Position numbers and translations under genes: made by a program. From the NCBI GenBank assembly GCA_007833815.1, contig CP033464.1:2241501-2305500 (forward strand): a stretch of DNA of 64,000 nucleotides, read 5' to 3'. Below the pieces are notes generated by a model that saw only the letters and a program-made list of their open reading frames with translations, made no database searches and was not told the DNA's origin. The stretch comes from Brevibacillus laterosporus (lineage in GTDB: Bacteria > Bacillota > Bacilli > Brevibacillales > Brevibacillaceae). This document shows, piece after piece, positions 1 to 64,000 of this stretch (within the stretch, counting starts at the first letter, position 1; every line of letters begins with the position of its first letter).

Positions 1-36
1 ATAGCAAATTACTAGTCCCCAGGAGGCATACTGACG

Positions 37-399
37 ATGAAAGAATGCGATAGCTTAGAAGCGGTTGAACAGGATTTACAAACATACCCGCTTTGTCTTG
101 TCTTCATTAAATCTAAGAATTGCGGTGTCTGCGATGCTGTTGAACAGAAGCTGGATATATGGCTATTAAATGAACAGCACCCAAATCCTTTACATGCTAT
201 TAAAGCATCTATAGATAAACTTCCTGAACTTTCGGGGAGATTTTTAGCGTTTTCCGGGCCTACCATACTTGTGTTCGTCTATGGCAAAGAGATATACCGC
301 CAAGCAAGGTTCATCCAAATGCAAGAACTGAGTGAGACGCTCCTACAAGCCAAAATTATGGTAGAACAAGCAGAAATGAAAGGTCTTAGTGAAAAATGA
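37..399 (+). CDS. Thioredoxin-like protein
   Basis: A 120-residue protein with the thioredoxin-fold signature: a hydrophobic strand ([14 protein letters not shown], about residues 19-32) ending in a CGVC redox motif, followed by helix and the cis-proline region (FSGPTILVF) near residue 74. It has no signal peptide or membrane segment, so it should be a cytoplasmic thiol-disulfide or thioredoxin-like adaptor. An AGGAGG site about 10 nt upstream supports the ATG. Its stop overlaps the start of the kinase gene (ATGA), so the two are translationally coupled. Its role in the injection locus is unknown; redox tuning of the kinase or a component is only an inference. Confidence 0.8.
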
Positions 400-1385
400 A
401 GAGAGGTAAGATCGTGAAATCGGGTAACAAGGAGAAGGGATTGCCTAAAAGAATACGCCTCCATGGACAATATCAGATTAAAAAAATGATTTCGCAAAGC
501 GAGCTGTCTATCGTGTATACAGCACGGCAATTAGGGAGTAAATATACACGTGTCGTTAAAGAGTTTTTTCCAAAGGCACTTGCCTTACGTGATCTTGATA
601 ATAAGACGCTTTTCTGCCGGCTTCCTTCTTTGCAGGATAAATATAACGAATTGATGCAGGCATTTACTAGAGAAGCGGAAATGATAAAAGGACTGAATCA
701 TCCTAACTTTGTATCATATGTTGACTTCTTTGAGGAGAATGGTACAGCTTATTTAGTAATGAATTACTGCGAAGGGATGACACTGGATCGTTATGTACAG
801 GAAACGGAGCAACTGTATACCGCGGAAGTTATTGAAAAGACATGGCTACCGCTTGTGAATGCCATCGATTACCTACACAAACAAGGTATTATTCATCGCG
901 ATATTAAACCTAGTAACATTATAATCAGCTCGTCTGGGAATCCTATCCTGATAGATTTTGGTTCAGCCATCCCTATGAGTCAAGAAGGCCAAGCAAGCAA
1001 ACAAACAATTGTAACCACAGCGGGTTATTCTCCCTTAGAATTTTATTCAGAGAAGTCAAAGCAAGACGCACGCTCTGATTTGTATAGTCTTGCCGCGACG
1101 CTTTTCTTCTATATTAATAGGAATTCTCCTACGGATGTTACTCAACGTTTATTTGAACATCCAACAGATGGAATACATATGCCTTCTTCTATCGTTACTC
1201 CTATGCTGGCACGAGTCATTCGCTGGGGATTAGCAGTCCAAGCTGACAAGAGGTGTCCCACGTTAAACTGGTTCAAGCGTGCCTTGTATGCAGAGGCGCT
1301 TATTTGGAAAAGTAGAGAGAGGTTGATTCCTGCATCAAAGCAAAAAACAACCGCAACTACTTCATCATCTGGCAAACCATCTTAA
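396..1385 (+). CDS. Serine/threonine protein kinase (PpkA-like role)
   Basis: A 329-residue Hanks-type kinase. A degenerate glycine loop is followed by the ATP-binding Lys in VVKEFF (about K55), a C-helix Glu near residue 95, the catalytic HRDIKPSN loop (about 167-174), DFG (about 187-189) and a GYSPLEFY activation-segment end. Key catalytic residues are intact. There is no transmembrane helix or PASTA domain; the C-terminal tail is Ser/Thr rich. The ATG overlaps the upstream stop; a GTG at 414, better spaced from GAGAGG, is an alternative start. Together with the two FHA and two PP2C-type genes downstream it makes a complete phospho-switch, by analogy with PpkA-PppA-Fha of T6SS. It is convergent with the VWA gene, only 8 nt away. 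Confidence 0.9.
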
Positions 1386-1393
1386 CGGTGAGA

Positions 1394-3430
1394 TTATATG
1401 GGGGTAGGAACGTCCGAATACAGCTGAGAATTCACTTTAACGGCTTTATATCGCAATTCAATCTCTGTAATTCCATCCTCAAACGTAATGTACAATTTGT
1501 CATTATAGGTGAGGATTTCTTTTTTGTTGGTACGAAGTAGAGTGGTGCCGCGTACCAATGTGCAGTTGGAAGTGTTTTTTACCAATAATGTCCCATTTTT
1601 GCTTGCCTCGAACACAATGGATTCTGCTTCTGGCAACGGCTCATTTACGTTTAGACTTCTAAACAGCTCCTTAAGCGTAATCTTGCGTTGAGGGAAGGAG
1701 GAGAGTGGCCAGTAGGTAACTGGAATATCATTTCCACTAGCAGTTTGTAAAAAGTACCCTTCCAATTTTCCAGATAGCATGGGTTTAGGTCGAACGATCA
1801 GATAAATGACTCCTCCAATGAGAGCGACAGCCAACAAAATGCCACCGATTAGCAGGTATTTGTCCCACACAGATGTAATGGTAAGGGATAATTCCGACGT
1901 AACTAGCTCACCATCCGGATCAGTAGCTGTTATTATCAGAGTGGTTGTTCCTGTTGCAAGTGGGGCAATATGCAAAGTTTGGTCTTGAATGGATGTGCTT
2001 GTTACTGTTGCATCAGGAGCATTTATGATCTGGTAAGTGAGGATATCCTGATTAGCATCAGTAAAATATTTGCGCAGATCAATCCCTGCTTCTCCTGATT
2101 CTTTAGAGAGGGAGATTGTGCGCTGTGCAGTCGCTTGCGGTGCCACATTGCCTACATGTAGCTTTTCTACAGAGGTTTCCCGATAAAAGTCTGGACCTTC
2201 CATTCTGATTTTCCACGTATAATCCCCAGATTGTTTGAAGACATGCTCCAGCTTCCATTCATCCCCAACCAAATTCATCAAGCTTCGCTGTTCTTGTTTT
2301 GTAGCTGTATGGAAGGTAATAAATTCAGCCTTTAAGGTTTGATTAACATCTTGATCGGTAAATTTCTTGCTTTGAGAATCAATGAGGTGGGCAACAATGC
2401 TAGTGGCTTGTCCTTTTTGTGTTTGATTGGACAGCACTGGGGCCTGTATATCCAGATTGTAGGTACCTAATAAATTAATTTTTACTAAGTTACCAGGTGT
2501 ACCTCGGAATTTAAGGTTTACGTTCCCTTTCGGTGGTTGCCCGACTTTTAAGAGGGAGTATTTATTTGATTCAGTAAATTGGATACTTTTTGCTTGGGAA
2601 AATAATTGAGCTTCTTTAACGGGGTGCTCTGATAACAAAATGATATTTGCTTCATTCATGCTTCCATTAGGAATGGAAAGCGTCACATCTTGTAAAGCTC
2701 CAGTTGCAGTAACGGCAGCAACAGAAATCAGTGTAGATTGAATTTGTTTAGCAAAAATTTTGTTGAAAATTTCAGGTAAATCCTCGGCGCTATCTGTAAT
2801 GAATGAAGTGCCACCTGTCTCGGTTGCAATCCGCTTTAACTCCGCTTGATTAACTGACCCGTCTTGATTTAGACCAATTGTATAAATGGGGAAGCCTTTT
2901 GCCTTGGCTTGATTAATTGCTTTGTCAACGTCTTTGTTTGAATCCGCTACGCTCCTCCCTTTGGACATAGGTCCGAAATCGGTACCTCCATCTGACAGCA
3001 GAAGTAGGAAAGGACGATTTCCACTCTCAACAGGTTTGGCTATTAACTCAGTACCTGTCAACAGACCAAGTCCGAGGTCTGTATAACCTGAGCGTGGCAA
3101 AGTGGAAAGGGCTTTTTTTATCTCATTTTTTTTGTCTTTCATTGAGATTGGTGTTAATGGCTTAGTTTTGACAATTTTGTGATTATAAGCTACAAATCCT
3201 ACCCTAGTTCGGTCTGCATTGCTCATATCCATAAATAGATTGACTACTTCTGCGGCTATGCCTTCTTTGTCCGTTTCTTTCATGGAATAACTGGTATCCA
3301 ATACAAATATCGCATCAATACCCCGATTAGGGTCAGCCTTGGCCAACGCTCGGGGAGCTTCTAGTATGCAAGAAAAGGTGATCCCTAAAAGCAGAGCGCA
3401 TATGGCAAGATACATAGTGGAATTACGCAT
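1394..3430 (-). CDS. Secreted/membrane VWA-domain protein
   Basis: A von Willebrand factor A protein, 678 residues from the chosen ATG. That ATG is preceded by GAGGAAA at good spacing; the open frame extends upstream to a TTG at 3481 without a usable site. A signal peptide (MRNSTMYLAICALLLGITFS, cut near ALA) precedes a VWA domain with the MIDAS motif DTSYSM, a T in VGFVAYN context and LLLSDGGTD. Ig/cadherin-like beta domains follow, then one transmembrane helix (YLLIGGILLAVALIGGVIYL) and a cytosolic beta-rich tail of about 110 residues that could be FHA-like. In T6SS, PpkA carries kinase and VWA in one chain; here they are separate neighbours. It is transcribed away from the sheath operon and could sense the envelope. 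Confidence 0.85.
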   Translation of the reverse strand: MRNSTMYLAICALLLGITFSCILEAPRALAKADPNRGIDAIFVLDTSYSMKETDKEGIAAEVVNLFMDMSNADRTRVGFVAYNHKIVKTKPLTPISMKDKKNEIKKALSTLPRSGYTDLGLGLLTGTELIAKPVESGNRPFLLLLSDGGTDFGPMSKGRSVADSNKDVDKAINQAKAKGFPIYTIGLNQDGSVNQAELKRIATETGGTSFITDSAEDLPEIFNKIFAKQIQSTLISVAAVTATGALQDVTLSIPNGSMNEANIILLSEHPVKEAQLFSQAKSIQFTESNKYSLLKVGQPPKGNVNLKFRGTPGNLVKINLLGTYNLDIQAPVLSNQTQKGQATSIVAHLIDSQSKKFTDQDVNQTLKAEFITFHTATKQEQRSLMNLVGDEWKLEHVFKQSGDYTWKIRMEGPDFYRETSVEKLHVGNVAPQATAQRTISLSKESGEAGIDLRKYFTDANQDILTYQIINAPDATVTSTSIQDQTLHIAPLATGTTTLIITATDPDGELVTSELSLTITSVWDKYLLIGGILLAVALIGGVIYLIVRPKPMLSGKLEGYFLQTASGNDIPVTYWPLSSFPQRKITLKELFRSLNVNEPLPEAESIVFEASKNGTLLVKNTSNCTLVRGTTLLRTNKKEILTYNDKLYITFEDGITEIELRYKAVKVNSQLYSDVPTPI

Positions 3431-3665
3431 GGATTTCCTCATCTTGACTTTTAACACATCCTTTGCAAGATATGATCTCAAAATATAAATCGGTCATTAT
3501 GTCCTAAAAATGAATAGAAAAAATGGAAAACAGGAAAATAGAACCAAAAAAAGGCGAAAACAACTGATTTTTGCAACGAAAAATAGGCGTGTAAGGTAAT
3601 AAGTACCAATCTAAGTTTTTTGAAAACGGAAAATAAAGGCATAAAGTCCTGATTTTTTAAAATGA

Positions 3666-3695
3666 TTGACAGTGACGAAAAAAGTTGATTAATAT
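3666..3695 (+). promoter_or_regulatory. Sigma-A-like promoter for the sheath operon
   Basis: TTGACA at 3666-3671 is followed after 18 bp by TAATAT at 3690-3695, about 190 nt upstream of the sheath start. The perfect -35 box makes it the best candidate; the -10 matches TATAAT only partly. Confidence 0.55.
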
Positions 3696-3735
3696 AAATT
3701 GCGAAAGGTTTTAGGGTAATTATGGCAGGAAAATA

Positions 3736-3765
3736 GATTAATCTGGTAAAAGAAAAAGATTAATC
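3736..3765. promoter_or_regulatory. Tandem palindromic operator-like sites
   Basis: The octamer GATTAATC, itself palindromic, occurs at 3736-3743 and 3758-3765, 22 bp start to start (about two helical turns), within a longer AGATTAATCyrG direct repeat. It lies just downstream of the predicted promoter, a position suited to a dimeric repressor. No regulator gene is in the window. Confidence 0.4.
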
Positions 3766-3883
3766 CAGTATTGTTTGGGACCGATTACCCCTGAATAATT
3801 ATGACTTTTTATGCACGTGCAATTATTCACATGTAGGTCTACTTATTGTTAATACCTCAGCGAAACATAGAAAGGAGCAGATT

Positions 3884-6052
3884 ATGGACATTATTTATCA
3901 AACCAACCGAACGATGCTTTTTGAGGAAATAAATCCAGAGAAGCTGGATCTTATTACCATTGTAGGTGATGTCAAAGGTATAGATAGTCTGAGTGATGAG
4001 AAAATCAAAGAAATCAATCAGCATCTGCTTATTAAAAACTTCGACGAATTTTTGGACAAATTCGAACCTACTGTTTATTCGTTTTACAATGCAGCTAATC
4101 AAAAAGTGATGTACACACTGAAAAAGCCAGAATCAATCGCAGATGATTGCATCACGGAGATAAAGGTTAACCAGCATAATGATTTTCTGAAAATGTTATT
4201 TACCTTGATTGATACGAAGCGCAGTCAGGGTATTACCAACGTAGACTTTAAGTTTGAAAATTTACTAGATATGATCTCTCCGAAAAAAGTCATGGATGAT
4301 ATTAGACAAGTTCGCAAAGAGATTCATTACATGTACACCGAGTACGATAAATTGGATGATGGCGATCCAAAGAAACTTGATATGGGCGATAAGCTCAATA
4401 GCATGTTTGAAGAGGCAAGCCAGAACTACAACAATGTCATGGCAATGCTTCCACTAGCGATTGAGGATATTAAAACAAGACTTTTATTAGGTGGTTCTTC
4501 TGAGGAGAACAAATCCGAGGCGATACAAATCGGGATGCTTACTATCGGGGAGAGCGGTGAATTAAAGATCATCGAAGCCCCTAAAAGCGATAGCAATGAA
4601 CTCATGCTATTAGACGATAGTAGTGGCACTGGTTTGGTAACGGTTTTTGAAGATGATTATGAATCTATTACGGAGACACCTTCTTCTTACGTAAAAGACT
4701 TAGTAGTGCGCACTTTCTGCCCATTGCCAGCTATTCAGACGGAAGTCGACATTGAGACTGAAGTCCAAAACTATAATACATATCTGGAATTTTACAAAAA
4801 CGCGAAAGACGACTTTGTAAAAACAGTAAAACCTCTCGTGGAGAAAATTCTTGGCGTGAAAATGTTTTTTGATCAATATGCCACCAAGAACAAGGGCATG
4901 GTTCCTACTCTTCTAGTCACCAATACAAAGCTAGATATGTTGGTAAAGAGTAGCAATATTCCACGTCTAGAAACCTATCTAAACACCGTTAACTCCAAAA
5001 ATGATTTTACAGATACAATCTGGTTCGGTATTGTACCGTCCGTTGAATTAGAGACCGCAGGCAGAGTAAAAGTAAGCCGCGAGCGTTTCAAAGGCAACGA
5101 AAAGGTTGTAAAGCAGGACGGAAATACATTGGAATCACTCTCGATGCTTCTAAATGTGGTGAAAGAATACAAGGTACAAGTCTTCTTCAGCTTTGAAACA
5201 GGGGAAGAGACCACCTTTAACAGCATGGCCACAGCGGGCATCGATAAATATATCGATAAGTGCAACCCACTTGTTCGCAAGGATTACAGTGAATTCGCAG
5301 TACCTTGCGTACCTAACTTTACAGTCATCCCGAAAGATAAGTCTGGGGTAGTAATCGACAGCCGTATGCTGCAAACCGATTCAGGTGCACAGCTCTCGAA
5401 AGAAAAAGAAGACATCTTAAAGCTATGGATTGAAGGAGTCTATATTGGTTCTTCTTATGTAGCAGCAGGTGTGGTGGCTTCCTATCAGTGCCCTGATTAC
5501 ATGCGCGAACTATTTAAAAACATCAACAAAGAGTACCCAGGCGTGCGCTTCGATATTGAAGCCGGAGATAACAGCTTACGCGCTGTCACCACAATGGCTA
5601 AAGAAATCTCTGGATTTACCAACAACATTAAGGATTCGATCAACCGTAAAAACTTCGGCTTTGTCTTCTCATCAGAGAATGCACAGCTTCAAGAAAAGGA
5701 TATTAAACGCATTACGGTTTACAAAGCGAGAAGCCTTGCTTTGGCCGATGATGGATTTGATCCTATTTATAAAACTCTCGTTAGTACTTACATCGAACGT
5801 ATTCTGCGTTTCCAGACTGGAGATTTCAAACACGAAAATATCGTGAAATTCTTCAGTAACAACCCGAGTAGCCAAAAGAGCAAGTGGATTAGTGGGCGCG
5901 GGTATATCAATTCCATCGTTCAGGATGGAGACGATATTAGCTACATCATCGACGATAAGAGCAATTTGTGCCACATCGATCTGGTCTTTAACGGAAACGT
6001 GAAGAACCTTGAAGTGATGATTACCAAGGGCACAACTCCTGTGAAAGCGTGA
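3884..6052 (+). CDS. Contractile sheath-like protein
   Basis: A 722-residue protein without signal peptide or membrane helix, started by ATG after AAAGGAG. No short motif is diagnostic, but the last third reads like a phage/T6SS sheath: an insertion-domain return (LWIEGVYIGSSYVAAGVVASY, the place of the SGxxAGVYA segment of tail sheaths), a SINRKNFGFVF strand in place of the NPIR-type segment, a helix YKTLVSTYIERILRF, and a final beta strand HIDLVFNGNVKNLEVMI like the C-terminal handshake strands of sheaths. It lies directly upstream of a tube-like protein, the usual sheath-tube order. The chain is longer than a TssC, so it may hold both TssB- and TssC-type regions. Function is inferred from layout plus these features. 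Confidence 0.65.
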   Translation: MDIIYQTNRTMLFEEINPEKLDLITIVGDVKGIDSLSDEKIKEINQHLLIKNFDEFLDKFEPTVYSFYNAANQKVMYTLKKPESIADDCITEIKVNQHNDFLKMLFTLIDTKRSQGITNVDFKFENLLDMISPKKVMDDIRQVRKEIHYMYTEYDKLDDGDPKKLDMGDKLNSMFEEASQNYNNVMAMLPLAIEDIKTRLLLGGSSEENKSEAIQIGMLTIGESGELKIIEAPKSDSNELMLLDDSSGTGLVTVFEDDYESITETPSSYVKDLVVRTFCPLPAIQTEVDIETEVQNYNTYLEFYKNAKDDFVKTVKPLVEKILGVKMFFDQYATKNKGMVPTLLVTNTKLDMLVKSSNIPRLETYLNTVNSKNDFTDTIWFGIVPSVELETAGRVKVSRERFKGNEKVVKQDGNTLESLSMLLNVVKEYKVQVFFSFETGEETTFNSMATAGIDKYIDKCNPLVRKDYSEFAVPCVPNFTVIPKDKSGVVIDSRMLQTDSGAQLSKEKEDILKLWIEGVYIGSSYVAAGVVASYQCPDYMRELFKNINKEYPGVRFDIEAGDNSLRAVTTMAKEISGFTNNIKDSINRKNFGFVFSSENAQLQEKDIKRITVYKARSLALADDGFDPIYKTLVSTYIERILRFQTGDFKHENIVKFFSNNPSSQKSKWISGRGYINSIVQDGDDISYIIDDKSNLCHIDLVFNGNVKNLEVMITKGTTPVKA

Positions 6053-6112
6053 TGTCTTTTCTAAAACGTATGGTAGAGGTTGTCTTACAAAAGATTGCCT
6101 CTATACATAAAT

Positions 6113-6149
6113 CTCGCCCCCCTAAATCGGGCGTGAGAGCCATTTTTTT
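6113..6149 (+). terminator. Hairpin plus T-run between sheath and tube genes
   Basis: CTCGCCC (6113-6119 region) pairs with GGGCGTGAG (6129-6137) with one bulge and is followed by seven T at 6143-6149, just before the tube gene ribosome site. It may be a leaky terminator or processing hairpin that sets the sheath:tube ratio. Confidence 0.5.
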
Positions 6150-6171
6150 CAATCCTAAGGAGGTTTTATTT

Positions 6172-6597
6172 ATGGGTTTCAGACTAAAAGTAGAAGGTGC
6201 AGAAACAATTGAACTAGGAATGGATAACATCCAAACCGTTGTGTATGACACTGACACTCCAGATGACTCAAATGCTAGATCAACAGATGTAGGAGCTACA
6301 CTACGCCTTACTGGTAAAATCATTACTTCTACCGATGGTGATAGCGCTGATGACACGATGAAGCTAGCTCTGTGGTCCTTAGTTCCTGCTGAAAAAGCGG
6401 ACTGCTACAGAAAAGTAACACTAGAAGTAATCGCGGCTGATCAAGTAGTTCGCAAAATCCACATGCCAAATGCATTCGTGGTAGATTACACAGAGCGTTT
6501 TGGCGATACAGAAGGTGTTGGTGAGTTCGTTCTATTCATCAAACAGAAAAAAGACAAAACCGAATTTACCAAAATTGAAGGCGGCTATGCCGTTTAA
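6172..6597 (+). CDS. Hcp/tail-tube-like protein
   Basis: A 141-residue all-beta protein from the ATG at 6172, which follows AAGGAGG at ideal spacing; the longer open frame from 6049 runs back into the sheath 3' end and the hairpin and is not used. The chain (MGFRLKVEGAETIELGMDNI..., then TLRLTGKI and FVVDYTERFGDTEGVGEFVLFIKQ) has the short alternating strands and single connecting region expected for Hcp/gpV-fold tube subunits, with a length in the usual range. It sits between the sheath-like gene and a strong terminator, which suits a highly expressed structural subunit. No signal peptide. The assignment rests on size, beta content and position. Confidence 0.65.
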   Translation: MGFRLKVEGAETIELGMDNIQTVVYDTDTPDDSNARSTDVGATLRLTGKIITSTDGDSADDTMKLALWSLVPAEKADCYRKVTLEVIAADQVVRKIHMPNAFVVDYTERFGDTEGVGEFVLFIKQKKDKTEFTKIEGGYAV

Positions 6598-6626
6598 TAG
6601 ATAGTCTTGTAGCGATCTGAGGAAGG

Positions 6627-6668
6627 ATAAAATTTTAAGAGGTTCAAAGCCTCTTAAAATTTTATTTC
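6627..6668 (+). terminator. Strong intrinsic terminator after the tube gene
   Basis: A perfect 16-bp stem (ATAAAATTTTAAGAGG 6627-6642 with its complement 6650-6665) and 7-nt loop. The A/T-rich ends can act in both directions. It separates the sheath-tube transcript from the DnaJ-onward genes. Confidence 0.85.
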
Positions 6669-6688
6669 ATCCGTGAGAGGGAGAGAGA

Positions 6689-7135
6689 ATGAAAAGTTAC
6701 TATGACATACTTGGTGTTTCCAAACATGCCTCCGAAGCGGAGTTGAAAAAGGCGTATCGGCAATTAGCAAAAAAATACCATCCCGATGTGAATGCAGGGA
6801 GTAGTGAAGCAGAACAGCGCTTCAAGGAAGTTCATGAAGCTTACACAGTGTTAAAAACCGAAGAGTCACGGGCAGCGTACGATGCGAAGCTGGATCAGCG
6901 AACACAAAAGAAAGCTACATCCACCCAAGGAACAGGCCAGAAATCGACGGAACGCAAGACAACACAAGGATATCAGGGATTTGATCCGCGAGATATGGAA
7001 CGGAATTTCTCCCAATTCTTTGGATTTGATCCAAAAGATAAAAAAGGGAATCTTCATAAAAACGGATCATCGTCTAAGAATCCTATGGATACCTCAGCGA
7101 TCTTTCAGAGTTATTTTGGACCGCGAAAAAAATAA
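6689..7135 (+). CDS. DnaJ-domain co-chaperone
   Basis: A 148-residue protein beginning with a complete J domain ([20 protein letters not shown] to about residue 66) with the HPD motif in KKYHPDVN that stimulates Hsp70 ATPases. The rest is a charged, Gln/Ser/Lys-rich tail ([20 protein letters not shown]) without zinc fingers or the C-terminal substrate domain of true DnaJ, so it is a dedicated J-protein. A plausible partner is the Hsp70/actin-like ATPase at 13291 in the same locus. Ribosome site GAGAGGGAGAGAG precedes the ATG. Confidence 0.9.
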
Positions 7136-7271
7136 GGTGGAAGGGCTTGCTCCTCTCTTTGTTGGTGATTTGATGTCAGTGGACATACATCTTTCAAGGT
7201 ATGGGGCCTTTTTTCTTTACAAGTAGTGATCGGAATGGAAAGGAAAACACCAGTTTACGGGGGTAGAGGAT

Positions 7272-7829
7272 GTGCAAGCAAAAGCGAAAAAGAACCATTC
7301 CATCTGGGTCATAATCATTGATGTACTTATATTTGTCATTGCAATTAATATCTTGTATTTCACGTTTGGCATTCAATCAGATCCAATTATGAAATGGTTG
7401 GTTAGTTTTCTAGTACTTATTTCTATTATTTTTTATGCTACGCAAAAAAATAAGAAGCTGCTGCCTAAGCAACAACACAAGCAGCCGGAAGGTATTACAA
7501 AGTTAGTTTTATTGGATGAAGAAGGCGAAAGAGTAAAAGAGTGGTACATACAGGGGGAAACCTCTTTGGTGATCGGAAAGAACTCCCGCAACGGCGAGGT
7601 TGATATAGATCTATCAGATACGGAATATGCATCGCTTATCAGTACTCATCATGCAGTGCTTAACCATGTTGGAGGGAACTGGTTCATTGAGGACAATGAT
7701 TCTCATAATGGAATTGGAATTAAAAAGGCGAACAACACTCGGACGAGCAAGGTAGAGGTCGAAACAAGGCAACAAATTCATACAAATGATCTCATTTACA
7801 TAGCAAATACACGAATATTAGTGAAATAA
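7272..7829 (+). CDS. Membrane-anchored FHA-domain protein
   Basis: A 185-residue protein starting at GTG after GTAGAGGA. Two transmembrane helices (about residues 10-30 and 40-58) form a hairpin, leaving the C-terminal domain cytosolic. That domain (about 72-185) is FHA: VIGKNSRNGEVDIDLSD, SLISTHHAVLNH and FIEDNDSHNGIGI carry the G-K, S-x-x-H and N-G elements that bind phosphothreonine. It should dock threonine-phosphorylated partners of the local kinase at the membrane, as Fha does in T6SS. It follows the DnaJ gene by 136 nt and heads a run of signalling genes. Confidence 0.85.
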   Translation: MQAKAKKNHSIWVIIIDVLIFVIAINILYFTFGIQSDPIMKWLVSFLVLISIIFYATQKNKKLLPKQQHKQPEGITKLVLLDEEGERVKEWYIQGETSLVIGKNSRNGEVDIDLSDTEYASLISTHHAVLNHVGGNWFIEDNDSHNGIGIKKANNTRTSKVEVETRQQIHTNDLIYIANTRILVK

Positions 7830-7863
7830 AAGTCGCTACTAATCACATGGGGGATGACCAGAA

Positions 7864-8379
7864 ATGAGTTTAACGAGATGTACGAATGGCCATATGTTTA
7901 GCACAAGAAAACACGGTAATACATGCCCCTATTGCAACATTGTCGTAGACCAAGCACCACGGGGAGACAACAAAAGTCAAGTACGCCAACCCGACGAAGA
8001 AAAGACCATGCCTTACTTGGGAGAGACAACGGGTATTGAACCTGTGACAGGTTGGTTAGTCTGTATCGAAGGACCACAGCAGGGACAAGATTATCGGATC
8101 ATGGCAGAGAAGAATTTCATTGGACGAGCAGAGGAGATGCATATTCGCATCATTGGAGATAACGCGATATCTAGGCGCAATCATGCAGTGATTGTCTATG
8201 ATCCGAAAAAACGTAACTTTTACCTGTTGCCAGGAGATGCGTCCGGACTTGCTTACCATAACAATGAGGCTGTCTATTCACCAGTAGAGTTAACAGCATA
8301 TGACGTCATTCAGCTTGGTCAAAGTAAATTTATCTTTATCCCGTTGTGCGGCGTCCATTTTGAATGGGAAAACAATTGA
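7864..8379 (+). CDS. Zinc-ribbon FHA-domain protein
   Basis: A 171-residue soluble protein. The N-terminus is a short metal-binding ribbon (CTNGHMF...CPYC, about residues 6-25), then a linker and an FHA domain with FIGRAEEMHIRI, the conserved NAISRRNHAVIVYD and a variable LPGDASGLAYHN. Thr/Glu-rich EEKTMPYLGETTG in the linker resembles the phospho-threonine motif of FHA self-regulated proteins such as GarA and could be the kinase site; that is an inference. It lies 34 nt after the membrane FHA gene and just upstream of the phosphatase gene, so all three are probably one transcript. Confidence 0.85.
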   Translation: MSLTRCTNGHMFSTRKHGNTCPYCNIVVDQAPRGDNKSQVRQPDEEKTMPYLGETTGIEPVTGWLVCIEGPQQGQDYRIMAEKNFIGRAEEMHIRIIGDNAISRRNHAVIVYDPKKRNFYLLPGDASGLAYHNNEAVYSPVELTAYDVIQLGQSKFIFIPLCGVHFEWENN

Positions 8380-8389
8380 GGGTAGGTTG

Positions 8390-9238
8390 ATGAACATGCT
8401 GGGAGAACAGGAATACATGCCATATCTGCTTGTGCTAGCAGCCTTTGTGTCTATGCTACTTCTCTTTATGATACGCCAGCGTCTGATGGCTCCTATTGAA
8501 GAGCCGGGCATTCAGATCGGAAACGGTCAAACGATTGGTAATCGAGATGAACAGGACGACTACTTCTCGACGGCGACGACTCCGATTGGCACTCTGGCTG
8601 TTTTGGCGGATGGGATCAGTGGGCTTTCACATGGACGGATGTCTAGCACTCTGGCTGTTACGCTATTCATGCGGGAATTTTTGAATCTGGATCATGTACA
8701 AAATGTTACCTCTTTTTTCACAAAAGCAGCTCGTAAAAGCAATGCTGAAATTGTGCAACAAATCGGTGGATCAAATGGTGGTACGACGTTAGTAGCGGCC
8801 GTTGTGGCGGAAGATAAACTTTATTGGGGCGCTGTGGGGGATAGTAGCATCATGGTGTTTCGTAACGGGGAGTTTATCAAAATGAACCAAAAGCACATCT
8901 TGGAATCTGTGCTAGAGGAGCGTTATCTGTCAGGGGAAATCACTAGGGAACAAGCCACCAATAACCCGATGCGCAAGCGACTGATTAATTATTTAGGCTA
9001 TGAGCAGTTTCAAAATATGGAGATTTGCAACGAACCGTTTCTGTTGAAAAAAAGAGACAAGGTTATTTTATTAAGCGACGGCGTATACAACACGCTCTCC
9101 GAAGTGGAGATGGAGCAGATTTTAATGAATACCACATCTCCATTTGACGCAGCAGAAGAGATGGTGGCAGAAATTGAACGCAAACAATTACACAATCAAG
9201 ATAACGCTACGGTCATTATTTTAGAACAAGGCTGGTAA
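8390..9238 (+). CDS. PP2C-family protein phosphatase, membrane-anchored
   Basis: A PPM/PP2C Mn/Mg-dependent Ser/Thr phosphatase of 282 residues. I use the ATG at 8390 after GAGGGTAGG; the frame stays open back to 8300 but that part lies inside the FHA gene. One N-terminal helix (about residues 10-28) anchors it. Catalytic motifs are intact: NRDEQDDYF, VLADGISG, GGTTLV, GDSSIMVF, LLSDGVYN and DNATVIIL. It should reverse phosphorylation by the kinase at 396, as PppA does in T6SS. The neighbouring second PP2C-like protein lacks these residues. Confidence 0.9.
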   Translation: MNMLGEQEYMPYLLVLAAFVSMLLLFMIRQRLMAPIEEPGIQIGNGQTIGNRDEQDDYFSTATTPIGTLAVLADGISGLSHGRMSSTLAVTLFMREFLNLDHVQNVTSFFTKAARKSNAEIVQQIGGSNGGTTLVAAVVAEDKLYWGAVGDSSIMVFRNGEFIKMNQKHILESVLEERYLSGEITREQATNNPMRKRLINYLGYEQFQNMEICNEPFLLKKRDKVILLSDGVYNTLSEVEMEQILMNTTSPFDAAEEMVAEIERKQLHNQDNATVIILEQGW

Positions 9239-9289
9239 TACGGAGCGACTGGTCATGCCTTTGGTAGCGAAGGAGAAGCGGGGGTACGG

Positions 9290-11161
9290 ATGAGGAAGGA
9301 GAACAGCAATTTTCAGACCAGTTTCGTTTCCGAAGCAGGCACTTTTATGGAAAATCGAGATTATTTTGCTTTTGTAGAACTAGATGATGTAGCTTGTTGG
9401 GTGATTGCCGACGGGATTGATACGGACAAAGAAGTGAAAAGTGCGGAGATGGCGGTGCAAAGCATCTTGCAAAGCTTTATGGATAAGCCCACCATGTCCC
9501 GCCGAAAGTTAAAAAAATACATAAACAATGCCCATAACTGGCTAAAAGAGGAGAGCAGAAGAGTCCGGTTAAAAGCCAGCATTTTGATCGTTGTCACCGA
9601 TTATAGCAAGATCATATGGGCGGTGGCAGGCAATGCGAGACTGTACCATTTTCGGCATGGTCGCTTGCAAACAAGAAGCAACGATCAGACCCTAGCTCAG
9701 CAGATGGCTGATGAGGAGCAAATTTCTTTTGAAGCAATAGATAGACACGAAGAACGCCACAATCTCCTATCTTATTTAGGCAAGCCAGACTATTTTGAGC
9801 CGTATGTATCCAAAAAGGTTTTACTATCTGATGGAGATGTGATGATGCTGTGTACGCCAGGAGCTTGGGAAGAGGTAAGTGGCTCTGATATGGTAGAAGG
9901 CCTAGAAGAAGCAAAAGGCCCAGCAGAGATGGCTGACCTACTGGAAGAATTGTTATTAAGTAAACAAAGACAAGTAATAAATAATTATACGATAGCGTCT
10001 ATTTATGCTAATAAAGTTTTTAAAGAAGATCCCAAAAAGCGTTGGAAAAAGATTAAAACAGCCTTATTTATAGGCATTCCTGTCATTCTGCTTGTAGGTG
10101 GACTGTTGTATATGAAAGCGCGTGCAGCCGAACGGTTTGCAGAGAACATTGCTAGTATCTATGAACATGAGAAAAACGCGGACACCTATGTTTCAGAAAA
10201 GGATTATGATAAAGCACTTTTAGAATATAGTGAAGCTCGTAATGCAGCTAAAAGGATAGAAGACAAGATATATAAACAATTGTTGAGCAAAAAGTTGAAA
10301 ATTACCGAGTTGATTGTGAATGGAGATAAGTTTGTAAAAGATGGAAAGATGAAACAAGCGCTGGAGAACTATAAAAAAGCGTTGGAAGAAGCGAAGAATC
10401 AGAAGGAGTTTGATAAGACAGAGCTGCAAGAAAAAGTAGATAACGTAGAGAAAATAGCTCAGGTTCAGCTTTTGATCAAAGAAGGTGACCTACGAGCTAG
10501 CAGTGAGGATTATACAGGTGCCATGGAGATGTACCAACAGGCGAAGTTGGCAGCAATTAGTGCCTCCTACACTGAGGGACAAAAAGAAATTAAAACGAAA
10601 ATAGATGAAACGCAGCTCAAACGATTAGGTGTAGAAAAAGGCACTCAACAATTAGAAGGCGAGAAGATGGAGAAGGACGGAGATCGTCTGCTAGCAGAGG
10701 AGGATTTGGAAGGTGCTTTGGATGCTTACTTGCAGGCGCAGTCGATTTATCAGGAAGCAGGGATGATGGAAAAGGTGCTAGGCATGGAGCGTAAGATTAC
10801 CAAGGTGGATGAGCTGTTACATCCGTTACCGGTTCCTGCTGCAAATGGAGGGGATCAGCAACCAGCTGGAGGACAGGTTCCAGTCCCAGGACAAGCACCA
10901 GTACCGGCGTCAGGGCAAACACCAGTACCAGATGCGAAACAAGTGTCAGGGTCAGGCTCCACACCAGCAAAGGGACAATCGTCGGGACAAGTATCCACTA
11001 CGCCAACACCAACGATACCTGCACCAGTAACACAACAGCCGGAACCAGAATCAACTCCACAGCAAGTAGTCCCTAAAACAACTGAGTCATTGCCACCACC
11101 AGTGACACAACCGCTTGATGCACAAAAGCAAGAACCTGCACCAGTTGTGCCAACACCATAG
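9290..11161 (+). CDS. PP2C-like pseudophosphatase with TM helix and TPRs
   Basis: A 623-residue protein of four parts: a PP2C-fold domain (1 to about 235), a transmembrane helix (about 257-277, FIGIPVILLVGGLLYM), four TPR/coiled repeats (about 285-500, each of the form G/D..L...D...AL..Y..A), and a Pro/Gln/Thr tail of about 120 residues. The first metal motif keeps ADG (residue 41), but GDS is GNA, the LSDG motif is CTPG and the terminal DN is NN, so metal binding and catalysis are probably lost. Topology puts the PP2C domain inside and TPRs plus the Pro-rich tail outside the membrane. This suggests a phospho-sensing receptor or envelope anchor rather than an enzyme. Confidence 0.8.
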   Translation: MRKENSNFQTSFVSEAGTFMENRDYFAFVELDDVACWVIADGIDTDKEVKSAEMAVQSILQSFMDKPTMSRRKLKKYINNAHNWLKEESRRVRLKASILIVVTDYSKIIWAVAGNARLYHFRHGRLQTRSNDQTLAQQMADEEQISFEAIDRHEERHNLLSYLGKPDYFEPYVSKKVLLSDGDVMMLCTPGAWEEVSGSDMVEGLEEAKGPAEMADLLEELLLSKQRQVINNYTIASIYANKVFKEDPKKRWKKIKTALFIGIPVILLVGGLLYMKARAAERFAENIASIYEHEKNADTYVSEKDYDKALLEYSEARNAAKRIEDKIYKQLLSKKLKITELIVNGDKFVKDGKMKQALENYKKALEEAKNQKEFDKTELQEKVDNVEKIAQVQLLIKEGDLRASSEDYTGAMEMYQQAKLAAISASYTEGQKEIKTKIDETQLKRLGVEKGTQQLEGEKMEKDGDRLLAEEDLEGALDAYLQAQSIYQEAGMMEKVLGMERKITKVDELLHPLPVPAANGGDQQPAGGQVPVPGQAPVPASGQTPVPDAKQVSGSGSTPAKGQSSGQVSTTPTPTIPAPVTQQPEPESTPQQVVPKTTESLPPPVTQPLDAQKQEPAPVVPTP

Positions 11162-11291
11162 ATGGTTTCGGTGATGAGACAGTGGGAACGTTTTAAGGGA
11201 AGTATGCTCATGAACGAAGCACAACCAGTATTTTCAAAAACCACCAACCCACCACCAGCAATTACTGGCGGAAAGGAGGCTACACATCGAC

Positions 11292-12578
11292 ATGAAAGAT
11301 ATTATTCTTGACCGCTTAAACAAACTGGAGGATTTAGACCAACGCCGTATGCTAAAGCAACTCATGACTGGTGTGTTTGTGAATCTCGTTGAATATCAGG
11401 AAGAGATGAACAGCAAATTGGAGAAACGGGTGTTTGGCGAGCTGGAAGATCAACAAGAGAAGCATGATGTGTACGTCACCATTTGTTCCAAAGATGACTG
11501 GGATCCAATCCATGATTATTTATACCCAATGCTACCTGAAGATACACTGAACAAAACATGTGATATGAACAGTCTGGTTACCCAATTGAACAAGAAGGAA
11601 GAAGCAAGACTGTTTACGCTTTTTTTGCAATGCGATTATCCTACGATTAAACAGCTGTTAAACAATAATCGTGTCTTCACAGGAAAGCTAACTACGGCTA
11701 CTAACACGAAGCTAATTAACGTCCGACTAGAGCAAAACCGTACCTACATGAAAGAGATCGAACAGCTTTATACGGTGTTTCAAAAAAATAGTGTTCCTTG
11801 GAAAACGGTAAACAATCCATATGCTTACAAGTTTTTCGATGTTATTTTAACAGGCTGTGACGAGCAGCTGGACGAATCCGAAGAAATTCTGGAGATTACA
11901 GTCGATCTGGAGGAATGGGAGAGCTGTAAGCGGTTGGACAAGATTCCTTTGTGGAACATTCAGCGTCTTCAGCTTAAAAACAGCGGATTTCCGACCCCGG
12001 CTATGGATCGGGTTAATTTTGAGCATGTTTTGTCGTTGCGCAAGACGGGCACTGATCACGGATATTTGGTGGATGGGGAAGAAGAGAATATTCGCTACAT
12101 CAAACGGACTCATGACGAGTTGACTATTGTTTCACCGCAAGAAAAGGCAGGGATATGGGACGTACTTAAGATCATGCAACCAGTAGAGTCTAAAATAGGC
12201 AAGCTGGAATATCCACTCGTCTCTAATAAGCGCATTGATAGCTTTCTCGCACGTTATGCCCGTAAACAGGCAATGATTGTGCGGGCAAAAGGAGAAATCA
12301 TTCGAATTGTTCACTCATTTGAAACGGCAGATATGCTGGAGCTGGTACAGGTGGAGATTTTAGAGGCTCAAAGGACACAAGGGCATACCTATGAGATGAA
12401 TCCTTTTATTAGCGACAATGTTAGGGTGGAACGGGACAAAAAAATCATGCGCTTGTGCTTTCGGAATCGCGCCCACCTAGGTGATACATCCTTTATTCTG
12501 CATGACCTAATGAGTTTTCTAGTTTCAGAAGTACAGATGAGCTTTCCTGAATACAAGTGCGAAGGAGAATGGGCTTGA
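11292..12578 (+). CDS. Unrecognised structural (baseplate-like) candidate
   Basis: A 428-residue soluble protein I do not recognise. It begins with a helical charged segment (about residues 1-60), has a central mixed region, and ends with a region rich in short strands. There is no signal peptide, membrane helix or enzymatic motif. It starts at ATG, 14 nt after GGAAAGGAGG, and overlaps the next gene by 4 nt, so the two are coupled. Position between the regulators and the ATPase/spike genes fits a baseplate or assembly factor of the injection machine. Nothing in the sequence proves it. Confidence 0.6.
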   Translation: MKDIILDRLNKLEDLDQRRMLKQLMTGVFVNLVEYQEEMNSKLEKRVFGELEDQQEKHDVYVTICSKDDWDPIHDYLYPMLPEDTLNKTCDMNSLVTQLNKKEEARLFTLFLQCDYPTIKQLLNNNRVFTGKLTTATNTKLINVRLEQNRTYMKEIEQLYTVFQKNSVPWKTVNNPYAYKFFDVILTGCDEQLDESEEILEITVDLEEWESCKRLDKIPLWNIQRLQLKNSGFPTPAMDRVNFEHVLSLRKTGTDHGYLVDGEEENIRYIKRTHDELTIVSPQEKAGIWDVLKIMQPVESKIGKLEYPLVSNKRIDSFLARYARKQAMIVRAKGEIIRIVHSFETADMLELVQVEILEAQRTQGHTYEMNPFISDNVRVERDKKIMRLCFRNRAHLGDTSFILHDLMSFLVSEVQMSFPEYKCEGEWA

Positions 12579-13264
12579 ATTACATTTGGGATCTGTTGAT
12601 TAAGGCAGAGCGGTCCGGTATGGAGAAAAAAGATGTCCAGTTTGCTCCGGCCAAAGTCTCTTCGCCCTACATGGAGCTTAGTCTGGTAAATCTGAATGCA
12701 ATTGAGATCGATCAAACCATTGAAATCAATCCCTACTATCGGTTTTACGAAATTTTTAGGGATCTATTTGACCCCAATATTGAGACAGATGTAGAACTTC
12801 GAAATAGCTTGTTTGATATTCTCATTCATTTCTTAGCAGAGATCGATCTGATGCAAGGCATGAACAAGCGGGAGTACTACATCCGTTTTTTGCAAAAGGA
12901 TTTGGAAGCAGGCGTGTTTGGGGTCAGTGTGAAAGACAACATCCACCTGTTCAATAAAGAGGAGCGGGAGATGATTGCAAGTAATCTCTTGCGTTTGTAT
13001 GAAACAGGTGAAGCTGTTTACTTGTTAAAAGACACAACCAAAAAGGTATTTACTCGCTCCACGATATATGCCAACTGTGAGGAAAAGGATGAGCTGCTGT
13101 TTTATATCGGTCAACCAGAAACACCGATCGCTCGGGCCAAGATTGAGTTGATTAAGGATTTGTTTTTACCGGTTCGTTTTTCCACGGAACTGTACTGGAG
13201 TTATCATTTTGGCATTATGGAAGTGGAAGAAACGATGCAAGTGGACTACATCGCTCTTTACTGA
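12575..13264 (+). CDS. Unrecognised baseplate/assembly candidate
   Basis: About 229 residues from a TTG at 12575, chosen because AAGGAG lies 7 nt upstream; the GTG at 12557 and ATG at 12569 in the same frame are badly placed. The start overlaps the preceding stop by 4 nt. The protein is soluble, aromatic-rich and acidic, with a conserved-looking middle (YYRFYEIFRDLF, then a DLMQGMNKREYYIRFL helix) and a C-terminal strand MEVEETMQVDYIALY. Many phage and T6SS wedge proteins share such small size and genetic coupling, but no family motif is visible. Confidence 0.6.
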   Translation: MNYIWDLLIKAERSGMEKKDVQFAPAKVSSPYMELSLVNLNAIEIDQTIEINPYYRFYEIFRDLFDPNIETDVELRNSLFDILIHFLAEIDLMQGMNKREYYIRFLQKDLEAGVFGVSVKDNIHLFNKEEREMIASNLLRLYETGEAVYLLKDTTKKVFTRSTIYANCEEKDELLFYIGQPETPIARAKIELIKDLFLPVRFSTELYWSYHFGIMEVEETMQVDYIALY

Positions 13265-13290
13265 CCGACAAGCAAGGAGGATAGAACACA

Positions 13291-15939
13291 ATGAACGGAT
13301 ACTCGTATAGATTGCATACGGACAAAGGGCGAGATAGCAGTCGTTTACTGATCAGATACTCGCGAGAAGAGCTGGAGGATATGACCACCTTCCAATTGCG
13401 TAACATCTGTTATAAAGAGCGATTGGTTGAAGGGGTTGCCAATACGCTGGATCGGGAGGCTTTAATTCACACGATTTTAAAGTTCCGTGGAGCAGTGGAT
13501 AGCCTGTTAATTCGAAGCTTTCACAAAGGTGGATTCCATCGAGTAGAGGAAGCGATACATACCTATTTAAAAACTCCCATGTCTGATCAGGTTAGTATCA
13601 AAGTTCCAGCAAAAGTGTCTTTGTACCGTGGACTAAAAGTAGACAAATCGGATCAATATCAGGTCGAAGCGAACGGTCTGATGGAATCCAATGTGCTGCT
13701 GATTAATGACAGCATGGAGCTATGTGGGATTTTGCATGTGAAAAAATGTGAGTCACATACAGGGCTTTATTATCTAGCTATGGATCGCAACGCCGAGCTA
13801 CGGCGAACGGCGAATCAAAACTACAGTTTGTTGTTTTTCAGAAAGCAGGATTCAGAATACCTATACAGAGCCTACTATCAGGACGGCCCATTGTTACCTG
13901 CCAACCTGCACTATTGCAAGGTTCCAGTGACAGACCTGGAAATTTGCGAGTTAGAAGAGACGGGAGCTGTTCTCGCTATCGATTTTGGGACATCTAACAC
14001 AACCGCGGGAGCCTATCTGGATAGCGGATATATTTCCACACCTCCAAGCCATGACTTATTAAATGGACGAATACGCCTGAATGAGATTAATTATGTGAGG
14101 TTCCCTGATGATACGGAGCAGACGACCGATTGGGTGGCAGTTGTTCCGACAATCGTTAGTGTAGCAGACTGTCGGGAGCCAGAGAATATCCAGTATCATT
14201 TCGGCTATGAAGCCATTTCTCATCGCAAAAAAAATGGATACAGTAGCCAATCCTCTCAATTCCATGGTCTAAAAAGATGGGTAAATGCTTACACGAAGAC
14301 AGAAGAAATTATAGATATGGAAGGCAACACGGCTTATGTCAAGCGAAGTGACATCCTACGCGGTTTCCTCACCTATATTGTGGAAATGGCAGAGCATCAA
14401 TTTAAATGCCGCTTTACACACTTACATATCTCAAGCCCAGTCAAATTAAAAACGCAATTTATTGAAATGTTTAGCGAGATTTTACCTCAGTACCAGATTG
14501 AATCCACAGATGCGCTGGATGAGGGCATGGCAGTACTCTACAATACCATAGCGGATCAGATCGAGAAAAATCGTTTTCTGGATGGCGAGGAATATAAGGC
14601 GTTAGTGATCGATTGCGGAGGTGGTACGACAGATTTGTCTTCCTGCCAGTTCTCGATTTTAGATGGACATATATCCTACAAGATTGATATACATACGACC
14701 TATGAGAATGGCGATACCAACTTTGGTGGCAATAACATCACATACCGTATCTTGCAATTCATGAAAATTGTCTTTGCTAATTACTATACGAAAAGGCGAA
14801 CGGATACAGATATTGATGAACTCATTACGATCCCAGCGACCGATCTTTTTCGCTATGTGGATGATTACGGTGTGGGGGCTGTCTACGAAAACTTTGAAGC
14901 GAGTTATCGTGGGGCAGATCGTATCATTCCGACACAGTTTAAGCTGTATGAAAACCGTTCACAGGAAGAATATCAACGCGTGCGCAACAACTTTTACTTT
15001 CTATGGGAACTCGCTGAGAACATGAAAAAAGAATTCTTCCGTAAGACAGGTATCTTGCGAAATCGATTTCAGTCTGTGTCTAACGAGGATTCAGACAATG
15101 ATCTGAAAATCACTAAAATGGATCGTTGGTTCTTGTCTGTACTTCATCAAGAGGTTTTCAAAGAGGAGTATGAATTTCCTAATGTGGTCTTTACCATCAG
15201 GGAAATCAGTCAGTTGATCCGCGCAGACATCTATGAGATTGTGCGTAAATTTTTAGATGAATATTACCAAGATGGCCGCTTACAGGATTTTTCAATCATT
15301 AAACTAACGGGCCAATCCTGCCGTATTGATGTGTTCCGTGAGGCGTTAAAAGAATTTGTGCCGGGGCGCAGTATTGAATTTAAACAAAAAATGGAAGAAA
15401 GAGGAAAGGTATCTGATCTTAAACTGGCATGTCTGCGTGGCTCTCTTCGCTATCTGAGTGCCAAAAAATCTGGATTCATCGAGCCCAGCATAACGAATCA
15501 TGCGCCAATCATTCCATATTCTGTGAGCGCATTTACACATAACCAACACGAAAAAACGTTAATCAACAGCTTAGAACGAGCCAATCAGGTACAAGGCTTC
15601 ATTTCACGCCCGATCGCAGTCAGAGAGATTCAGTTCTATTTAAAGGATGCGAACGGAAATCCGCGCCATCATTACGTGTTTATCAATCAGCCTGAGAGCT
15701 ATACACAGATGGTGTACGAGCAGATCGCAAGCATCTATCCAGGTAAAATCCCGCAGGACGATACAGATTCTATTATTAATGGGGAAGTTAAATTCTTTGT
15801 TTTTACAGATGAAAAGAGCTGGGGTTTTTACGTAGTGCCTGTTGCTAGACAAAACGAGCAGCTTTATCTAGGCAAGAAACAGTTCTTTGCGTTTGAAAAC
15901 GATCTGTCTGAGTTGGATTTCTTTGATGGGTTGAAGTAA
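13291..15939 (+). CDS. Hsp70/actin-like ATPase with N-terminal extension
   Basis: An 882-residue protein. The first 210 residues hold a SAP-like helical segment (LEDMTTFQLRNICYKERL) and a beta domain. An actin/Hsp70-type ATPase follows: phosphate-1 AIDFGTSNTTAG (about 228), phosphate-2 VIDCGGGTTDLS (about 438) and adenosine motif IKLTGQSCRIDVF (about 669). A beta-rich C-terminal domain of about 200 residues replaces the usual Hsp70 substrate domain. With the DnaJ-domain protein at 6689 it forms a likely J-protein/Hsp70 pair. It is the only clear ATPase of the injection locus, so it may replace the AAA+ motor of T6SS/eCIS in assembly or recycling. ATG follows AAGGAGG. Confidence 0.85.
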   Translation: MNGYSYRLHTDKGRDSSRLLIRYSREELEDMTTFQLRNICYKERLVEGVANTLDREALIHTILKFRGAVDSLLIRSFHKGGFHRVEEAIHTYLKTPMSDQVSIKVPAKVSLYRGLKVDKSDQYQVEANGLMESNVLLINDSMELCGILHVKKCESHTGLYYLAMDRNAELRRTANQNYSLLFFRKQDSEYLYRAYYQDGPLLPANLHYCKVPVTDLEICELEETGAVLAIDFGTSNTTAGAYLDSGYISTPPSHDLLNGRIRLNEINYVRFPDDTEQTTDWVAVVPTIVSVADCREPENIQYHFGYEAISHRKKNGYSSQSSQFHGLKRWVNAYTKTEEIIDMEGNTAYVKRSDILRGFLTYIVEMAEHQFKCRFTHLHISSPVKLKTQFIEMFSEILPQYQIESTDALDEGMAVLYNTIADQIEKNRFLDGEEYKALVIDCGGGTTDLSSCQFSILDGHISYKIDIHTTYENGDTNFGGNNITYRILQFMKIVFANYYTKRRTDTDIDELITIPATDLFRYVDDYGVGAVYENFEASYRGADRIIPTQFKLYENRSQEEYQRVRNNFYFLWELAENMKKEFFRKTGILRNRFQSVSNEDSDNDLKITKMDRWFLSVLHQEVFKEEYEFPNVVFTIREISQLIRADIYEIVRKFLDEYYQDGRLQDFSIIKLTGQSCRIDVFREALKEFVPGRSIEFKQKMEERGKVSDLKLACLRGSLRYLSAKKSGFIEPSITNHAPIIPYSVSAFTHNQHEKTLINSLERANQVQGFISRPIAVREIQFYLKDANGNPRHHYVFINQPESYTQMVYEQIASIYPGKIPQDDTDSIINGEVKFFVFTDEKSWGFYVVPVARQNEQLYLGKKQFFAFENDLSELDFFDGLK

Positions 15940-16033
15940 GTGGAGGAAGGAACAGACAGGACAGGGATGAAGCGCTGTCCTCGTCAGCTAGCTTGAAGGA
16001 AGCAACCAAGGCATGCACAAAGGAGGGCGCCAC

Positions 16034-16810
16034 TTGTTTACCCATCTGTATCCCAATTTTAACAAAGGTCGCATATTAAAAACTGACATGCTTGCCAATC
16101 TTCGAGATTACCCACGTGATTTTCTCGATATTCAATACAAAGATTATTCAGATGGGATCATCTCAGGATCAGACGTACGTATTGGCGCGCAAAGTATCTC
16201 GATTACACCGGGAATCGTTAAGCATTCTGGTCGCTTGTATTTGTTAAAGGAAGAGCATGAGCTTATGTACCAAGCCAACAATCGAGAAACCTTGGTTAAA
16301 ATCAGGTTCCATGAACAGCTGACAGAAAACGACTTCACGATTAACAGGTCTGAAATCGTGCTGGACGAACAGGTGGAGCTTGGTCATAACGAACTAGAAT
16401 TAGGTCGTTTTAAGCTAAAAGAAGGGGCCAAGCTACGCTCCGAATACCAAAGCTTTGTTGATTTGGCTACGGAATACAACACGTTTATTACGATTTATGT
16501 TCCCTATGCAAGTGAGACACACAGTACGCTCGCTCCGGCCATCATGCGGTATTTTGCTAGGGAGCTGGTGAATGGAACGAATCTGACAGCGTTTGATATC
16601 AGTTTCGCTCTGCTATGTCTTAACGAAGGGACGGTCAATCGGGAGGTCATCCTTACCTATCTTGCTAACCGATTGGGCACGGGCTTCAAGGAGTACAGCA
16701 ATGGGCAGATTCATAAATATTTGGGGCGCATTTTAGATGAGGTAAGAGGTGGGGGCAAGGCAAGAGCTGATATGCGTCAGGGTGGTTTGCATCGAATGAT
16801 TGTGGACTGA
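16034..16810 (+). CDS. Tail-fibre/baseplate-like protein
   Basis: About 258 residues starting at a TTG placed 8 nt after AAAGGAGGG; the in-frame ATG at 16013 would put this ribosome site inside the gene. The N-terminal half (FTHLYPNFNKGRILKTDMLANL, then DGIISGSDVRIGAQSISITPGIVKHSGRLYLL) resembles the attachment region of phage tail fibres and collar proteins, where a G.I.G..V....I.V.PG....G template precedes strands. The C-terminal half is helical. This supports a baseplate or fibre-anchor role next to the spike genes. Homology cannot be confirmed from sequence reading alone. Confidence 0.55.
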   Translation: MFTHLYPNFNKGRILKTDMLANLRDYPRDFLDIQYKDYSDGIISGSDVRIGAQSISITPGIVKHSGRLYLLKEEHELMYQANNRETLVKIRFHEQLTENDFTINRSEIVLDEQVELGHNELELGRFKLKEGAKLRSEYQSFVDLATEYNTFITIYVPYASETHSTLAPAIMRYFARELVNGTNLTAFDISFALLCLNEGTVNREVILTYLANRLGTGFKEYSNGQIHKYLGRILDEVRGGGKARADMRQGGLHRMIVD

Positions 16811-16840
16811 CGACTGAGAGGTAAGCAGGTAGGAAGGCAC

Positions 16841-17533
16841 ATGAAGTCATGCGTGGATAAAGAAAGGATGGGGACTGTTATGGAGCATATGGACGAAAAG
16901 ATTATTGCGATGTTACAGGAGCAGGATGAGAAAAAGGACGAACAGGGACCGGAAGCACAAGCGGAAAAAACACAGGAACCTGATCATAAGTGGGCGTACG
17001 ATCTGCAAAAATCGTTGATCAAGATTGACGGTGAGATGATTTCATTTTCAGAGCGTAGTTTGTTAGATGAAAAAATAAGGATTCCGATGCCTAAATCATT
17101 TACCCCAATGACGTCTGAAATGGCGGCATTAAAATACCCTTCAGAACGTAGACCTACCCTGATTTTTACCAATAGTAGCGCTTCTATTAATTTAGCGATT
17201 AATCACACCCAAAATCGACTCACTGATGCCGAGATGGAAGAGTTTACAGCCGTCATGGTGCAGCTGTTGCGTAAGACCCAGAAGCTTCTTCAGTGGCACG
17301 GAGATGGTGTGAAAGAGATTAACGGAAAACCGATTGGCTACTGCGAATTTTTGACTCCAGCATATAACGTTAATCTATATAATTTTATGTTTTTTACTGA
17401 GTTAGATGGTAAGGCATTGCTGTGTACGTTCAACTGTACAGAGGATGAGATGGAAGACTGGCGACTAGTCGCGCGAGGCATGATGGAATCGTTAGTCATT
17501 CACAACGATCAAAAAGGAGGAGAGGAAGAGTGA
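16841..17533 (+). CDS. EagR/DcrB-like chaperone candidate
   Basis: Up to 230 residues; ATGs at 16868 and 16880 are alternative starts. After an acidic Gln/Glu-rich head, residues about 55-225 form a compact alpha/beta domain: ISFSERSLLDEKIRIPMPKSF, then PTLIFTNSSASINLAI, a long amphipathic helix and FMFFTELDGKALLCTFNC. That order (strand, P-x-P-x-SF, strand pair, helix) resembles Mog1/PsbP-fold DUF1795 proteins, the family of T6SS EagR chaperones that load Rhs effectors. The stop overlaps the VgrG gene start by 4 nt, as expected for a spike or effector chaperone. The family assignment is an inference. Confidence 0.5.
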   Translation: MKSCVDKERMGTVMEHMDEKIIAMLQEQDEKKDEQGPEAQAEKTQEPDHKWAYDLQKSLIKIDGEMISFSERSLLDEKIRIPMPKSFTPMTSEMAALKYPSERRPTLIFTNSSASINLAINHTQNRLTDAEMEEFTAVMVQLLRKTQKLLQWHGDGVKEINGKPIGYCEFLTPAYNVNLYNFMFFTELDGKALLCTFNCTEDEMEDWRLVARGMMESLVIHNDQKGGEEE

Positions 17534-18954
17534 GTTCAACAGTAATCGCGTATCACAATCTCCAGATTTCCCCTTATCAAATAGTCAACCTACAAGAGTT
17601 AGTCATGACCAAAACTATCAATGAACACGCCAAAGTAACCTTTACCGGTATTGTGCCAGAGGAACTAAAAGATAGCTACGTGGAGATGACGCAAGCAGAG
17701 ACGCCACTTACGATCAGTCAGATCGACGAAAAAGGCGGAAGTACGCCTATATTTAACGGACTCGTACTCCATATTGAAATTAAGGCCGTACGGGGCATTT
17801 ATTACATGCAGGTCGAAGCGGTCTCGCATTCTTACAAACTGGATATAAAGCGTAAAAAACGTTCCTTTCAAAATAAAAATATGACCTACTCCGCGCTGTT
17901 AAAACAAATTGCGGCCGACTATCCTGGACTCGATGTGATGGACAGCGTCTCCAAAGGCGGTAAGCTCGGGGAATTTACCATGCAGTATGACGAGACAGAT
18001 TGGCAGTTCTTAAAGCGAATGGCCTCCCGATTTAACGCGGGTGTGGTGCCAGCTTCTATTTTTGATAAGCCTAAATTTTATTTCGGAATGCCAGAGGGTG
18101 GCTCGAAGGGCAAGCTGGAGGATTTCCACTATAGCGTAAAAAAACGCATGTCTGCTTTCCGACATTCATCGGAGAATCATATCCCTGGCATTCAGGAGAA
18201 TGACTTTATCTACTACGAAGTGGAATCAGACAGAGTGTTAGAGGTAGGGCACGGCGTACAATTTTTAGGCAAAACTTTGTTTGTGGCCGAAGCATATACG
18301 GAAATGAAGCAGGGGTTATTGAAGCATGTCTACACGCTTTGCACCAAAAAAGGAATGAGTCAAAACAAGCTTTTTAACCCGAAAATCGTCGGAGCATCCG
18401 TGCAAGGAAAGGTCATTGAGGTCGCCAAGGACACGGTGAAGGTTCACCTCTCTATCGACAAAAGCCAGAGCAAGAGCGAAGCGCATTGGTTTCCCTATTC
18501 TTCCGTTTATACCGCAGAAGGAAACAGCGGTTGGTATTGCATGCCAGAGCTTAATGACCATGTGCGCGTCTATTTTCCCGGCAATAAAGAAGGAGACGGG
18601 ATCGCTAGTAGTTCCGTTCGTCAGGATTCAGGAGAGGCGGAACATAATAAGCTGGGCAACCCCGATGTTAAATTTTTTCGGACACCTACTGGTAAGGAAC
18701 TCATGATGAGCCCTAGCGAGATTGTGATTACTGCCAAAGATGGCGAGATTTTTATCAGACTTAATGAGCAAGATGGCATTCAGATCATGAGTAAGAAAAA
18801 AATCAAAATCATTTCGCAGGAAGACATCATGATGGACTCCGAGAAAAAGGTGATCATCAGCGCTAAGGAAGAGATCAACATGACCTGCAAGGAAAGTAAT
18901 ATCAAGATGGATGGTAACACCACGATCATGGGGAATGAGACCAAGACAAACTAG
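17530..18954 (+). CDS. VgrG-like spike protein
   Basis: A 474-residue protein begun at GTG overlapping the upstream stop, with AAGGAGGAGAGG before it. Residues 1 to about 285 are gp27/GpD-like (LQISPYQIVNLQELVMTKTI, and YDETDWQFLKRMASRF, the hallmark TDW-FL/R-A-R segment of late-control-D/VgrG proteins). An OB-fold gp5-like domain follows (VQGKVIEVAKDTVKVHLSID, HWFPYSSVYTAEG). The C-terminus is a short beta-prism of repeats such as KKKIKIISQEDIMMDSEKKVIIS. It has no effector extension and is a paralogue of the N-terminal 480 residues of the VgrG-Rhs protein at 21251, so the locus encodes one plain and one evolved spike. Confidence 0.85.
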   Translation: MSSTVIAYHNLQISPYQIVNLQELVMTKTINEHAKVTFTGIVPEELKDSYVEMTQAETPLTISQIDEKGGSTPIFNGLVLHIEIKAVRGIYYMQVEAVSHSYKLDIKRKKRSFQNKNMTYSALLKQIAADYPGLDVMDSVSKGGKLGEFTMQYDETDWQFLKRMASRFNAGVVPASIFDKPKFYFGMPEGGSKGKLEDFHYSVKKRMSAFRHSSENHIPGIQENDFIYYEVESDRVLEVGHGVQFLGKTLFVAEAYTEMKQGLLKHVYTLCTKKGMSQNKLFNPKIVGASVQGKVIEVAKDTVKVHLSIDKSQSKSEAHWFPYSSVYTAEGNSGWYCMPELNDHVRVYFPGNKEGDGIASSSVRQDSGEAEHNKLGNPDVKFFRTPTGKELMMSPSEIVITAKDGEIFIRLNEQDGIQIMSKKKIKIISQEDIMMDSEKKVIISAKEEINMTCKESNIKMDGNTTIMGNETKTN

Positions 18955-18989
18955 ACGGACAAACTTCTATGGCAGAGAGGAGGAGAAGG

Positions 18990-20264
18990 ATGGACAAGAC
19001 AGAAGCGATGCCTCATTTTATGACAAATGTAGTGGAGCCAGCACGATTGAGAGCATTAATGCGCCTAGAGCAGGATTTTCAGACAAACAAAAACGCATTG
19101 GCTACACAATGGACGATTGCTTTTCAACGCATCTGCAAACAGCTAGGTGGCGAACAGATTCGAAAGGACAAAGCAAGTATTGGGCATATCACCTTTTCGT
19201 TGTTGCGGACGGAATTAGCAGTAGGGCGAGCGATTTATTTGGTGGAGGCGACAGACAGCTCTTGGTTTTTTGATCGGAATCCTTGCCAAACAGAATACGA
19301 TGCTAGCTGGGCTTTAGCGTATTTGGAACAGCTGAAGGCTGAAATTAATGGCGGTAGTAAGGCGTATATGGGTGCTATTACGCTTCCAGACGTGGAGCAA
19401 TTGATATTGAGAGAAGCCGTTCATTTTCATCAGTACGTGATTCAGTTGGCTAGGTATGCGTTGCCTATGGCGATTCAATCTCAGGAATTTGTGGAGCTAT
19501 CCATAGAGGATATCGTTGAAATACGTGTCGGCGAATACATGGATGTTAGCGAAGTTGTATATAAAATAGATCGACGCACGCGAGATGCCCAATCTGTTAG
19601 GGACTGGATCGCTGAAGGCAGCAAACAGGAGTATGCCTATGAAGTTTTTGACCGTTTAGACCTGTCAAAAGGAGAGTATTCCGAGCTAGATTTTCGCTAT
19701 TCGCGTTTTGAACAAAGTGATCTATCTGCTAGTCGATGTAACGGCTGTGTATTAATTGGCACACGATGGAATCATTCACGACTAGCTGATGCAGATTTTT
19801 CCCATAGTATGTTGTCTGGTGCGGATTTTTGTCAGAGTGAGTTAACAGGGGCAGACTTCCGAGGAATCCAAGCTTCTCAGGGGTTGTTGGAACCAGATAG
19901 CTGGGAAATGCCGGGCTTTTGGGAGATTACCTTTGCAGAAGCGAATGTGGAGGGAGCTAGTTTTGTCGGGGCTCAATTGGCGGGAGCTAAATTTTCCAGA
20001 GCCAATCTAGTAGACGTAAATTTTGCTGGAGCAGATTTGGCAGACGTCAGCTTCACAGATGCTAATTTACGTGGAGCTGTGTTTGTCGGGGCTAGCATAG
20101 TTGCTGTCGATTTTACTGGAGCGGATGTAGAAGGTGCAACCTTTTCAGCACGAGATCGAGGCAATGTGAATTTAGACGAGCAGCAACAAGCCACTGTTAT
20201 TTGGATGGAAGCCGAGAGCGAGGGGGCGTACCTAGATGAATTATTTTATTCTGTCCCAAGATAA
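18990..20264 (+). CDS. Pentapeptide-repeat protein
   Basis: A 424-residue protein from an ATG that follows GAGAGGAGGAG; the ATG at 18969 is less likely. The N-terminal half is helical and unrecognised (MDKTEAMPHFMTNVVEPARL...). From about residue 225 it has pentapeptide repeats with A(D/N)LxxA-type units (DFSHSMLSGADFCQSELTGA, then ANLVDVNFAGADLADVSFTD), interrupted by a short insert, forming a right-handed quadrilateral helix. In T6SS loci such proteins occur beside VgrG genes as adaptors. The 3' end overlaps the next gene by 29 nt. Confidence 0.85.
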   Translation: MDKTEAMPHFMTNVVEPARLRALMRLEQDFQTNKNALATQWTIAFQRICKQLGGEQIRKDKASIGHITFSLLRTELAVGRAIYLVEATDSSWFFDRNPCQTEYDASWALAYLEQLKAEINGGSKAYMGAITLPDVEQLILREAVHFHQYVIQLARYALPMAIQSQEFVELSIEDIVEIRVGEYMDVSEVVYKIDRRTRDAQSVRDWIAEGSKQEYAYEVFDRLDLSKGEYSELDFRYSRFEQSDLSASRCNGCVLIGTRWNHSRLADADFSHSMLSGADFCQSELTGADFRGIQASQGLLEPDSWEMPGFWEITFAEANVEGASFVGAQLAGAKFSRANLVDVNFAGADLADVSFTDANLRGAVFVGASIVAVDFTGADVEGATFSARDRGNVNLDEQQQATVIWMEAESEGAYLDELFYSVPR

Positions 20265-20793
20265 TCGCCTGTTAGACGCTGTGGAGCCTGTAGGACTTAC
20301 TAGCCTTTTAACCAAAGAGATGCTAACCGAGGAGAAGGTGCATGTCTTAGATGAACTGGTATTGCAGGTCCCGATTCAGCAGAAAGAATATGTCACCTAC
20401 GTAGATTATATCCAACGCCCCATCCCATTGTTGTCAGATCGATTAAAACAATTGGTGGTCAAATATGTACCGAAGATGATGTGCAAGGCTGTGGTACTGG
20501 CAGATCGGGAGCAGATGAGACAGGATTTGTACTGGGTGTTTGTGTCCCCGAGTCTAGCCTGCCTATCAGATCAAACCGAGTTTTATCAGGACGGAACAGT
20601 AAAACGGCTCATGTTAGATCCGGACAAAATTGGTAGACGAACGTTCTTCCGCATAGATGGCATTCGTGAAGAGCATCTTGTAGTGAATCTGGGACTGGCG
20701 GAAAGTATTTTGCGTCGGGACTTTACAGGCATCCAGCTTCAAAAAATAGAGCTGGAGGTCCAGAGAGAGGATGAGATGAAATGGCCCTCATAG
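20236..20793 (+). CDS. Imm11/DUF1629-like protein
   Basis: A 185-residue soluble protein whose ATG lies inside the end of the pentapeptide gene. MNYFILSQDNRLLDAVEPVG at the N-terminus, IPLLSDRLKQLVVKYVP in the middle and YWVFVSPSLACLSDQTEFYQDG resemble the Imm11 family (DUF1629), often found beside VgrG or polymorphic toxins. No toxin is immediately linked to it; it could be an adaptor between spike and tip or an immunity protein. It overlaps the DUF4280 gene by 13 nt, so pentapeptide, Imm11-like and tip genes are a coupled set. Confidence 0.6.
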   Translation: MNYFILSQDNRLLDAVEPVGLTSLLTKEMLTEEKVHVLDELVLQVPIQQKEYVTYVDYIQRPIPLLSDRLKQLVVKYVPKMMCKAVVLADREQMRQDLYWVFVSPSLACLSDQTEFYQDGTVKRLMLDPDKIGRRTFFRIDGIREEHLVVNLGLAESILRRDFTGIQLQKIELEVQREDEMKWPS

Positions 20794-21209
20794 AAGACGT
20801 GGAAATAGCAGGTGGGGAAGGAGCCAAGAAAAGCTATGTGGTGGCAGGCGCTATCCTTACTTGCACCTTTGGCACCCAAAAAAGTCGCTTGAAAACCCCG
20901 TTAAGCCATGGCGTATTTGTCAAGGACAAGGCTCAAATGAACATCAAGGATTTTGTTCCTAATGTGAATATCATGCCCTTTGGTAGATGCGGTAACTTAG
21001 CAAATCCGGAGGTAGCAGCGGCGACGGAAGCAAACGGTGGTTACTTAAAGCGTATGCCATGCATGCCAATTGTAACCATGCCGTGGATTGGGGGCAAGGA
21101 AAATAAGCTTATCGAGGATGCCCCGGTTCTTCTCAACGATTGTACTAACATGTGCTTACATTGTGGTGGACAAATAAGCATCATCGACGACGGACAGGAG
21201 TTGGACTAA
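20781..21209 (+). CDS. DUF4280 PAAR-like tip protein
   Basis: A 142-residue protein that matches the DUF4280 pattern: YVVAGAILTCTFGTQKSRLK at the N-terminus, then INIMPFGRC-type NVNIMPFGRCGNLANP, LKRMPCMPIVTMPWIGGKEN and a terminal CTNMCLHCGGQISIIDDGQ with clustered Cys and His. DUF4280 proteins are PAAR-like cones that sharpen VgrG spikes and often carry or adjoin effectors. It sits between plain VgrG and VgrG-Rhs genes. A broken partial copy reappears at 52988 fused to Rhs sequence. Confidence 0.85.
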   Translation: MALIEDVEIAGGEGAKKSYVVAGAILTCTFGTQKSRLKTPLSHGVFVKDKAQMNIKDFVPNVNIMPFGRCGNLANPEVAAATEANGGYLKRMPCMPIVTMPWIGGKENKLIEDAPVLLNDCTNMCLHCGGQISIIDDGQELD

Positions 21210-21250
21210 ACCTGTAAGAAATCATACCACCCATTGGGAGGGGGGATTGT

Positions 21251-24200
21251 GTGAAAACGGCAGTTAACGTAGCGGGATATGGAAATCTGCAAGTAGTGTC
21301 TCCCTACGATATACAAACATTGCAAGAGCTACAACTGGTCAAAGGAGCAAACGATCACGCCAAGCTATATCTAACCGGAATCATTCCGGAAGAGAAGAAA
21401 GACAGTTACATTGCAATGGCAACGAGTAGCGACATCATAGAGGTGAATGAAGTAGAGAATGGTAGCAAGGTAAGGAATCTGTTTACCGGACTCGTAGAAG
21501 ATATCGGGGTTCGTGCTGTCCGTGGCATCTACTATCTAGAGCTAGAAGGCATCTCATTCACCAGCAAACTAGATATAAAAGAGAAGACAAGATCCTTTCA
21601 AGATAAGAACATGACGTACACGGCCTTACTAGATTTAATTGTAAAAGATTACCCTGGATCAGACTACCTCGATTATGCTACAAACGGTGCCAAATTAGAA
21701 GGATTCACCCTGCAATATAAGGAAACAGATTGGGCGTTCATCAAGCGAATGGCGTCTCGTTTTGGTGCGGTTTTATTACCAGAAACAAACTCCAAGACGC
21801 CGAAGTTCTCGCTTGGTGTCCCAGATGGAAAAGTAGGACAACTGACAGACTACCACTATGGTGTAGCAAGATCACTAGACAGATACACGGAAGCCACCAC
21901 GGGACATGGTAGCGAGCTAGACGAGACAGCCTTCACCCACTATACCACAGAAAGCGGTCAGTATTTTGCGTTGGGAGACAAGGTACTGTTTCAAGAGAAA
22001 GAGCTGACGGTAGCAGCATCTACAGCACGTTTTACCGAGGGTACCTTGTTATATACCTATACCCTTTGCCAGGAAGAGGGCGTGCAGCAGAATCCGATTC
22101 GAAATGAACAACTAACGGGTGTCTCGATCGAAGGAAAGATTATCGAGATTCGCAATGATACTGTCAAGGTCCATCTCGATATCGATCAATCCCAAGACAA
22201 AGGCAAGGCTTGGTGGTTTCCGTATTCCTCCGTCTACTCAACAGAAGGCAGCAACGGTTTTCACTGCATGCCACAACAGGGAGATGCCGTCCAGGTTTAT
22301 TTCCCAACGAGCCAAGAAGACGAGTCTGTAGCGATGAGCTCCGTCCGTAAAACAGGACAAGACTCTCCCAAGATGGGCAATCCAAGCGAGAAATATTGGG
22401 GCACCAACTTCGGCAAGGAGATGAAGCTAGGCAGCTCGGATTTTGTGCTCACCGCGAAGGACAGTAAAGAAGGCAAGATGTTTATTAAGCTGGATGTCGA
22501 AGACGGCATCGAGATTCACAGTGATAAAGCCATAATGTTTTCAGCGGAGCAGGACTTGGAGATTGAGACAGATACCAAGTTTGAAATTAAGGCTCAGGAA
22601 GCGATTTATCTGCTGTGTAAGGAAAGTAGCATTGTGCTAGATGGAGAGACGGATATTCAGGGCACGGTTTTAAAGGTAGATGGTCTGATCAAATCGCCCG
22701 TCTCGGTAGCTGACCTAGAGCCGGAGCCAGAACCAGAGGACCCAGCTCCGCCACCACCACCGCCAGAGGAAGAGAAGGGCTTCTGGGGGAGCTTGCTAGA
22801 TGGTGTGCAGTTGGCGCTGGATGTGGTGGGGATGATTCCAGTAGTTGGGATCGTTGCCGATGTTGCTAATGCGGGCATCTCGGTAGCTCGTGGAGATTAC
22901 GCAGGAGCGGCTCTTTCCTTAGTGGCGTGTATTCCCTTTGCTGGAGCAGCCGCGACGGCTGCCAAGCTCGGAACGAAAGCTGCGAAGGCAGTAAAAATGG
23001 GAAAAGCAGCGGCCAAAGTAGCTGATAAAGCCGCTGATGTAGCAAAAGCGGTCACAAAGATAGCGGATGTAGTAGTAGGAAAGGTATATACCGCCTCGCG
23101 AAAGCTAAAAAGCAGTATCAATCAACTAGAAGCTGTTCAGAAGATAAAAAGCAGTATGAAGCTCAAGACAATGGCAAACAGTCGTGTTGGCAAAATTGGA
23201 AAAGCCGTTACAAAAGAAGTAGCTACAGAAGTCGGATACCAAGTGGTAGAAGAGGTGGCTGGTGATGTAGTATCCTCTGTTTTGGGAGTAATAGGTGGTA
23301 AAAAGAATAAATATAAAGGGAAGAAGAAATTATCTAAAAAAGAGCGCAAAAAAGCCGCTCAACGGGCAAAAAATGCAGATGCCAATAAAAAAAGCTGTGT
23401 AGACGATCCCATTCATGCTGGCTCCGGATCGCAATTTATCATTCATCCTACCTTAAAGCTGTATGGAGCTGAGACATGGACGTTCGAGCTACACTACAAT
23501 TCGTTGCTTCTCCAGCAGGGTGTGCTTGGTAAAGCTTGGACGCATAATTATGAAATGCATGCCGACATGGAGCGTATTGACCAGGGTGAGATTACCATCT
23601 GGTGGAATACAGGCAGAAGAAATGTGTTTATGCAGACGGAAGCAGATCGTACTCTGTACCGTTCAGAAGATGTCGACATGATGTTCTACGAGCTTCGCCG
23701 TCTGGAGAATGGTTTTGAGCTGTTCAACCGAAATACGCGAGAAACCTACTACTTTAAACGAAATGGACAGGTAAGTAAACAAACGAATGCCTTGGGGCAA
23801 GCGTTAACCTTTATCCATGATTCCTCTAATCGTCTTGTCCAAATGACAGATGTGATTACAGGTCGCTCTCTATCCTTAACATATGGACAAGACGGGCTAT
23901 TATATAGCGTTTATGATGCTTATCGCAGTGTGCAATTCGATTACAACGAGTCTCGTCGCCTCAGCCAATTCGTCGATCCGAATGGAACCATAAGCGAGCT
24001 AACGTATACCGAACAAGGACAGATCGAGTCCCTTACTGTGGATGGAATTTTGCAATATCGCAACGCCTACGACCATGAGGAACGGGTTATTGCGCAGACC
24101 AATGCCTTAGGACTAGCCTCTCAGTTCACCTATGACACAGAAAGCATTCCTGGTTCCATAATTACAACTTTCACAGACCGTCTGGGTGCTACAGAGGTCA

Positions 24201-27172
24201 TGATTCATGATGAACGCATGTTACTTATGGAGAAACAAGAAAGAGACGGTAGCCGTGTTTCGTATGAATATAATAGCCGAGGTCAAATGATTGCGGAAAC
24301 AGTAGGGAAAGAAGAGACGACCACCTACCAGTACGATGAGCGAGGCAATCTGATTCAAGTAGTTGATCCACTAGGGAATCAAACCAGCTATGTATACAGC
24401 ACGGACGATTTGTTGTTGTCCGAGATCAACGCAGAGGGTGGCATCACGAGCTACACGTATGACGAACGTGGACGTTTAGTAAGCATGACCCGTCCCGACG
24501 AAAGTCACTCTGAGATTGGTTACAACGAACAGGGACAACGCGTAAGCTACACCGATTCTAAGGGTGTGACGAGCCGCTATCGGTACGATGACAAAGGCTA
24601 CCTCACGGCTGTCTATGACGGAGAAGGTCGTGTCATACAAGTAGGCTACGACGAGGTAGGGCGTATCGCTTCGTTCCAAGATGGACGAGGTGGCAAAGTA
24701 CGACGCACCTATGATGCTAACGATAACATCGTACAAGTAATCGACCCGCTTGGACGCCCATATTCCTTTGCCTATGATGCCTTCGATCAACGCGTGGAAG
24801 AAACGATGCCTTCAGGAGCAACCACCCGCTATCGTTATCATGTGTTGGGATCGATGGAAAGCGTAACGGACGCGTTAGGACAGACAACCACCTATCGATA
24901 TGACACAGAGGGCCAATTGATAGCTGTTATCCAACCAAATGAAGCGGAAACTCGCTATGAGCGGGATCAAATGGGTCGCATTGTCTCCATTACCGATCCA
25001 TTAGGTCGAACCGAAAAAGCCGCTTATGATGAAACCGGACGCCTCCTTCAGGTTTGGGATGCGCTGGGAAATAGGGTACAGGACGTCAGCTACGATGCAG
25101 GCGGTAATCTTGTTTCCGCTACAGATGCCTTAGGTCATACAACGTTGTACGGTTTTAACAAATTATATCAATGCACCAAGAAGACAAATGCTCTTGGACA
25201 AAATACGACTTATGCCTACGATGCCGTTGCTCGTCTGACCGAGGTCATGGAAAGCGATGCCGCGATCTATCGTCAGCAATATGACAGCGAAGGACGTCTC
25301 GTTAGCTATACCGATGCCAATGACAACGAAACGACGCTTCGGTACGATCGGAGTGGGCTAGTGGTAGAGGAACAAAATGCCACCGGGGAAGCTACCCATT
25401 TTGCCTACGACGAACGAGGCTGGATGAACAAACGTACCAATGCGAGAGGGCAAGAAACTCACTATCGCTACGATGCCGCGGGCCAGCTTCTTGAACAAAA
25501 GGATGAGGTTGGTACGGTACGCAGGGAATACGATGCAGACGGCAATCTCGTCAAGGTACAGGAAGAAGGAGCAGGCAAGAAGCATCGAGTATACGACCTG
25601 TTAGGACGTGTCACTGCTTGCACAGATAGCTACGGAAATACCATTCAATACCGGTATGACCAAAATAGCCAGCTGACCCACCTCATCTATCCAGATGGGA
25701 AGATCGTCCGTTATACCTATGATTTGGCGGGACAGCTCACGGAGGTAAAAGACTGGGCAGGGCGTCGTACTACCTACACCTACGATGAAAATGGACGACT
25801 GATCAAGACAGTCCGACCAAATGGAACCATCGAGCAACGCAGCTATGACGTTGCTGGACAAATGGTGCGTCTGTGGGATCAAAACCGCCAAGGTGTGATG
25901 CTCCAGAAATACCGCTACGTGTACAATGAGCTAGGACAAATTGTGCAAGAAGAGGAAAAGCAGTATACCTACGACGCTTTGAAACGACTCGTAAGCGGTG
26001 AATGGCCGGGTGGTCGCGTCTGGTATAGCTACGACCAAGGTGGAAACGTCACGGGAATCGGGACGGTAGAGGCAACACCGAAGAAGGTCATGGGATATGG
26101 AAAAGACAACAGACTTTCCGTAGTGAATGAACATCCAGTAGAGATGGATGCAGACGGCAATCTACTCACATGGACAGAGAATGAGGAAGCTCATACCTAT
26201 GTGTACGATGCCCGCAATCGACTAGTCCGCACAGGTCAAGCACGCTACACCTATGATGCCGAGCACGTACGTACCTCGATGACATGGAAAGGAAAGACGA
26301 CACGCTATGTAGTCGACCAAGGGGAAGTATTTAGCCGTGTACTCATGGAGCTAGGGGAAGACGGTAGTCCGAAGGCCTATTATGTGTATGGACAAGGCTT
26401 GATCGGTAGAGAGGATGCACAAGGGAATTATTTGTCGTATCATACGGATATGCGTGGTAGTACCACAATGTTGAGTGATTGGGGAGGACGAGTCACCGAC
26501 CGCTACAGCTATGGTGTGTATGGCGAATTAGAACAGCACGATGGTACAACCTCCCAACCGTTTTGTTATAATGGTAGAGATGGTGTCATGACCGACCCGA
26601 ATGGGTTGTATTACATGAGGGCGAGGTACTATCACCCGGGACTGAAGCGTTTCCTGAACCGAGATATCTTACCAGGGGACGTGACGGAAGGGCAGACCTT
26701 TAACCGATTTGCCTATGTGAATGGTGATCCAGTAGGGTTTATTGATCCGCTGGGGCTGGCGGGGCTTGGGACTGGGCAGTGTCAGAAGGGTAAACCTAAC
26801 ATCTCACAAAGGCATGATGAAATTGCTCATGATGGATATTATGGAAGAAAATCCAAAAGAACAGAAGCTCATAAGAGTGCTAGTAAGAATAACAGAGCGT
26901 ACATTAAAGAAAATAGGGTGCCTAAAGACAATGAAACATTCCTAATGGATAGTTCCTTCATACGAACCAAAATAGAAATTAAAGGTGCTAAAGTATACAA
27001 ATACGAGGAACGTTACTATTATCGTGACACTCTACATGAAGGGAAAGCTGCTCATATTGAGGTATTTGATAGTACAGGGAAAAAGCATCTTGGTGAGGCT
27101 GATCCAATTACGGGAAATTTAAATACTACAAAAGCTGATCCTAATAAAAAAATTGACAAATATCTAAAGTAA
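21251..27172 (+). CDS. VgrG-Rhs fusion with colicin E3-like toxin tip
   Basis: A 1973-residue effector spike; GTG start after GGGAGGGGGG. Residues 1-480 are VgrG (TDWAFIKRMASRF; OB region IEGKIIEIRNDTVKVHLDID). A Pro/Glu linker (about 495-512), a hydrophobic Gly/Ala-rich stretch (about 514-572) and a basic linker lead to the Rhs cage from DPIHAGSG (about 717), with dozens of YD repeats, ending in the Rhs core end NRDILPGDVTEGQTFNRFAY...FIDPLGLAGLGT (about 1835). The 136-residue tip ends DTLH (D1926, H1929), E1937, HLGEADPITGNL and ADPNKKIDKYL, closely following the colicin E3 16S rRNase (WDSQHGDLE, HLGSFDPKTG, DPKRNIKKYL). The catalytic Arg of E3 is Lys here. It should cut ribosomal RNA in the target cell. 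Confidence 0.88.
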   Translation: MKTAVNVAGYGNLQVVSPYDIQTLQELQLVKGANDHAKLYLTGIIPEEKKDSYIAMATSSDIIEVNEVENGSKVRNLFTGLVEDIGVRAVRGIYYLELEGISFTSKLDIKEKTRSFQDKNMTYTALLDLIVKDYPGSDYLDYATNGAKLEGFTLQYKETDWAFIKRMASRFGAVLLPETNSKTPKFSLGVPDGKVGQLTDYHYGVARSLDRYTEATTGHGSELDETAFTHYTTESGQYFALGDKVLFQEKELTVAASTARFTEGTLLYTYTLCQEEGVQQNPIRNEQLTGVSIEGKIIEIRNDTVKVHLDIDQSQDKGKAWWFPYSSVYSTEGSNGFHCMPQQGDAVQVYFPTSQEDESVAMSSVRKTGQDSPKMGNPSEKYWGTNFGKEMKLGSSDFVLTAKDSKEGKMFIKLDVEDGIEIHSDKAIMFSAEQDLEIETDTKFEIKAQEAIYLLCKESSIVLDGETDIQGTVLKVDGLIKSPVSVADLEPEPEPEDPAPPPPPPEEEKGFWGSLLDGVQLALDVVGMIPVVGIVADVANAGISVARGDYAGAALSLVACIPFAGAAATAAKLGTKAAKAVKMGKAAAKVADKAADVAKAVTKIADVVVGKVYTASRKLKSSINQLEAVQKIKSSMKLKTMANSRVGKIGKAVTKEVATEVGYQVVEEVAGDVVSSVLGVIGGKKNKYKGKKKLSKKERKKAAQRAKNADANKKSCVDDPIHAGSGSQFIIHPTLKLYGAETWTFELHYNSLLLQQGVLGKAWTHNYEMHADMERIDQGEITIWWNTGRRNVFMQTEADRTLYRSEDVDMMFYELRRLENGFELFNRNTRETYYFKRNGQVSKQTNALGQALTFIHDSSNRLVQMTDVITGRSLSLTYGQDGLLYSVYDAYRSVQFDYNESRRLSQFVDPNGTISELTYTEQGQIESLTVDGILQYRNAYDHEERVIAQTNALGLASQFTYDTESIPGSIITTFTDRLGATEVMIHDERMLLMEKQERDGSRVSYEYNSRGQMIAETVGKEETTTYQYDERGNLIQVVDPLGNQTSYVYSTDDLLLSEINAEGGITSYTYDERGRLVSMTRPDESHSEIGYNEQGQRVSYTDSKGVTSRYRYDDKGYLTAVYDGEGRVIQVGYDEVGRIASFQDGRGGKVRRTYDANDNIVQVIDPLGRPYSFAYDAFDQRVEETMPSGATTRYRYHVLGSMESVTDALGQTTTYRYDTEGQLIAVIQPNEAETRYERDQMGRIVSITDPLGRTEKAAYDETGRLLQVWDALGNRVQDVSYDAGGNLVSATDALGHTTLYGFNKLYQCTKKTNALGQNTTYAYDAVARLTEVMESDAAIYRQQYDSEGRLVSYTDANDNETTLRYDRSGLVVEEQNATGEATHFAYDERGWMNKRTNARGQETHYRYDAAGQLLEQKDEVGTVRREYDADGNLVKVQEEGAGKKHRVYDLLGRVTACTDSYGNTIQYRYDQNSQLTHLIYPDGKIVRYTYDLAGQLTEVKDWAGRRTTYTYDENGRLIKTVRPNGTIEQRSYDVAGQMVRLWDQNRQGVMLQKYRYVYNELGQIVQEEEKQYTYDALKRLVSGEWPGGRVWYSYDQGGNVTGIGTVEATPKKVMGYGKDNRLSVVNEHPVEMDADGNLLTWTENEEAHTYVYDARNRLVRTGQARYTYDAEHVRTSMTWKGKTTRYVVDQGEVFSRVLMELGEDGSPKAYYVYGQGLIGREDAQGNYLSYHTDMRGSTTMLSDWGGRVTDRYSYGVYGELEQHDGTTSQPFCYNGRDGVMTDPNGLYYMRARYYHPGLKRFLNRDILPGDVTEGQTFNRFAYVNGDPVGFIDPLGLAGLGTGQCQKGKPNISQRHDEIAHDGYYGRKSKRTEAHKSASKNNRAYIKENRVPKDNETFLMDSSFIRTKIEIKGAKVYKYEERYYYRDTLHEGKAAHIEVFDSTGKKHLGEADPITGNLNTTKADPNKKIDKYLK

Positions 27173-27177
27173 TAAGG

Positions 27178-27215
27178 CTAATCAGATACAGTTGAAATAT
27201 CCTGTATCTGATTAG
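27178..27215 (+). terminator. Hairpin between toxin and immunity genes
   Basis: A perfect 14-bp stem, CTAATCAGATACAG (27178-27191) with CTGTATCTGATTAG (27202-27215), and only a short T tract. It lies after the VgrG-Rhs stop and before the immunity ribosome site, so it may be a partial terminator or an RNA stabiliser. Confidence 0.6.
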
Positions 27216-27237
27216 GTTTAAACAAAGGAGATAGGTA

Positions 27238-28062
27238 ATGGAGTTAATAAAAATAAAAAAGCATGAAATTAATATGGATGTTTATTTTGTGGAATTATTT
27301 CAGGAAATGATTGTTATAAATAATGACTATGGGGGAATATCTGTATTAGATCATAACCTTAAATTATTGAAAGAAATACAAATTACAGAGAATATGTTAA
27401 TATATTTATCTTACAAAAACGTTGTAACAAACGAGCTAGTCCTGTACTGTTCTGATAACAACTCTCTTGTATACATTGATTTGAATAAGTTTATTTTTAA
27501 AAAGTTAGTTATTGATGCGGAATTGCCTAACTTTTCAAAATGTTATTATTGGAAGGGAGAAGAGATTGTTTTTGTTACATATGATGGCAATTTTTTTAAA
27601 TATAATACGGAGAAAAATACCCTTTTCTCAGAGGATATAAGTAAAATTAAAATAGAGTACTTTGAATTTTATCAAGTATGGGTGAGAACAAGAGGGCTTC
27701 CTGTTATAACGTATAACATGAACAATTTTGAAATTGTGTACAAAGGAAAAAGGAATAATCACTATTATTTTTTTAATGCAAATAGCGTTGAAAAATTTAT
27801 AACATCAAGTGTAAAACCTCATGATGTAGTTTTGTATAATGGGCTGGTAATTTTGGTACAAGAAGAAGTTATTTCAATAAATTTTCAAGAGCAATGCTTA
27901 TTATTAAATAATGTTGACAATACAATATTTGCTAAATGTAAGGTTTTAAAAAGCCAGGATGATTTCATGATTTTAGTCCTTAGCAGTCATAATTCAGAAA
28001 TTCAAAGTGAATTGACATGCTATAAGCTAAAAGTTGAGGATAAAGTGCGGACGCGTCACTGA
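27238..28062 (+). CDS. Probable immunity protein of the E3-like tip
   Basis: A 274-residue soluble protein, mostly short beta strands (MELIKIKKHEINMDVYFVEL, GGISVLDHNLKLLKEI), suggesting a beta-propeller-like fold. It follows the toxin by 65 nt with AAAGGAGATAGG before the ATG and is much more AT-rich than the Rhs gene, typical of a tip/immunity pair. It is unlike the 84-residue Im3. The last few codons (VRTRH) are the Rhs core sequence of the next cassette read in another frame, so the native 3' end was probably replaced at a recombination joint near 28045. Confidence 0.65.
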   Translation: MELIKIKKHEINMDVYFVELFQEMIVINNDYGGISVLDHNLKLLKEIQITENMLIYLSYKNVVTNELVLYCSDNNSLVYIDLNKFIFKKLVIDAELPNFSKCYYWKGEEIVFVTYDGNFFKYNTEKNTLFSEDISKIKIEYFEFYQVWVRTRGLPVITYNMNNFEIVYKGKRNNHYYFFNANSVEKFITSSVKPHDVVLYNGLVILVQEEVISINFQEQCLLLNNVDNTIFAKCKVLKSQDDFMILVLSSHNSEIQSELTCYKLKVEDKVRTRH

Positions 28063-28684
28063 CCGTTACAGCTATGGGGTGTATGGCGAATTATAACAAC
28101 ACGATGGTACAACCTCCCAACCGTTTTGTTATAATGGTAGAGATGGTGTCATGACCGACCCGAATGGCTTGTATTACATGAGGGCGCGGTACTTACACCC
28201 GGGACTGAAGCGGTTCCTGAACCGAGATATCTTACGCGGGGATGTGACAGAAGGACAGACCTTTAACCGATTTGCCTATGTGAATGGTGATCCAGTAGGG
28301 TTTATTGATCCGCTGGGGCTGGCGGGGCTTGGAACGGATGATTGTCCGAAGCGGAATAAGGAGAAGGGTAAAGCTGAGGGGACGGGTAAACCTGTCAGAC
28401 CGGAAGCCGCTGTAACTGGAAGTAAAAAACATGGAGTTAAATGGAAGGAGGGTCCAGCTCGAGCCAAAAACGAAGGAAAACCTCAAGGACAATGGAACAA
28501 AGCCGACTTAGATTATGCTACAGAGAAGGCAAATACATTAAAACCTGGTGAAAGTGGATATTTTGATTTGCCAAAAGGTTCAAAATCCATTGTATACATG
28601 CCCGATGGGACTACTGCTTCAGCTACAAAAATGTGGGTTCGAAATAATGGAACTGGAACTTGGCATGGGTATCCTATGCCCTAA
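28045..28684 (+). pseudogene. Silent Rhs tip A (polymorphic type 17-like toxin)
   Basis: A promoterless Rhs 3' fragment. Core DNA matching VgrG-Rhs starts at the joint (GRVTDRYSYGVYGEL) and is interrupted by a nonsense codon at 28094 (GAA to TAA). From ATG 28151 it stays open through GLAGLGTDDCPK into a 110-residue tip. The tip (KKHGVKWKEGPARAKNEGKP, WNKADLDYATEKANTLKPGE, VRNNGTGTWHGYPMP) resembles polymorphic toxin type 17, thought to be an RNase; this is from memory of the family pattern. No ribosome site precedes the ATG, so it is probably a donor for tip exchange, not an expressed protein. Confidence 0.75.
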
Positions 28685-28708
28685 AAAATTATGAGGAGGT
28701 AGGTAATA

Positions 28709-29236
28709 ATGAATTTTTGGATTCAGGCAAGTTGCCCTAAATGCACAGGAATTTTTGATGAGGAAGACGAAAACCTTTCAAATGCTATTGAAACAATATT
28801 TCCAATGATGACTGAAAAAGCTATTATGGTTTGGAAAACCATATATATACCGCTATGTTATAAGTATGATATTAGTTGTATGGTAGATGATATTCTTGAC
28901 ATTCTTGAAAAGCTAAGAAGTAATTCATCCGGTGAGATATCCTTGCATTGGGCATCAAATACATTTGCTAATGTATGGAATATAAGGTGGTGGGAGGCGC
29001 AGGTGGTAATAAATTCTGAATGGGGTTCTGTTTTGGGGCATACTGAACAATTATTGGACTCCAAAGGAGCTATTGTTCTATCTAAACAGTCTTTTATATC
29101 AGAATGGAAAAGAGTTCTATTCAATATTATATCAGGGCTAAAGGAATCAGGATATAAAGAGGGTAACCTTCCTGGTATGACACGGTTAATTGCAGAGTAT
29201 AATGCAATTGATGGTGACGGAATTCTCTATAAATAA
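28709..29236 (+). CDS. Probable immunity protein for tip A
   Basis: A 175-residue acidic soluble protein, ATG after ATGAGGAGGTAGG, 24 nt downstream of the tip A stop. It holds a CPKC pair near the N-terminus and Trp-rich strands (SLHWASNTFANVWNIRWWEA). I do not recognise the family. Position, own ribosome site and acidic character fit an immunity role. Confidence 0.6.
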   Translation: MNFWIQASCPKCTGIFDEEDENLSNAIETIFPMMTEKAIMVWKTIYIPLCYKYDISCMVDDILDILEKLRSNSSGEISLHWASNTFANVWNIRWWEAQVVINSEWGSVLGHTEQLLDSKGAIVLSKQSFISEWKRVLFNIISGLKESGYKEGNLPGMTRLIAEYNAIDGDGILYK

Positions 29237-29309
29237 TATTGGAGACAGCTTTATAGAAACCATATGGAAAAGGCAGATATCTAAACAATGTCCGTGTTTT
29301 TCTGGTGAG

Positions 29310-29372
29310 GCTACCAAGTGCCGTTGAACGCGTCATTCAACAAATAACACATATAACCCCATGTAATACCTG
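29310..29372 (+). repeat. Post-cassette repeat, copy 1
   Basis: A 60-bp element beginning GCTACCAAGTGCCG and containing AACACATATAACC. Related copies are at 42350-42410 and 52347-52400, each just downstream of an immunity gene. It may be a recombination or transcript-end element. The whole gap 29237-29555 holds only this repeat and the next terminator. Confidence 0.55.
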
Positions 29373-29452
29373 TATAAAGATTTCTTCAAATTGTTTGTAC
29401 GCACATAAAATACTCTAATTTGTAACCAAAATAACGCAATGCCGTTACACCG

Positions 29453-29499
29453 AACAGGTTGATTATGGTCAGATACCACCATGATTGACCTGTTTTTTT
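29453..29499 (+). terminator. Intrinsic terminator, repeated type 1
   Basis: AACAGGTTGATTATGGT (29453-29469) pairs with ACCATGATTGACCTGTT (29478-29494) with mismatches and G-T pairs, then a T-run. A near copy is at 32363-32408. Confidence 0.75.
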
Positions 29500-29569
29500 G
29501 TTATCTTCGTTTTCTTGCGTTTTTTTCAAATACAACGCAACTGTAGAATATCCTATTGCGATATAGACG

Positions 29570-30539
29570 ATGGGAAGGAAATCTTCTCACATGGACAGAG
29601 AATGAGGAACCCCATACCTATGTGTACGATGCCCGTAATCGCTTAGCTCGCACAGGTCAAGCAAGCTACACCTATGACGCTGAACATGTACGTACCTCGA
29701 TGACTTGGAAGGGAAAGACGACACGCTATGTAGTCGACCAAGTGTAAGTATTTAGCCGTGTACTCATGGAGCTAGGAGATGACGGTAGCCCAAAAGCCTA
29801 CTATGTATATGGACAAGGCCTGATCGGCCGGGAAGATGCGCACGGTAATTATTTGTCGTATCATACGGATATGCGTGGTAGTACCACGATACTGAGTGAT
29901 TGGAGCGGACGTGTCACCGATCGCTACAGCTATGGGGTATATGGTGAGTTAGAACAACACGATGGTACAACCTCCCAACCGTTTTGTTATAATGGTAGAG
30001 ATGGTGTCATGACCGACCCTAATGGCTTGTATTACATGAGGGAGAGGTACTACCATCCCGGACTGAAGCGTTTCCTGAACCGAGATATTTTAGCAGGGGA
30101 CGTGACGGAAGGGCAGACCTTTAACCGATTTGCCTATGTGAATGGTGATCCAGTAGGGTTTATTGATCCGCTGGGGTTGGCAGGGCTTGGGACTAATGAT
30201 TGTCCGAAGGGTAAAGTCCCGAAAGAATACAAGCTTTCCGATAATCATAATATTCCTAAAAAAATAGTAGATGAATATGATAATATCAATCTTGGAAATG
30301 GTACACCTAGGGTTGATAAAAATAGAACCCAAAAGATATTTCAAGCTAATGAACTAAAGAATAAAACAGGGAAAAATAATGTTTGGGATGGTTCAAAGGA
30401 ATGGGATGTGCCGGGTACTAAGCATAGGATATTAGAAAGAACAGATGGAAAATTAGGTTATGTTATCAACCATGATTATAGTAAACCGAAATTATTTCCA
30501 TCACCTTGGTTTCCAGATGGTGGGAAATTCAAGCCGTAA
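29570..30539 (+). pseudogene. Silent Rhs tip B (barnase-type RNase candidate)
   Basis: Rhs core fragment from about DGNLLTWTENEE with a nonsense codon at 29745 (GAA to TAA, in VDQVE), then open from 29766 to the end. The tip after GLGTNDCPKGK is about 110 residues: GTPRVDKNRTQKIFQANE, KEWDVPGTKHRILERTDGK, YVINHDYSKPKLFPSPWF. His, Arg and Lys in the PGTKHRIL segment could be catalytic. The family is not certain, but the adjacent immunity protein ends in a barstar-like domain, which points to an RNase. No promoter or start is evident for the fragment. Confidence 0.7.
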
Positions 30540-30561
30540 TAGGATTAAAGGAGGGGAAATA

Positions 30562-31413
30562 GTGGACTGGAAATTCTCGCTTCATGATGATCAAAGTGAT
30601 TTAGTAATTGGTTACTGTAAAGATATAGTGGGATTAGACGGTCAGATTTATTCTGATGCGGATATTTCGTATCATCAAATTGAGCTAATACAATTCGCTT
30701 TTTGTAATAATTTTAAAGAACATCTATTAAAAAGCAAAGAGTCGATAAATAGGTTAGTATATATATGTACAATTGATAAAGATAAAAATCCAATAGGTAA
30801 GTATTCTTTTTTCATTTTTGATAATCTTTATTATCATAAAGTTGGATTTCCCGAGAATCCTACAAATATAATATTTAAAGGGTCTTTAGATGATGTTTTA
30901 TCAAATAAAGAACTTGAAATTTGGAATGAATGGAGGATTTCCTGTCCTCTAAATAAGAATCACTGGGCTAATTTTAATGAAGAGGAACGAAGGGCCTGGT
31001 TAAAGGTTGTAACAAAGTATAATGATAATAGAACCGATTATTACGAATTAAAGGAAAAGGTATTTTATTTGGATGGAACATATGTAACAGACTATCCTGC
31101 ATTTTTTTGCGCAATAGGAGAAGCTGTTAATGGTCCGGGAGGTTATTATGGATTTGATATTAACTCTTTAATTGATTGTTTACAGGGAGGATTCGGTGCA
31201 ACCTCACCGTATACGCTCGTATGGAAAAACTATAAGATAGCAGAACGCTTTTTGGATATTGAGTCTTGGTTAAGAGAAATTAGATATAAAAGAGAACTAA
31301 GTAATAAATTGCTTAATAAGCCTGAGTTCGAAGAATTGGGTGACAGACCTTTATTTCAAGTACTTGTTGAGATTTTAAAAAATGAAGATGTAACAATAGT
31401 ATTTGAAAAATAA
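30562..31413 (+). CDS. Immunity protein with barstar-like C-terminal domain
   Basis: 283 residues from a GTG after AAAGGAGGGG; the frame upstream to 30460 lies in the toxin tip. Residues 1 to about 190 are a beta-rich domain I do not recognise. Residues about 195-250 match barstar: FYLDGTYVTDYPAFF, GPGGYYGFDINSLIDCLQGG and YTLVWKNYKIAE parallel the Tyr-Tyr-Gly, N/D-L-D-A-L-W-D-C-L and L-x-W elements of barstar, keeping the two Asp that plug the barnase active site. It should inhibit the tip B RNase by direct binding. Complete and apparently translatable. Confidence 0.75.
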   Translation: MDWKFSLHDDQSDLVIGYCKDIVGLDGQIYSDADISYHQIELIQFAFCNNFKEHLLKSKESINRLVYICTIDKDKNPIGKYSFFIFDNLYYHKVGFPENPTNIIFKGSLDDVLSNKELEIWNEWRISCPLNKNHWANFNEEERRAWLKVVTKYNDNRTDYYELKEKVFYLDGTYVTDYPAFFCAIGEAVNGPGGYYGFDINSLIDCLQGGFGATSPYTLVWKNYKIAERFLDIESWLREIRYKRELSNKLLNKPEFEELGDRPLFQVLVEILKNEDVTIVFEK

Positions 31414-31629
31414 AATATTAGAAAACAAACTTGTAATTTCATGGAGGGAATCTGGTTAATTAAAGGTATTTCAGTTGTAAAAGAAAATACCTAAAGTTTA
31501 GAATGTGGAGGAGTACATTTCCATAAGAAAGCATCTCTTCCTATAATTTGCTTCATTATCCAAAAAATGTATTTATTGAAGTATAAAGATAAACGTGGAA
31601 ACCTTGTTTGTCTTTATACCTTTGACATT

Positions 31630-31737
31630 ATCCCCTCAAGGTAGAGTGTGAAAAACCTTATCTGATTGATAAGTGTTACAATCTACTTGAAGGGGATTTT
31701 GTTATGGCTAAAAGAATCAATATCTTTCAATTATGAG
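31630..31737 (+). mobile_element. IS end remnant
   Basis: ATCCCCTCAAGGTAGA (from 31630) is nearly the inverted complement of TCTACTTGAAGGGGAT (31682-31697). It is followed by ATGGCTAAAAGAATC, which looks like the first codons of a transposase that stops after MAKRINIFQL. I read this as the terminal stub of a deleted insertion sequence. The gap 31414-31918 holds otherwise only the VgrG scrap. Confidence 0.4.
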
Positions 31738-31748
31738 GAGATAGATTT

Positions 31749-31865
31749 CGTTCATCAAGAGAATGGCGTCACGTTTTGGTGCAGTTCTGTTTCCGGAAAC
31801 GAGTTATAAGACGCCGAAGTTCTCGCTTGGTGTCTTAGATGGAAGACAACTGACAGAAGGGGTAC
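31749..31865 (+). pseudogene. VgrG fragment
   Basis: About 115 bp encoding FIKRMASRFGAVLFPETSYK then TPKFSLGVLDGRQLTEG, matching codons 160-200 of the VgrG-Rhs gene (near 21738-21850) at high identity. It is a scrap with no start, left by recombination or transposition. Confidence 0.8.
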
Positions 31866-31918
31866 TATATGTCTACTAAGTTTACCTATTCTAAATAATT
31901 AACGATTGGAGATAAGAT

Positions 31919-32353
31919 ATGACGGATTTTTTAGACCCATCTAAATTAGATGATGTAAATTGAAAAATGCAGTTACAGAATTAAGTCTTTTATTAAAAAA
32001 ATCTTAGATCTGATTGCAATAAAATTTGAAGAAACTACAGAGCTTGAGAGACAAGTCATCGCAGCCTTTTGCTTTGGGGCTATAATGTTATTGTACAAAG
32101 GGACGACCTAAGTCAACCACAGGCCCACGCTTTAACGATAACTCTATTAATTAATGTATTTAAGTACAGTGAAAATCAAGCTGTTTCCTTTGCTGACGAT
32201 TTAATAAAAGCAACAAGTAAAGAGCATTATCCAGTAATGAATACAATTATTCATAGGGGAATTGATGGTCACTATCAGTATATAAATAACATGGATGTAG
32301 AATTAAAGAAAAATATTACGGATGTTATAAAAGCTATTAAAAAGAATGCATAA
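31919..32353 (+). pseudogene. Imm48-like immunity pseudogene, two frameshifts
   Basis: ATG after TTGGAGAT opens MTDFLDPSKLDDVN, then one T appears lost near 31962; the next frame gives KNAVTELSLLLKKILDLIAI through AAFCFGAI, a second base is lost near 32082, and the last frame gives VIVQRDDLSQPQAHALTITL to the end (94 residues open from a TTG at 32069). The joined product resembles the Imm48 immunity family. Its toxin is absent. Two independent single-base losses show that this orphan is not maintained. Confidence 0.65.
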
Positions 32354-32362
32354 ATTATAATG

Positions 32363-32408
32363 ATAGGTTGATTATGGTCTAATACCCATGATTGACCTGT
32401 TTTTTTGT
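32363..32408 (+). terminator. Intrinsic terminator, repeated type 1
   Basis: Near copy of the terminator at 29453: AGGTTGATTATGG pairs with CCATGATTGACCT and a seven-T run follows. It closes the Imm48-like unit. Confidence 0.7.
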
Positions 32409-32475
32409 TTTAAGCAAATATCGCACCATGTCCAATTTCACGGTTATGTATTAAGTAAATTTCAAAATAAGTTTC

Positions 32476-35400
32476 AATGCGGGCATCTCAGTAGCTCGTG
32501 GAGATTATGCAGGAGCGGCCGCGACCGGTGCTAAGCTCGGAATGAAAGCCGCGAAGGCATTAAAGATGGGAAAAACAGTAGCCAAGGTAGTCGATGCAGT
32601 AATTGGAAAGGTCTATACCGCTTCACGTAAACTAGCTTCACGTAAGCTAAAGAGCAGTATCAATCAACTAGAAGCTGTTCAGAAGATAAAAAGCAGTATG
32701 AAGCTCAAGGCAATGGCAAACAGTCGTGTTGGCAAAATTGGAAAAGCCGTTACAAAAGAAGTAGCTACAGAAGTCGGATACCAAGCGGTAGAAGAGGTGG
32801 CTGGTGATGTAGCATCCTCTGTTTTGGGAGTAATAGGCGGTAAAAAGAATAAATATAAAGGGAAGAAGAAATTATCTAAAAAGGAGCGCAAAAAAGCCGC
32901 TCAACGGGCAAAAAATGCAGATGCCAATAAAAAAAGCTGTGTAGGCGATCCCATTCATGCTGGCTCCGGATCGCAATTTATCATTCATCCTACTCTGAAG
33001 CTGTATGGAGCTGAGACATGGACATTCGAGCTACACTACAATTCGTTGCTTCTCCAGCAGGGCGTACTCGGTAAAGCTTGGACGCATAATTATGAAATGC
33101 ATGCCAACATAGAGCGTATTGACCAGGGTGAGATTACCATCTGGTGGAACACAGGCAGAAGAAATGTGTTTATGCAGACGGAAGCAGATCGTACTCTGTA
33201 CCGTTCAGAAGATGTAGACATGATGTTCTATGAGCTTCGCCGTTTCGAGAATGGTCTTGAGCTCTTCAACCGAAATACGCGGGAAATCCACTACTTTAAA
33301 CGGAATGGACAGTTGAGTAAACAAACCAATGCCTTGGGGCAATCTTTGACCTTTATTCATGATTCCTCTGATCGCCTTGTCAACATGACAGATGCTGTCA
33401 CAGGTCGTTCTTTATCCTTGAAGTACGGACAGGATGGACTATTATACCGTGTCTACGATGCTTATCGCAGTGTGCAATTCGATTACAACGAGTCTCGTCG
33501 CCTCAGCCAATTCGTCGATCCGAATGGAACCATAAGCGAGCTAACGTATACCGAACAAGGACAGATCGAGTCCCTTACTGTGGATGGAATTTTGCAATAT
33601 CGCAACGCCTACGACCATGAGGAACGGGTTATTGCGCAGACCAATGCCTTAGGACTAGCCTCTCAGTTCACCTATGACACAGAAAGCATTCCTGGTTCCA
33701 TAATTACAACTTTCACAGACCGTCTGGGTGCTACAGAGGTCATGATTCATGATGAACGCATGTTACTTATGGAGAAACAAGAAAGAGACGGTAGCCGTGT
33801 TTCGTATGAATATAATAGCCGAGGTCAAATGATTGCGGAAACAGTAGGGAAAGAAGAGACGACCACCTACCAGTACGATGAGCGAGGCAATCTGATTCAA
33901 GTAGTTGATCCACTAGGGAATCAAACCAGCTATTTGTACAATGAAGACGATTTGTTGCTGTCTGAGACTAATGCTGAGGGAGGTATCACGAGCTACACGT
34001 ATGACGAACGTGGACGTTTGGTAAGCATGACCCGCCCAGATGAAAGTCACTCTGAGATTGGCTACAACGAACAGGGACAACGGGAGAGCTACACCGATTC
34101 GAATGGTGTGACGAGCCGGTATAGGTACGATGACAAAGGCTCCTCGCGGCTGTCTATGATGGAGAGGGCCGTGTCATACAGGTAGGCTACGACGAGGTAG
34201 GGCGTATTGCTTCTTTCCAAGATGGACGAGGTGGCAAAGTACGACGCACCTATGATGCCAATGATAACATCGTACAAGTAATCGATCCGCTTGGACGCCC
34301 ATATTCCTTTGCCTATGATGCCTTCGATCAACGCGTGGAAGAAACGATGCCTTCAGGAGTAACCACCCGCTATCGTTATCATGTGCTAGGACCAATGGAA
34401 AGCGTAACGGACCCGCTAGGACAGACGACCACCTATCGATATGACACAGAGGGCCAGTTGATTGCCGTTATCCAGCCAAATGAAGCGGAAATTCACTATG
34501 AGCGGGATAAAATGGGTCGTATCATAGCGATTACTGATCCATTAGGTCGAACCGAGAAAGCCGCTTATGATGAAACCGGACGCCTCCTTCAGGTTTGGGA
34601 TGCGCTGGGAAATAGGGTACAGGACGTCAGCTACGATGCAGGCGGTAATCTTGTTTCCGCTACAGATGCCTTAGGTCATACAACGTTGTACGGTTTTAAC
34701 AAATTATATCAATGCACCAAGAAGACAAATGCTCTTGGACAAAATACGACTTATGCCTACGATGCCGTTGCTCGTCTGACCGAGGTCATGGAAAGCGATG
34801 CCGCGATCTATCGTCAGCAATATGACAGCGAAGGACGTCTCGTTAGCTATACCGATGCCAATGACAACGAAACGACGCTTCGGTACGATCAAAGTGGGCT
34901 AGTGGTAGAGGAACAAAATGCCACCGGGGAAGCTACCCATTTTGCCTACGACGAACGAGGCTGGATACACAAACGTACCAATGCCAGAGGGCAAGAAACC
35001 CACTATCGCTACGATGCCGCAGGCCAGCTTCTCGAACAAAAGGATGAGGTTGGTACTGTACGAAGGGAATACGACGCAGACGGCAATCTCGTCAAGGTAC
35101 AGGAAGAAGGAACGGGCAAGAAGCATCGGGAGTACGACCTGTTAGGTCGTGTCACTGCTTGTACAGATAGCTACGGAAATACCATTCAATACCGGTATGA
35201 CGAAAATAGCCAGCTGACCCACCTCATCTATCCAGATGGGAAGATCGTCCGTTATACCTACGATGTAGCTGGACAGCTTACGGAGGTAAAAGACTGGGCA
35301 GGGCGTCGTACTACCTACACCTACGACGAAAATGGGCGACTGATCAAGACGACTCGACCAAATGGAACCATCGAGCAACGCAGCTATGACGTTGCTGGAC

Positions 35401-36752
35401 AAATGGTGCGTCTGTGGGATCAAAACCGCCAAGGTGTGATGCTCCAGAAATACCGCTACGTGTACAATGAGCTAGGACAAATTGTGCAAGAAGAGGAAAA
35501 GCAGTATACCTACGACGCTTTGAAACGACTCGTAAGCGGTGAATGGCCGGGCGGTCGTGTTTGGTATAGCTACGACCAAGGTGGAAACGTCACGGGAATC
35601 GGGACGGTAGAGGCAACACCGAAGAAGGTCATGGGATATGGAAAAGACAACAGACTTTCCGTAGTGAATGAACATCCAGTAGAGATGGATGCAGACGGCA
35701 ATCTACTCACATGGACAGAGAATGAGGAAGCTCATACCTATGTGTACGATGCCCGCAATCGACTAGTCCGCACAGGTCAAGCACGCTACACCTATGATGC
35801 CGAGCACGTACGTACCTCGATGACATGGAAAGGAAAGACGACACGCTATGTAGTCGACCAAGTGGAAGTATTTAGCCGTGTTCTCATGGAGCTAGGGGAA
35901 GACGGTAGTCCGAAAGCCTATTATGTGTATGGGCAAGGCTTGATCGGGCGAGAGGATACGCAAGGGAATTACTTGTCGTATCATACGGATATGCGTGGTA
36001 GTACCACGATGCTGAGTGATTGGGGAGGACGTGTTACCGATCGCTACAGCTATGGCGTGTATGGAGAATTAGAACAGCACGATGGTACAACCTTCCAACC
36101 GTTTTGTTATAATGGTAGAGATGGTGTCATGACCGACCCGAATGGCTTGTATTACATGAGGGCGCGGTACTACCATCCCGGACTGAAGCGTTTCCTGAAC
36201 CGAGATATCTTATGCGGGGATGTGACGGAAGGGCAGACCTTTAACCGATTTGCCTATGTGAATGGTGATCCAGTAGGGTTTATTGATCCGCTGGGATTGG
36301 CGGGTCTTGGGACTAATGATTGTCCGAAGCGGAATCCTGATCAGCAAACCGAAAAATTTTATCGAGCGATGTCGGAAAAAGAATTTAAAAAGCTAGAAAA
36401 GAACGGGATTCTAACCAAACGACCTGAAGGGAAAAGTGAGCTAAAAATTACCGATGATCCTCATTATGGATCGGGTGATCTATCTAAACGTAAGTCGCAA
36501 AAATCTAGGAACTATACTCGTTTTGTTGAGTTTGAGGTTAAACCAGGTACAAAAGATAAATTAATTAATCAATCCGGTGGAACCCATGAATCTACTCGAA
36601 ATCATCCAGACTTTTCTCATTTGCCTCCGCATAAAGATGGTCTTGTGGAAGTCAAATTCGAGAAAAATGAAGTATTAAGTTTAGGTTTAGGATCAAGTGA
36701 AAAAGGCCTTGAATTCTTTAACTCACAAATTGTTTCATGGAAGGTGATATAG
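32476..36752 (+). pseudogene. Long silent Rhs copy C with ART-like toxin tip
   Basis: A second, near-complete Rhs gene lacking VgrG. It starts abruptly at NAGISVARGDYAG, matching 22867 of VgrG-Rhs, with a short internal deletion, and keeps the cage from DPIHAGSG onward. One base is lost near 34141 (ACCTC to CCTC), splitting it into frames open at 32542-34185 and 34335-36752. Long blocks are identical to VgrG-Rhs while others differ, the mosaic expected from gene conversion. The 140-residue tip (EKFYRAMSEKEFKKLEKNGI, RFVEFEVKPGTKDKL, LSLGLGSSEKGLEFF) resembles ADP-ribosyltransferase-type toxins by its FYRAMS opening; that is tentative. No start codon or promoter remains. Confidence 0.8.
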
Positions 36753-37312
36753 TGGAAAGTAAAAGATCTCTTGCAGATTTAATAAGAATATATAATGAAA
36801 AAATGAAAACCGTAGCCCGCGGAGAGGGACAAAAAATACGAAAAAGTTTTGGAGAACAGGTCCGTGAGTTGACTCATGAAGATGTTGAGAAGGATATCAT
36901 TTCATATATTAAAGAAAGTCTTGTAACAAAACAATGGAAAAATGCTCATGAGTGGATAGGTTCAGCCCTCGATCATCCATCTTCCCAATATATAGACTAT
37001 TTTTTAAAAATATTGAACGAACAAGATAGTAATGCTCCTCATTATTGGGCTCTAGACGTAATTGAATATATGCCAGAGATCATCTCTGAAACTGCCATAC
37101 CACAACTCAAAAAACTAGCAGAAAATATTAATCCAACCTGGTCTGAGGCAGTAATTGAAAAATATTTTGAGACGATTGTATGGAATGATGAAAATGCAGA
37201 AGAATTTATTTCAACCTTGGTAAATTCATCTAATGAAAAAATTTCATTTAGAGCGAAATATTGGATGGAAACATTTGAGGTAGAAAGAAAGGAAGATGCT
37301 GAAGATGACTAA
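36752..37312 (+). CDS. HEAT-like immunity protein for tip C
   Basis: About 186 residues from a GTG overlapping the toxin stop by one base, with GGAAGG upstream; ATG 36737 is an in-frame alternative. Mostly helical with repeated helix pairs (PSSQYIDYFLKILNEQ, HYWALDVIEYMPEI, AIPQLKKLAENI), suggesting HEAT/ARM-like architecture. The ART-like tip H near 54.4 kb is also followed by a helical HEAT-like protein, which supports a toxin-immunity pairing. Cognate inhibition is inferred. Confidence 0.65.
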   Translation: MESKRSLADLIRIYNEKMKTVARGEGQKIRKSFGEQVRELTHEDVEKDIISYIKESLVTKQWKNAHEWIGSALDHPSSQYIDYFLKILNEQDSNAPHYWALDVIEYMPEIISETAIPQLKKLAENINPTWSEAVIEKYFETIVWNDENAEEFISTLVNSSNEKISFRAKYWMETFEVERKEDAEDD

Positions 37313-37430
37313 AGAAGGATTAAGTATGTTTAAGTTATTGTAAGACGAAATGTTAAAAAAATAAAATCATATAGATTTGTTTATCAAATTTTTTCATGAC
37401 TTATAAATTTGATAAAACAACTTTAATCGT

Positions 37431-37475
37431 AACCCGAATAACGGACGCTTACTAAAATCCTTATTCGGGTTTTCT
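37431..37475 (+). terminator. Intrinsic terminator
   Basis: AACCCGAATAA (37431-37441) pairs with TTATTCGGGTT (37461-37471), followed by TTTC. It ends the tip C immunity transcript. Confidence 0.75.
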
Positions 37476-37574
37476 TATGTGCAAATCATACGCTCAAAGT
37501 GGGCATCATGGAAAAATAAAATGGTATGCTTTTCATCATAAAGTAATTACAGGATAGTATAAGGAGGATGAAAA

Positions 37575-37871
37575 ATGTCAGAGAAGCTAAAAAAAGAGGA
37601 GCTTATCAAACTAGTAGAAAAAATATGTAATCCAAAGTTATCAGAAGAGGAGGTAAGTGAATATATCGATATTCTAGAACAAAATGTCCCCCATTCTGCT
37701 CCAAGTGATTTAATTTTTTGGAGTGACACTATGTTAACGCCTGAAGAAATAGTAGAGATAGCATTAAACTATAAAGAAACTATAAAAGGTAATGAATTAG
37801 AAACTTATACACAATACGGCATAAAAGCTGAGGTTTATAAAGAAACCTGGAAATTTAGTACAGAAGTATAA
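37575..37871 (+). CDS. Orphan Im9-like (DNase colicin) immunity protein
   Basis: A 98-residue acidic protein with ATG after AAGGAGGATG. Residues 8-50 (ELIKLVEKICNPKLSEEEVS, then VPHSAPSDLIFW) match the colicin E DNase immunity family (LVTTICN...SEEE, HPSGSDLIYYP), including the Tyr/Trp-Pro-Asp specificity helix region. No DNase toxin tip is next to it. The last 20 residues (IKAEVYKETWKFSTEV) instead resemble the end of the ParB-like tip D at 40.2 kb (SKAEVYQDAWKLSKKV), so the 3' end looks chimeric. It could still protect against an HNH-type colicin-like tip such as the one at 51392. Confidence 0.75.
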   Translation: MSEKLKKEELIKLVEKICNPKLSEEEVSEYIDILEQNVPHSAPSDLIFWSDTMLTPEEIVEIALNYKETIKGNELETYTQYGIKAEVYKETWKFSTEV

Positions 37872-37921
37872 GGTAAGTCAATGTTCTACTACTTGGAAAA
37901 GATTTAAGTCAAACTATTAGA

Positions 37922-39285
37922 TGAATCAATTTTATAAAGGCTTTTTTCAAAATGATTAGACTATCCCTACGGGATCAATGCTGTTTTTTGAAAAAATTAA
38001 ACTGCTACTTTCATCCTACTTGCCAGTTCCTACGAATTCGATCCACTGCTAACTTGGATGCATTATAAACAAGAGTAACCAAATCAAAATGGACTTTTTC
38101 CCTCTTTCCTGTGCGATATCGGACATTGTTTAGCTGAAAGAACTCCTTCAAATAAGCATGTACTCGCTCCACGGCTGTTCTCTGGTCATATAGTTTTTCC
38201 CACGTTTTTGTTCCTCTGGCTGGCGCGGTGTACTTTCGAAGATCGGTTTCTGCCTTGATTTTATAGACTTTTTGACAGAGAGAATCCTGATTCAATGGAC
38301 AGTCTTTACATTCTTTTAGCCGTACAAATTTCAACGTTTTGTACTTCTTATCATAACCGTCGTAACGATAAGAGCATTCTCGGACACAAGGTGGCGCAAA
38401 ATGTGAATCGAATCCAACCATTTCTCCTTCATTCCGCTTGTTGTAAGCAATAATCGCTTGTGCGTTCATTCGTCCGATTTGTTGATAAATCGGGACATAG
38501 TCATATCCCGCATCCATGATTCTATATCGCATGTGATTGGGCAGAACAGTTTGAATTCCTTTCAACAAAGGAATCGCTGCTTTCCTATCGTTCATACTTC
38601 CAGAGGACATGAGGGAGCAAAGAATATATTGACTTTTCGTACCGACTGCAAGATGAGCTTTGTATCCGAACCAAAATACGTTCTTTCCTTCACTATTTTC
38701 TTAATGCTCCAATCCGGTTTGAAAGGAACTTGGGACCGTAGGTCCTCCAACGTCACATTTAGTTGAGCTACAATGGTTTTTTCGTACAAGGACTTCTGAG
38801 TTTCCTTTTCTTGCTTTTGTTTGTCATAGATTTCTTTTTCTGCTTTTGATTTACGTCCGCGTTTTTTTAGTAATTTCGTCTTTTTTTCCTTTGCTACACC
38901 TCGATCACGGGATTCAAAATGGGTTGCATCGATGGCAAATCTTTCACAGTGGGAATTCGTTCTACGATTCGAGCGACCAGAGAATATAGCATAGCAGCAT
39001 AATTTAACTCGGTAGGAGCACCATAGATCGACTTTTTGGAAATAGAGAAAAGAAGCGGTTCAATGTCAAGAGTGGAGAAAATAGCCTCAAAACGTTTGGG
39101 AGGTTCTAAGTCGAATAATTCTTGTATAGCAAATAGGCTTCCTTGTTTTATAATAGACACTGGGAGTCACCACCACCTCTTAAGTTTGGGTCGCACTTAA
39201 CTTATTAGAGATTTGGGGAGGTACTCCTTTTTCTATTCTCAAAAACTCATGAGCCCGTAGGGCTCTGATTTATGAAATTGATTCA
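37922..39285 (-). mobile_element. IS1182-like insertion sequence, internally deleted
   Basis: Bounded by 17-bp inverted repeats (TGAATCAATTTtATAAA at 37922-37938, TTTATGAAATTGATTCA at 39269-39285). Compared with the intact copy at 42428-43987 it lacks about 196 bp, corresponding to transposase codons about 75-139, and has a further frame break near 38700. The remaining coding parts are at 38894-39160 (N-terminal), 38592-38789 and 38011-38610 (C-terminal), all on the minus strand. It cannot make a functional transposase. Its right end truncates the NADAR-type gene. Confidence 0.85.
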
Positions 39286-39413
39286 TGTAATGATTCAATA
39301 GACTTTTGTTTTTGAGATAAAGCAAATCCAGAATACCAGGTAAAATCAATATACTCTACTTCTAAGAGACCTTTAATTTTGGGATTAGCTATAAATACTG
39401 GTCTTTTAGCCAT
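39270..39413 (-). pseudogene. N-terminal stub of a NADAR-type (DarT1-associated) antitoxin
   Basis: ATG at 39413 (minus strand), after AGGAAAGAGGG, encodes MAKRPVFIANPKIKGLLEVE then YIDFTWYSGFALSQKQKSIE before running into the IS end, where it stops. The RPVFI...EVEYIDFTWYSGFA..QK..SI.SLH pattern matches the start of DarT1-associated NADAR antitoxins, which remove ADP-ribose. Only about 45 residues survive. It was not long enough to stand out as an ORF. The rest of 39414-39534 shows nothing recognisable. Confidence 0.55.
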
Positions 39414-39534
39414 TCAAATAACCCTCTTTCCTAGTTTCTCGAATGTTATCATTATAATAGATAAACTATGAATTGAAAAACTATCAGGGTCACATGCTAT
39501 TAGTATAGATTTAGATGATAATGTCCAAGGTAAC

Positions 39535-40319
39535 TATTTGTCCTAACATGCTGCCATAAAGGGGAGAACGACGATCCTCGCCGACCAAATTGGACGAGTA
39601 TAGGACTGATATTCGTAAGAAGTCTAAGGAGAACTAGAGAAGCAAGAGGGCACTACACGTCAGAAGAGAAGGAATCATGCTTGTACTACGGTACTACCAT
39701 TCCGGACTGAAGGTTCCTGAACCGAGATATCTTACTAGGGAACGTGACAGAAGGGCAGAGTTTTAACCGATTCGCCTATGTGAATGGTGATCCAGTAGGG
39801 TTTATTGATCCGCTGGGACTGGCAGGACTTGGGACTAATGATTGTCCGAAGCGGAATAAGAGGAAGGGTAAATCCTCGAACTCAAAGTTTGAATTTGATT
39901 ATGATAAAGAACGAGAGATAGGCATTAAGCGAATAACAGATGAATTTGGTGGGGTGATTGAAGGTGTTGCAAACAGAAGTAAAACACTTAATCCTAAAGA
40001 AATCAGATTCATGCAAAGTACTATTACTAATAAAACTGGTCAATATACGGTACTTGATAATGCTAAGACATTTTCAGAAAACCCTTCTAAAATATTTGAA
40101 TTAAACCCGATAAGAGCTTGGCAGGACGGGAAGGGGAATATATGGACACTTGACCATAGAAGGTTAGGGGCTTCTAGACTTGCAGATTTAGATAAAATTC
40201 CAGTTCATTGGGCTTCTAAAGCTGAGGTTTATCAAGATGCATGGAAACTTTCTAAAAAGGTCGACGGTAAATCTATCGTTTTAAAAATTGGCAAAGGCTT
40301 AAAGGAAATTATCCAATAG
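39535..40319 (+). pseudogene. Silent Rhs tip D (ParB/Srx-like toxin)
   Basis: A decayed Rhs core stretch (39535-39720, several stops; GNYLS, TTILADQIGRV, GELEKQEGTT still visible and more diverged than other copies) leads to an open frame from 39744 (GTG, no ribosome site). After GLGTNDCPKRNK the tip of about 140 residues contains IRFMQSTITNKTGQYTVLDN, IRAWQDGKGNIWTLDHRRLG and a basic C-terminus. TLDHRRL with a preceding R.W.D is like ParB/Srx-fold nucleases, a tentative match. Tip E at 41.6 kb is a clear homologue. Confidence 0.7.
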
Positions 40320-40331
40320 GAGGACGTACCT

Positions 40332-40586
40332 TTGAAGATTCATGATAAATTGGCAAATGTAAGAGATGTGGAAGATTTCATAAGTTTTATTTATGCATTA
40401 GCTGAAGATTTTGAGCAAAACCCAAGTCAGTGGGCGAATACAGACCTTACAGATTTTCTTAATGGAATTGCATCATGGGTTGAGGATAGATACGAACTAA
40501 TTGAAAAATCAAAGGAAGAGTTTTCGAAAAATGTAAATTGGAATTCGATAGCTACAATTTTATTTGTAGGAAGTAGATACGAGTAA
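40332..40586 (+). CDS. DUF7660-like immunity protein for tip D
   Basis: An 84-residue acidic helical protein from TTG after ATAGGAGG, 12 nt behind tip D. DVEDFISFIYALAEDFEQNP, WANTDLTDFLNGIASWVED and NWNSIATILFVGSRYE are shared in pattern with the protein at 42000 that follows the homologous tip E, so toxin and immunity have diverged together. The family resembles DUF7660. Probably cognate immunity. Confidence 0.7.
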   Translation: MKIHDKLANVRDVEDFISFIYALAEDFEQNPSQWANTDLTDFLNGIASWVEDRYELIEKSKEEFSKNVNWNSIATILFVGSRYE

Positions 40587-40719
40587 TTGCTTTTCTCTAG
40601 AAAAAGAAACAAAACAGACCAGAGAGATGGAAATGGATTTGAGCCAAGATTTGGACACGGATTGTCTATTCGGGTCTGTCGGGATTTTTGTGTAAAACTT
40701 GTTTATTCTCTCAACAAAA

Positions 40720-40858
40720 TCTTACAATACAATCAACAAACCAAACACTAAAAAATTTGACGAACACGCTTGTTAAACTTTCAAAGGCTTATTTTTACTT
40801 GATTGATGAGGAGGAATGAGCCTTTTTTGTATGCCCAAAATCAAAGGAGGAGAAGGAA
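40720..40858 (+). repeat. Leader repeat with hairpin, copy 1
   Basis: Contains TCAACAAACCAAACACTAA, a hairpin (AAAGGCTTATTTT ... GGAATGAGCCTTTTTT) and ATGCCCAAAATCAAAGGAGG. A related copy is at 52845-52985 with a compensated stem, and a partial one at 52433-52470. It looks like a mobile or duplicated 5' leader that joins Rhs-type cassettes. The gap 40587-40860 contains only this. Confidence 0.6.
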
Positions 40859-40859
40859 A

Positions 40860-41009
40860 ATGACAAAACAAGTACAGGAAAAGGTAGGTTTAATTGCACA
40901 GGCGGAAGTAGAGTCTCAGGCAATCGTAGAGGAAGTAAGAGGCTACTGTCAAAAAACACGAGATTTACGGCAACAGGCAGACGAGTTAAGACTCTCCGGC
41001 AGTATCTGA
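40860..41009 (+). CDS. Small unrecognised ORF fused to Rhs joint
   Basis: ATG after AAAGGAGGAGAAGG opens a 49-residue helical sequence (MTKQVQEKVGLIAQAEVESQ, then EVRGYCQKTRDLRQQADELR) that ends where Rhs core DNA begins. It looks like the N-terminus of a longer protein cut by recombination. No family recognised. Confidence 0.4.
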   Translation: MTKQVQEKVGLIAQAEVESQAIVEEVRGYCQKTRDLRQQADELRLSGSI

Positions 41010-41988
41010 TCAAAGACAGTTCGACCAAATGGAACCATCGAGCAACGCAGCTACGATGCCGCCGGACAAATGGTACGTCTATGGGATCAAAACCGCCAAG
41101 GAATCATGCTTCAGAAATACCGCTACTGTACAATGAGCTAGGGCAAATTGTGCAAGAAGAGGAAAGGCAGTACACCTATGACGCTTTAAAACGAAGCCCG
41201 AAAGCTTATTATGTGTACGGACAAGGCCTAATCGGGCGAGAGGATACGCAAGGGAATTACTTGTCGTATCATACGGACATGCGTGGAAGTACCACGATGC
41301 TGAGTGATTGGAGCGGACGCGTCCTGACCGCTACAGCTACGGCGTGTATGGAGAATTAGAACAGCACGATGGTACAACCTTCCAACCGTATTGTTATAAT
41401 GGTAGAGATGGTGTCATGACCGACCCGAATGGCTTGTATTACATGAGGGCACGGTACTACCATCCCGGACTGAAGCGTTTCCTGAACCGAGATATCTTAC
41501 CAGGGGACGTGACGGAAGGGCAGACCTTTAACCGATTTGCCTATGTGAATGGTGATCCAGTAGGGTTTATTGATCCGCTGGGGTTGGCGGGGCTTGGGTC
41601 TGATGATTGTCCGAAGCGGAATAAGGAGAAGGGTAATGGTAACAAACCAGATAAATTAGATCCAAAACAAATTAACTTTATGCAAAGTACTGCAAAAAAT
41701 AATACTGGTAAGTATACCGTTCTAGAAAATGCTTCAGCTTTAAAATCAGGAGAACTTAAACCAAGTGATTTACCTACTATGAGAGTATGGAAAGATGAGA
41801 CTGGAAAAACATGGACTCTTGACCATAGAAGACTCGCAGCATATAGATTAGCAGACCTTAAAGGAGTGCCTGTTGAATGGGCATCTAAAGAACTTGTTGA
41901 AGATCAAATCTGGAAAATGAGTACCAAAAACGGAGGTAAGTCAATAAAACTAAAACTTGGAAACGGTAAGTTTATTATCGTTAAATAG
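41008..41988 (+). pseudogene. Silent Rhs tip E (ParB/Srx-like toxin)
   Basis: Mosaic Rhs fragment: starts at LIKTVRPNGTIEQRSYD, is frameshifted near 41127 (TACTGTAC for TACGTGTAC), has a deletion joining DALKR to SPKAYYVYGQ, and a second frameshift near 41326 before DRYSYGVYGEL. It is then open through GLGSDDCPK into a 120-residue tip homologous to tip D: INFMQSTAKNNTGKYTVLEN, MRVWKDETGKTWTLDHRRLA and KLGNGKFIIVK. The tip itself is intact while the core is broken three times, so it survives as a donor. Confidence 0.75.
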
Positions 41989-41999
41989 GAGGAAATAGA

Positions 42000-42254
42000 A
42001 TGAGATTGTCCCAACGAGTAAAGATAATCAAGACAAAAGAGGATTTTGTTGAATTTCTTGGTTTACTTGTAAATGACTTTGAAAACAATCGTGACGAGTG
42101 GGAGAATGAATCTGTTGATTCGTACTTGGCAGGAATGCAATCTTGGATTGAAGATTCGGAAGGCTATTATGAGAACAGTAATATACCATTACCAGATAAT
42201 ATTGATTGGAATTTTTTTGCAAATGTACTATATGCCGCAAAAATTTATGAATAA
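42000..42254 (+). CDS. DUF7660-like immunity protein for tip E
   Basis: An 84-residue acidic protein, ATG after AGGAGG, 11 nt behind tip E. KTKEDFVEFLGLLVNDFENN, SYLAGMQSWIEDSEGYYEN and NFFANVLYAAKIYE align with the immunity protein at 40332. It is intact with a good ribosome site, although its toxin core is broken, so selection may keep immunity alone. Confidence 0.75.
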   Translation: MRLSQRVKIIKTKEDFVEFLGLLVNDFENNRDEWENESVDSYLAGMQSWIEDSEGYYENSNIPLPDNIDWNFFANVLYAAKIYE

Positions 42255-42308
42255 GAAAACAAGTAACAGGTCGTTGATGATTTAATTATTATGTTATAAA
42301 TTTTTGTA

Positions 42309-42349
42309 ACCTTGATTGGCTTAATGCCTTTCAAGGTTTCTTTTTTTTG
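42309..42349 (+). terminator. Intrinsic terminator, repeated type 2
   Basis: AACCTTGA ... TCAAGGTT with a following T-run (TTGATTGGCTTAATGCCTTTCAA core). The same motif recurs at 50284-50320, half of it is left beside the IS at about 45068, and a variant is at 56150-56200. Confidence 0.75.
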
Positions 42350-42410
42350 GCTACCCAGTGCCGAATGCATCCCCCGTTCAACCAATATCACACATAACCT
42401 ATGTAATATC
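42350..42410 (+). repeat. Post-cassette repeat, copy 2
   Basis: GCTACCCAGTGCCGAATGCATC followed by TTCAACCAATATCACACATAACC; matches the elements at 29310 and 52347 and lies right after the type 2 terminator. Confidence 0.55.
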
Positions 42411-42427
42411 CCACAATTAAACTTATG

Positions 42428-43987
42428 TGAATCAATTTCATAAATCAGAGCCCTACGGGCCCAAGAGTTTTTGAGCATAGAAAAAGGAGTACCTCCCCAA
42501 ATCTCTAATAAGTTAAGTGCGACCCAAACTTAAGAGGTGGTGGTGACTCCCAATGTCTATTATAAAACAAGGAAGCCTATTTGATATACAGGAATTATTC
42601 GACTTAGAACCTCCCAAACGTTTTGAGGCTATTTTCTCCACTCTTGACATTGAACCGCTTCTTTTCTCTATTTCCAAAAAGTCGATCTATGGTGCTCCTA
42701 CCGAGTTGAATTATGCTGCCATGCTATATTCTCTGGTCGCTCGAATCGTAGAACGAATTCCCACTGTGAAAGATTTACGAAAACGACTAAAACATGACTT
42801 TATCTTTCGAATGGAATGCGGTTTTCTGTTTTCTGACAATCTTCCTTCCGAGGCATCGTACTCTCGTCTCGTTCAGAAGCTTTCTGAAACAGCACACCTC
42901 AATAAAGTCCAAGACAAGTTACTGTTGCAAGCGATACAGGAAGGGTTCATAGGCGATGAAGCAATTGCCATCGATGCAACCCATTTTGAATCCCGTGATC
43001 GAGGTGTGGCAAAAGAAAAAAAGACGAAACCAGAATTGAAAAAACGTGGACGTAAATCAAAAGCAGAAAAAGATATCTACGACAAGCAAAAGCAAGAAAA
43101 GGAAGCCCAGAAGTCCTTATATGAAAAAACCATTGCAGCTCAACTGGATGTGACGTTGGAGGACCTACGGTACCAAGTTCCTATCAAACCTGCTTGGGGA
43201 ATAAAGAAAAATAGTGATGGAAAGAACATGTTTTGGTTTGGATACAAAGCTCATCTTGCAGTCAGTACGAAAAGTCAATATATTCTTTGCTCCCTCATGT
43301 CCTCTGGAAGTATGAACGATGGGAAAGCAGCGATTCCTTTGTTGAAAGGAATTCAAACTGTCCTTCCCAATCACATGCGATATGCAATCATGGATGCGGG
43401 ATATGACTATGTCCCGATCTATCAACAAATCGGACGAATGAACGCACAAGCGATTATTGCTTACAACAAGCGGAATGAAGGAGAAATGGTTGGATTCGAT
43501 TCACATTTTGCGCCACCTTGTGTCCGAGAATGCTCTTATCGTTACGACAGTTATGATAAGAAGTACAAAACGTTGAAATTTGTACGGCCAAAAGAATGTA
43601 AAGACTGTCCATTGAATCAGGATTCTCTCTGTCAAAAAGTCTATAAAATTAAGGCTGAAACCGATCTTCGAAAGTACACCGCGCCAGCCAGAGGAACAAA
43701 AACGTGGGAAGAACTATATGACCAGAGAACAGCCGTAGAGCGAGTACATGCTTATTTGAAGGAGTTCTTTCAGCTAAACAATGTCCGATATCGCACAGGA
43801 AAGAGGGCAAAAGTCCATTTTGACTTGGTTACTCTTGTTTATAATGCATCCAAGTTAGCAGTGGATCGAATTCGTAGGAACTGGCAAGTAGGATGAAAGT
43901 AGCAGCTTAATTTTTTCAAAAAAACAGCATTAATCCCGTAGGGATAGTCTAATTATTTTTGGAAAAAGCCTTTATGAAATTGATTCA
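42428..43987 (+). mobile_element. Intact IS1182-like insertion sequence
   Basis: 1560 bp bounded by perfect 17-bp inverted repeats (TGAATCAATTTCATAAA at 42428-42444 and its complement at 43971-43987). Internally, imperfect hairpins with CCCTACGGG lie near both ends. It carries one complete transposase gene and separates tips E and F. Target duplications are not obvious. Confidence 0.85.
42553..43896 (+). CDS. DDE transposase, IS1182-like
   Basis: A 447-residue transposase; ATG after AGAGGTGGTGG. The N-terminal part carries DUF772-like helices (RIVERIPTVKDLRKRLKHDF), a first Asp in AIDATHFESRDRG (about residue 140), an insertion with a basic KKRGRKSKAEKD stretch, a second Asp in IMDAGYDYVPIYQQ (about 280), a CKDCPL...C Cys cluster and the terminal Glu in QRTAVERVHAYLKEF (about 397). 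All catalytic positions seem present, so this copy could drive movement of the shorter copies, which share its ends. Confidence 0.85.
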   Translation: MSIIKQGSLFDIQELFDLEPPKRFEAIFSTLDIEPLLFSISKKSIYGAPTELNYAAMLYSLVARIVERIPTVKDLRKRLKHDFIFRMECGFLFSDNLPSEASYSRLVQKLSETAHLNKVQDKLLLQAIQEGFIGDEAIAIDATHFESRDRGVAKEKKTKPELKKRGRKSKAEKDIYDKQKQEKEAQKSLYEKTIAAQLDVTLEDLRYQVPIKPAWGIKKNSDGKNMFWFGYKAHLAVSTKSQYILCSLMSSGSMNDGKAAIPLLKGIQTVLPNHMRYAIMDAGYDYVPIYQQIGRMNAQAIIAYNKRNEGEMVGFDSHFAPPCVRECSYRYDSYDKKYKTLKFVRPKECKDCPLNQDSLCQKVYKIKAETDLRKYTAPARGTKTWEELYDQRTAVERVHAYLKEFFQLNNVRYRTGKRAKVHFDLVTLVYNASKLAVDRIRRNWQVG

Positions 43988-44094
43988 TGTAATGAAAAAA
44001 AGTTAGATAGAGACGAGAATGTAGACATTATAAGCAAGATACTTTCTGCTGAAAAATAAATTAAAAGAACTTCGATAATATGCCACATGATACT

Positions 44095-44570
44095 TTTCCG
44101 GACTGAAGCGGTTCCTAAACCGAGATATCTTACGCGGGGACGTGGCGGAAGGGCAGACCTTTAACCGATTTGCCTATGTGAATGGTAATCCAGTAGGTTT
44201 TATTGATCCGTTGGGATTGGCGGGGCTTGGGTCTGATGATTGTCCGAAGCGGAATAAGGAGAAGGGTAAAGCTGAGGGTACGGGTAAAGTCAAGACATAC
44301 GAGCAAGCTCGAAATGAAGCACTGTCTTGGTTGGAGCAAAGAGGCTTCAAATCTGAAAAACAAACCTTTGGAAAGTTTGGGTATACTAAAAATGAACCTA
44401 TCGGTAGGCAAACAAATGACGGTAAAGTAGGTTTTAGAATCGAGCATGATAGTAGGAGTGGAGCGCATATTAATGTTTGGGCTGGAAAAGAAAAAGGTCC
44501 GCATTTTGAATTTGATGCATCTGAGAAAATCGTTAAAAAAATACAAAATCTTTTTAGAAGAAGGGGTTAA
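44095..44570 (+). pseudogene. Silent Rhs tip F (unassigned toxin)
   Basis: A short Rhs core remnant (SGLKRFLNRDILRGDVAEGQ) enters an open frame at 44142 (GTG) through GLAGLGSDDCPK. The tip of about 95 residues is basic: TYEQARNEALSWLEQRGFKS, GKVGFRIEHDSRSGAHINVW and AGKEKGPHFEFDASEKIV. The SRSGAHINVWAGKEKGPHF block is a pattern I have seen at the end of polymorphic toxins but I cannot name the family. There is no independent start or promoter. It follows the intact IS by about 110 bp. Confidence 0.7.
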
Positions 44571-44575
44571 TTTTT

Positions 44576-45016
44576 TTGAGTATTTATGATGATGAACTAG
44601 TAAAGGATCTAGTACTAAATGAGCTAAATAAGTGTGTCAAAGTAATAAAAAATCCAGAAACTTATCTAAATTTAATAGAACAAAAATTTGGTTTTAATGG
44701 TTCAAAAATAGATTGGTTGCAAACTAATATGCACTGTAGTAATGAGTCGAATAATGAATCTTTACTTACTGATGCTAGTCTATTCATTACTGAACTAAAA
44801 GAAAAATACTTGCATAATAACATTCGAGTAATGTATATAGGCGATAGTCTTACAGAGTTTGGGTATCAGTTCGAAATAAAGGATATAGAACAGATATTAG
44901 TCTATTTTTTAGACATTCCACAGCACCATTATTTCATACCTTTAGAAGGTGATTGGTGTCTTTGTATATCGTATGAAAACTATTTAGATTTCGGATTTAG
45001 TTTAAACAGGAATTAG
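44576..45016 (+). CDS. Probable immunity protein for tip F
   Basis: A 146-residue acidic protein starting at TTG, 5 nt after the tip F stop, with GAAGAAGGGG upstream. Helical N-terminus (DDELVKDLVLNELNKCVKV) and a beta/aromatic C-terminus (YFIPLEGDWCLCISYENYLD). No family recognised. Tight coupling to the tip supports immunity. Confidence 0.6.
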   Translation: MSIYDDELVKDLVLNELNKCVKVIKNPETYLNLIEQKFGFNGSKIDWLQTNMHCSNESNNESLLTDASLFITELKEKYLHNNIRVMYIGDSLTEFGYQFEIKDIEQILVYFLDIPQHHYFIPLEGDWCLCISYENYLDFGFSLNRN

Positions 45017-45078
45017 TTTCAAGAGTCAGGTACAGGAGTAAATCAAAGAATATAAAAAGCAAAAAAACCTTGATTGGC

Positions 45079-45139
45079 TGATATGCTCCCCTTGTGGTAG
45101 ACAGTTGAAATAATATAACTGTTTCCTTACAAGGAGGAG
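45079..45139 (+). repeat. 61-bp stub of a second IS3-type end
   Basis: An exact 61-bp inverted copy of 46798-46858 (the transposase-proximal end of the adjacent element), abutting the other end at 45140. It is the leftover of a second, opposite copy or an aborted one-ended event. Confidence 0.85.
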
Positions 45140-45216
45140 TGAACTGCCCCCCGTCAAGTAGACAATGGAAAAATAAAAGATCAGACACCAACTATTCACT
45201 TAGGTTGGTGTCTTTC

Positions 45217-46020
45217 TTATGATGCTGAACTTTGAAGGTATTGCCTGTATTCCAAAGGTGTCATACAGTTTAGTCTTTTCTGGTATCGATGGTTATTGTA
45301 GTAATTTATGTATTCCATAATTGCTACTTCCAGCTCTTTGTATGTATTGAATTTATTGAGATCATACATTTCGGATTTTATCATTCCCCAAAACGATTCC
45401 ATCGGGCCATTGTCTATGCACCTAGATACCCTCGACATGCTTTGTATCATTCCTGCATCGTCCAGTTTTTTCTTGAATTTTTTGCTCGTATATTGGAACC
45501 CTCGGTCACTATGAAAGATAGGTTTAGCATTAGGATATGACTGATGTGCAATATCAAAAGTTCTAAAAACAAGTTCATTGTTGTTGGAATGCCCGATCAC
45601 AAAAGAAACAATACTTTTATCTGACAAATCCAGGATTGCACTCAAATAAGCCTTGCTTTGAAGGCCATACTTCATTTCCGTCACGTCAGTGAGCCATTTT
45701 GTACCGAATCCATCGGATTCGAAATCTCTGTTCAAGACATTTTCCGTCGTAATTTCAGGCGTTGAAGGAATGTAATTCTTTTTCTTTCTGCGGCATACCG
45801 ATTTTATTTGTAAGATACACATGAGTCTGTATATCCGTTTATGGTTAACAGTAAGATTGTGTTGTCGGTTTAGTTTGATTGTCATCTGACGATATCCAAG
45901 GATTCCATCTCTTTCTTCATAGGCATCCTTAATCATGAGAAGCAACTCTTTGTTGAATTTCTCGTTATTACTTTCTTTCCTGTTTAGCCATTTATAATAC
46001 GAAGAACGTTGAATCCCCAT
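45217..46020 (-). CDS. IS3-family transposase OrfB (integrase core)
   Basis: A 267-residue open part of OrfB with the HTH_21-like region (GIQRSSYYKWLNRKESNNEK) and rve integrase core: WLTDVTEMKYG (first Asp), IFHSDRGFQYTS (second Asp) and GPMESFWGMIKSEMY (Glu, 35 residues on), ending YQKRLNCMTPLEYR. Codons upstream of 46020 continue the frame back to OrfA, so it is probably made as an OrfAB fusion by -1 slippage at the A/G run near 46115-46123. Confidence 0.9.
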   Translation of the reverse strand: MGIQRSSYYKWLNRKESNNEKFNKELLLMIKDAYEERDGILGYRQMTIKLNRQHNLTVNHKRIYRLMCILQIKSVCRRKKKNYIPSTPEITTENVLNRDFESDGFGTKWLTDVTEMKYGLQSKAYLSAILDLSDKSIVSFVIGHSNNNELVFRTFDIAHQSYPNAKPIFHSDRGFQYTSKKFKKKLDDAGMIQSMSRVSRCIDNGPMESFWGMIKSEMYDLNKFNTYKELEVAIMEYINYYNNHRYQKRLNCMTPLEYRQYLQSSAS

Positions 46021-46106
46021 GTTTTCACAGAGTTGACTAATGGGATATAATTTACTGTCATGAAGATCGCGTATGGCAAAATATACAGGTTCATATCGGA
46101 CTTGGC

Positions 46107-46790
46107 TTAGAATCGCCCCCTTTGGATTTCGTCCAGCTTTTTTAGTAAGTCAATCTCCATTTGCTTTCTTCTGTTCTCAGCTTGAAGCAGCTTATTATGT
46201 GCCCTCAGTTTCTCCACTTCGGACATCTCATCTTCAGATTTTCGCTTTCCACGTTTATCCTGAAGTGCATCTACACCAGATTTAATGTATTTATTTGTCC
46301 AAGAATAAACTTGCTGATAGGATACCTGAAATTTCTGTGCGGTTTGGGCATAATTGTGTTGATGTTCTATACAGAATCTTACGATTTCAATTCTTTCCTT
46401 GTAAGTAGTTGCTCGTCCTTTTGTCATGATTGGCGTTCCTCCTGAGCCGGAAGCTTTCGGCTTCTCATGACCATTATACTTCAGGATCCAGTTACGCAGT
46501 TGGCGGGTTGATTTGATGCCATATCTTTTACATATATCCATGTGAGAACCACGACTAGCCAGATAATCCTCGACAGCTGTTTTCTTTAATTCTGTGGAAT
46601 AGGAGGAGTTCTTGGATGTATTGAGCAATCCGTTTGGACCTAATGATTGATAAGTTTGAAGCCATTGTTTAATAGATGGAAAGGAAACATCTAGAAGATT
46701 TGCTAAATGATTAAGCGAATCTTCCCCACGAAGATATTTTTCAATAGCTGCAATCTTTTCTGACCCAGATATTTTTGCTTTATGGGACAT
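46107..46790 (-). CDS. IS3-family transposase OrfA
   Basis: A 227-residue protein with two helix-turn-helix units (SGSEKIAAIEKYLRGEDSLN and RATTYKERIEIVRFCIEHQH) and a C-terminal leucine-zipper-like coiled coil (EVEKLRAHNKLLQAENRRKQ). It binds the element ends. The 3' end carries the AAAGGGGG slip site. Confidence 0.9.
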   Translation of the reverse strand: MSHKAKISGSEKIAAIEKYLRGEDSLNHLANLLDVSFPSIKQWLQTYQSLGPNGLLNTSKNSSYSTELKKTAVEDYLASRGSHMDICKRYGIKSTRQLRNWILKYNGHEKPKASGSGGTPIMTKGRATTYKERIEIVRFCIEHQHNYAQTAQKFQVSYQQVYSWTNKYIKSGVDALQDKRGKRKSEDEMSEVEKLRAHNKLLQAENRRKQMEIDLLKKLDEIQRGRF

Positions 46791-46933
46791 AAAAATGCTC
46801 CTCCTTGTAAGGAAACAGTTATATTATTTCAACTGTCTACCACAAGGGGAGCATATCAGAGCATATCAATCAAACCGTTGGAGGGCTCTTTTTATTTACC
46901 TTGTAAACTTCAGAACTGAAAAACACATCGCAC

Positions 46934-47170
46934 TCACATACGTTCTACTAAGCCTACAATAATTACAGCGATAATAACTGCAAGTACAGTAAAAAGAATA
47001 TTTTTAACTGGGAAGGGCTGAGGTTTTTCCTTATTCTTATTTTCCAGATATTTGACAGTCTCCACAATAACTGGTGTTAATCCTAAGCAAATAGCAAAGT
47101 AGCGATTGACTTGGAGGGTAAGGTAAAAGGATAGGATAAGCCAAAGAGAAGAGAGTATGTACTTTAACAT
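46934..47170 (-). CDS. Small membrane protein
   Basis: 78 residues with two to three hydrophobic helices (YILSSLWLILSFYLTLQV, YFAICLGLTPVIVETV and NILFTVLAVIIAVIIVGLVE), separated by a KNKEKPQPFP loop. It lies 32 nt downstream of the secreted protein gene on the same strand, so it is probably co-transcribed, like a self-immunity protein for a bacteriocin. No family recognised. Confidence 0.65.
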   Translation of the reverse strand: MLKYILSSLWLILSFYLTLQVNRYFAICLGLTPVIVETVKYLENKNKEKPQPFPVKNILFTVLAVIIAVIIVGLVERM

Positions 47171-47202
47171 GTTATTCTCTCACTTCTTTCATAGTAGTAT
47201 GA

Positions 47203-47895
47203 TTACGGGGTACAGCTTACCGGTGTTGGTTTTCCGTCGAAAAACATGCCAGATCCACTCTCAGAATCTAATTTGGTTCGGTCAGCATTTTTGTAGAATT
47301 TAACATGGTTGTAGTATCGATATTGTTCACATTTTTTAGGGTATCTGTATTGATCGTAAGTAATGTATGCCGTAGCGCTAAAAGCTGTTATTGAGGCAAG
47401 GGCTGCATACCCCATGCTGTACGGCATTTTTGTAGTAGCTGAAAGCATGCCTGCTGCTACGGATATCCCTAATTGATTGACATTATAATCAGTCTCATAA
47501 CTTCCCATAAACTTTCCACCTGATGGCATCGAAACAGACTGTAAAGAGTGCAAGGTTAAAGGAGCAGCTTTTGACGGCTTAATAGATATTTCCTGTTTTA
47601 CGCCATCGACTAATAGTTCATTCGTTTTAGGGTCAAAAGAAATGATTATTTCTTTTTGATCTTCAATTACTTTTGAATGGACTACACCGTCTTTATCTTC
47701 AAAACGTTCAAAAGTAATTTTTTTACCATCTTGAATCACTTCTTCTTTGACTAGATCGGTAGCAAATTGTTCATTATCGAAAATAGTTACGCTATTCGAT
47801 TCTTTTGCTAGCGCATTAGAATGCTGTAGCGGAGATGCAACCATGACACCTGATATCAGTGTTCCGGCCAAAACAGATAAAACAACGCGTTTCAT
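47203..47895 (-). CDS. Secreted protein of unknown function
   Basis: 230 residues with a clear signal peptide (MKRVVLSVLAGTLISGVMVA, cut near NALA). A charged beta-rich central part (KKITFERFEDKDGVVHSKVI) precedes a hydrophobic Gly/Ala/Ser segment (about 135-180: LGISVAAGMLSATTKM, YAALASITAFSATAYI) and a Tyr/Cys-rich tail. Such a propeptide plus hydrophobic C-terminal core recalls some secreted bacteriocin-like or leaderless circular peptides, but this is only an impression. ATG follows AAGGAGGC. It lies between an IS and a YolD-like gene, outside the Rhs cassettes. Confidence 0.7.
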   Translation of the reverse strand: MKRVVLSVLAGTLISGVMVASPLQHSNALAKESNSVTIFDNEQFATDLVKEEVIQDGKKITFERFEDKDGVVHSKVIEDQKEIIISFDPKTNELLVDGVKQEISIKPSKAAPLTLHSLQSVSMPSGGKFMGSYETDYNVNQLGISVAAGMLSATTKMPYSMGYAALASITAFSATAYITYDQYRYPKKCEQYRYYNHVKFYKNADRTKLDSESGSGMFFDGKPTPVSCTP

Positions 47896-48081
47896 AATTA
47901 TATGCCTCCTTATTTAATCCATGCATATAATAATGTCAAAATTTCAAAAAAATAGCAATTATAATTATACTGATCCTTTGAATATAATTTCTTTTTTTAA
48001 TTGACCATTTCTAACCATTGCATAATCTCCTCATCATCAAATAAAATAAGAACATACATTCGTGTTTAAGGAGATGTTTCG

Positions 48082-48420
48082 ATGGCTTCTAAAATTCTTG
48101 ATCCACTTGTAACAAAATTCATCTTGCCTGAGCATGCCGAGATGTTACGCCAGCATCACGAGGATAAGAAACTGATCGAGAAGCCTATCATTGAAGAGGA
48201 TGAACTAGCCGAGTTCTGTTATCGGATATCTGACTCACGTCAGTTTGACTACGCTCTTACAATCAATTGGTGGAAAGCAACGAAAGGAGATCGAGGCGTG
48301 ATTGAATCAGCTTGGGGATGGGTAGATAAGTTTGATTCTACATTTAAGCAGGTCAAGTTAAAGAATGATGAGGATTTCTGGTGGATACCTGTTGAGGATG
48401 TAGTGAAGGTTGATATGTAA
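48082..48420 (+). CDS. YolD-like protein
   Basis: 112 residues, ATG after TTAAGGAGATG. LPEHAEMLRQHHEDKKLIEK and ITINWW-like LTINWWKA, then EFWWIPVEDVVKVDM-type ending match the YolD family, commonly paired with UV-damage DNA polymerases (UvrX/DinB) in Bacillota and phages. No polymerase gene adjoins, so this is an orphan. The upstream 186 bp, shared with the divergent secreted-protein gene, shows AT-rich sequence and no clear site. Confidence 0.8.
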   Translation: MASKILDPLVTKFILPEHAEMLRQHHEDKKLIEKPIIEEDELAEFCYRISDSRQFDYALTINWWKATKGDRGVIESAWGWVDKFDSTFKQVKLKNDEDFWWIPVEDVVKVDM

Positions 48421-48431
48421 TTTAATTAAGA

Positions 48432-48470
48432 AAGTCGTCTCCTTAAATTCAGGAAACGACTTATTTTTTT
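48432..48470 (+). terminator. Intrinsic terminator after yolD-like gene
   Basis: AAGTCGT ... ACGACTT stem with an inner CC/GG pair region and a following T-run. Confidence 0.8.
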
Positions 48471-48564
48471 GCAAACATTGCAAACCATTTTGCAAACCGA
48501 CTTCAAGGAACGCAAAGGAACGTGAAGGAACGCAACGGAATGAAGCAAAAAGATGTAGTACATC

Positions 48565-49707
48565 TATGACGTTTTAAAAACGTCTGGTAAGCGGTGAATG
48601 GCCGGGCGGTCGCGTCTGGTATAGCTACGATCAAGGTGGAAACGTCACGGGAATCGGGACGGTAGAGGCAACGTCGAAGAAGGTCATGGGGTATGGGAAG
48701 GACAACCGACTTTCCCTCGTAAATGAACATCCAGTAGAGATGGATGAAGATGGAAATCTTCTCGCAGGGACAGAGAATGAGGAAACTCATACTTATGTGT
48801 ACGATGCCCGTAATCACTTAGCTGGCACAGGTCAAGCACACTACACCTATGACGCCGAGCACGTACCTCGATGACATGGAAAGGAAAGACGATACGCTAT
48901 GTAGTCGACCAAGTGGAGGAGCTTAGCCGTGTTCTTATGGAGCTAGGAGAAGACGGTAGCCCGAAAGCCTACTATGTGTATGGACAAGGCCTAATCGGTC
49001 GAGAGGATGCGCAAGGGAATTACTTGTCGTATCATACGGATATGCGTGGTAGCCCCACGATGCTGAGTGATTGGAGCGGACGCGTCACTGACCGCTACAG
49101 CTACGGCGTGTATGGGGAATTAGAACAGCACGATGGTACAACCTTCCAACCGTATTGTTATAATGGGAGAGATGGTGTCGTGACCGACCCGAATGGCTTG
49201 TATTACATGAGGGCACGGTACTACCATCCCGGACTGAAGCGTTTCCTGAACCGGGATATTTTACCAGGAGACGTGACGGATGGGCAGACCTTTAACCGAT
49301 TTGCCTATGTCAATGGTGATCCAGTAGGGTTTATTGATCCACTGGGGCTGGCGGGGCTTGGGTCTGATGATTGTCCGAAGGGGAATAAGGGTACGGGTAA
49401 TAGTGCTAAAGATTTTGAAAAATCGTTAGTCAAGTTGCCACCAGCCGAGCGCGTTGCAACTGTAAGAACAAAAGCACAGGAAGTTGCTAAAAATAATGAT
49501 TTAATAAAGGATTCGAAATTAAGTAAGATTAATGGTAGAGATGTATATAAAGACCCTAAAAAAGGTGATTTATATTCGGTAGATACACAGCATGGTCGAT
49601 TTGAAAAAACAAATAGCAAAGGAAAGCATCAAGGGGAGGTTGATTTTGATTTTAAGCCAACTAAACCTGCCGATGCATCTGGCGGTCATAATTTAAAAGT
49701 TAAATAG
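48565..49707 (+). pseudogene. Silent Rhs tip G (D..HG..E toxin, E3-like)
   Basis: Rhs core fragment from about LVSGEWPGGRVWYSYDQGG, frameshifted near 48866 (a lost GTAC-type repeat, HVRTS to HVPR), then open 48871-49707 through GLGSDDCPKGNKG. The 110-residue tip holds ERVATVRTKAQEVAKNNDLI, NGRDVYKDPKKGDLYSVD, TQHGRFEKTNSKGKHQGEVD. D-x-x-H-G-x-x-E equals the colicin E3 catalytic spacing (D510, H513, E517), but the flanks differ from the main gene's tip. It could be a ribosome- or RNA-cutting domain; the rest of the fold is not proven. Confidence 0.75.
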
Positions 49708-49723
49708 AAAGGATGTAATAGAA

Positions 49724-50048
49724 TGCTTAAGAGTGATTGGATATCCGTTAAGGAAATCGCAGACGATACTCGAATTTGGAGTGGAACCATAGTCAGGGTT
49801 TTTAGGGGGCATTAAATAAGGATAACTGTGAAGATAGTTTCTATGATTATATAGTGTCTTTTATATATGATAATACTGACTATTTACAGTTAACCTGTCT
49901 AACACAAGGCGAGGGTGGAAATATTGTTTGTGTATTGCAAACAGAACCAAATTCTAATTACTCATTAGGGAGGGAATTGAAAATAATGATGGATGATGGC
50001 AAAGACTCTGTGTTTGTAAATTTTTCCCCTAAGTGTATCGTGAAATAA
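49724..50048 (+). pseudogene. Immunity gene of tip G, frameshifted
   Basis: ATG after GAAAGGATG opens MLKSDWISVKEIADDTRIWS; a single-base change at the G run near 49808 breaks the frame, and ALNKDNCEDSFYDYIVSFIY continues to the end (second part open 49854-50048). The joined product would be about 107 residues. The tip is intact while its immunity is broken, which is tolerable only if the tip is silent. Confidence 0.65.
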
Positions 50049-50078
50049 ACCTCTACTAGGAGTCCTAGGGGCGTTTTG

Positions 50079-50234
50079 GTGCCAGTCGCCATCCAGAAAA
50101 CTGTAGACTATGATACATTGCAAAGGGAAACACTATCGGAAGAGCAAAAAAAATTGTCTCCGTGGGGTACATGGAATGATACTTTGTTTATTGAAAGAAT
50201 TTCACGAGAGTGGACTTTAAAAAATTGGAGCTAA
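50079..50234 (+). pseudogene. Immunity-like 3' fragment
   Basis: An open stretch VPVAIQKTVDYDTLQRETLS ... LSPWGTWNDTLFIERISREW without a ribosome site. It looks like the C-terminal end of a lost small acidic protein. No family recognised. Confidence 0.4.
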
Positions 50235-50280
50235 GTGTGTATAAACTATTAAGAGTATATATTTTCTAACGTAATAACTC

Positions 50281-50322
50281 GTAAACCTTGATTGGCTATA
50301 CGCCTTTCAAGGTTTTTTTATG
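50281..50322 (+). terminator. Intrinsic terminator, repeated type 2
   Basis: AAACCTTGATTGGC ... GCCTTTCAAGGTTTTTTT; near copy of the one at 42309. Confidence 0.75.
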
Positions 50323-50579
50323 ATTTAAACATTTTAGAGTTAAAACAATCAATATTTGAATCAGAAGCTCATGATGGTAAACAGACAAATGAGATTGGTT
50401 GCAGTGCTAAAGGCATAAATGACTACCACACTTATTACTCGATTTACATTTGCACACGAGAATGGCAAAGCTCGAAGTGATAAATGAGGAAATACACTGG
50501 TACATAAGAGAATGAATTAAACAGTAAAAGAGAAAAGTTTTATGTTAGGTAGACATTGAATAATGCTTACGTGAAATTC

Positions 50580-51080
50580 ATAACTCATGAAGGTTGTACC
50601 ATCATGGAGTATCGTTTTAATGCTTGGAAGAACTGAACAAGAACGAGAAAGGGGCGAGATGGATTTAATTCATCAGTATTGGAAGATAAACAAGTTACTT
50701 ATGAGAACTTCAAAAAAGAAGTAGTAAATAAAACTAAGTTATATATCGAAGAATTAAGAGTATTAAATTATGAAGTTAATAAAGATATTTTGAATTTGGA
50801 AAGTTTGATATTAGAAATAGAAAAATAAATTGTTAAATGTGCCTATTTTGCTGACAGGGCGAGAAATAGGTAAAATGACATTTTTTACACAAGAACCATA
50901 ATAACTAATGAAAATGCTATGGCTCGTGGCGATAAACAATGGAATATAATATGAAACGCCCATATGTTTACAGAAAAAGATATCCTTGAATTTGAATAAA
51001 TAACTCATGAAGGCTAAACCATCAAGGGGTGCTATTTTAATAATAAAGCATTAAGAGCGAGAATAGGCGAGATGACATTT
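50580..51080 (+). repeat. Degenerate direct repeats and a coiled-coil remnant
   Basis: ATAACTCATGAAGG plus about 70 bp is repeated at about 50580 and 51001; GCGAGA...TGACATTTT occurs around 50655, 50868 and 51058. Between them an open stretch without start (50650-50828, SSVLEDKQVTYENFKKEVVN, EELRVLNYEVNKDILNLESL) looks like a decayed immunity gene tail. The rest of 50323-51147 shows nothing recognisable. Confidence 0.35.
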
Positions 51081-51147
51081 TACTAACGAGGACTACCTTA
51101 TGATGTCATAAGCAACAAACACACGAAATTAAATAAGCTAAAGGGTT

Positions 51148-51405
51148 TCGATTTTTTGGAAATAGAGAAAAGAATCGGTTCAATGTCAAGAGTAGAGAAA
51201 ATAGCCTCAAAACGTTTGGGAGGTTCTAAGTCGAATAATTCTTGTATATCAAATAGGCTTCCTTGTTTTATAATAGACACTGGGAGTCACCAGCACCTCT
51301 TAAGTTTGGGTCGCACTTAACTTATTAGAGATTTGGGGAGGTACTCCTTTTTCTATGCTCAAAAACTCTTGAGCCCGTAGGGCTCTGATTTATGAAATTG
51401 ATTCA
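51148..51405 (-). mobile_element. IS1182-like end fragment
   Basis: Holds the 17-bp end repeat (51389-51405), the upstream region and the first 43 or so transposase codons (MSIIKQGSLFDIQELFDLEP...), near-identical to the intact copy, then stops abruptly. It is a third, truncated copy; its end joins the HNH tip. Confidence 0.85.
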
Positions 51406-51661
51406 CTTAAAAATTGACAAACACGCTGATAAACATAAAAGGCTTATTCCAACTTGTAATTTTGAGGAGGAGACACCCGATCCGAATGAATGGCAAATCG
51501 ATCATATTATTCCTAGAGATAAAGATGGGACTAACAGTTTCAGCAATGCTCAAGTGTTAACACGAAAAGAAAATAGAGATAAATCCAACAAGTTACCCTC
51601 CGACCTAAATAAACCAAGCAAGAAAACACCACCAACTAAACCGAAAAGGAGAAAAAAATGA
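51392..51661 (+). pseudogene. HNH nuclease toxin tip, 5'-truncated
   Basis: An 89-codon frame whose apparent ATG lies inside the IS end repeat, so the original Rhs portion was removed. NEWQIDHIIPRDKDGTNSF and NAQVLTRKENRDKSNKLP hold the H-N-H signature: DH at the first His, N in SNAQ and the R/K...N/K finger. It ends in a basic Pro/Lys tail (KPSKKTPPTKPKRRKK). It would cut DNA if delivered. An intact partner immunity gene overlaps its stop by 4 nt, which shows the pair was one module. Confidence 0.75.
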
Positions 51662-52332
51662 AGCCTGTTATACTAAATAATCAATTAAATAAAAACAATT
51701 TGTGGAACGGCTGTATACTTGCATCGGTAGCACATGCTATTATGGTTGCTCACTATCCTGAATTATCATACGAACATTCATGGGACGGTAAAAACTACAG
51801 CGTTGTTGACGGTTCAAGTGGAAGAGGAACAATTACGTTTAACGAAAAGTATGTTGTCGGTGCGTTTCGAAATGAAAACATTAATAGAACTGAATTCCCT
51901 ACAGCAATGGATTTTTTTACTGGTGCGCCACAGGAAATCCTTGAGCTAACTAAGAATGAAACTTTAGAATACCTTCTAGAAGAGGATGAAGATGGAATGT
52001 CCTCACCATCTATCACTACTGCATTTTGGGGTGATAATGATACTATTACTTCGATTGATAATTTCGTAAGATTAATTCAGTATGGGGGTTATCTATTAGA
52101 AAGGCAGTTTATGGAGCATGAATCTGCAATTGAATCTTGGCGAGATTATTATGAGATGACGAGTGAACAAGTTGATCTGTTAAAGTCGATATATGCTAGG
52201 AAAGTAAATAATCCTGATGTTAATATCACGTTGACAAAACGCGAAATTGAATTGATTGGAGCAGAAAGTCCTGAAGGTTTGAGTGAAAGTATGACTTCGT
52301 TTGAGGAAATCGGGATAGATTGGGAGAAGTAA
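51658..52332 (+). CDS. Immunity protein for the HNH tip
   Basis: 224 residues, ATG overlapping the toxin stop (ATGA), with AAAAGGAG upstream. Acidic, soluble: LWNGCILASVAHAIMVAHYP, SSGRGTITFNEKYVVGAF, then helical SWRDYYEMTSEQVDLLKSIY and ITLTKREIELIGAESPEGL. It is much larger than Im9-type immunities and I do not recognise the family. Complete and likely expressible from readthrough. Confidence 0.65.
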   Translation: MKPVILNNQLNKNNLWNGCILASVAHAIMVAHYPELSYEHSWDGKNYSVVDGSSGRGTITFNEKYVVGAFRNENINRTEFPTAMDFFTGAPQEILELTKNETLEYLLEEDEDGMSSPSITTAFWGDNDTITSIDNFVRLIQYGGYLLERQFMEHESAIESWRDYYEMTSEQVDLLKSIYARKVNNPDVNITLTKREIELIGAESPEGLSESMTSFEEIGIDWEK

Positions 52333-52346
52333 ACGGGTATGATAGG

Positions 52347-52400
52347 GCTACCGAGTGCCGAATGAATCCAACATTAAACCAATAACACATATAACTCACA
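52347..52400 (+). repeat. Post-cassette repeat, copy 3
   Basis: GGCTACCGAGTGCCGAATGAATCC then ACCAATAACACATATAACTCA, matching the copies at 29310 and 42350. Confidence 0.55.
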
Positions 52401-52432
52401 CAAAAAAATAGACTAGGTTTACATCTTGGCAC

Positions 52433-52470
52433 AAGATCATACAGTACAACCAACAAACCAAACACTAACA
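52433..52470 (+). repeat. Leader repeat, partial copy
   Basis: Contains ACAACCAACAAACCAAACACTAA, shared with the leader repeats at 40720 and 52845. It joins directly to a truncated SUKH-3-like gene. Confidence 0.55.
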
Positions 52471-52816
52471 AGCTAAAAGTGCAGCTGATTTTCTAAAAGA
52501 ATATGGTGATTTAAAAATCCAATTTGAAAATCCTAAAAGATCAGACAGCTATTTAACTTTGACTATTAACCCAATTGATGCAGCAAGCTCAATTTTCCGA
52601 GAAGTATCGAAGAGATATGAACGATATTGTAACGAGTCATTTGTCATCGTTGGAGAAATTCCACTTATGGATATGACATGGTATATTTCTTCATCAGGAG
52701 CTTTTTATGGAGGAAACGATGATTTTCTTATCCGTTTAGGAGATAATTTTTTTCAGGCACTTCATAATATAGTTAGTGGTGTAAAATTAGAAGTTATTAC
52801 TGTTGAAGATGAATAG
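52469..52816 (+). pseudogene. SUKH-3-like immunity gene, 5'-truncated
   Basis: Open frame without start: KSAADFLKEYGDLKIQFENP, then INPIDAASSIFREVSKRYER, FVIVGEIPLMDMTWYISSSG and FYGGNDDFLIRLGDNFFQAL. The order FL.EYG.L, P..A, GE...M.W.I...G..Y......LG fits the SUKH-3 immunity family, normally about 140-150 residues; about 115 remain. The 5' end is replaced by the leader repeat, so it is another joint. Its toxin is missing. Confidence 0.65.
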
Positions 52817-52844
52817 AGAGGATACTAGGAGATTTCAATCTAAC

Positions 52845-52987
52845 GCTTATGTCGTACAATAAAACCAACAAACCAAACACTAAACAACTTAACAAACACT
52901 TTATTAACTTCCAAAAGCTTATTCCAACTTGAACCGTGAGTTAGGAATGAGCTTTTTTGCATGCCCAAAAATCATAGGAGGAAAAAG
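52845..52987 (+). repeat. Leader repeat with hairpin, copy 2
   Basis: AACCAACAAACCAAACACTAAA, hairpin AAAAGCTTATTCC / GGAATGAGCTTTTTT and ATGCCCAAAAATCATAGGAGG. Relative to copy 1 the stem differs at paired positions (GGCTTA:TGAGCC versus AGCTTA:TGAGCT). Confidence 0.6.
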
Positions 52988-53163
52988 ACAGAGCCCCAAA
53001 TGAACATCAAGGATTTCGTTCCTAATGTGAATATCATGCCCTTTGGCAGATGCGGTAACTTAGCAAATCCAGCGGTAGCAGCAGTTACGGAAGCAAACGG
53101 CGGTTACTTAAAACGTATGCCATGCATGCCAATTGTAACTATGTCGTGGATTGGGGGCAAGGA
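52988..53163 (+). pseudogene. DUF4280 (PAAR-like) fragment
   Basis: Encodes MNIKDFVPNVNIMPFGRCGN through PCMPIVTMSWIGGKEE, almost identical to codons 54-113 of the DUF4280 gene at 20781. It is fused upstream to the leader repeat and downstream, within about 10 bp, to Rhs core sequence in another frame. A PAAR-Rhs gene may once have existed here. Confidence 0.85.
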
Positions 53164-54806
53164 AGAAGGGACAGGGCACGAAGCATCGTGTGTACGACCT
53201 GTTAGGCCGTGTCCACTGCTTGTACAGATAGCTACGGAAATACCATTCAATACCGATATGATGAAAATAGCCAGCTTTCCCACCTCATTTATCCAGATGG
53301 GAAGGTTGTCCGTTATGCCTACGATTTGGCGGGACAGCTCACGGAGGTAAAAGACTGGGCAGGGCGTCGTACTACCTACACCTACGATGAAAATGGACGA
53401 CTGATCAAGACGGTACGACCAAATGGAACCATCGAGCAACGTAGCTATGACGTCGCTGGACAAATGGTACGTCTGTGGGATCAAAACCGCCAAGGTGTGA
53501 TGCTCCAGAAATATCGCTACGTGTACAATGAGCTAGGGCAAATTGTGCAGGAAGAGGAAAAGAAGTATACCTACGACTCTCTTAAACGACTCGTAAGCGG
53601 TGAATGGCCGGGTGGTCGCGTCTGGTATAGCTACGACCAAGGTGGAAACGTCACGGGAATCGGGACGGTAGAGGCAACACCGAAGAAGGTCATGGGGTAT
53701 GGAAAGGACAACCGGCTCTCCGTAGTGAATGAACATCCAGTAGAGATGGATGCAGACGGCAATCTTCTCGCATGGACAGAGAATGAGGAAACTCATGCCT
53801 ATGTGTACGATGCCCGTAATCGCTTAGCTCGCACAGGTCAAGCACGCTACACCTATGATGCCGAGCTTGTACGTACCTCGATGACTTGGAAAGGAAAGAC
53901 GACACGCTATGTAGTCGACCAAGTGGAAGTATTTAGCCGCGTTCTTATGGAGCTAGGAGAAGACGGTAGCCCGAAAGCCTACTATGTGTATGGACAAGGA
54001 CTGATCGGGCGAGAGGATGCGCAAGGGAATTACTTGTCGTATCATACGGATATGCGTGGTAGTACCACGATGCTGAGTGATTGGAGCGGACGCGTCACTG
54101 ACCGCTACAGCTCTGGCGTGTACGGGGAATTAGAACAGCACGATGGTACAACCTCCCAACCGTTTTGTTATAATGGAAGATGGTGTCATGACCGACCCGA
54201 ATGGCTTGTACTACATGAGGGGCGGTACTATCACCCGGGACTGAAGCGGTTCCTGAACCGAGATATCTTATCAGGGGACGTGACGGAAGGGCAGACCTTT
54301 AACCGATTTGCCTATGTAAATGGCGATCCAGTAGGGTTTATTGATCCGCTGGGATTGGCAGGGCTTGGGACTGGGCAGTGTAAGAAGGGTAAGACTGAGG
54401 GACGGATGAAGCTGAGAAATACTATAGAACAATGAGCCAAGAACATTATGATACTTTAGTTAAGACAAGAAAAGTACCGGCTACTAGGGAAACATGCATC
54501 TCACCAATAAAAGGGTACTCAGCAAAATATGATGGGGTTTTGGTTGAGTTTGAAGTTGCTCCAGGAACGACTAAAGCTTTAGAAGCAATAGGAGTAAGAA
54601 ATAATGCTGGAGTAGTAGTTGAAAAATATCCAAATATGCCTGAGGTTTCTAAAGGATGGAATGAGGAGAAAGCTTTCTTTAAAGGAGAAGGTAAGAAAGG
54701 GAATAAAGCGACTGATAAAGGTCAAATTAATATTGGTCTAGGAACTGGTAAAGCGTTGGAAATATTCAATAAGAATATAATAAAATTTAAGGAGGTCCCA
54801 AAATGA
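53163..54806 (+). pseudogene. Silent Rhs tip H (ART-like toxin), frameshifted
   Basis: Rhs core from about GTGKKHRVYDLLGRV, with an extra base near 53212, a compensated pair of shifts near 54175-54220 (GRDGVM lost, frame regained at YYHPGLKRF), and a shift near 54402. The tip therefore runs TDEAEKYYRTMSQEHYDTLV from the other frame into the part open at 54432-54806 (GVLVEFEVAPGTTKALEAIG, INIGLGTGKALEIFN). The KYYRTMS opening and xVEFEVxPGT core parallel tip C (KFYRAMS, FVEFEVKPGT), so both are one ART-like family. It is not expressible as one protein. Confidence 0.75.
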
Positions 54807-55330
54807 CAGATAATGAAAGAGAGACGATTAGGAAGCTAATTAGGGATGATATATCCGAAGAACAGTTTGCACTAGAATTTAATGTTGACTCAAACTATGT
54901 GAAACAATTATTAGAAATTGCTTATAATGAGAAAAATGAGAAGGATGTAGATTATCAAACTTATGTTATATTTTGCTTTAATCTTGTTACAGAAGATTAT
55001 GTTGACTTACTGTGCAGACTAATGTACGCTCCTTGGCATCATCAACACGAAGATATAGCAACAATATTTCAATCTTTTAGATTTCCACAAACAGTAGAAT
55101 GTTTATATAAAACAGCACAAACTCAATTTGAGTATTTAGAATATGATGATAGTTATGCGCTAGCTGTTAAATGTATCTGGGCATTAGGGGATATTAATAC
55201 TGAAGAATCGCGAAAAAAACTGGAATTGTTATCTGTATCAGAGAATGAAATCATAAGAGAAAATGCGCTTAAGCAATTACAACGAAAATATTTCCTGAAG
55301 ACTAATTATTTGAATATACCGGAGGATTAA
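54803..55330 (+). CDS. HEAT-like immunity protein for tip H
   Basis: 175 residues, ATG after TTAAGGAGGTCCC, overlapping the tip stop (ATGA). Entirely helical: an HTH-like start (RETIRKLIRDDISEEQFALE), then HEAT-type helix pairs (AVKCIWALGDINTEESRKKL, ENEIIRENALKQLQRKYFL). The ART-like tip C also has a helical partner at 36752, consistent with a shared mode of inhibition. Intact with a strong ribosome site. Confidence 0.7.
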   Translation: MTDNERETIRKLIRDDISEEQFALEFNVDSNYVKQLLEIAYNEKNEKDVDYQTYVIFCFNLVTEDYVDLLCRLMYAPWHHQHEDIATIFQSFRFPQTVECLYKTAQTQFEYLEYDDSYALAVKCIWALGDINTEESRKKLELLSVSENEIIRENALKQLQRKYFLKTNYLNIPED

Positions 55331-55333
55331 AAA

Positions 55334-55930
55334 ATGAAAGAGGTTTATAAAACCCAAAAAATCCTGGCTCAGTTTAACGAAAACACAATTAGAGTTTATC
55401 AGGCCTATAATAGTAGAATTGCAGATGAAGCTGTACGTTTAGGAACATTTGGTCCGTCCTTCAAAATGGATAGAATGACATGGATAAAACCATCGTTTTT
55501 ATGGATGATGTATAGGTCAGGGTGGGCAACTAAAAAAGACCAAGAAAGGATATTGGCAATTGATATAAAAAGAACAGGATTTCAAGCAATTCTTGAAAAT
55601 GTAGTTTTATCAACATTTGAAGAAAGTGTATATGGATCATATGAAGATTGGAGATCTCAACTTGAAATCTCAGAGGTTAGATGCCAATGGGACCCTGATA
55701 GGGATATATATGGAGATCCGTTGGATAGACGTGCTATTCAATTAGGTTTAAAGGGTAATATGGTTAAAAATTACGTTAATGATTGGATTGTAAAAATTAA
55801 TGATATCACAGAGGAAGTGATAGAGCTAAGAGAATCAATAAAATCAAAAACCTTTGAAGTAAGTATGCTGCCAAGTGAACATGAATACCCTTTGGATGAC
55901 GGTATAAAGACGATACTTGGAGTAGTATAA
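55334..55930 (+). CDS. DUF4291 protein
   Basis: 198 residues matching DUF4291 strongly: ENTIRVYQAYNSRIADEAVR, DRMTWIKPSFLWMMYRSGWA, QERILAIDIKRTGF, VRCQWDPDRDIYGDPLDRRA and NDWIVKINDITEEV. The family is widespread and its biochemistry is not known to me; conserved R-M-T-W-I-K-P-S-F-L-W suggests a nucleotide- or ADP-ribose-related site. It starts 3 nt after the immunity stop with GGAGG upstream, so it belongs to the cassette H operon and may be an accessory immunity enzyme against the ART-like tip. That link is a hypothesis. Confidence 0.85.
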   Translation: MKEVYKTQKILAQFNENTIRVYQAYNSRIADEAVRLGTFGPSFKMDRMTWIKPSFLWMMYRSGWATKKDQERILAIDIKRTGFQAILENVVLSTFEESVYGSYEDWRSQLEISEVRCQWDPDRDIYGDPLDRRAIQLGLKGNMVKNYVNDWIVKINDITEEVIELRESIKSKTFEVSMLPSEHEYPLDDGIKTILGVV

Positions 55931-55977
55931 AGAAGTTGAGGAACCATTTGAATAAGGGAAAATAGGTTCGCCGTATC

Positions 55978-56014
55978 AAAGGTCACACAACATAGTTTGA
56001 TGTGGCCTTTTTTT
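55978..56014 (+). terminator. Intrinsic terminator after DUF4291 gene
   Basis: AAAGGTCACAC...GATGTGGCCTTTTTTT stem and T-run. The remaining gap to 56377 contains a variant of the type 2 terminator (about 56150-56200) and no gene. Confidence 0.7.
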
Positions 56015-56377
56015 GATTAAAGGGGATAGAATGACTGTATGTTCAGAAGAAAAAGTTAGATTTAACTTATATTGGGGTAGAGAGATGAAGAGCATTCTAT
56101 ATAAAAACGAGGGAATGTGATCCAGGAGTGTGTCTTGATAAAATTGGAGAGGCACCAACTCATAAACATTGGTTTCATGCCTTTAAGGTTTCTTTTTTAA
56201 GGAAAGTTGACATGTTAAGTGGGAGATAAGTATAGAAGTGCTGAGTTGATGGTGCTGTTTTTGACCGAGACAATTTATTACTTGTAACACTAAGGATACA
56301 CGAGGAATATTGGCCAAAAAACCATCTGAGGAATCAACCATTTTATAATAGTAATTAAAAAGTGGAGGGTTCAATTT

Positions 56378-56591
56378 ATGGAGAAGAAACAAAGTAAGGA
56401 TGAAATTATAGAAGTTATTCACAATATTCTATCTGCAAAAGGAACGGAAGAAGAAGAGGATACATGGTTAGAACAGTGTTAGTGTACCTTATTATCAAGA
56501 AATTTATAGAATTATTGTTACTAGTAAAGAGGATTTAACTGCAGAAGATATTCTAGAGAAGGCTAATCAAAACCACAGCCCAATCCATTAA
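56378..56591 (+). pseudogene. Im9-like immunity pseudogene
   Basis: ATG after GTGGAGGG opens EIIEVIHNILSAKGTEEEED then a frame break near 56476; the next frame gives SVPYYQEIYRIIVTSKEDLT, AEDILEKANQNHSPIH and a stop. The joined pattern (I..IL.A.GTEEE.D.WLE...VP.Y.EI..II..S.DLT.E.IL.KA) is that of colicin DNase-type immunity proteins. Some residues are missing at the joint. Its toxin is absent. A second member is at 37575. Confidence 0.65.
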
Positions 56592-56805
56592 TAACTATAA
56601 ACAAGATACATACCCTAAACGAGTATTCAGCGCTTAGCTTCAATCCTAATTCTATTTAAAGCACATGTAAAAAAAGAAGGGCCTTACATACCAGCCCTTT
56701 TTATAATTCAAAACATTAATTCACAGCCCTTATACTCTTTCTAACAAGTTGATCTGCCTGTCGAGTTGTTTCTGGGAGGCGGTAACGCGGAGAATAGAAA
56801 GATAT

Positions 56806-57192
56806 ATGGATGTTAATACGAAAGAGCTTCAATTGATAGATGTTAAAAAGACAGGCTTGGCTCAAACCTATCAATTTAGAAGGTCGTATCAAGGTACTCC
56901 TGTCATTACTCGGGGTTATGCTGTAACCATTGATGCGGAAAAAGAGAAGATAATTGGACTTGATCTAGGCTATAGAGAACAAGCATCTACGAGCTTCCCA
57001 GACAAACCCCAAGCAATGACACCAGATGCTGCTGCCACTATCTACTTGAAAGAACGTCCCTGGTCACTAGTCTATGTCATGCTACCGGATACGAAGCAAC
57101 AAATAGCAGTCCCTCACTTGGTTTATCAGATTTATTATCATGATACACCTCGGTTATATGTTGACGCGGTTACTGGTGAAATTGTTAGATAA
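56806..57192 (+). pseudogene. YcdB/PepSY-like C-terminal fragment
   Basis: About 128 residues from an ATG with weak AGAAAGA upstream; the frame extends to a TTG at 56749. TYQFRRSYQGTPVITRGYAV and LVYQIYYHDTPRLYVDAVTG are YcdB/PepSY-type repeats of secreted peptidase-regulatory or S-layer proteins. No signal peptide is present, so this is the last repeat of a longer gene cut at the edge of the cassette region. Confidence 0.6.
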
Positions 57193-57223
57193 GAGAATGA
57201 ACTCACCCATTAAACCAGTTTCC

Positions 57224-57252
57224 TTGTAAGTTCTCTTTCTTTCTCCTATAAT
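57224..57252 (+). promoter_or_regulatory. Promoter of the ABC importer operon
   Basis: TTGTAA (57224-57229), 17 bp, TATAAT (57247-57252). Transcription should begin near 57259, giving a leader of about 160 nt. Confidence 0.7.
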
Positions 57253-57298
57253 CTAATATGATAGTTTCTTTTACGAGAAAATTGCATTCTTTATGTCA

Positions 57299-57376
57299 GA
57301 TGGAGGAGAATAGTCCTCCCGTTCAAGAGGCGACACCATCCCTAATCCGTCTGTTTGAAGGATTAGGGATTTTTTG
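57299..57376 (+). promoter_or_regulatory. Attenuator-like leader with terminator
   Basis: A hairpin GGAGGA/TCCTCC and an enclosing GATGG (57299-57303)/CCATC (57336-57340) pairing precede a strong terminator, ATCCCTAATCC (57338-57348) with GGATTAGGGAT (57360-57370) and a T-run. The ATC at 57338-57340 is claimed by both pairings, so they compete. It has a riboswitch-like layout, but no known aptamer core (cobalamin, TPP, SAM, FMN) was recognised. Confidence 0.55.
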
Positions 57377-57419
57377 GTAGATGTGGTCGATAAAAATCGA
57401 ATGAAGAGAGGATATCTCC

Positions 57420-58421
57420 ATGAAAAAAATGAAACGAACTCTAACAGCATTGCTAACACTATGCTTAGCTGTTTCACTAACTGCATGTTCGGGTGAAACA
57501 ACACCAAAGGAGGGAGCACAGCCTTCCCCAAGCCAGAACCAACCGACTGATTCTGCTTCGGATAACCAAGCAACAGATACTACATTAAAAACCATCTATC
57601 CGCTCAAAGTAAAGGATATGACGGGAGAAGAGTTTACATTTGAAAAAGCCCCAGAGCGCATCGTATCTGTATCTCCAGCTGAAACCGAAACGTTATTTGC
57701 ACTTGGTCTTGAGCAAAAAATCACGGGTGTTTCGGATTACGATGACTATCCAGCATCTGTAAAGGATAAGCCTAAGATGGGTAGCATAATGGCTCCAAAC
57801 GTAGAATCCATTTTGGCTGCAAAACCGGACATTGTATTCTCAGGAATTTCAATGAAAGAAGAGACTGTAAAGAAATTCCGTGAGCTTGGTGTAAAAATCT
57901 TTAAAGTAGAACCTAAGACGTATGATGATGTGATTGCGAATATTGAATTGTATGGAAAAATCACAGATCGTCAGGCTGAAGCGAAGAAAGTAGTTGACGA
58001 ACTTAAAAAGACGTGGGACGAGATTCAAGCTGTGGTAAAGGATATTAACCAGAAAAAGAAAGTTTATATTGAATTTGCTCCAGGCTGGACGGTCGGTAAA
58101 GGTGAATTTTTAAACCAAATGATAGAGCTTGCTGGTGGAATCAACGTGGCTGCTGACACTCAAGGTTGGGTGCAAATTAATGAAGAGACCATTATTAAGC
58201 AAAATCCTGATGTTATTCTCTATACACTGGGTGTAGTGGACACCAAGACCAACCAATCCTTGGAAGACATTATTCGTTTGCGTAAAGGCTGGAGTGGGAT
58301 TGAGGCGGTTAAAAATAACACAGTAGTTGGTCTAGATCAGAATGTCATCAGTCGTCCTGGACCACGCCTCGCAGAAGGTCTAAAAACAATAGCAAAAGCA
58401 ATTTATCCTGATAAATTTTAA
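57420..58421 (+). CDS. ABC importer substrate-binding lipoprotein (BtuF/FecB type)
   Basis: 333 residues: signal peptide with lipobox LTAC (about residue 23), a Thr/Pro/Gln linker, and two lobes of a type III binding protein (FTFEKAPERIVSVSPAETET, ALGLEQKITGVSDYDDYPAS, KPDIVFSGISMKEETV, YIEFAPGWTVGKGEFLNQMI). Single helical hinge as in BtuF/FecB. Substrate cannot be fixed; SPAETETLFALGL...GVSDYDDYP is close to cobalamin-binding BtuF proteins, siderophore being the alternative. ATG follows GAGAGGA. First gene of a three-gene importer operon. Confidence 0.85.
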   Translation: MKKMKRTLTALLTLCLAVSLTACSGETTPKEGAQPSPSQNQPTDSASDNQATDTTLKTIYPLKVKDMTGEEFTFEKAPERIVSVSPAETETLFALGLEQKITGVSDYDDYPASVKDKPKMGSIMAPNVESILAAKPDIVFSGISMKEETVKKFRELGVKIFKVEPKTYDDVIANIELYGKITDRQAEAKKVVDELKKTWDEIQAVVKDINQKKKVYIEFAPGWTVGKGEFLNQMIELAGGINVAADTQGWVQINEETIIKQNPDVILYTLGVVDTKTNQSLEDIIRLRKGWSGIEAVKNNTVVGLDQNVISRPGPRLAEGLKTIAKAIYPDKF

Positions 58422-58442
58422 GTAAGTGGGGCTGACCTCTAG

Positions 58443-59555
58443 ATGAGTACAAATAACGCTTACGGACAGATGATAGGGACAAAAGGAATGACAGCGGGAG
58501 CAGTGGGAATGATGCTGCTCCTGTTGTCTGTTGTGGCTAGTTTAGCCATTGGTTCTGTGATGTTACCGATGGGAGAGATTACCCGCATTTTATTGCACCA
58601 GCTTCCTGGGGTTAACTCGCTTATTCCAGTTACATGGGATGAATCCTCCACACAGATTATGTTGAACGTCAGATTGCCAAGGGTGATATTGGCTTTATTA
58701 GTAGGGGCTTCCCTTGGGATAGCGGGTGCCGCGTTTCAAGGTGTTTTACGTAATCCACTAGCAGATCCTTACACACTTGGGGTATCGTCTGGCGCTTCGG
58801 TTGGGGCGGCCATACTCATTTACTTTGGCTTGCAATATACTTGGCTAGGACAGTGGACAGTACCGTTGACTGCCTTTGTCACCGGGGTTTGTACATTAGT
58901 AATCGTGTTGCAGATGGCACGAGAAAACGGAAAGATTCCCATTGAGACGTTGATTTTATCTGGAGTGGTCATGCAAGCATTTCTAGGCTCCATTGTTTCA
59001 TTTCTCGTCGCAATGTCTAAGCAAACCATTAATGAAATTTTATTTTGGGTGATGGGGAGTCTGGCTTTGCGAGGCTGGTCATTTACAGGAGTTTTATTGC
59101 CTTATTTTGTTGTCGGACTCCTTGTTTTATTTGCATATGCCCGACCCCTAAATATGCTCGCATTGGGAGAGAGGCAAGCGGGACATCTAGGTTTGCATGT
59201 AGAACGGACGAAATGGATCGTGCTACTGACAGCTACGCTTGTAACGGCAGCCGCTGTGTCTGTGTCTGGTGTGATTGGTTTTGTTGGATTGGTCGTTCCG
59301 CATTTACTACGGATGATCATTGGGGCTGATTATCGGTTATTGATTCCCATGTCTGCTATAGGTGGAGCTATTTATGTATTGTGGGCAGATACCATTGCTC
59401 GCACGTTGCTTGCTCCGACAGAAATTCCACTTGGTGTGGTAACCGCCTTCATTGGCGCACCGTTCTTTGCCATGCTACTGATCCGTAATAAACGGAAGCG
59501 TAGGGGGGATGATGCTGATGAAGAACAGGGGACACCAAGTAAAGTCAGCAAGTAA
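58443..59555 (+). CDS. FecCD/BtuC-type permease
   Basis: 370 residues with about ten hydrophobic helices. Family marks: LPRVILALLVGASLGIAGAA (N-terminal coupling), NPLADPYTLGVSSGASVGAA, ETLILSGVV and GFVGLVVPHLLRMIIGADYR with the coupling helix for the ATPase. It forms the homodimeric channel for the substrate delivered by the lipoprotein. It lies 21 nt after it; the 3' end overlaps the ATPase gene by 47 nt. Confidence 0.9.
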   Translation: MSTNNAYGQMIGTKGMTAGAVGMMLLLLSVVASLAIGSVMLPMGEITRILLHQLPGVNSLIPVTWDESSTQIMLNVRLPRVILALLVGASLGIAGAAFQGVLRNPLADPYTLGVSSGASVGAAILIYFGLQYTWLGQWTVPLTAFVTGVCTLVIVLQMARENGKIPIETLILSGVVMQAFLGSIVSFLVAMSKQTINEILFWVMGSLALRGWSFTGVLLPYFVVGLLVLFAYARPLNMLALGERQAGHLGLHVERTKWIVLLTATLVTAAAVSVSGVIGFVGLVVPHLLRMIIGADYRLLIPMSAIGGAIYVLWADTIARTLLAPTEIPLGVVTAFIGAPFFAMLLIRNKRKRRGDDADEEQGTPSKVSK

Positions 59556-60429
59556 ACAACAGTATAATCGTGTTCAAGCCACGTATTCTAACCATCAAAA
59601 GTCTTTGCGAGAAGAACAGACTGATCCTGTCATTTCTGTTTGTGATGTCTCCCATCGTTACGGAAATCAATCGGTCTTGCAACAGATCTCACTTGGCATT
59701 AAGGCAGGTGAGTGGGTAGGTATTATTGGGCCGAATGGCAGTGGCAAATCCACTTTGTTATCTTTGATGTCACGAGCGGAGACACCATCTACTGGACAGG
59801 TTCTCGTATATGGTAGAGATATCAAGTCATACGGACGTAAAGACTTATCACGACATATGGCTGTTCTCCAACAGGAAACGATTCCTCCGATTCATTACAC
59901 TGTGCAAGAAGTCGTGGAAATGGGGCGTTTTCCTTATCAATCATGGTGGGGAACGGAAGCAGAGGACAGCGGACCATTTATTGAGAGCATCATGGAGCGA
60001 TTGCAGTTGAAGACGCTGGCAGATAGAAGACTAGATCAATTGAGTGGAGGACAGCGTCAGCGTGCGGCCTTGGCCAAATTAATGGCCCAGTCGCCTAGCA
60101 TCGTGCTGTTAGATGAACCAACCACTTACCTAGATATTCATTATCAGGTGCAATTTATGGACGTGGTGCGGGAGTGGCAACAGGATTGTGGAGTAACAGT
60201 CGTTTCTGTTTTGCACGATCTTAATTTAGCTGCTTTATACTGTGATCGTATTATCGTGCTACATGATGGTAAGATTTCGGCTGAGGGAACACCGTCAGAA
60301 ATGATGACCTCTGAGCGACTTGCTAACGTTTTTCAGGTAAATACAGCGGTTGTTCCTCATCCAGAGACAAATCGACCACAAGTGCTAGTTTGTCCAAAAC
60401 AGCGAGCAGAAAAGCTGACAACCAAATGA
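59509..60429 (+). CDS. ABC importer ATPase (FecE/BtuD type)
   Basis: 306 residues. Walker A GPNGSGKSTLL (about residue 76), Q-loop LQQETIPPIHYTVQEVVEMG, signature LSGGQRQRAALAKLMAQSP, Walker B VLLDEPTTYLDIHYQ, and switch His in SVLHDLNLAALYCDR. The start has ATGATGCTGATG after AGGGGGG; any of three Met may be used. It energises uptake with the permease at 58443. A terminator follows at 60510. Confidence 0.9.
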   Translation: MMLMKNRGHQVKSASKQQYNRVQATYSNHQKSLREEQTDPVISVCDVSHRYGNQSVLQQISLGIKAGEWVGIIGPNGSGKSTLLSLMSRAETPSTGQVLVYGRDIKSYGRKDLSRHMAVLQQETIPPIHYTVQEVVEMGRFPYQSWWGTEAEDSGPFIESIMERLQLKTLADRRLDQLSGGQRQRAALAKLMAQSPSIVLLDEPTTYLDIHYQVQFMDVVREWQQDCGVTVVSVLHDLNLAALYCDRIIVLHDGKISAEGTPSEMMTSERLANVFQVNTAVVPHPETNRPQVLVCPKQRAEKLTTK

Positions 60430-60509
60430 GTAAGTAAGCATTTCATTCCCCTCAAGTATCTCTTGCTCAAAACGACTAGATAATGGAGAAGCGTGTTGGA
60501 ATAGCAGAA

Positions 60510-60549
60510 ACCCCCAAACAGATTTTACTATCCGTTTGGGGATTTTTGT
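60510..60549. terminator. Bidirectional terminator
   Basis: CCCCAAAC (60512-60519) pairs with GTTTGGGG (60534-60541), with T-run on one side and A-run on the other. It separates the importer operon and the convergent methyltransferase-csaB operon. Confidence 0.8.
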
Positions 60550-60550
60550 A

Positions 60551-61399
60551 TTATTTCTTTTGATAAACACAAACGACCATCTTCACAAAATACTCACGGA
60601 ACAAGGACGTTTTTGCTAAATTAGCTACTACATTGCGCAAAGGCATTTCCTTTTCATAAACAGCAGGGTAGTGCACGCCTTTTTGAATGTTACGGAAACG
60701 TCTGATCGTCATGCGATTGATATACGAAAAGTACTCGGAACCATCTGGACGCTTGCTAATCCGAAAGCCTAAACGATCCTTTCCGTCTGGCAAATCTTGA
60801 ACGAGTTTGCGATAAGCATCGATTAAGGTTTGCTCAGAAAAGAAGGAATGTACCCACGGAAATCCGATTGCATCTGACAAGTGAGCACCATATGGATGGT
60901 AATATGGCGGGAAGTTAATGTAGAGATGACCGCCCTTTTTTAAAACACGGAAACATTCTTCCAGCGTTTTCTCTGGATTATCTACGTGTTCCATTGCATC
61001 GTTCATGATGATCGTATCGAACGTCTCATCTTCAAATAACATCTTTGATGCATCACCCGTCATGAATGAAGCTATGTTATCCAAGCCCTTTTCCCGAGCA
61101 AAGGCATTACCTTCTTCAGCATAATGAGGTACGATGTCAATTCCTATGATCTTTTTTGGACCAAACGTAGCGTAGTAGCATGTTTTACCACCACCGCCAC
61201 AACCGATATCAAGCACGGTTTTATCTTTAAACATTTCTTCCTGAGAATGGAACGGCAAGAAGAATTGAATGGTCTGATCACCCTTGCGGAATTGCCATTC
61301 GGTATAGCTCATTTTACCGTCATTCGCTAGATTAAACGGATGAACGGGCAAAGGAAACATTTTATTTAATGTGATAAGTAATGACGAAGAGAGTGACAA
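60551..61399 (-). CDS. SAM-dependent methyltransferase (class I)
   Basis: About 282 residues from a TTG at 61399, 9 nt after GTAAGGAGG; the upstream TTG at 61423 lacks a site. SAM motif VLDIGCGGGGKTCYYA, then IIGIDIVPHYAEEG, DNIASFMTGDASKMLF, FDTIIMNDAMEHVDNPEKTL and LKKGGHLYINFPPYYHPYG are typical Methyltransf_11 enzymes of glycan/small-molecule synthesis. It follows csaB by 31 nt on the same strand, so it may modify a cell-wall polymer. Substrate unknown. Confidence 0.85.
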   Translation of the reverse strand: MSLSSSLLITLNKMFPLPVHPFNLANDGKMSYTEWQFRKGDQTIQFFLPFHSQEEMFKDKTVLDIGCGGGGKTCYYATFGPKKIIGIDIVPHYAEEGNAFAREKGLDNIASFMTGDASKMLFEDETFDTIIMNDAMEHVDNPEKTLEECFRVLKKGGHLYINFPPYYHPYGAHLSDAIGFPWVHSFFSEQTLIDAYRKLVQDLPDGKDRLGFRISKRPDGSEYFSYINRMTIRRFRNIQKGVHYPAVYEKEMPLRNVVANLAKTSLFREYFVKMVVCVYQKK

Positions 61400-61430
61400 G
61401 ATCTTTTGCCTCCTTACAAACAAACGACAA

Positions 61431-62534
61431 TTATTTCTTACTGGCCAACGCTTGTAGAACTAATTCGCTACTTTTCATAGCTTCCGCTTTAAGCATGTCA
61501 GCTTTTTCACGGATGATTGCTTGCTCGCGATCTAGATGCTGCATACGATCATCAAGTAGTGTAAGCAATTGTTCTGATGTCAAATCCTTGATATGGCCCG
61601 CACAGGTCATGCCTGCACGTTCCACAAAACGGTCAATTTTAGGATCATAGGAAATCCCGATAAACGGAATGTGAAGCATACAAGCAAGGATCAAAGAATG
61701 AAGCCTCATCCCCACCACGTAATCCGCTTGCTTTAAGATGCACATAATGTCATGAAAAGGGACATGCTCTTTTAGCATAGCCGCACCCTTATAACGCATC
61801 GCCTCCATAATGTCTTCAGAAGGGGCGATATCGCTCGGGAAATGCATCGGTAGAAACAGCACGTTCCAGCCGCGTTCCTGATAATAATCCGCTGCATCGG
61901 CAATCACCTGTTTAAAACGCGCTTCCGTTTTCCAATCACGAACGGAAAAGATCACAAGCGGTCGGGATGAATCTTCGAACATAGGTGATACCAGCTCAGC
62001 GCCTCGCTCATCTGAAATATCTTCAGGATGAATGGTGAGTGCAGGGTCCGCCGTAACATACAATGGAGCCTTGGTCACTCCACAAGCTTTAAAATCTTCA
62101 CCAGATTCATGGTCGCGCACTGTAATTACATCTACATGATTCACGACTGTTTTAATCATGGATCGGCTAAACGATTTTAGGATGGGACCGAAGCCTTGGG
62201 CATAAAATACGACGGGTTTTCCTAACAATTTGGCAATCGTAACGATCCCTAGATAATAGAGTACACTGCGGGGACTAGTAACGTCTTGCATTAACGTACC
62301 GCCACCCATCACCAACAGGTCGCTTTGTTTTAATTCTCGCACAATCGTAGAGAGTTTCCAACGATTATGGGCGGATATCCCAAATAGCGATGTTGTCCGC
62401 TCAGGCGTATTTGACAACACGGATAGGGAAATATTCGGTTGTTCTCGTCTGAGCGAGGTAATGATTCCATATAAAACAACATCGTCCCCGGCATTGTTAA
62501 AGCCGTAATATCCGGAGATGAGAATTCGCGACAT
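61431..62534 (-). CDS. csaB: Polysaccharide pyruvyl transferase CsaB
   Basis: 367 residues. MSRILISGYYGFNNAGDDVV, DLLVMGGGTLMQDVTSPRSV, GKPVVFYAQGFGPI, DVITVRDHESGEDF and YVVGMRLHSLILACMLHIPF with the H and R residues of the active site define the pyruvyl transferase family; the SGYYGFNNAGDD start is typical of CsaB. It adds ketal-pyruvate to the secondary cell-wall polymer, the ligand of SLH domains that hold S-layer proteins. ATG follows AGAAGGTTCTC. First gene of a two-gene operon with the methyltransferase. Confidence 0.9.
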   Translation of the reverse strand: MSRILISGYYGFNNAGDDVVLYGIITSLRREQPNISLSVLSNTPERTTSLFGISAHNRWKLSTIVRELKQSDLLVMGGGTLMQDVTSPRSVLYYLGIVTIAKLLGKPVVFYAQGFGPILKSFSRSMIKTVVNHVDVITVRDHESGEDFKACGVTKAPLYVTADPALTIHPEDISDERGAELVSPMFEDSSRPLVIFSVRDWKTEARFKQVIADAADYYQERGWNVLFLPMHFPSDIAPSEDIMEAMRYKGAAMLKEHVPFHDIMCILKQADYVVGMRLHSLILACMLHIPFIGISYDPKIDRFVERAGMTCAGHIKDLTSEQLLTLLDDRMQHLDREQAIIREKADMLKAEAMKSSELVLQALASKK

Positions 62535-62673
62535 GAGAGAACCTTCTTTCTATTCAAACGTACTGGTAACGTAACTGATAAGTAGTATACAATCATAGGT
62601 GCCGTTTTCTAATTTGGGCACATCCTCAAGTATAATCGAGAGGCAACAGGTAAGTAAAGCCAGGGCGTCAGAA

Positions 62674-62790
62674 CTACATGATATAGTAGATTCCCGCAGC
62701 AAGTAGCAACACACTAAGCACGATAAAGCCGATCATTACATACAGGATGCCTTTGTTTTTTCGTCTTCGATAGAAAAACTCATCAAACAT
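62674..62790 (-). CDS. Small single-pass membrane protein
   Basis: A 38-residue ORF: MFDEFFYRRRKNKGILYVMI followed by the rest of one transmembrane helix (GFIVLSVLLLAAGIYYIM). ATG follows AGAGAGGGGTC at good spacing. A basic head and one helix are typical of small stress or sporulation membrane proteins. It is divergent from the PrmA-like gene. Function unknown. Confidence 0.7.
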   Translation of the reverse strand: MFDEFFYRRRKNKGILYVMIGFIVLSVLLLAAGIYYIM

Positions 62791-62887
62791 CGTGTAGACC
62801 CCTCTCTTTGAACACGCTCCAATATCGTTCATATTACCATGTCTACACTAGAATATGCTAGATTTTTGCCAGAAAGGAACTTGTTGC

Positions 62888-63823
62888 ATGACAAAATATT
62901 GGATGAAATATACGCTTTCCCTACCAGGAGAAATGGAGGAGATTTTCTCCTATACCATTATGGAAACGAACTACACACTGGGCTGGATTGAGCCACAAGT
63001 AGAGGTGATTACGACTGACAACGGCTACGATTATGCGGAATTGACTGAGAAACCGATGACAGCGTATCTTTTTGAACCACTAACGACCACTGAGCAAGAA
63101 CAGACAGCTACACTACAAAGCTATCTCGCTCAATGGGAAGACAAGATTAGAATGACAGCTATTGAAAAAGTAGAAGAGGAGAACGAATCGTGGAAAGACG
63201 AGTTTACCTCCATACAAATAGGAGATTGGCTCATAGCGCCCTCTTGGGAGGATGCTAAGGTAGTAGAGCAGGCAGAGCATGTACTCTACATTGATCCGGG
63301 TGCTGCTTTTGGAACGGGATACCATGGAACGACACAAGATAGTTTGCGTTGTTTACAAGAGAGCGAATTAGCAGGAAAAACTATTTTGGACGTGGGCGCG
63401 GGTTCAGGAATTCTCTCTATCTTCAGCTTGTTAAATGGAGCTGCACATCCCGTGTATGCAGCAGATATCAACCTGGAAACCGATTTTCAACTAAAGCACA
63501 ATCTGGCGCTCAATCAGTTATCCGAGCAATCCGTCGAGGTGTTGGTAGGTGATGCGTCCGTAGATGAACGTCTATTGTCCTTGGAAAAGCATTTTGATTT
63601 TATCTTCATTAATATCGGTGGAGAAGAAGTGATCGAAATGTTACCGCTAGTTAAACGTACCATCAAGCCAACGGGTCGCTTGGTTCTGTCTGGAATAGTG
63701 GAATGGATTCTGCCAAAAGTAGTGGAAGTCTATGAGCAAGCAGGGTTTTATGTAATGGAACAAAAACAGAGCGAAGAATGGGTGACACTCTTATTGGAAT
63801 TGTGCGACAATAAAGGGAAATAG
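62888..63823 (+). CDS. PrmA-like class I methyltransferase
   Basis: 311 residues from ATG 62888 after AGAAAGGAA; the frame upstream to 62855 is unused. The SAM domain begins DPGAAFGTGYHGTTQDSLRC, then TILDVGAGSGILSIFSLLNG, VYAADINLETDF, FDFIFINIGGEEVIEMLPLV and VLSGIVEWILPKVVEVYEQA. DPG.AFGTG.H.TT is the signature of ribosomal protein L11 methyltransferase. The N-terminal half is more divergent than PrmA, so it may act on another protein. It is followed 23 nt later by the thiolase gene. Confidence 0.8.
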   Translation: MTKYWMKYTLSLPGEMEEIFSYTIMETNYTLGWIEPQVEVITTDNGYDYAELTEKPMTAYLFEPLTTTEQEQTATLQSYLAQWEDKIRMTAIEKVEEENESWKDEFTSIQIGDWLIAPSWEDAKVVEQAEHVLYIDPGAAFGTGYHGTTQDSLRCLQESELAGKTILDVGAGSGILSIFSLLNGAAHPVYAADINLETDFQLKHNLALNQLSEQSVEVLVGDASVDERLLSLEKHFDFIFINIGGEEVIEMLPLVKRTIKPTGRLVLSGIVEWILPKVVEVYEQAGFYVMEQKQSEEWVTLLLELCDNKGK

Positions 63824-63846
63824 TTGCACATCTAAGGAGGAGTAGC

Positions 63847-64000
63847 ATGGCAGAGCCTATCGTAATCGTCGCAGCAAAACGGACGCCAATCGGAACATTT
63901 GGCGGCATGTTTCAAGATGTATCAGCGCGTAAATTAGCTGAACTAACGATTCGTGACATCATGGATACAACAGGAATTGACCCAGCGCAGATTGATGAAG
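63847..64000 (+). CDS. Acetyl-CoA acetyltransferase (thiolase), 5' part
   Basis: Starts at ATG after TAAGGAGGAG and runs off the window. MAEPIVIVAAKRTPIGTFGG followed by MFQDVSARKLAELTIRDIMD is the thiolase N-terminus (xxAxRTPIGxFxG). The active-site Cys would lie beyond the edge. Likely condenses or cleaves acetoacetyl-CoA. Confidence 0.85.
   Translation, partial: MAEPIVIVAAKRTPIGTFGGMFQDVSARKLAELTIRDIMDTTGIDPAQIDE

Follow-up and report, generated by a model that had tools for sequence, protein, structure and literature searches.

We analysed a window of 64,000 nt from Brevibacillus laterosporus (GCA_007833815.1, CP033464.1, 2,241,501-2,305,500, forward strand). An open reading frame check and a Pfam scan bore out the coordinates and the gene set of the original prediction for positions 396..27172 (Table 1); these genes form a real, conserved set. 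Among the domain labels given there, Pkinase, VWA, both FHA domains, the first PP2C, the Phage_GPD of the VgrG, DUF4280, and RHS_repeat exceed the curated Pfam cut-offs, the second PP2C and the VgrG part of the VgrG-Rhs protein fall below them, and the EagR-like label has weak matches behind it. The genes for a DnaJ-domain protein and an Hsp70/actin-like protein had been left out of that prediction, as had a row of displaced Rhs tips at 28-54 kb.

Table 1. Genes and other features of the window.
Feature	Position	Strand	Basis
Ser/Thr kinase, cytosolic (no TM-like stretch)	396..1385	+	Pkinase E 2.6e-36
VWA protein, divergently transcribed	1394..3481	-	VWA E 5.6e-21
722-aa conserved protein, candidate single-chain sheath	3884..6052	+	size and position
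141-aa tube protein, Hcp fold	6172..6597	+	relatives and fold
DnaJ-domain protein	6689..7135	+	DnaJ E 1.2e-26, above cut-off
FHA1	7272..7829	+	FHA E 2.8e-8; two N-terminal TM-like stretches
FHA2, soluble	7864..8379	+	FHA E 1.5e-6
PP2C phosphatase 1 (PP2C1)	8300..9238	+	PP2C_2 E 9.9e-13
PP2C2, degenerate PP2C-like, TM-like stretch, TPR region	9290..11161	+	TPR_11 E 8.2e-7
p428, conserved core protein, baseplate candidate	11292..12578	+	77/80 loci
p235, conserved core protein, baseplate candidate	12557..13264	+	77/80 loci
Hsp70/actin-like ATPase candidate, 882 aa	13291..15939	+	weak matches
p265, conserved protein	16013..16810	+	alignment n=13, two remote (G469, G339)
p230, weakly DcrB/DUF1795 (EagR-like), possible effector chaperone	16841..17533	+	Pfam DcrB E 0.035
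VgrG spike	17530..18954	+	Phage_GPD E 7.6e-10, above cut-off
Pentapeptide-repeat protein, spike module	18969..20264	+	Pentapeptide E 1.2e-26; accompanies spike genes in relatives
Imm11-like protein, spike module	20236..20793	+	Imm11 E 0.014, below cut-off
DUF4280 PAAR-like tip	20781..21209	+	E 2.4e-33
VgrG-Rhs effector	21251..27172	+	RHS_repeat E 1.1e-104; DUF6531 above cut-off
ORF after effector, candidate immunity gene	27238..28062	+	position only
Displaced Rhs tips in a row, interspersed with small ORFs and transposase-like genes	28151..54435	+	junction copies, ORFs

The kinase motifs HxDx[KR]xxN and DFG are found in 82/82 and 80/82 relatives, respectively. The VWA protein carries an N-terminal (residues 22-40) and a C-terminal (residues 545-563) TM-like stretch, and the topology of FHA1 would place its FHA domain on the cytosol side. 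FHA2 retains SRx(x)H in 90/92 and IGR in 91/92 relatives, and PP2C1 retains ADG in 90/91 and a single TM-like stretch in 91/91. PP2C2 matches PP2C_2 below the cut-off (E 0.003) and its signature is largely lost (ADG in 60/88), which we count against the reading favoured below. Kinase, FHA, and PP2C genes occur together in one conserved locus, as in the threonine-phosphorylation pathway of the type VI secretion system (T6SS), and we propose that their products may act on the neighbouring machine.

The HPD motif of the DnaJ protein is present in 91/92 relatives. The 882-aa protein matches HSP70 (E 0.014) and DnaK (E 0.0017) below cut-off around one phosphate motif, its DxGGGTxD motif is present in 87/90 relatives, and a remote relative matches SrfB (E 3.7e-7). 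DnaK is not among its PDB profile matches with E up to 0.5, and the Hsp70 label of this clade-A protein is weak. Alignment of p428, p235, and p265 to TssE/F/G with hhalign scored no better than other pairs, in a method that also missed the tube against Hcp.

In the spike module, a PDB profile search with p230 gave DcrB at E 0.14 and DUF1795 at E 0.58, and also matched an unrelated enzyme at E 0.13. Matches below cut-off were obtained between the spike VgrG and the T6SS VgrG model TIGR03361 (E 1.7e-7), between the DUF4280 tip and the IglG model NF041248 (E 1.5e-9), and between a clade-B relative of the Imm11-like protein and Imm11 (E 1.7e-4). The effector fuses a VgrG part (Phage_GPD 1.2e-4, below cut-off) to an Rhs core with a variable C-terminal tip, which is the architecture of Rhs polymorphic toxins. 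Its tip resembles PF09000 Cytotoxic below cut-off (E 0.0088), which we take to be a weak likeness to colicin-E3-type ribonucleases. The junction NRFAYVNG[D/N]PVGFIDPLGLAGLG occurs in 9 copies in the window, 8 of them in the displaced-tip row. Spike genes are missing from 3/16 longer stretches, a point against the reading favoured below.

Tube protein and sheath candidate

The 141-aa protein of the window matches no Pfam family, its relatives match TssD PF17642, and its first Foldseek match is Hcp1 of F. johnsoniae. The protein has an Hcp/tail-tube fold, as the original prediction held; the same fold is also common to tail-tube proteins of phages and contractile injection systems (CIS).

The 722-aa protein matches no Pfam or NCBIfam family, has one match in PHROGs (E 0.92), and has no relative found in a PDB search. 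The 29 members scanned have no family in common, and none of them has a match to a sheath family. Nevertheless, its length is close to the sum of one annotated TssB (172) and TssC (498), its gene directly precedes the tube gene in clades A and B alike, and in two of eight hhalign tests its N-terminal third aligned to TssB with 1 and 6 shuffled profiles out of 100 scoring better, a weak hint of a TssB-like N-terminus. By size and position, the protein may be a contractile sheath in one chain. These same observations weigh against a tube/spike secretion machine without a contractile sheath, in which the 722-aa protein would serve in the cytosol as a scaffold or as a hub for effector loading, with VgrG-Rhs exported otherwise. 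Such a machine would account for the lack of recognisable sheath homology, for an AlphaFold (AF2) model with a pLDDT of 37 that is unusable as a fold, and for a TssC signal in hhalign that is not convincingly above shuffled decoys; we consider it unlikely.

Conservation of the locus in two clades

We defined a ten-gene set comprising the 722-aa, 141-aa, DnaJ, FHA1, FHA2, PP2C1, PP2C2, p428, p235, and Hsp70/actin-like genes. All ten are present in one order in 76/80 related loci; three of the other four loci are contig ends. Locus L109 continues for 10 kb past the 722-aa gene without p428, p235, or the Hsp70-like gene there, which counts against the reading favoured below. The order from the 722-aa gene to the Hsp70-like gene is unbroken in all 80 loci. 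By gene, the tube is present in 80 loci, DnaJ, FHA1, FHA2, PP2C1, and PP2C2 in 79 each, p428 and p235 in 77, the Hsp70-like gene in 76, the kinase in 71, and the VWA gene in 56; the VWA and kinase genes went undetected in 24/80 and 9/80 loci, respectively, which counts against the favoured reading. In three divergent families (G310, G137, and G431), the blocks are reshuffled, yet stay within one stretch. Median identity is 87% for the tube, 83% for the 722-aa protein, and 81% for FHA2, and 61% for the next protein.

Among 100 relatives, the 722-aa gene is present in 20, the same 20 genomes that carry VgrG, and DUF4280 is present in those 20 and 3 others. Strict co-conservation ties the Hcp-fold tube, VgrG, the DUF4280/PAAR-like spike, and the VgrG-Rhs effector to the 722-aa protein, p428, p235, and the Hsp70/actin-like protein. 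The gene set also spreads widely, with 348 matching stretches in 84,980 species genomes (one gene may yield more than one stretch); it is present in 13/398 genomes drawn across the phylum and, on the Clostridia side, in 52/380 genomes from a single class.

A second, monophyletic clade (clade B) in Clostridia keeps the 722-aa, tube, VgrG, p428, and p235 genes; in 15 stretches, the tube was recognised in 13, VgrG in 13, p235 in 12, and p428 in 9. A clear Hsp70, found in clade B only, adjoins p235 in 12/15 stretches, and Hsp70-type proteins may therefore replace ClpV. The clade-A-type Hsp70/actin-like protein was recognised in 1/15 stretches and p265 in none. This clade-B core and its Hsp70 neighbour are new here. 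Since clade B keeps the core with no kinase, FHA, PP2C, or DnaJ match within the 15 stretches, the phospho-switch appears to be a clade-A feature. The co-conservation of regulators and machine implied by the original prediction accordingly stands for clade A, where both FHA and both PP2C genes lie by the tube in 79/80 loci and the kinase is present in 71/80, and does not extend to the 15 clade-B stretches.

Comparison with known systems

T6SS counts as a machine of Gram-negative bacteria. The canonical subtype i locus on the Phaeobacter sp. G2 plasmid, taken as a yardstick, shares with the window the Hcp-fold tube, VgrG, the PAAR-like tip, and the FHA, PP2C, and kinase genes. It differs in that the window has a single 722-aa protein where TssB/TssC would presumably be, DnaJ and Hsp70-like genes, and a Gram-positive host. 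The type iii T6SS of Bacteroidota, which is not known to have TssJLM and has its own sheath and TssNOPQR components, shares the tube family PF17642. These likenesses, with the Foldseek match to Hcp1, would suit a divergent T6SS proper, nearest to type iii, with parts too diverged to detect. Against it, whole-genome searches for VipB (PF05943), TssM/IcmF (PF14331), and TssK (PF05936) gave no match, whereas the E. coli controls were positive, and ClpV (TIGR03345) gave five genome matches, none above cut-off; TssC PF17541 was silent in the genome and equally silent in all controls. A divergent T6SS proper seems improbable to us. Of the parts that the original prediction listed as missing, TssM had no match in the genome, ClpV had none above cut-off, and no AAA+ ATPase was found among the 20 locus proteins scanned.

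VWA, kinase, and PP2C are also parts of the TerY-P triad, which occurs with Ter proteins, and a stress response would be in keeping with DnaJ and an Hsp70-like protein. It is nonetheless quite improbable that a stress-signalling module like TerY-P (VWA, kinase, PP2C, FHA) adjoins an Rhs/VgrG toxin island by chance: the FHA and PP2C genes come shortly after the tube in 79/80 loci and remain near the machine despite block rearrangement, and no Ter family matches any of the 20 locus proteins scanned. The tube fold, which is shared with phages and with CIS both extracellular and cytoplasmic (Afp/PVC, Streptomyces CIS), would also suit a phage tail that has been domesticated, or an extracellular CIS/tailocin; CIS are reported from Gram-positive Streptomyces. 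This reading is highly improbable, since both genome matches to Phage_sheath_1 (PF04984; C4:3021953 and C4:5137443) lie outside the window, phage-sheath and AAA+ ATPase families are absent among the 20 locus proteins scanned, and no relative of the 722-aa protein was found in viral contigs (pattern scan) or 50,697 phage records. Nor did 72,556 plasmids yield one. The DUF4280 tip and membrane-bound regulators further set the locus apart from CIS.

The original statement that no described system has this composition agrees with the literature searched. The accessible text of a 2021 survey (PMC8651086) describes Phage_GPD genes beside DUF4280 (PAAR_H2) in Firmicutes without T6SS/eCIS core genes nearby and conjectures an unknown phage-like translocation system, leaving its core genes unnamed and the launching of these spikes open. 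The locus fits this conjecture, for which we put forward core genes, regulators, and a division into two clades; with a defined core gene set, the launching question becomes testable.

A probable injection machine of Bacillota

The gene set of Brevibacillus, Paenibacillus, Lysinibacillus, and some Clostridia probably encodes a relative, so far uncharacterised, of the 'crossbows' with which Gram-negative bacteria fire toxins. We think it fairly likely that this locus specifies an injection machine of the Bacillota cell envelope, with a single-chain sheath, a clade-A phospho-switch, and DnaJ/Hsp70-like recycling. In such a machine, the 722-aa protein would make up the contractile sheath as a single chain, the baseplate would consist of p428, p235, and p265, and membrane-bound FHA1, PP2C1, and PP2C2, with the VWA protein, may take over from TssJLM the docking to the single membrane. 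The clade-A kinase would phosphorylate a threonine of the docked machine, FHA2/FHA1 would promote assembly or firing by reading the phosphothreonine, and a reset would come from PP2C1. The DnaJ and Hsp70-like proteins may do the recycling or loading performed by ClpV in T6SS, and the likely role would be antibacterial, with swappable Rhs toxin tips as the cargo delivered. More tentatively, the system could be a Bacillota-native injector branch, with Hsp70/DnaJ for the AAA+ ClpV, an FHA/PP2C dock for TssJLM, a single-chain sheath, and a clade-limited threonine-phosphorylation trigger like that of proteobacterial T6SS; the weakness of the Hsp70 label for the clade-A protein lowers our rating of this reading.

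The wide spread of the gene set across genome collections adds to its importance. If the proposal is true, a monoderm can operate both contractile delivery and control by threonine phosphorylation, with an Hsp70 system as a possible substitute for ClpV.

The gene set and its conservation

The original prediction placed sheath-, tube- and spike-like genes beside a Ser/Thr kinase, a VWA protein, two FHA proteins and two PP2C proteins, and ORFs and family matches bear out this gene set (Table). The host genome is 5.76 Mb. The conserved tube protein has 141 aa and starts at 6172, the ORF as listed having 182 aa from a GTG codon; tandem tube genes, two per stretch, occur in three related stretches of clade A (L215, L216, and L218).

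Table. Features of the window and of stretches from relatives (L numbers); clades A and B are the kinase-bearing and the Clostridia-side branches of the 722-aa family
Stretch	Position	Feature
Window	37-399	Weakly thioredoxin-like ORF, 4-base overlap with the kinase start; in only 1/80 related loci
Window	396-27172	First part of the order: kinase, VWA (minus strand), 722-aa protein, 141-aa tube, DnaJ, FHA1, FHA2, PP2C1, PP2C2-TM-TPR
Window	up to 27172	Second part of the order: core proteins p428 and p235, 882-aa Hsp70/actin-like protein, conserved protein p265, weakly EagR-like p230, VgrG, pentapeptide protein, Imm11-like protein, DUF4280, VgrG-Rhs
Window	28151-54435	Eight further Rhs-core junction copies and their toxin-like tips, interspersed with small ORFs and transposase-like genes
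Window	38011-38610; 42553-43896	Near-alike transposase-like frames, one shorter, flanking part of the tip row (names by eye)
Window	44232-44567	Tip with weak likeness to Tae4 (E 0.017)
Window	45217-46790	Additional pair of transposase-like frames (names by eye)
Window	49363-49704	Tip with Cytotoxic match over cut-off (2.7e-6)
Window	52961-53350	The genome's second DUF4280 match, partial (profile 18-81), right ahead of a partial Rhs core
L159	11220-19623	Plasmid spike island: pentapeptide protein, two hypothetical proteins, VgrG, DUF4280, second VgrG-type gene, GH-E nuclease fragment
L170	19372-20612	Megamonas funiformis (Negativicute) plasmid: VWA gene, then a gene 38% identical over its N-terminal part to a relative's tube
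L137	1243-3825	Remote Hsp70-like relative with Pfam SrfB match
L134	10578-12647	Hsp70 ATPase-VWA fusion (Pfam HSP70 E 1e-91, VWA E 1.3e-21), among Hsp70 genes near a remote machine
L206; L135	6241-8563; 5947-8336	Clade B: weak DUF4280 + AHH-nuclease protein directly upstream of Imm11-like and 722-aa genes
L210	2992-7531	Tandem pair of 722-aa-family genes in one clade-B genome

We scanned 84,980 species, each represented by a single genome, for a pattern of the 722-aa family; this yielded 541 stretches, 348 of which encode a relative. Brevibacillus laterosporus came closest to the 722-aa protein (96%) in this collection, from which very similar records may be missing. Locus counts use the best 80 of these 348 relatives, each locus being cut 10 kb away from the 722-aa gene unless the contig stops earlier. 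The gene order held in relatives: the run from the 722-aa gene through tube, DnaJ, FHA1, FHA2, PP2C1, PP2C2, p428, and p235 to the Hsp70-like gene is unbroken in all 80 best loci, and all ten genes are present in 76. By gene, the tube is found in all 80 (as a fragment in one), each gene from DnaJ to PP2C2 in 79, p428 and p235 in 77 each, the Hsp70-like gene in 76, the kinase in 71, and the VWA gene in 56. Part of the missing genes is explained by loci that end at 10 kb or with the contig. Among the four incomplete loci, L084, L086, and L097 stop where the contig stops; L109 is a true exception, lacking p428, p235, and the Hsp70-like gene despite 10 kb covered past the 722-aa gene. The kinase is missing from 9/80, and in one such genome (G065) a longer stretch places it about 12 kb upstream. 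No VWA gene turned up in 24/80, Lysinibacillus loci among them. In three divergent families (G310, G137, and G431), blocks are swapped in place yet kept within one stretch.

The spike genes were checked across 16 longer stretches, with a full set in 8 (in some of them in another order), a partial or weak set in 5, and none in 3. Among 100 relatives examined, the 722-aa protein and VgrG occur in the identical 20 genomes, and DUF4280 in these 20 and 3 others. The 722-aa protein was found in 13 of 398 genomes drawn across the phylum, and a profile search of the same draw returned the same 13.

TssM and ClpV were not seen in the original prediction, and a search of the whole genome agrees: IcmF (TssM), VipB, and TssK families had no match there, with an E. 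coli control positive for each, and none of 5 ClpV matches (TIGR03345) was over the cut-off. TssC (PF17541) matched neither the genome nor any control, an uninformative result. Two phage-type sheath matches in the genome both lie outside the locus. Mitomycin-treated B. laterosporus is reported to yield contractile tail-like structures (PMC11245835); nothing ties these to the locus, and the genome has the two sheath matches just named. No published description of the locus was found in the literature searched, which leaves out preprints and most subscription papers.

The 722-aa protein and its core partners

The 722-aa protein had no family match in Pfam or NCBIfam, and its sole PHROGs match was at E 0.92; 29 family members against Pfam gave only scattered matches, each in a single member. 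PDB profile searches with the family returned no relative, only weak unrelated matches (NS1, E 0.011; spectrin, E 0.29). The AlphaFold model reached pLDDT 37 and pTM 0.22, from an alignment of 52 sequences 77-96% identical to the query. No relatives were found in viral contigs (pattern scan) or in phage or plasmid records (tblastn).

Its length is close to the sum of one annotated TssB (172) and TssC (498). The stretch NVDFKFENLLDMISPKKVMDDIRQVRKEI, within the N-terminal third, aligns with TssB around VDITFESMDDFKPAAIA (hhalign, E 0.11), and with a second profile the best TssB match is a neighbouring collinear stretch (E 0.36). Using two profiles, we compared the N-terminal third and the C-terminal part with TssB and TssC, eight tests in all, against 100 shuffled decoys; the TssC profile omitted the L169 row, which had two stop codons. 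Against TssB, only 1 decoy outscored the N-terminal third with the first profile and 6 did so with the second; for the C-terminal part the numbers were 54 and 52, no better than chance. Against TssC, the corresponding numbers were 17 and 95 for the N-terminal third and 7 and 88 for the C-terminal part, giving no consistent TssC signal with these two profiles. Since eight tests were made, the apparent TssB likeness of the N-terminal third is a hint only. From place, size, and this hint we infer that the protein is a sheath, a reading that is unproven.

None of seven families gave a significant hhalign match to TssA/B/C/E/F/G/K/L, Hcp, TagH, or TagF, negatives that mean little because the method also missed tube against Hcp, a positive by fold. 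The comparison profiles came from plasmid-borne T6SS loci, and some contained one sequence. p265 had no credible match in PDB. A PDB match of p235 to an HCN channel (E 0.002 over about 100 residues) was judged spurious. The clade-A Hsp70-like family matched only designed proteins among PDB profiles and, up to an E of 0.5, never DnaK, which counts against the Hsp70 label. The SrfB match of a remote relative (L137; E 3.7e-7, over the cut-off) suggests a link with the proteins called virulence factor SrfB.

Proteins of the proposed phospho-switch, and cargo

In clade A, the motifs of most switch proteins are conserved among relatives: HxDx[KR]xxN (82/82) and DFG (80/82) in the kinase, ADG (90/91) and GDS/GDT (88/91) in PP2C1, IGR (91/92) and SRx(x)H (90/92) in FHA2, and SxxH (78/92) in FHA1. 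DnaJ keeps HPD in 91/92, and the Hsp70-like protein DxGGGTxD in 87/90. PP2C2, which retains ADG in only 60/88, may be a pseudophosphatase. Hydropathy gives two TM-like stretches in FHA1 (75/92), one in PP2C1 (91/91), one in PP2C2 (83/88), and two in VWA (53/61); flanking charges, judged by eye, would put the FHA and PP2C domains on the cytosolic side of the membrane and the TPR and VWA regions on its outer side. Median identity is 87% for the tube, 83% for the 722-aa protein, and 81% for FHA2, the next product being at 61%; such slow evolution of FHA2, together with the tube and 722-aa protein, would suit its binding the machine itself. PpkA has a VWA domain. On a Phaeobacter plasmid, the locus of a canonical T6SS likewise includes TagH (FHA), PP2C, and kinase genes, as in clade A.

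The junction sequence at the end of the Rhs core occurs in 9 copies between 26702 and 54301, one in the intact effector and the rest with displaced tips set in a row, of which those at 39765 and 41530 resemble each other. Small ORFs between the displaced tips are immunity candidates. Ten tips or ORFs were scanned; the intact effector tip matched Cytotoxic below the cut-off (E 0.0088), and apart from this and the two tips in the Table, no noteworthy match was found among the ten. Cytotoxic is the family of colicin-E3-type RNases. The tip matches weakly indicate bacterial targets. A Paenibacillus polymyxa plasmid (L159) bears an orphan spike island with no core genes within the 29 kb shown, which fits mobile cargo. 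On the Megamonas plasmid (L170), no other machine gene was named in the 24 kb shown.

Two clades of the core

A profile search on the Clostridia side, over 380 genomes of one class, found 52 with 722-aa relatives; 19 stretches were fetched, 15 of them from the remote clade B. In a tree of 51 family sequences, clade A (33 rows, window included) and clade B (18 rows) are separated by one branch with support 100/100, with the caution that several long branches come together in this tree. Within A the mean identity is 72%, within B 42%, and between them 24%. The clade-B order is 722-aa, tube, VgrG, p428, and p235, with the tube recognised in 13, VgrG in 13, p235 in 12, and p428 in 9 of the 15 stretches. 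p265 was found in none of the 15, and a clade-A-type Hsp70-like protein in one.

An Hsp70 gene directly adjoins p235 in 12/15 clade-B stretches, one confirmed by Pfam (E 7.4e-61) and the remaining ones by similarity to it; the other three (L203, L205, and L214) leave the contig ahead of p235. The remote member G469 has an Hsp70-VWA fusion and other Hsp70s near the machine genes, and also a weakly matching fusion of DUF4280 and an AHH nuclease, neither part reaching the cut-off.

Kinase, FHA, PP2C, and DnaJ profiles had no match in the 15 clade-B stretches. Since most of these cover some 8 kb on either side, regulators may lie elsewhere in the genomes concerned. The pairing of kinase, FHA, and PP2C genes with an injector, as originally predicted, thus stands as a real gene set in clade A and did not extend to these stretches; on gene content, the switch appears confined to one clade as far as seen. 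Because clade-B stretches keep the core without a kinase, FHA, or PP2C match, the core either predates the phospho-switch or is independent of it. An injector is the likely overall reading of the locus. The association with Hsp70-type proteins holds in both clades, being strong in B and weak in A. This two-clade core, with Hsp70-type proteins at the place expected of ClpV, provides the most telling new points.
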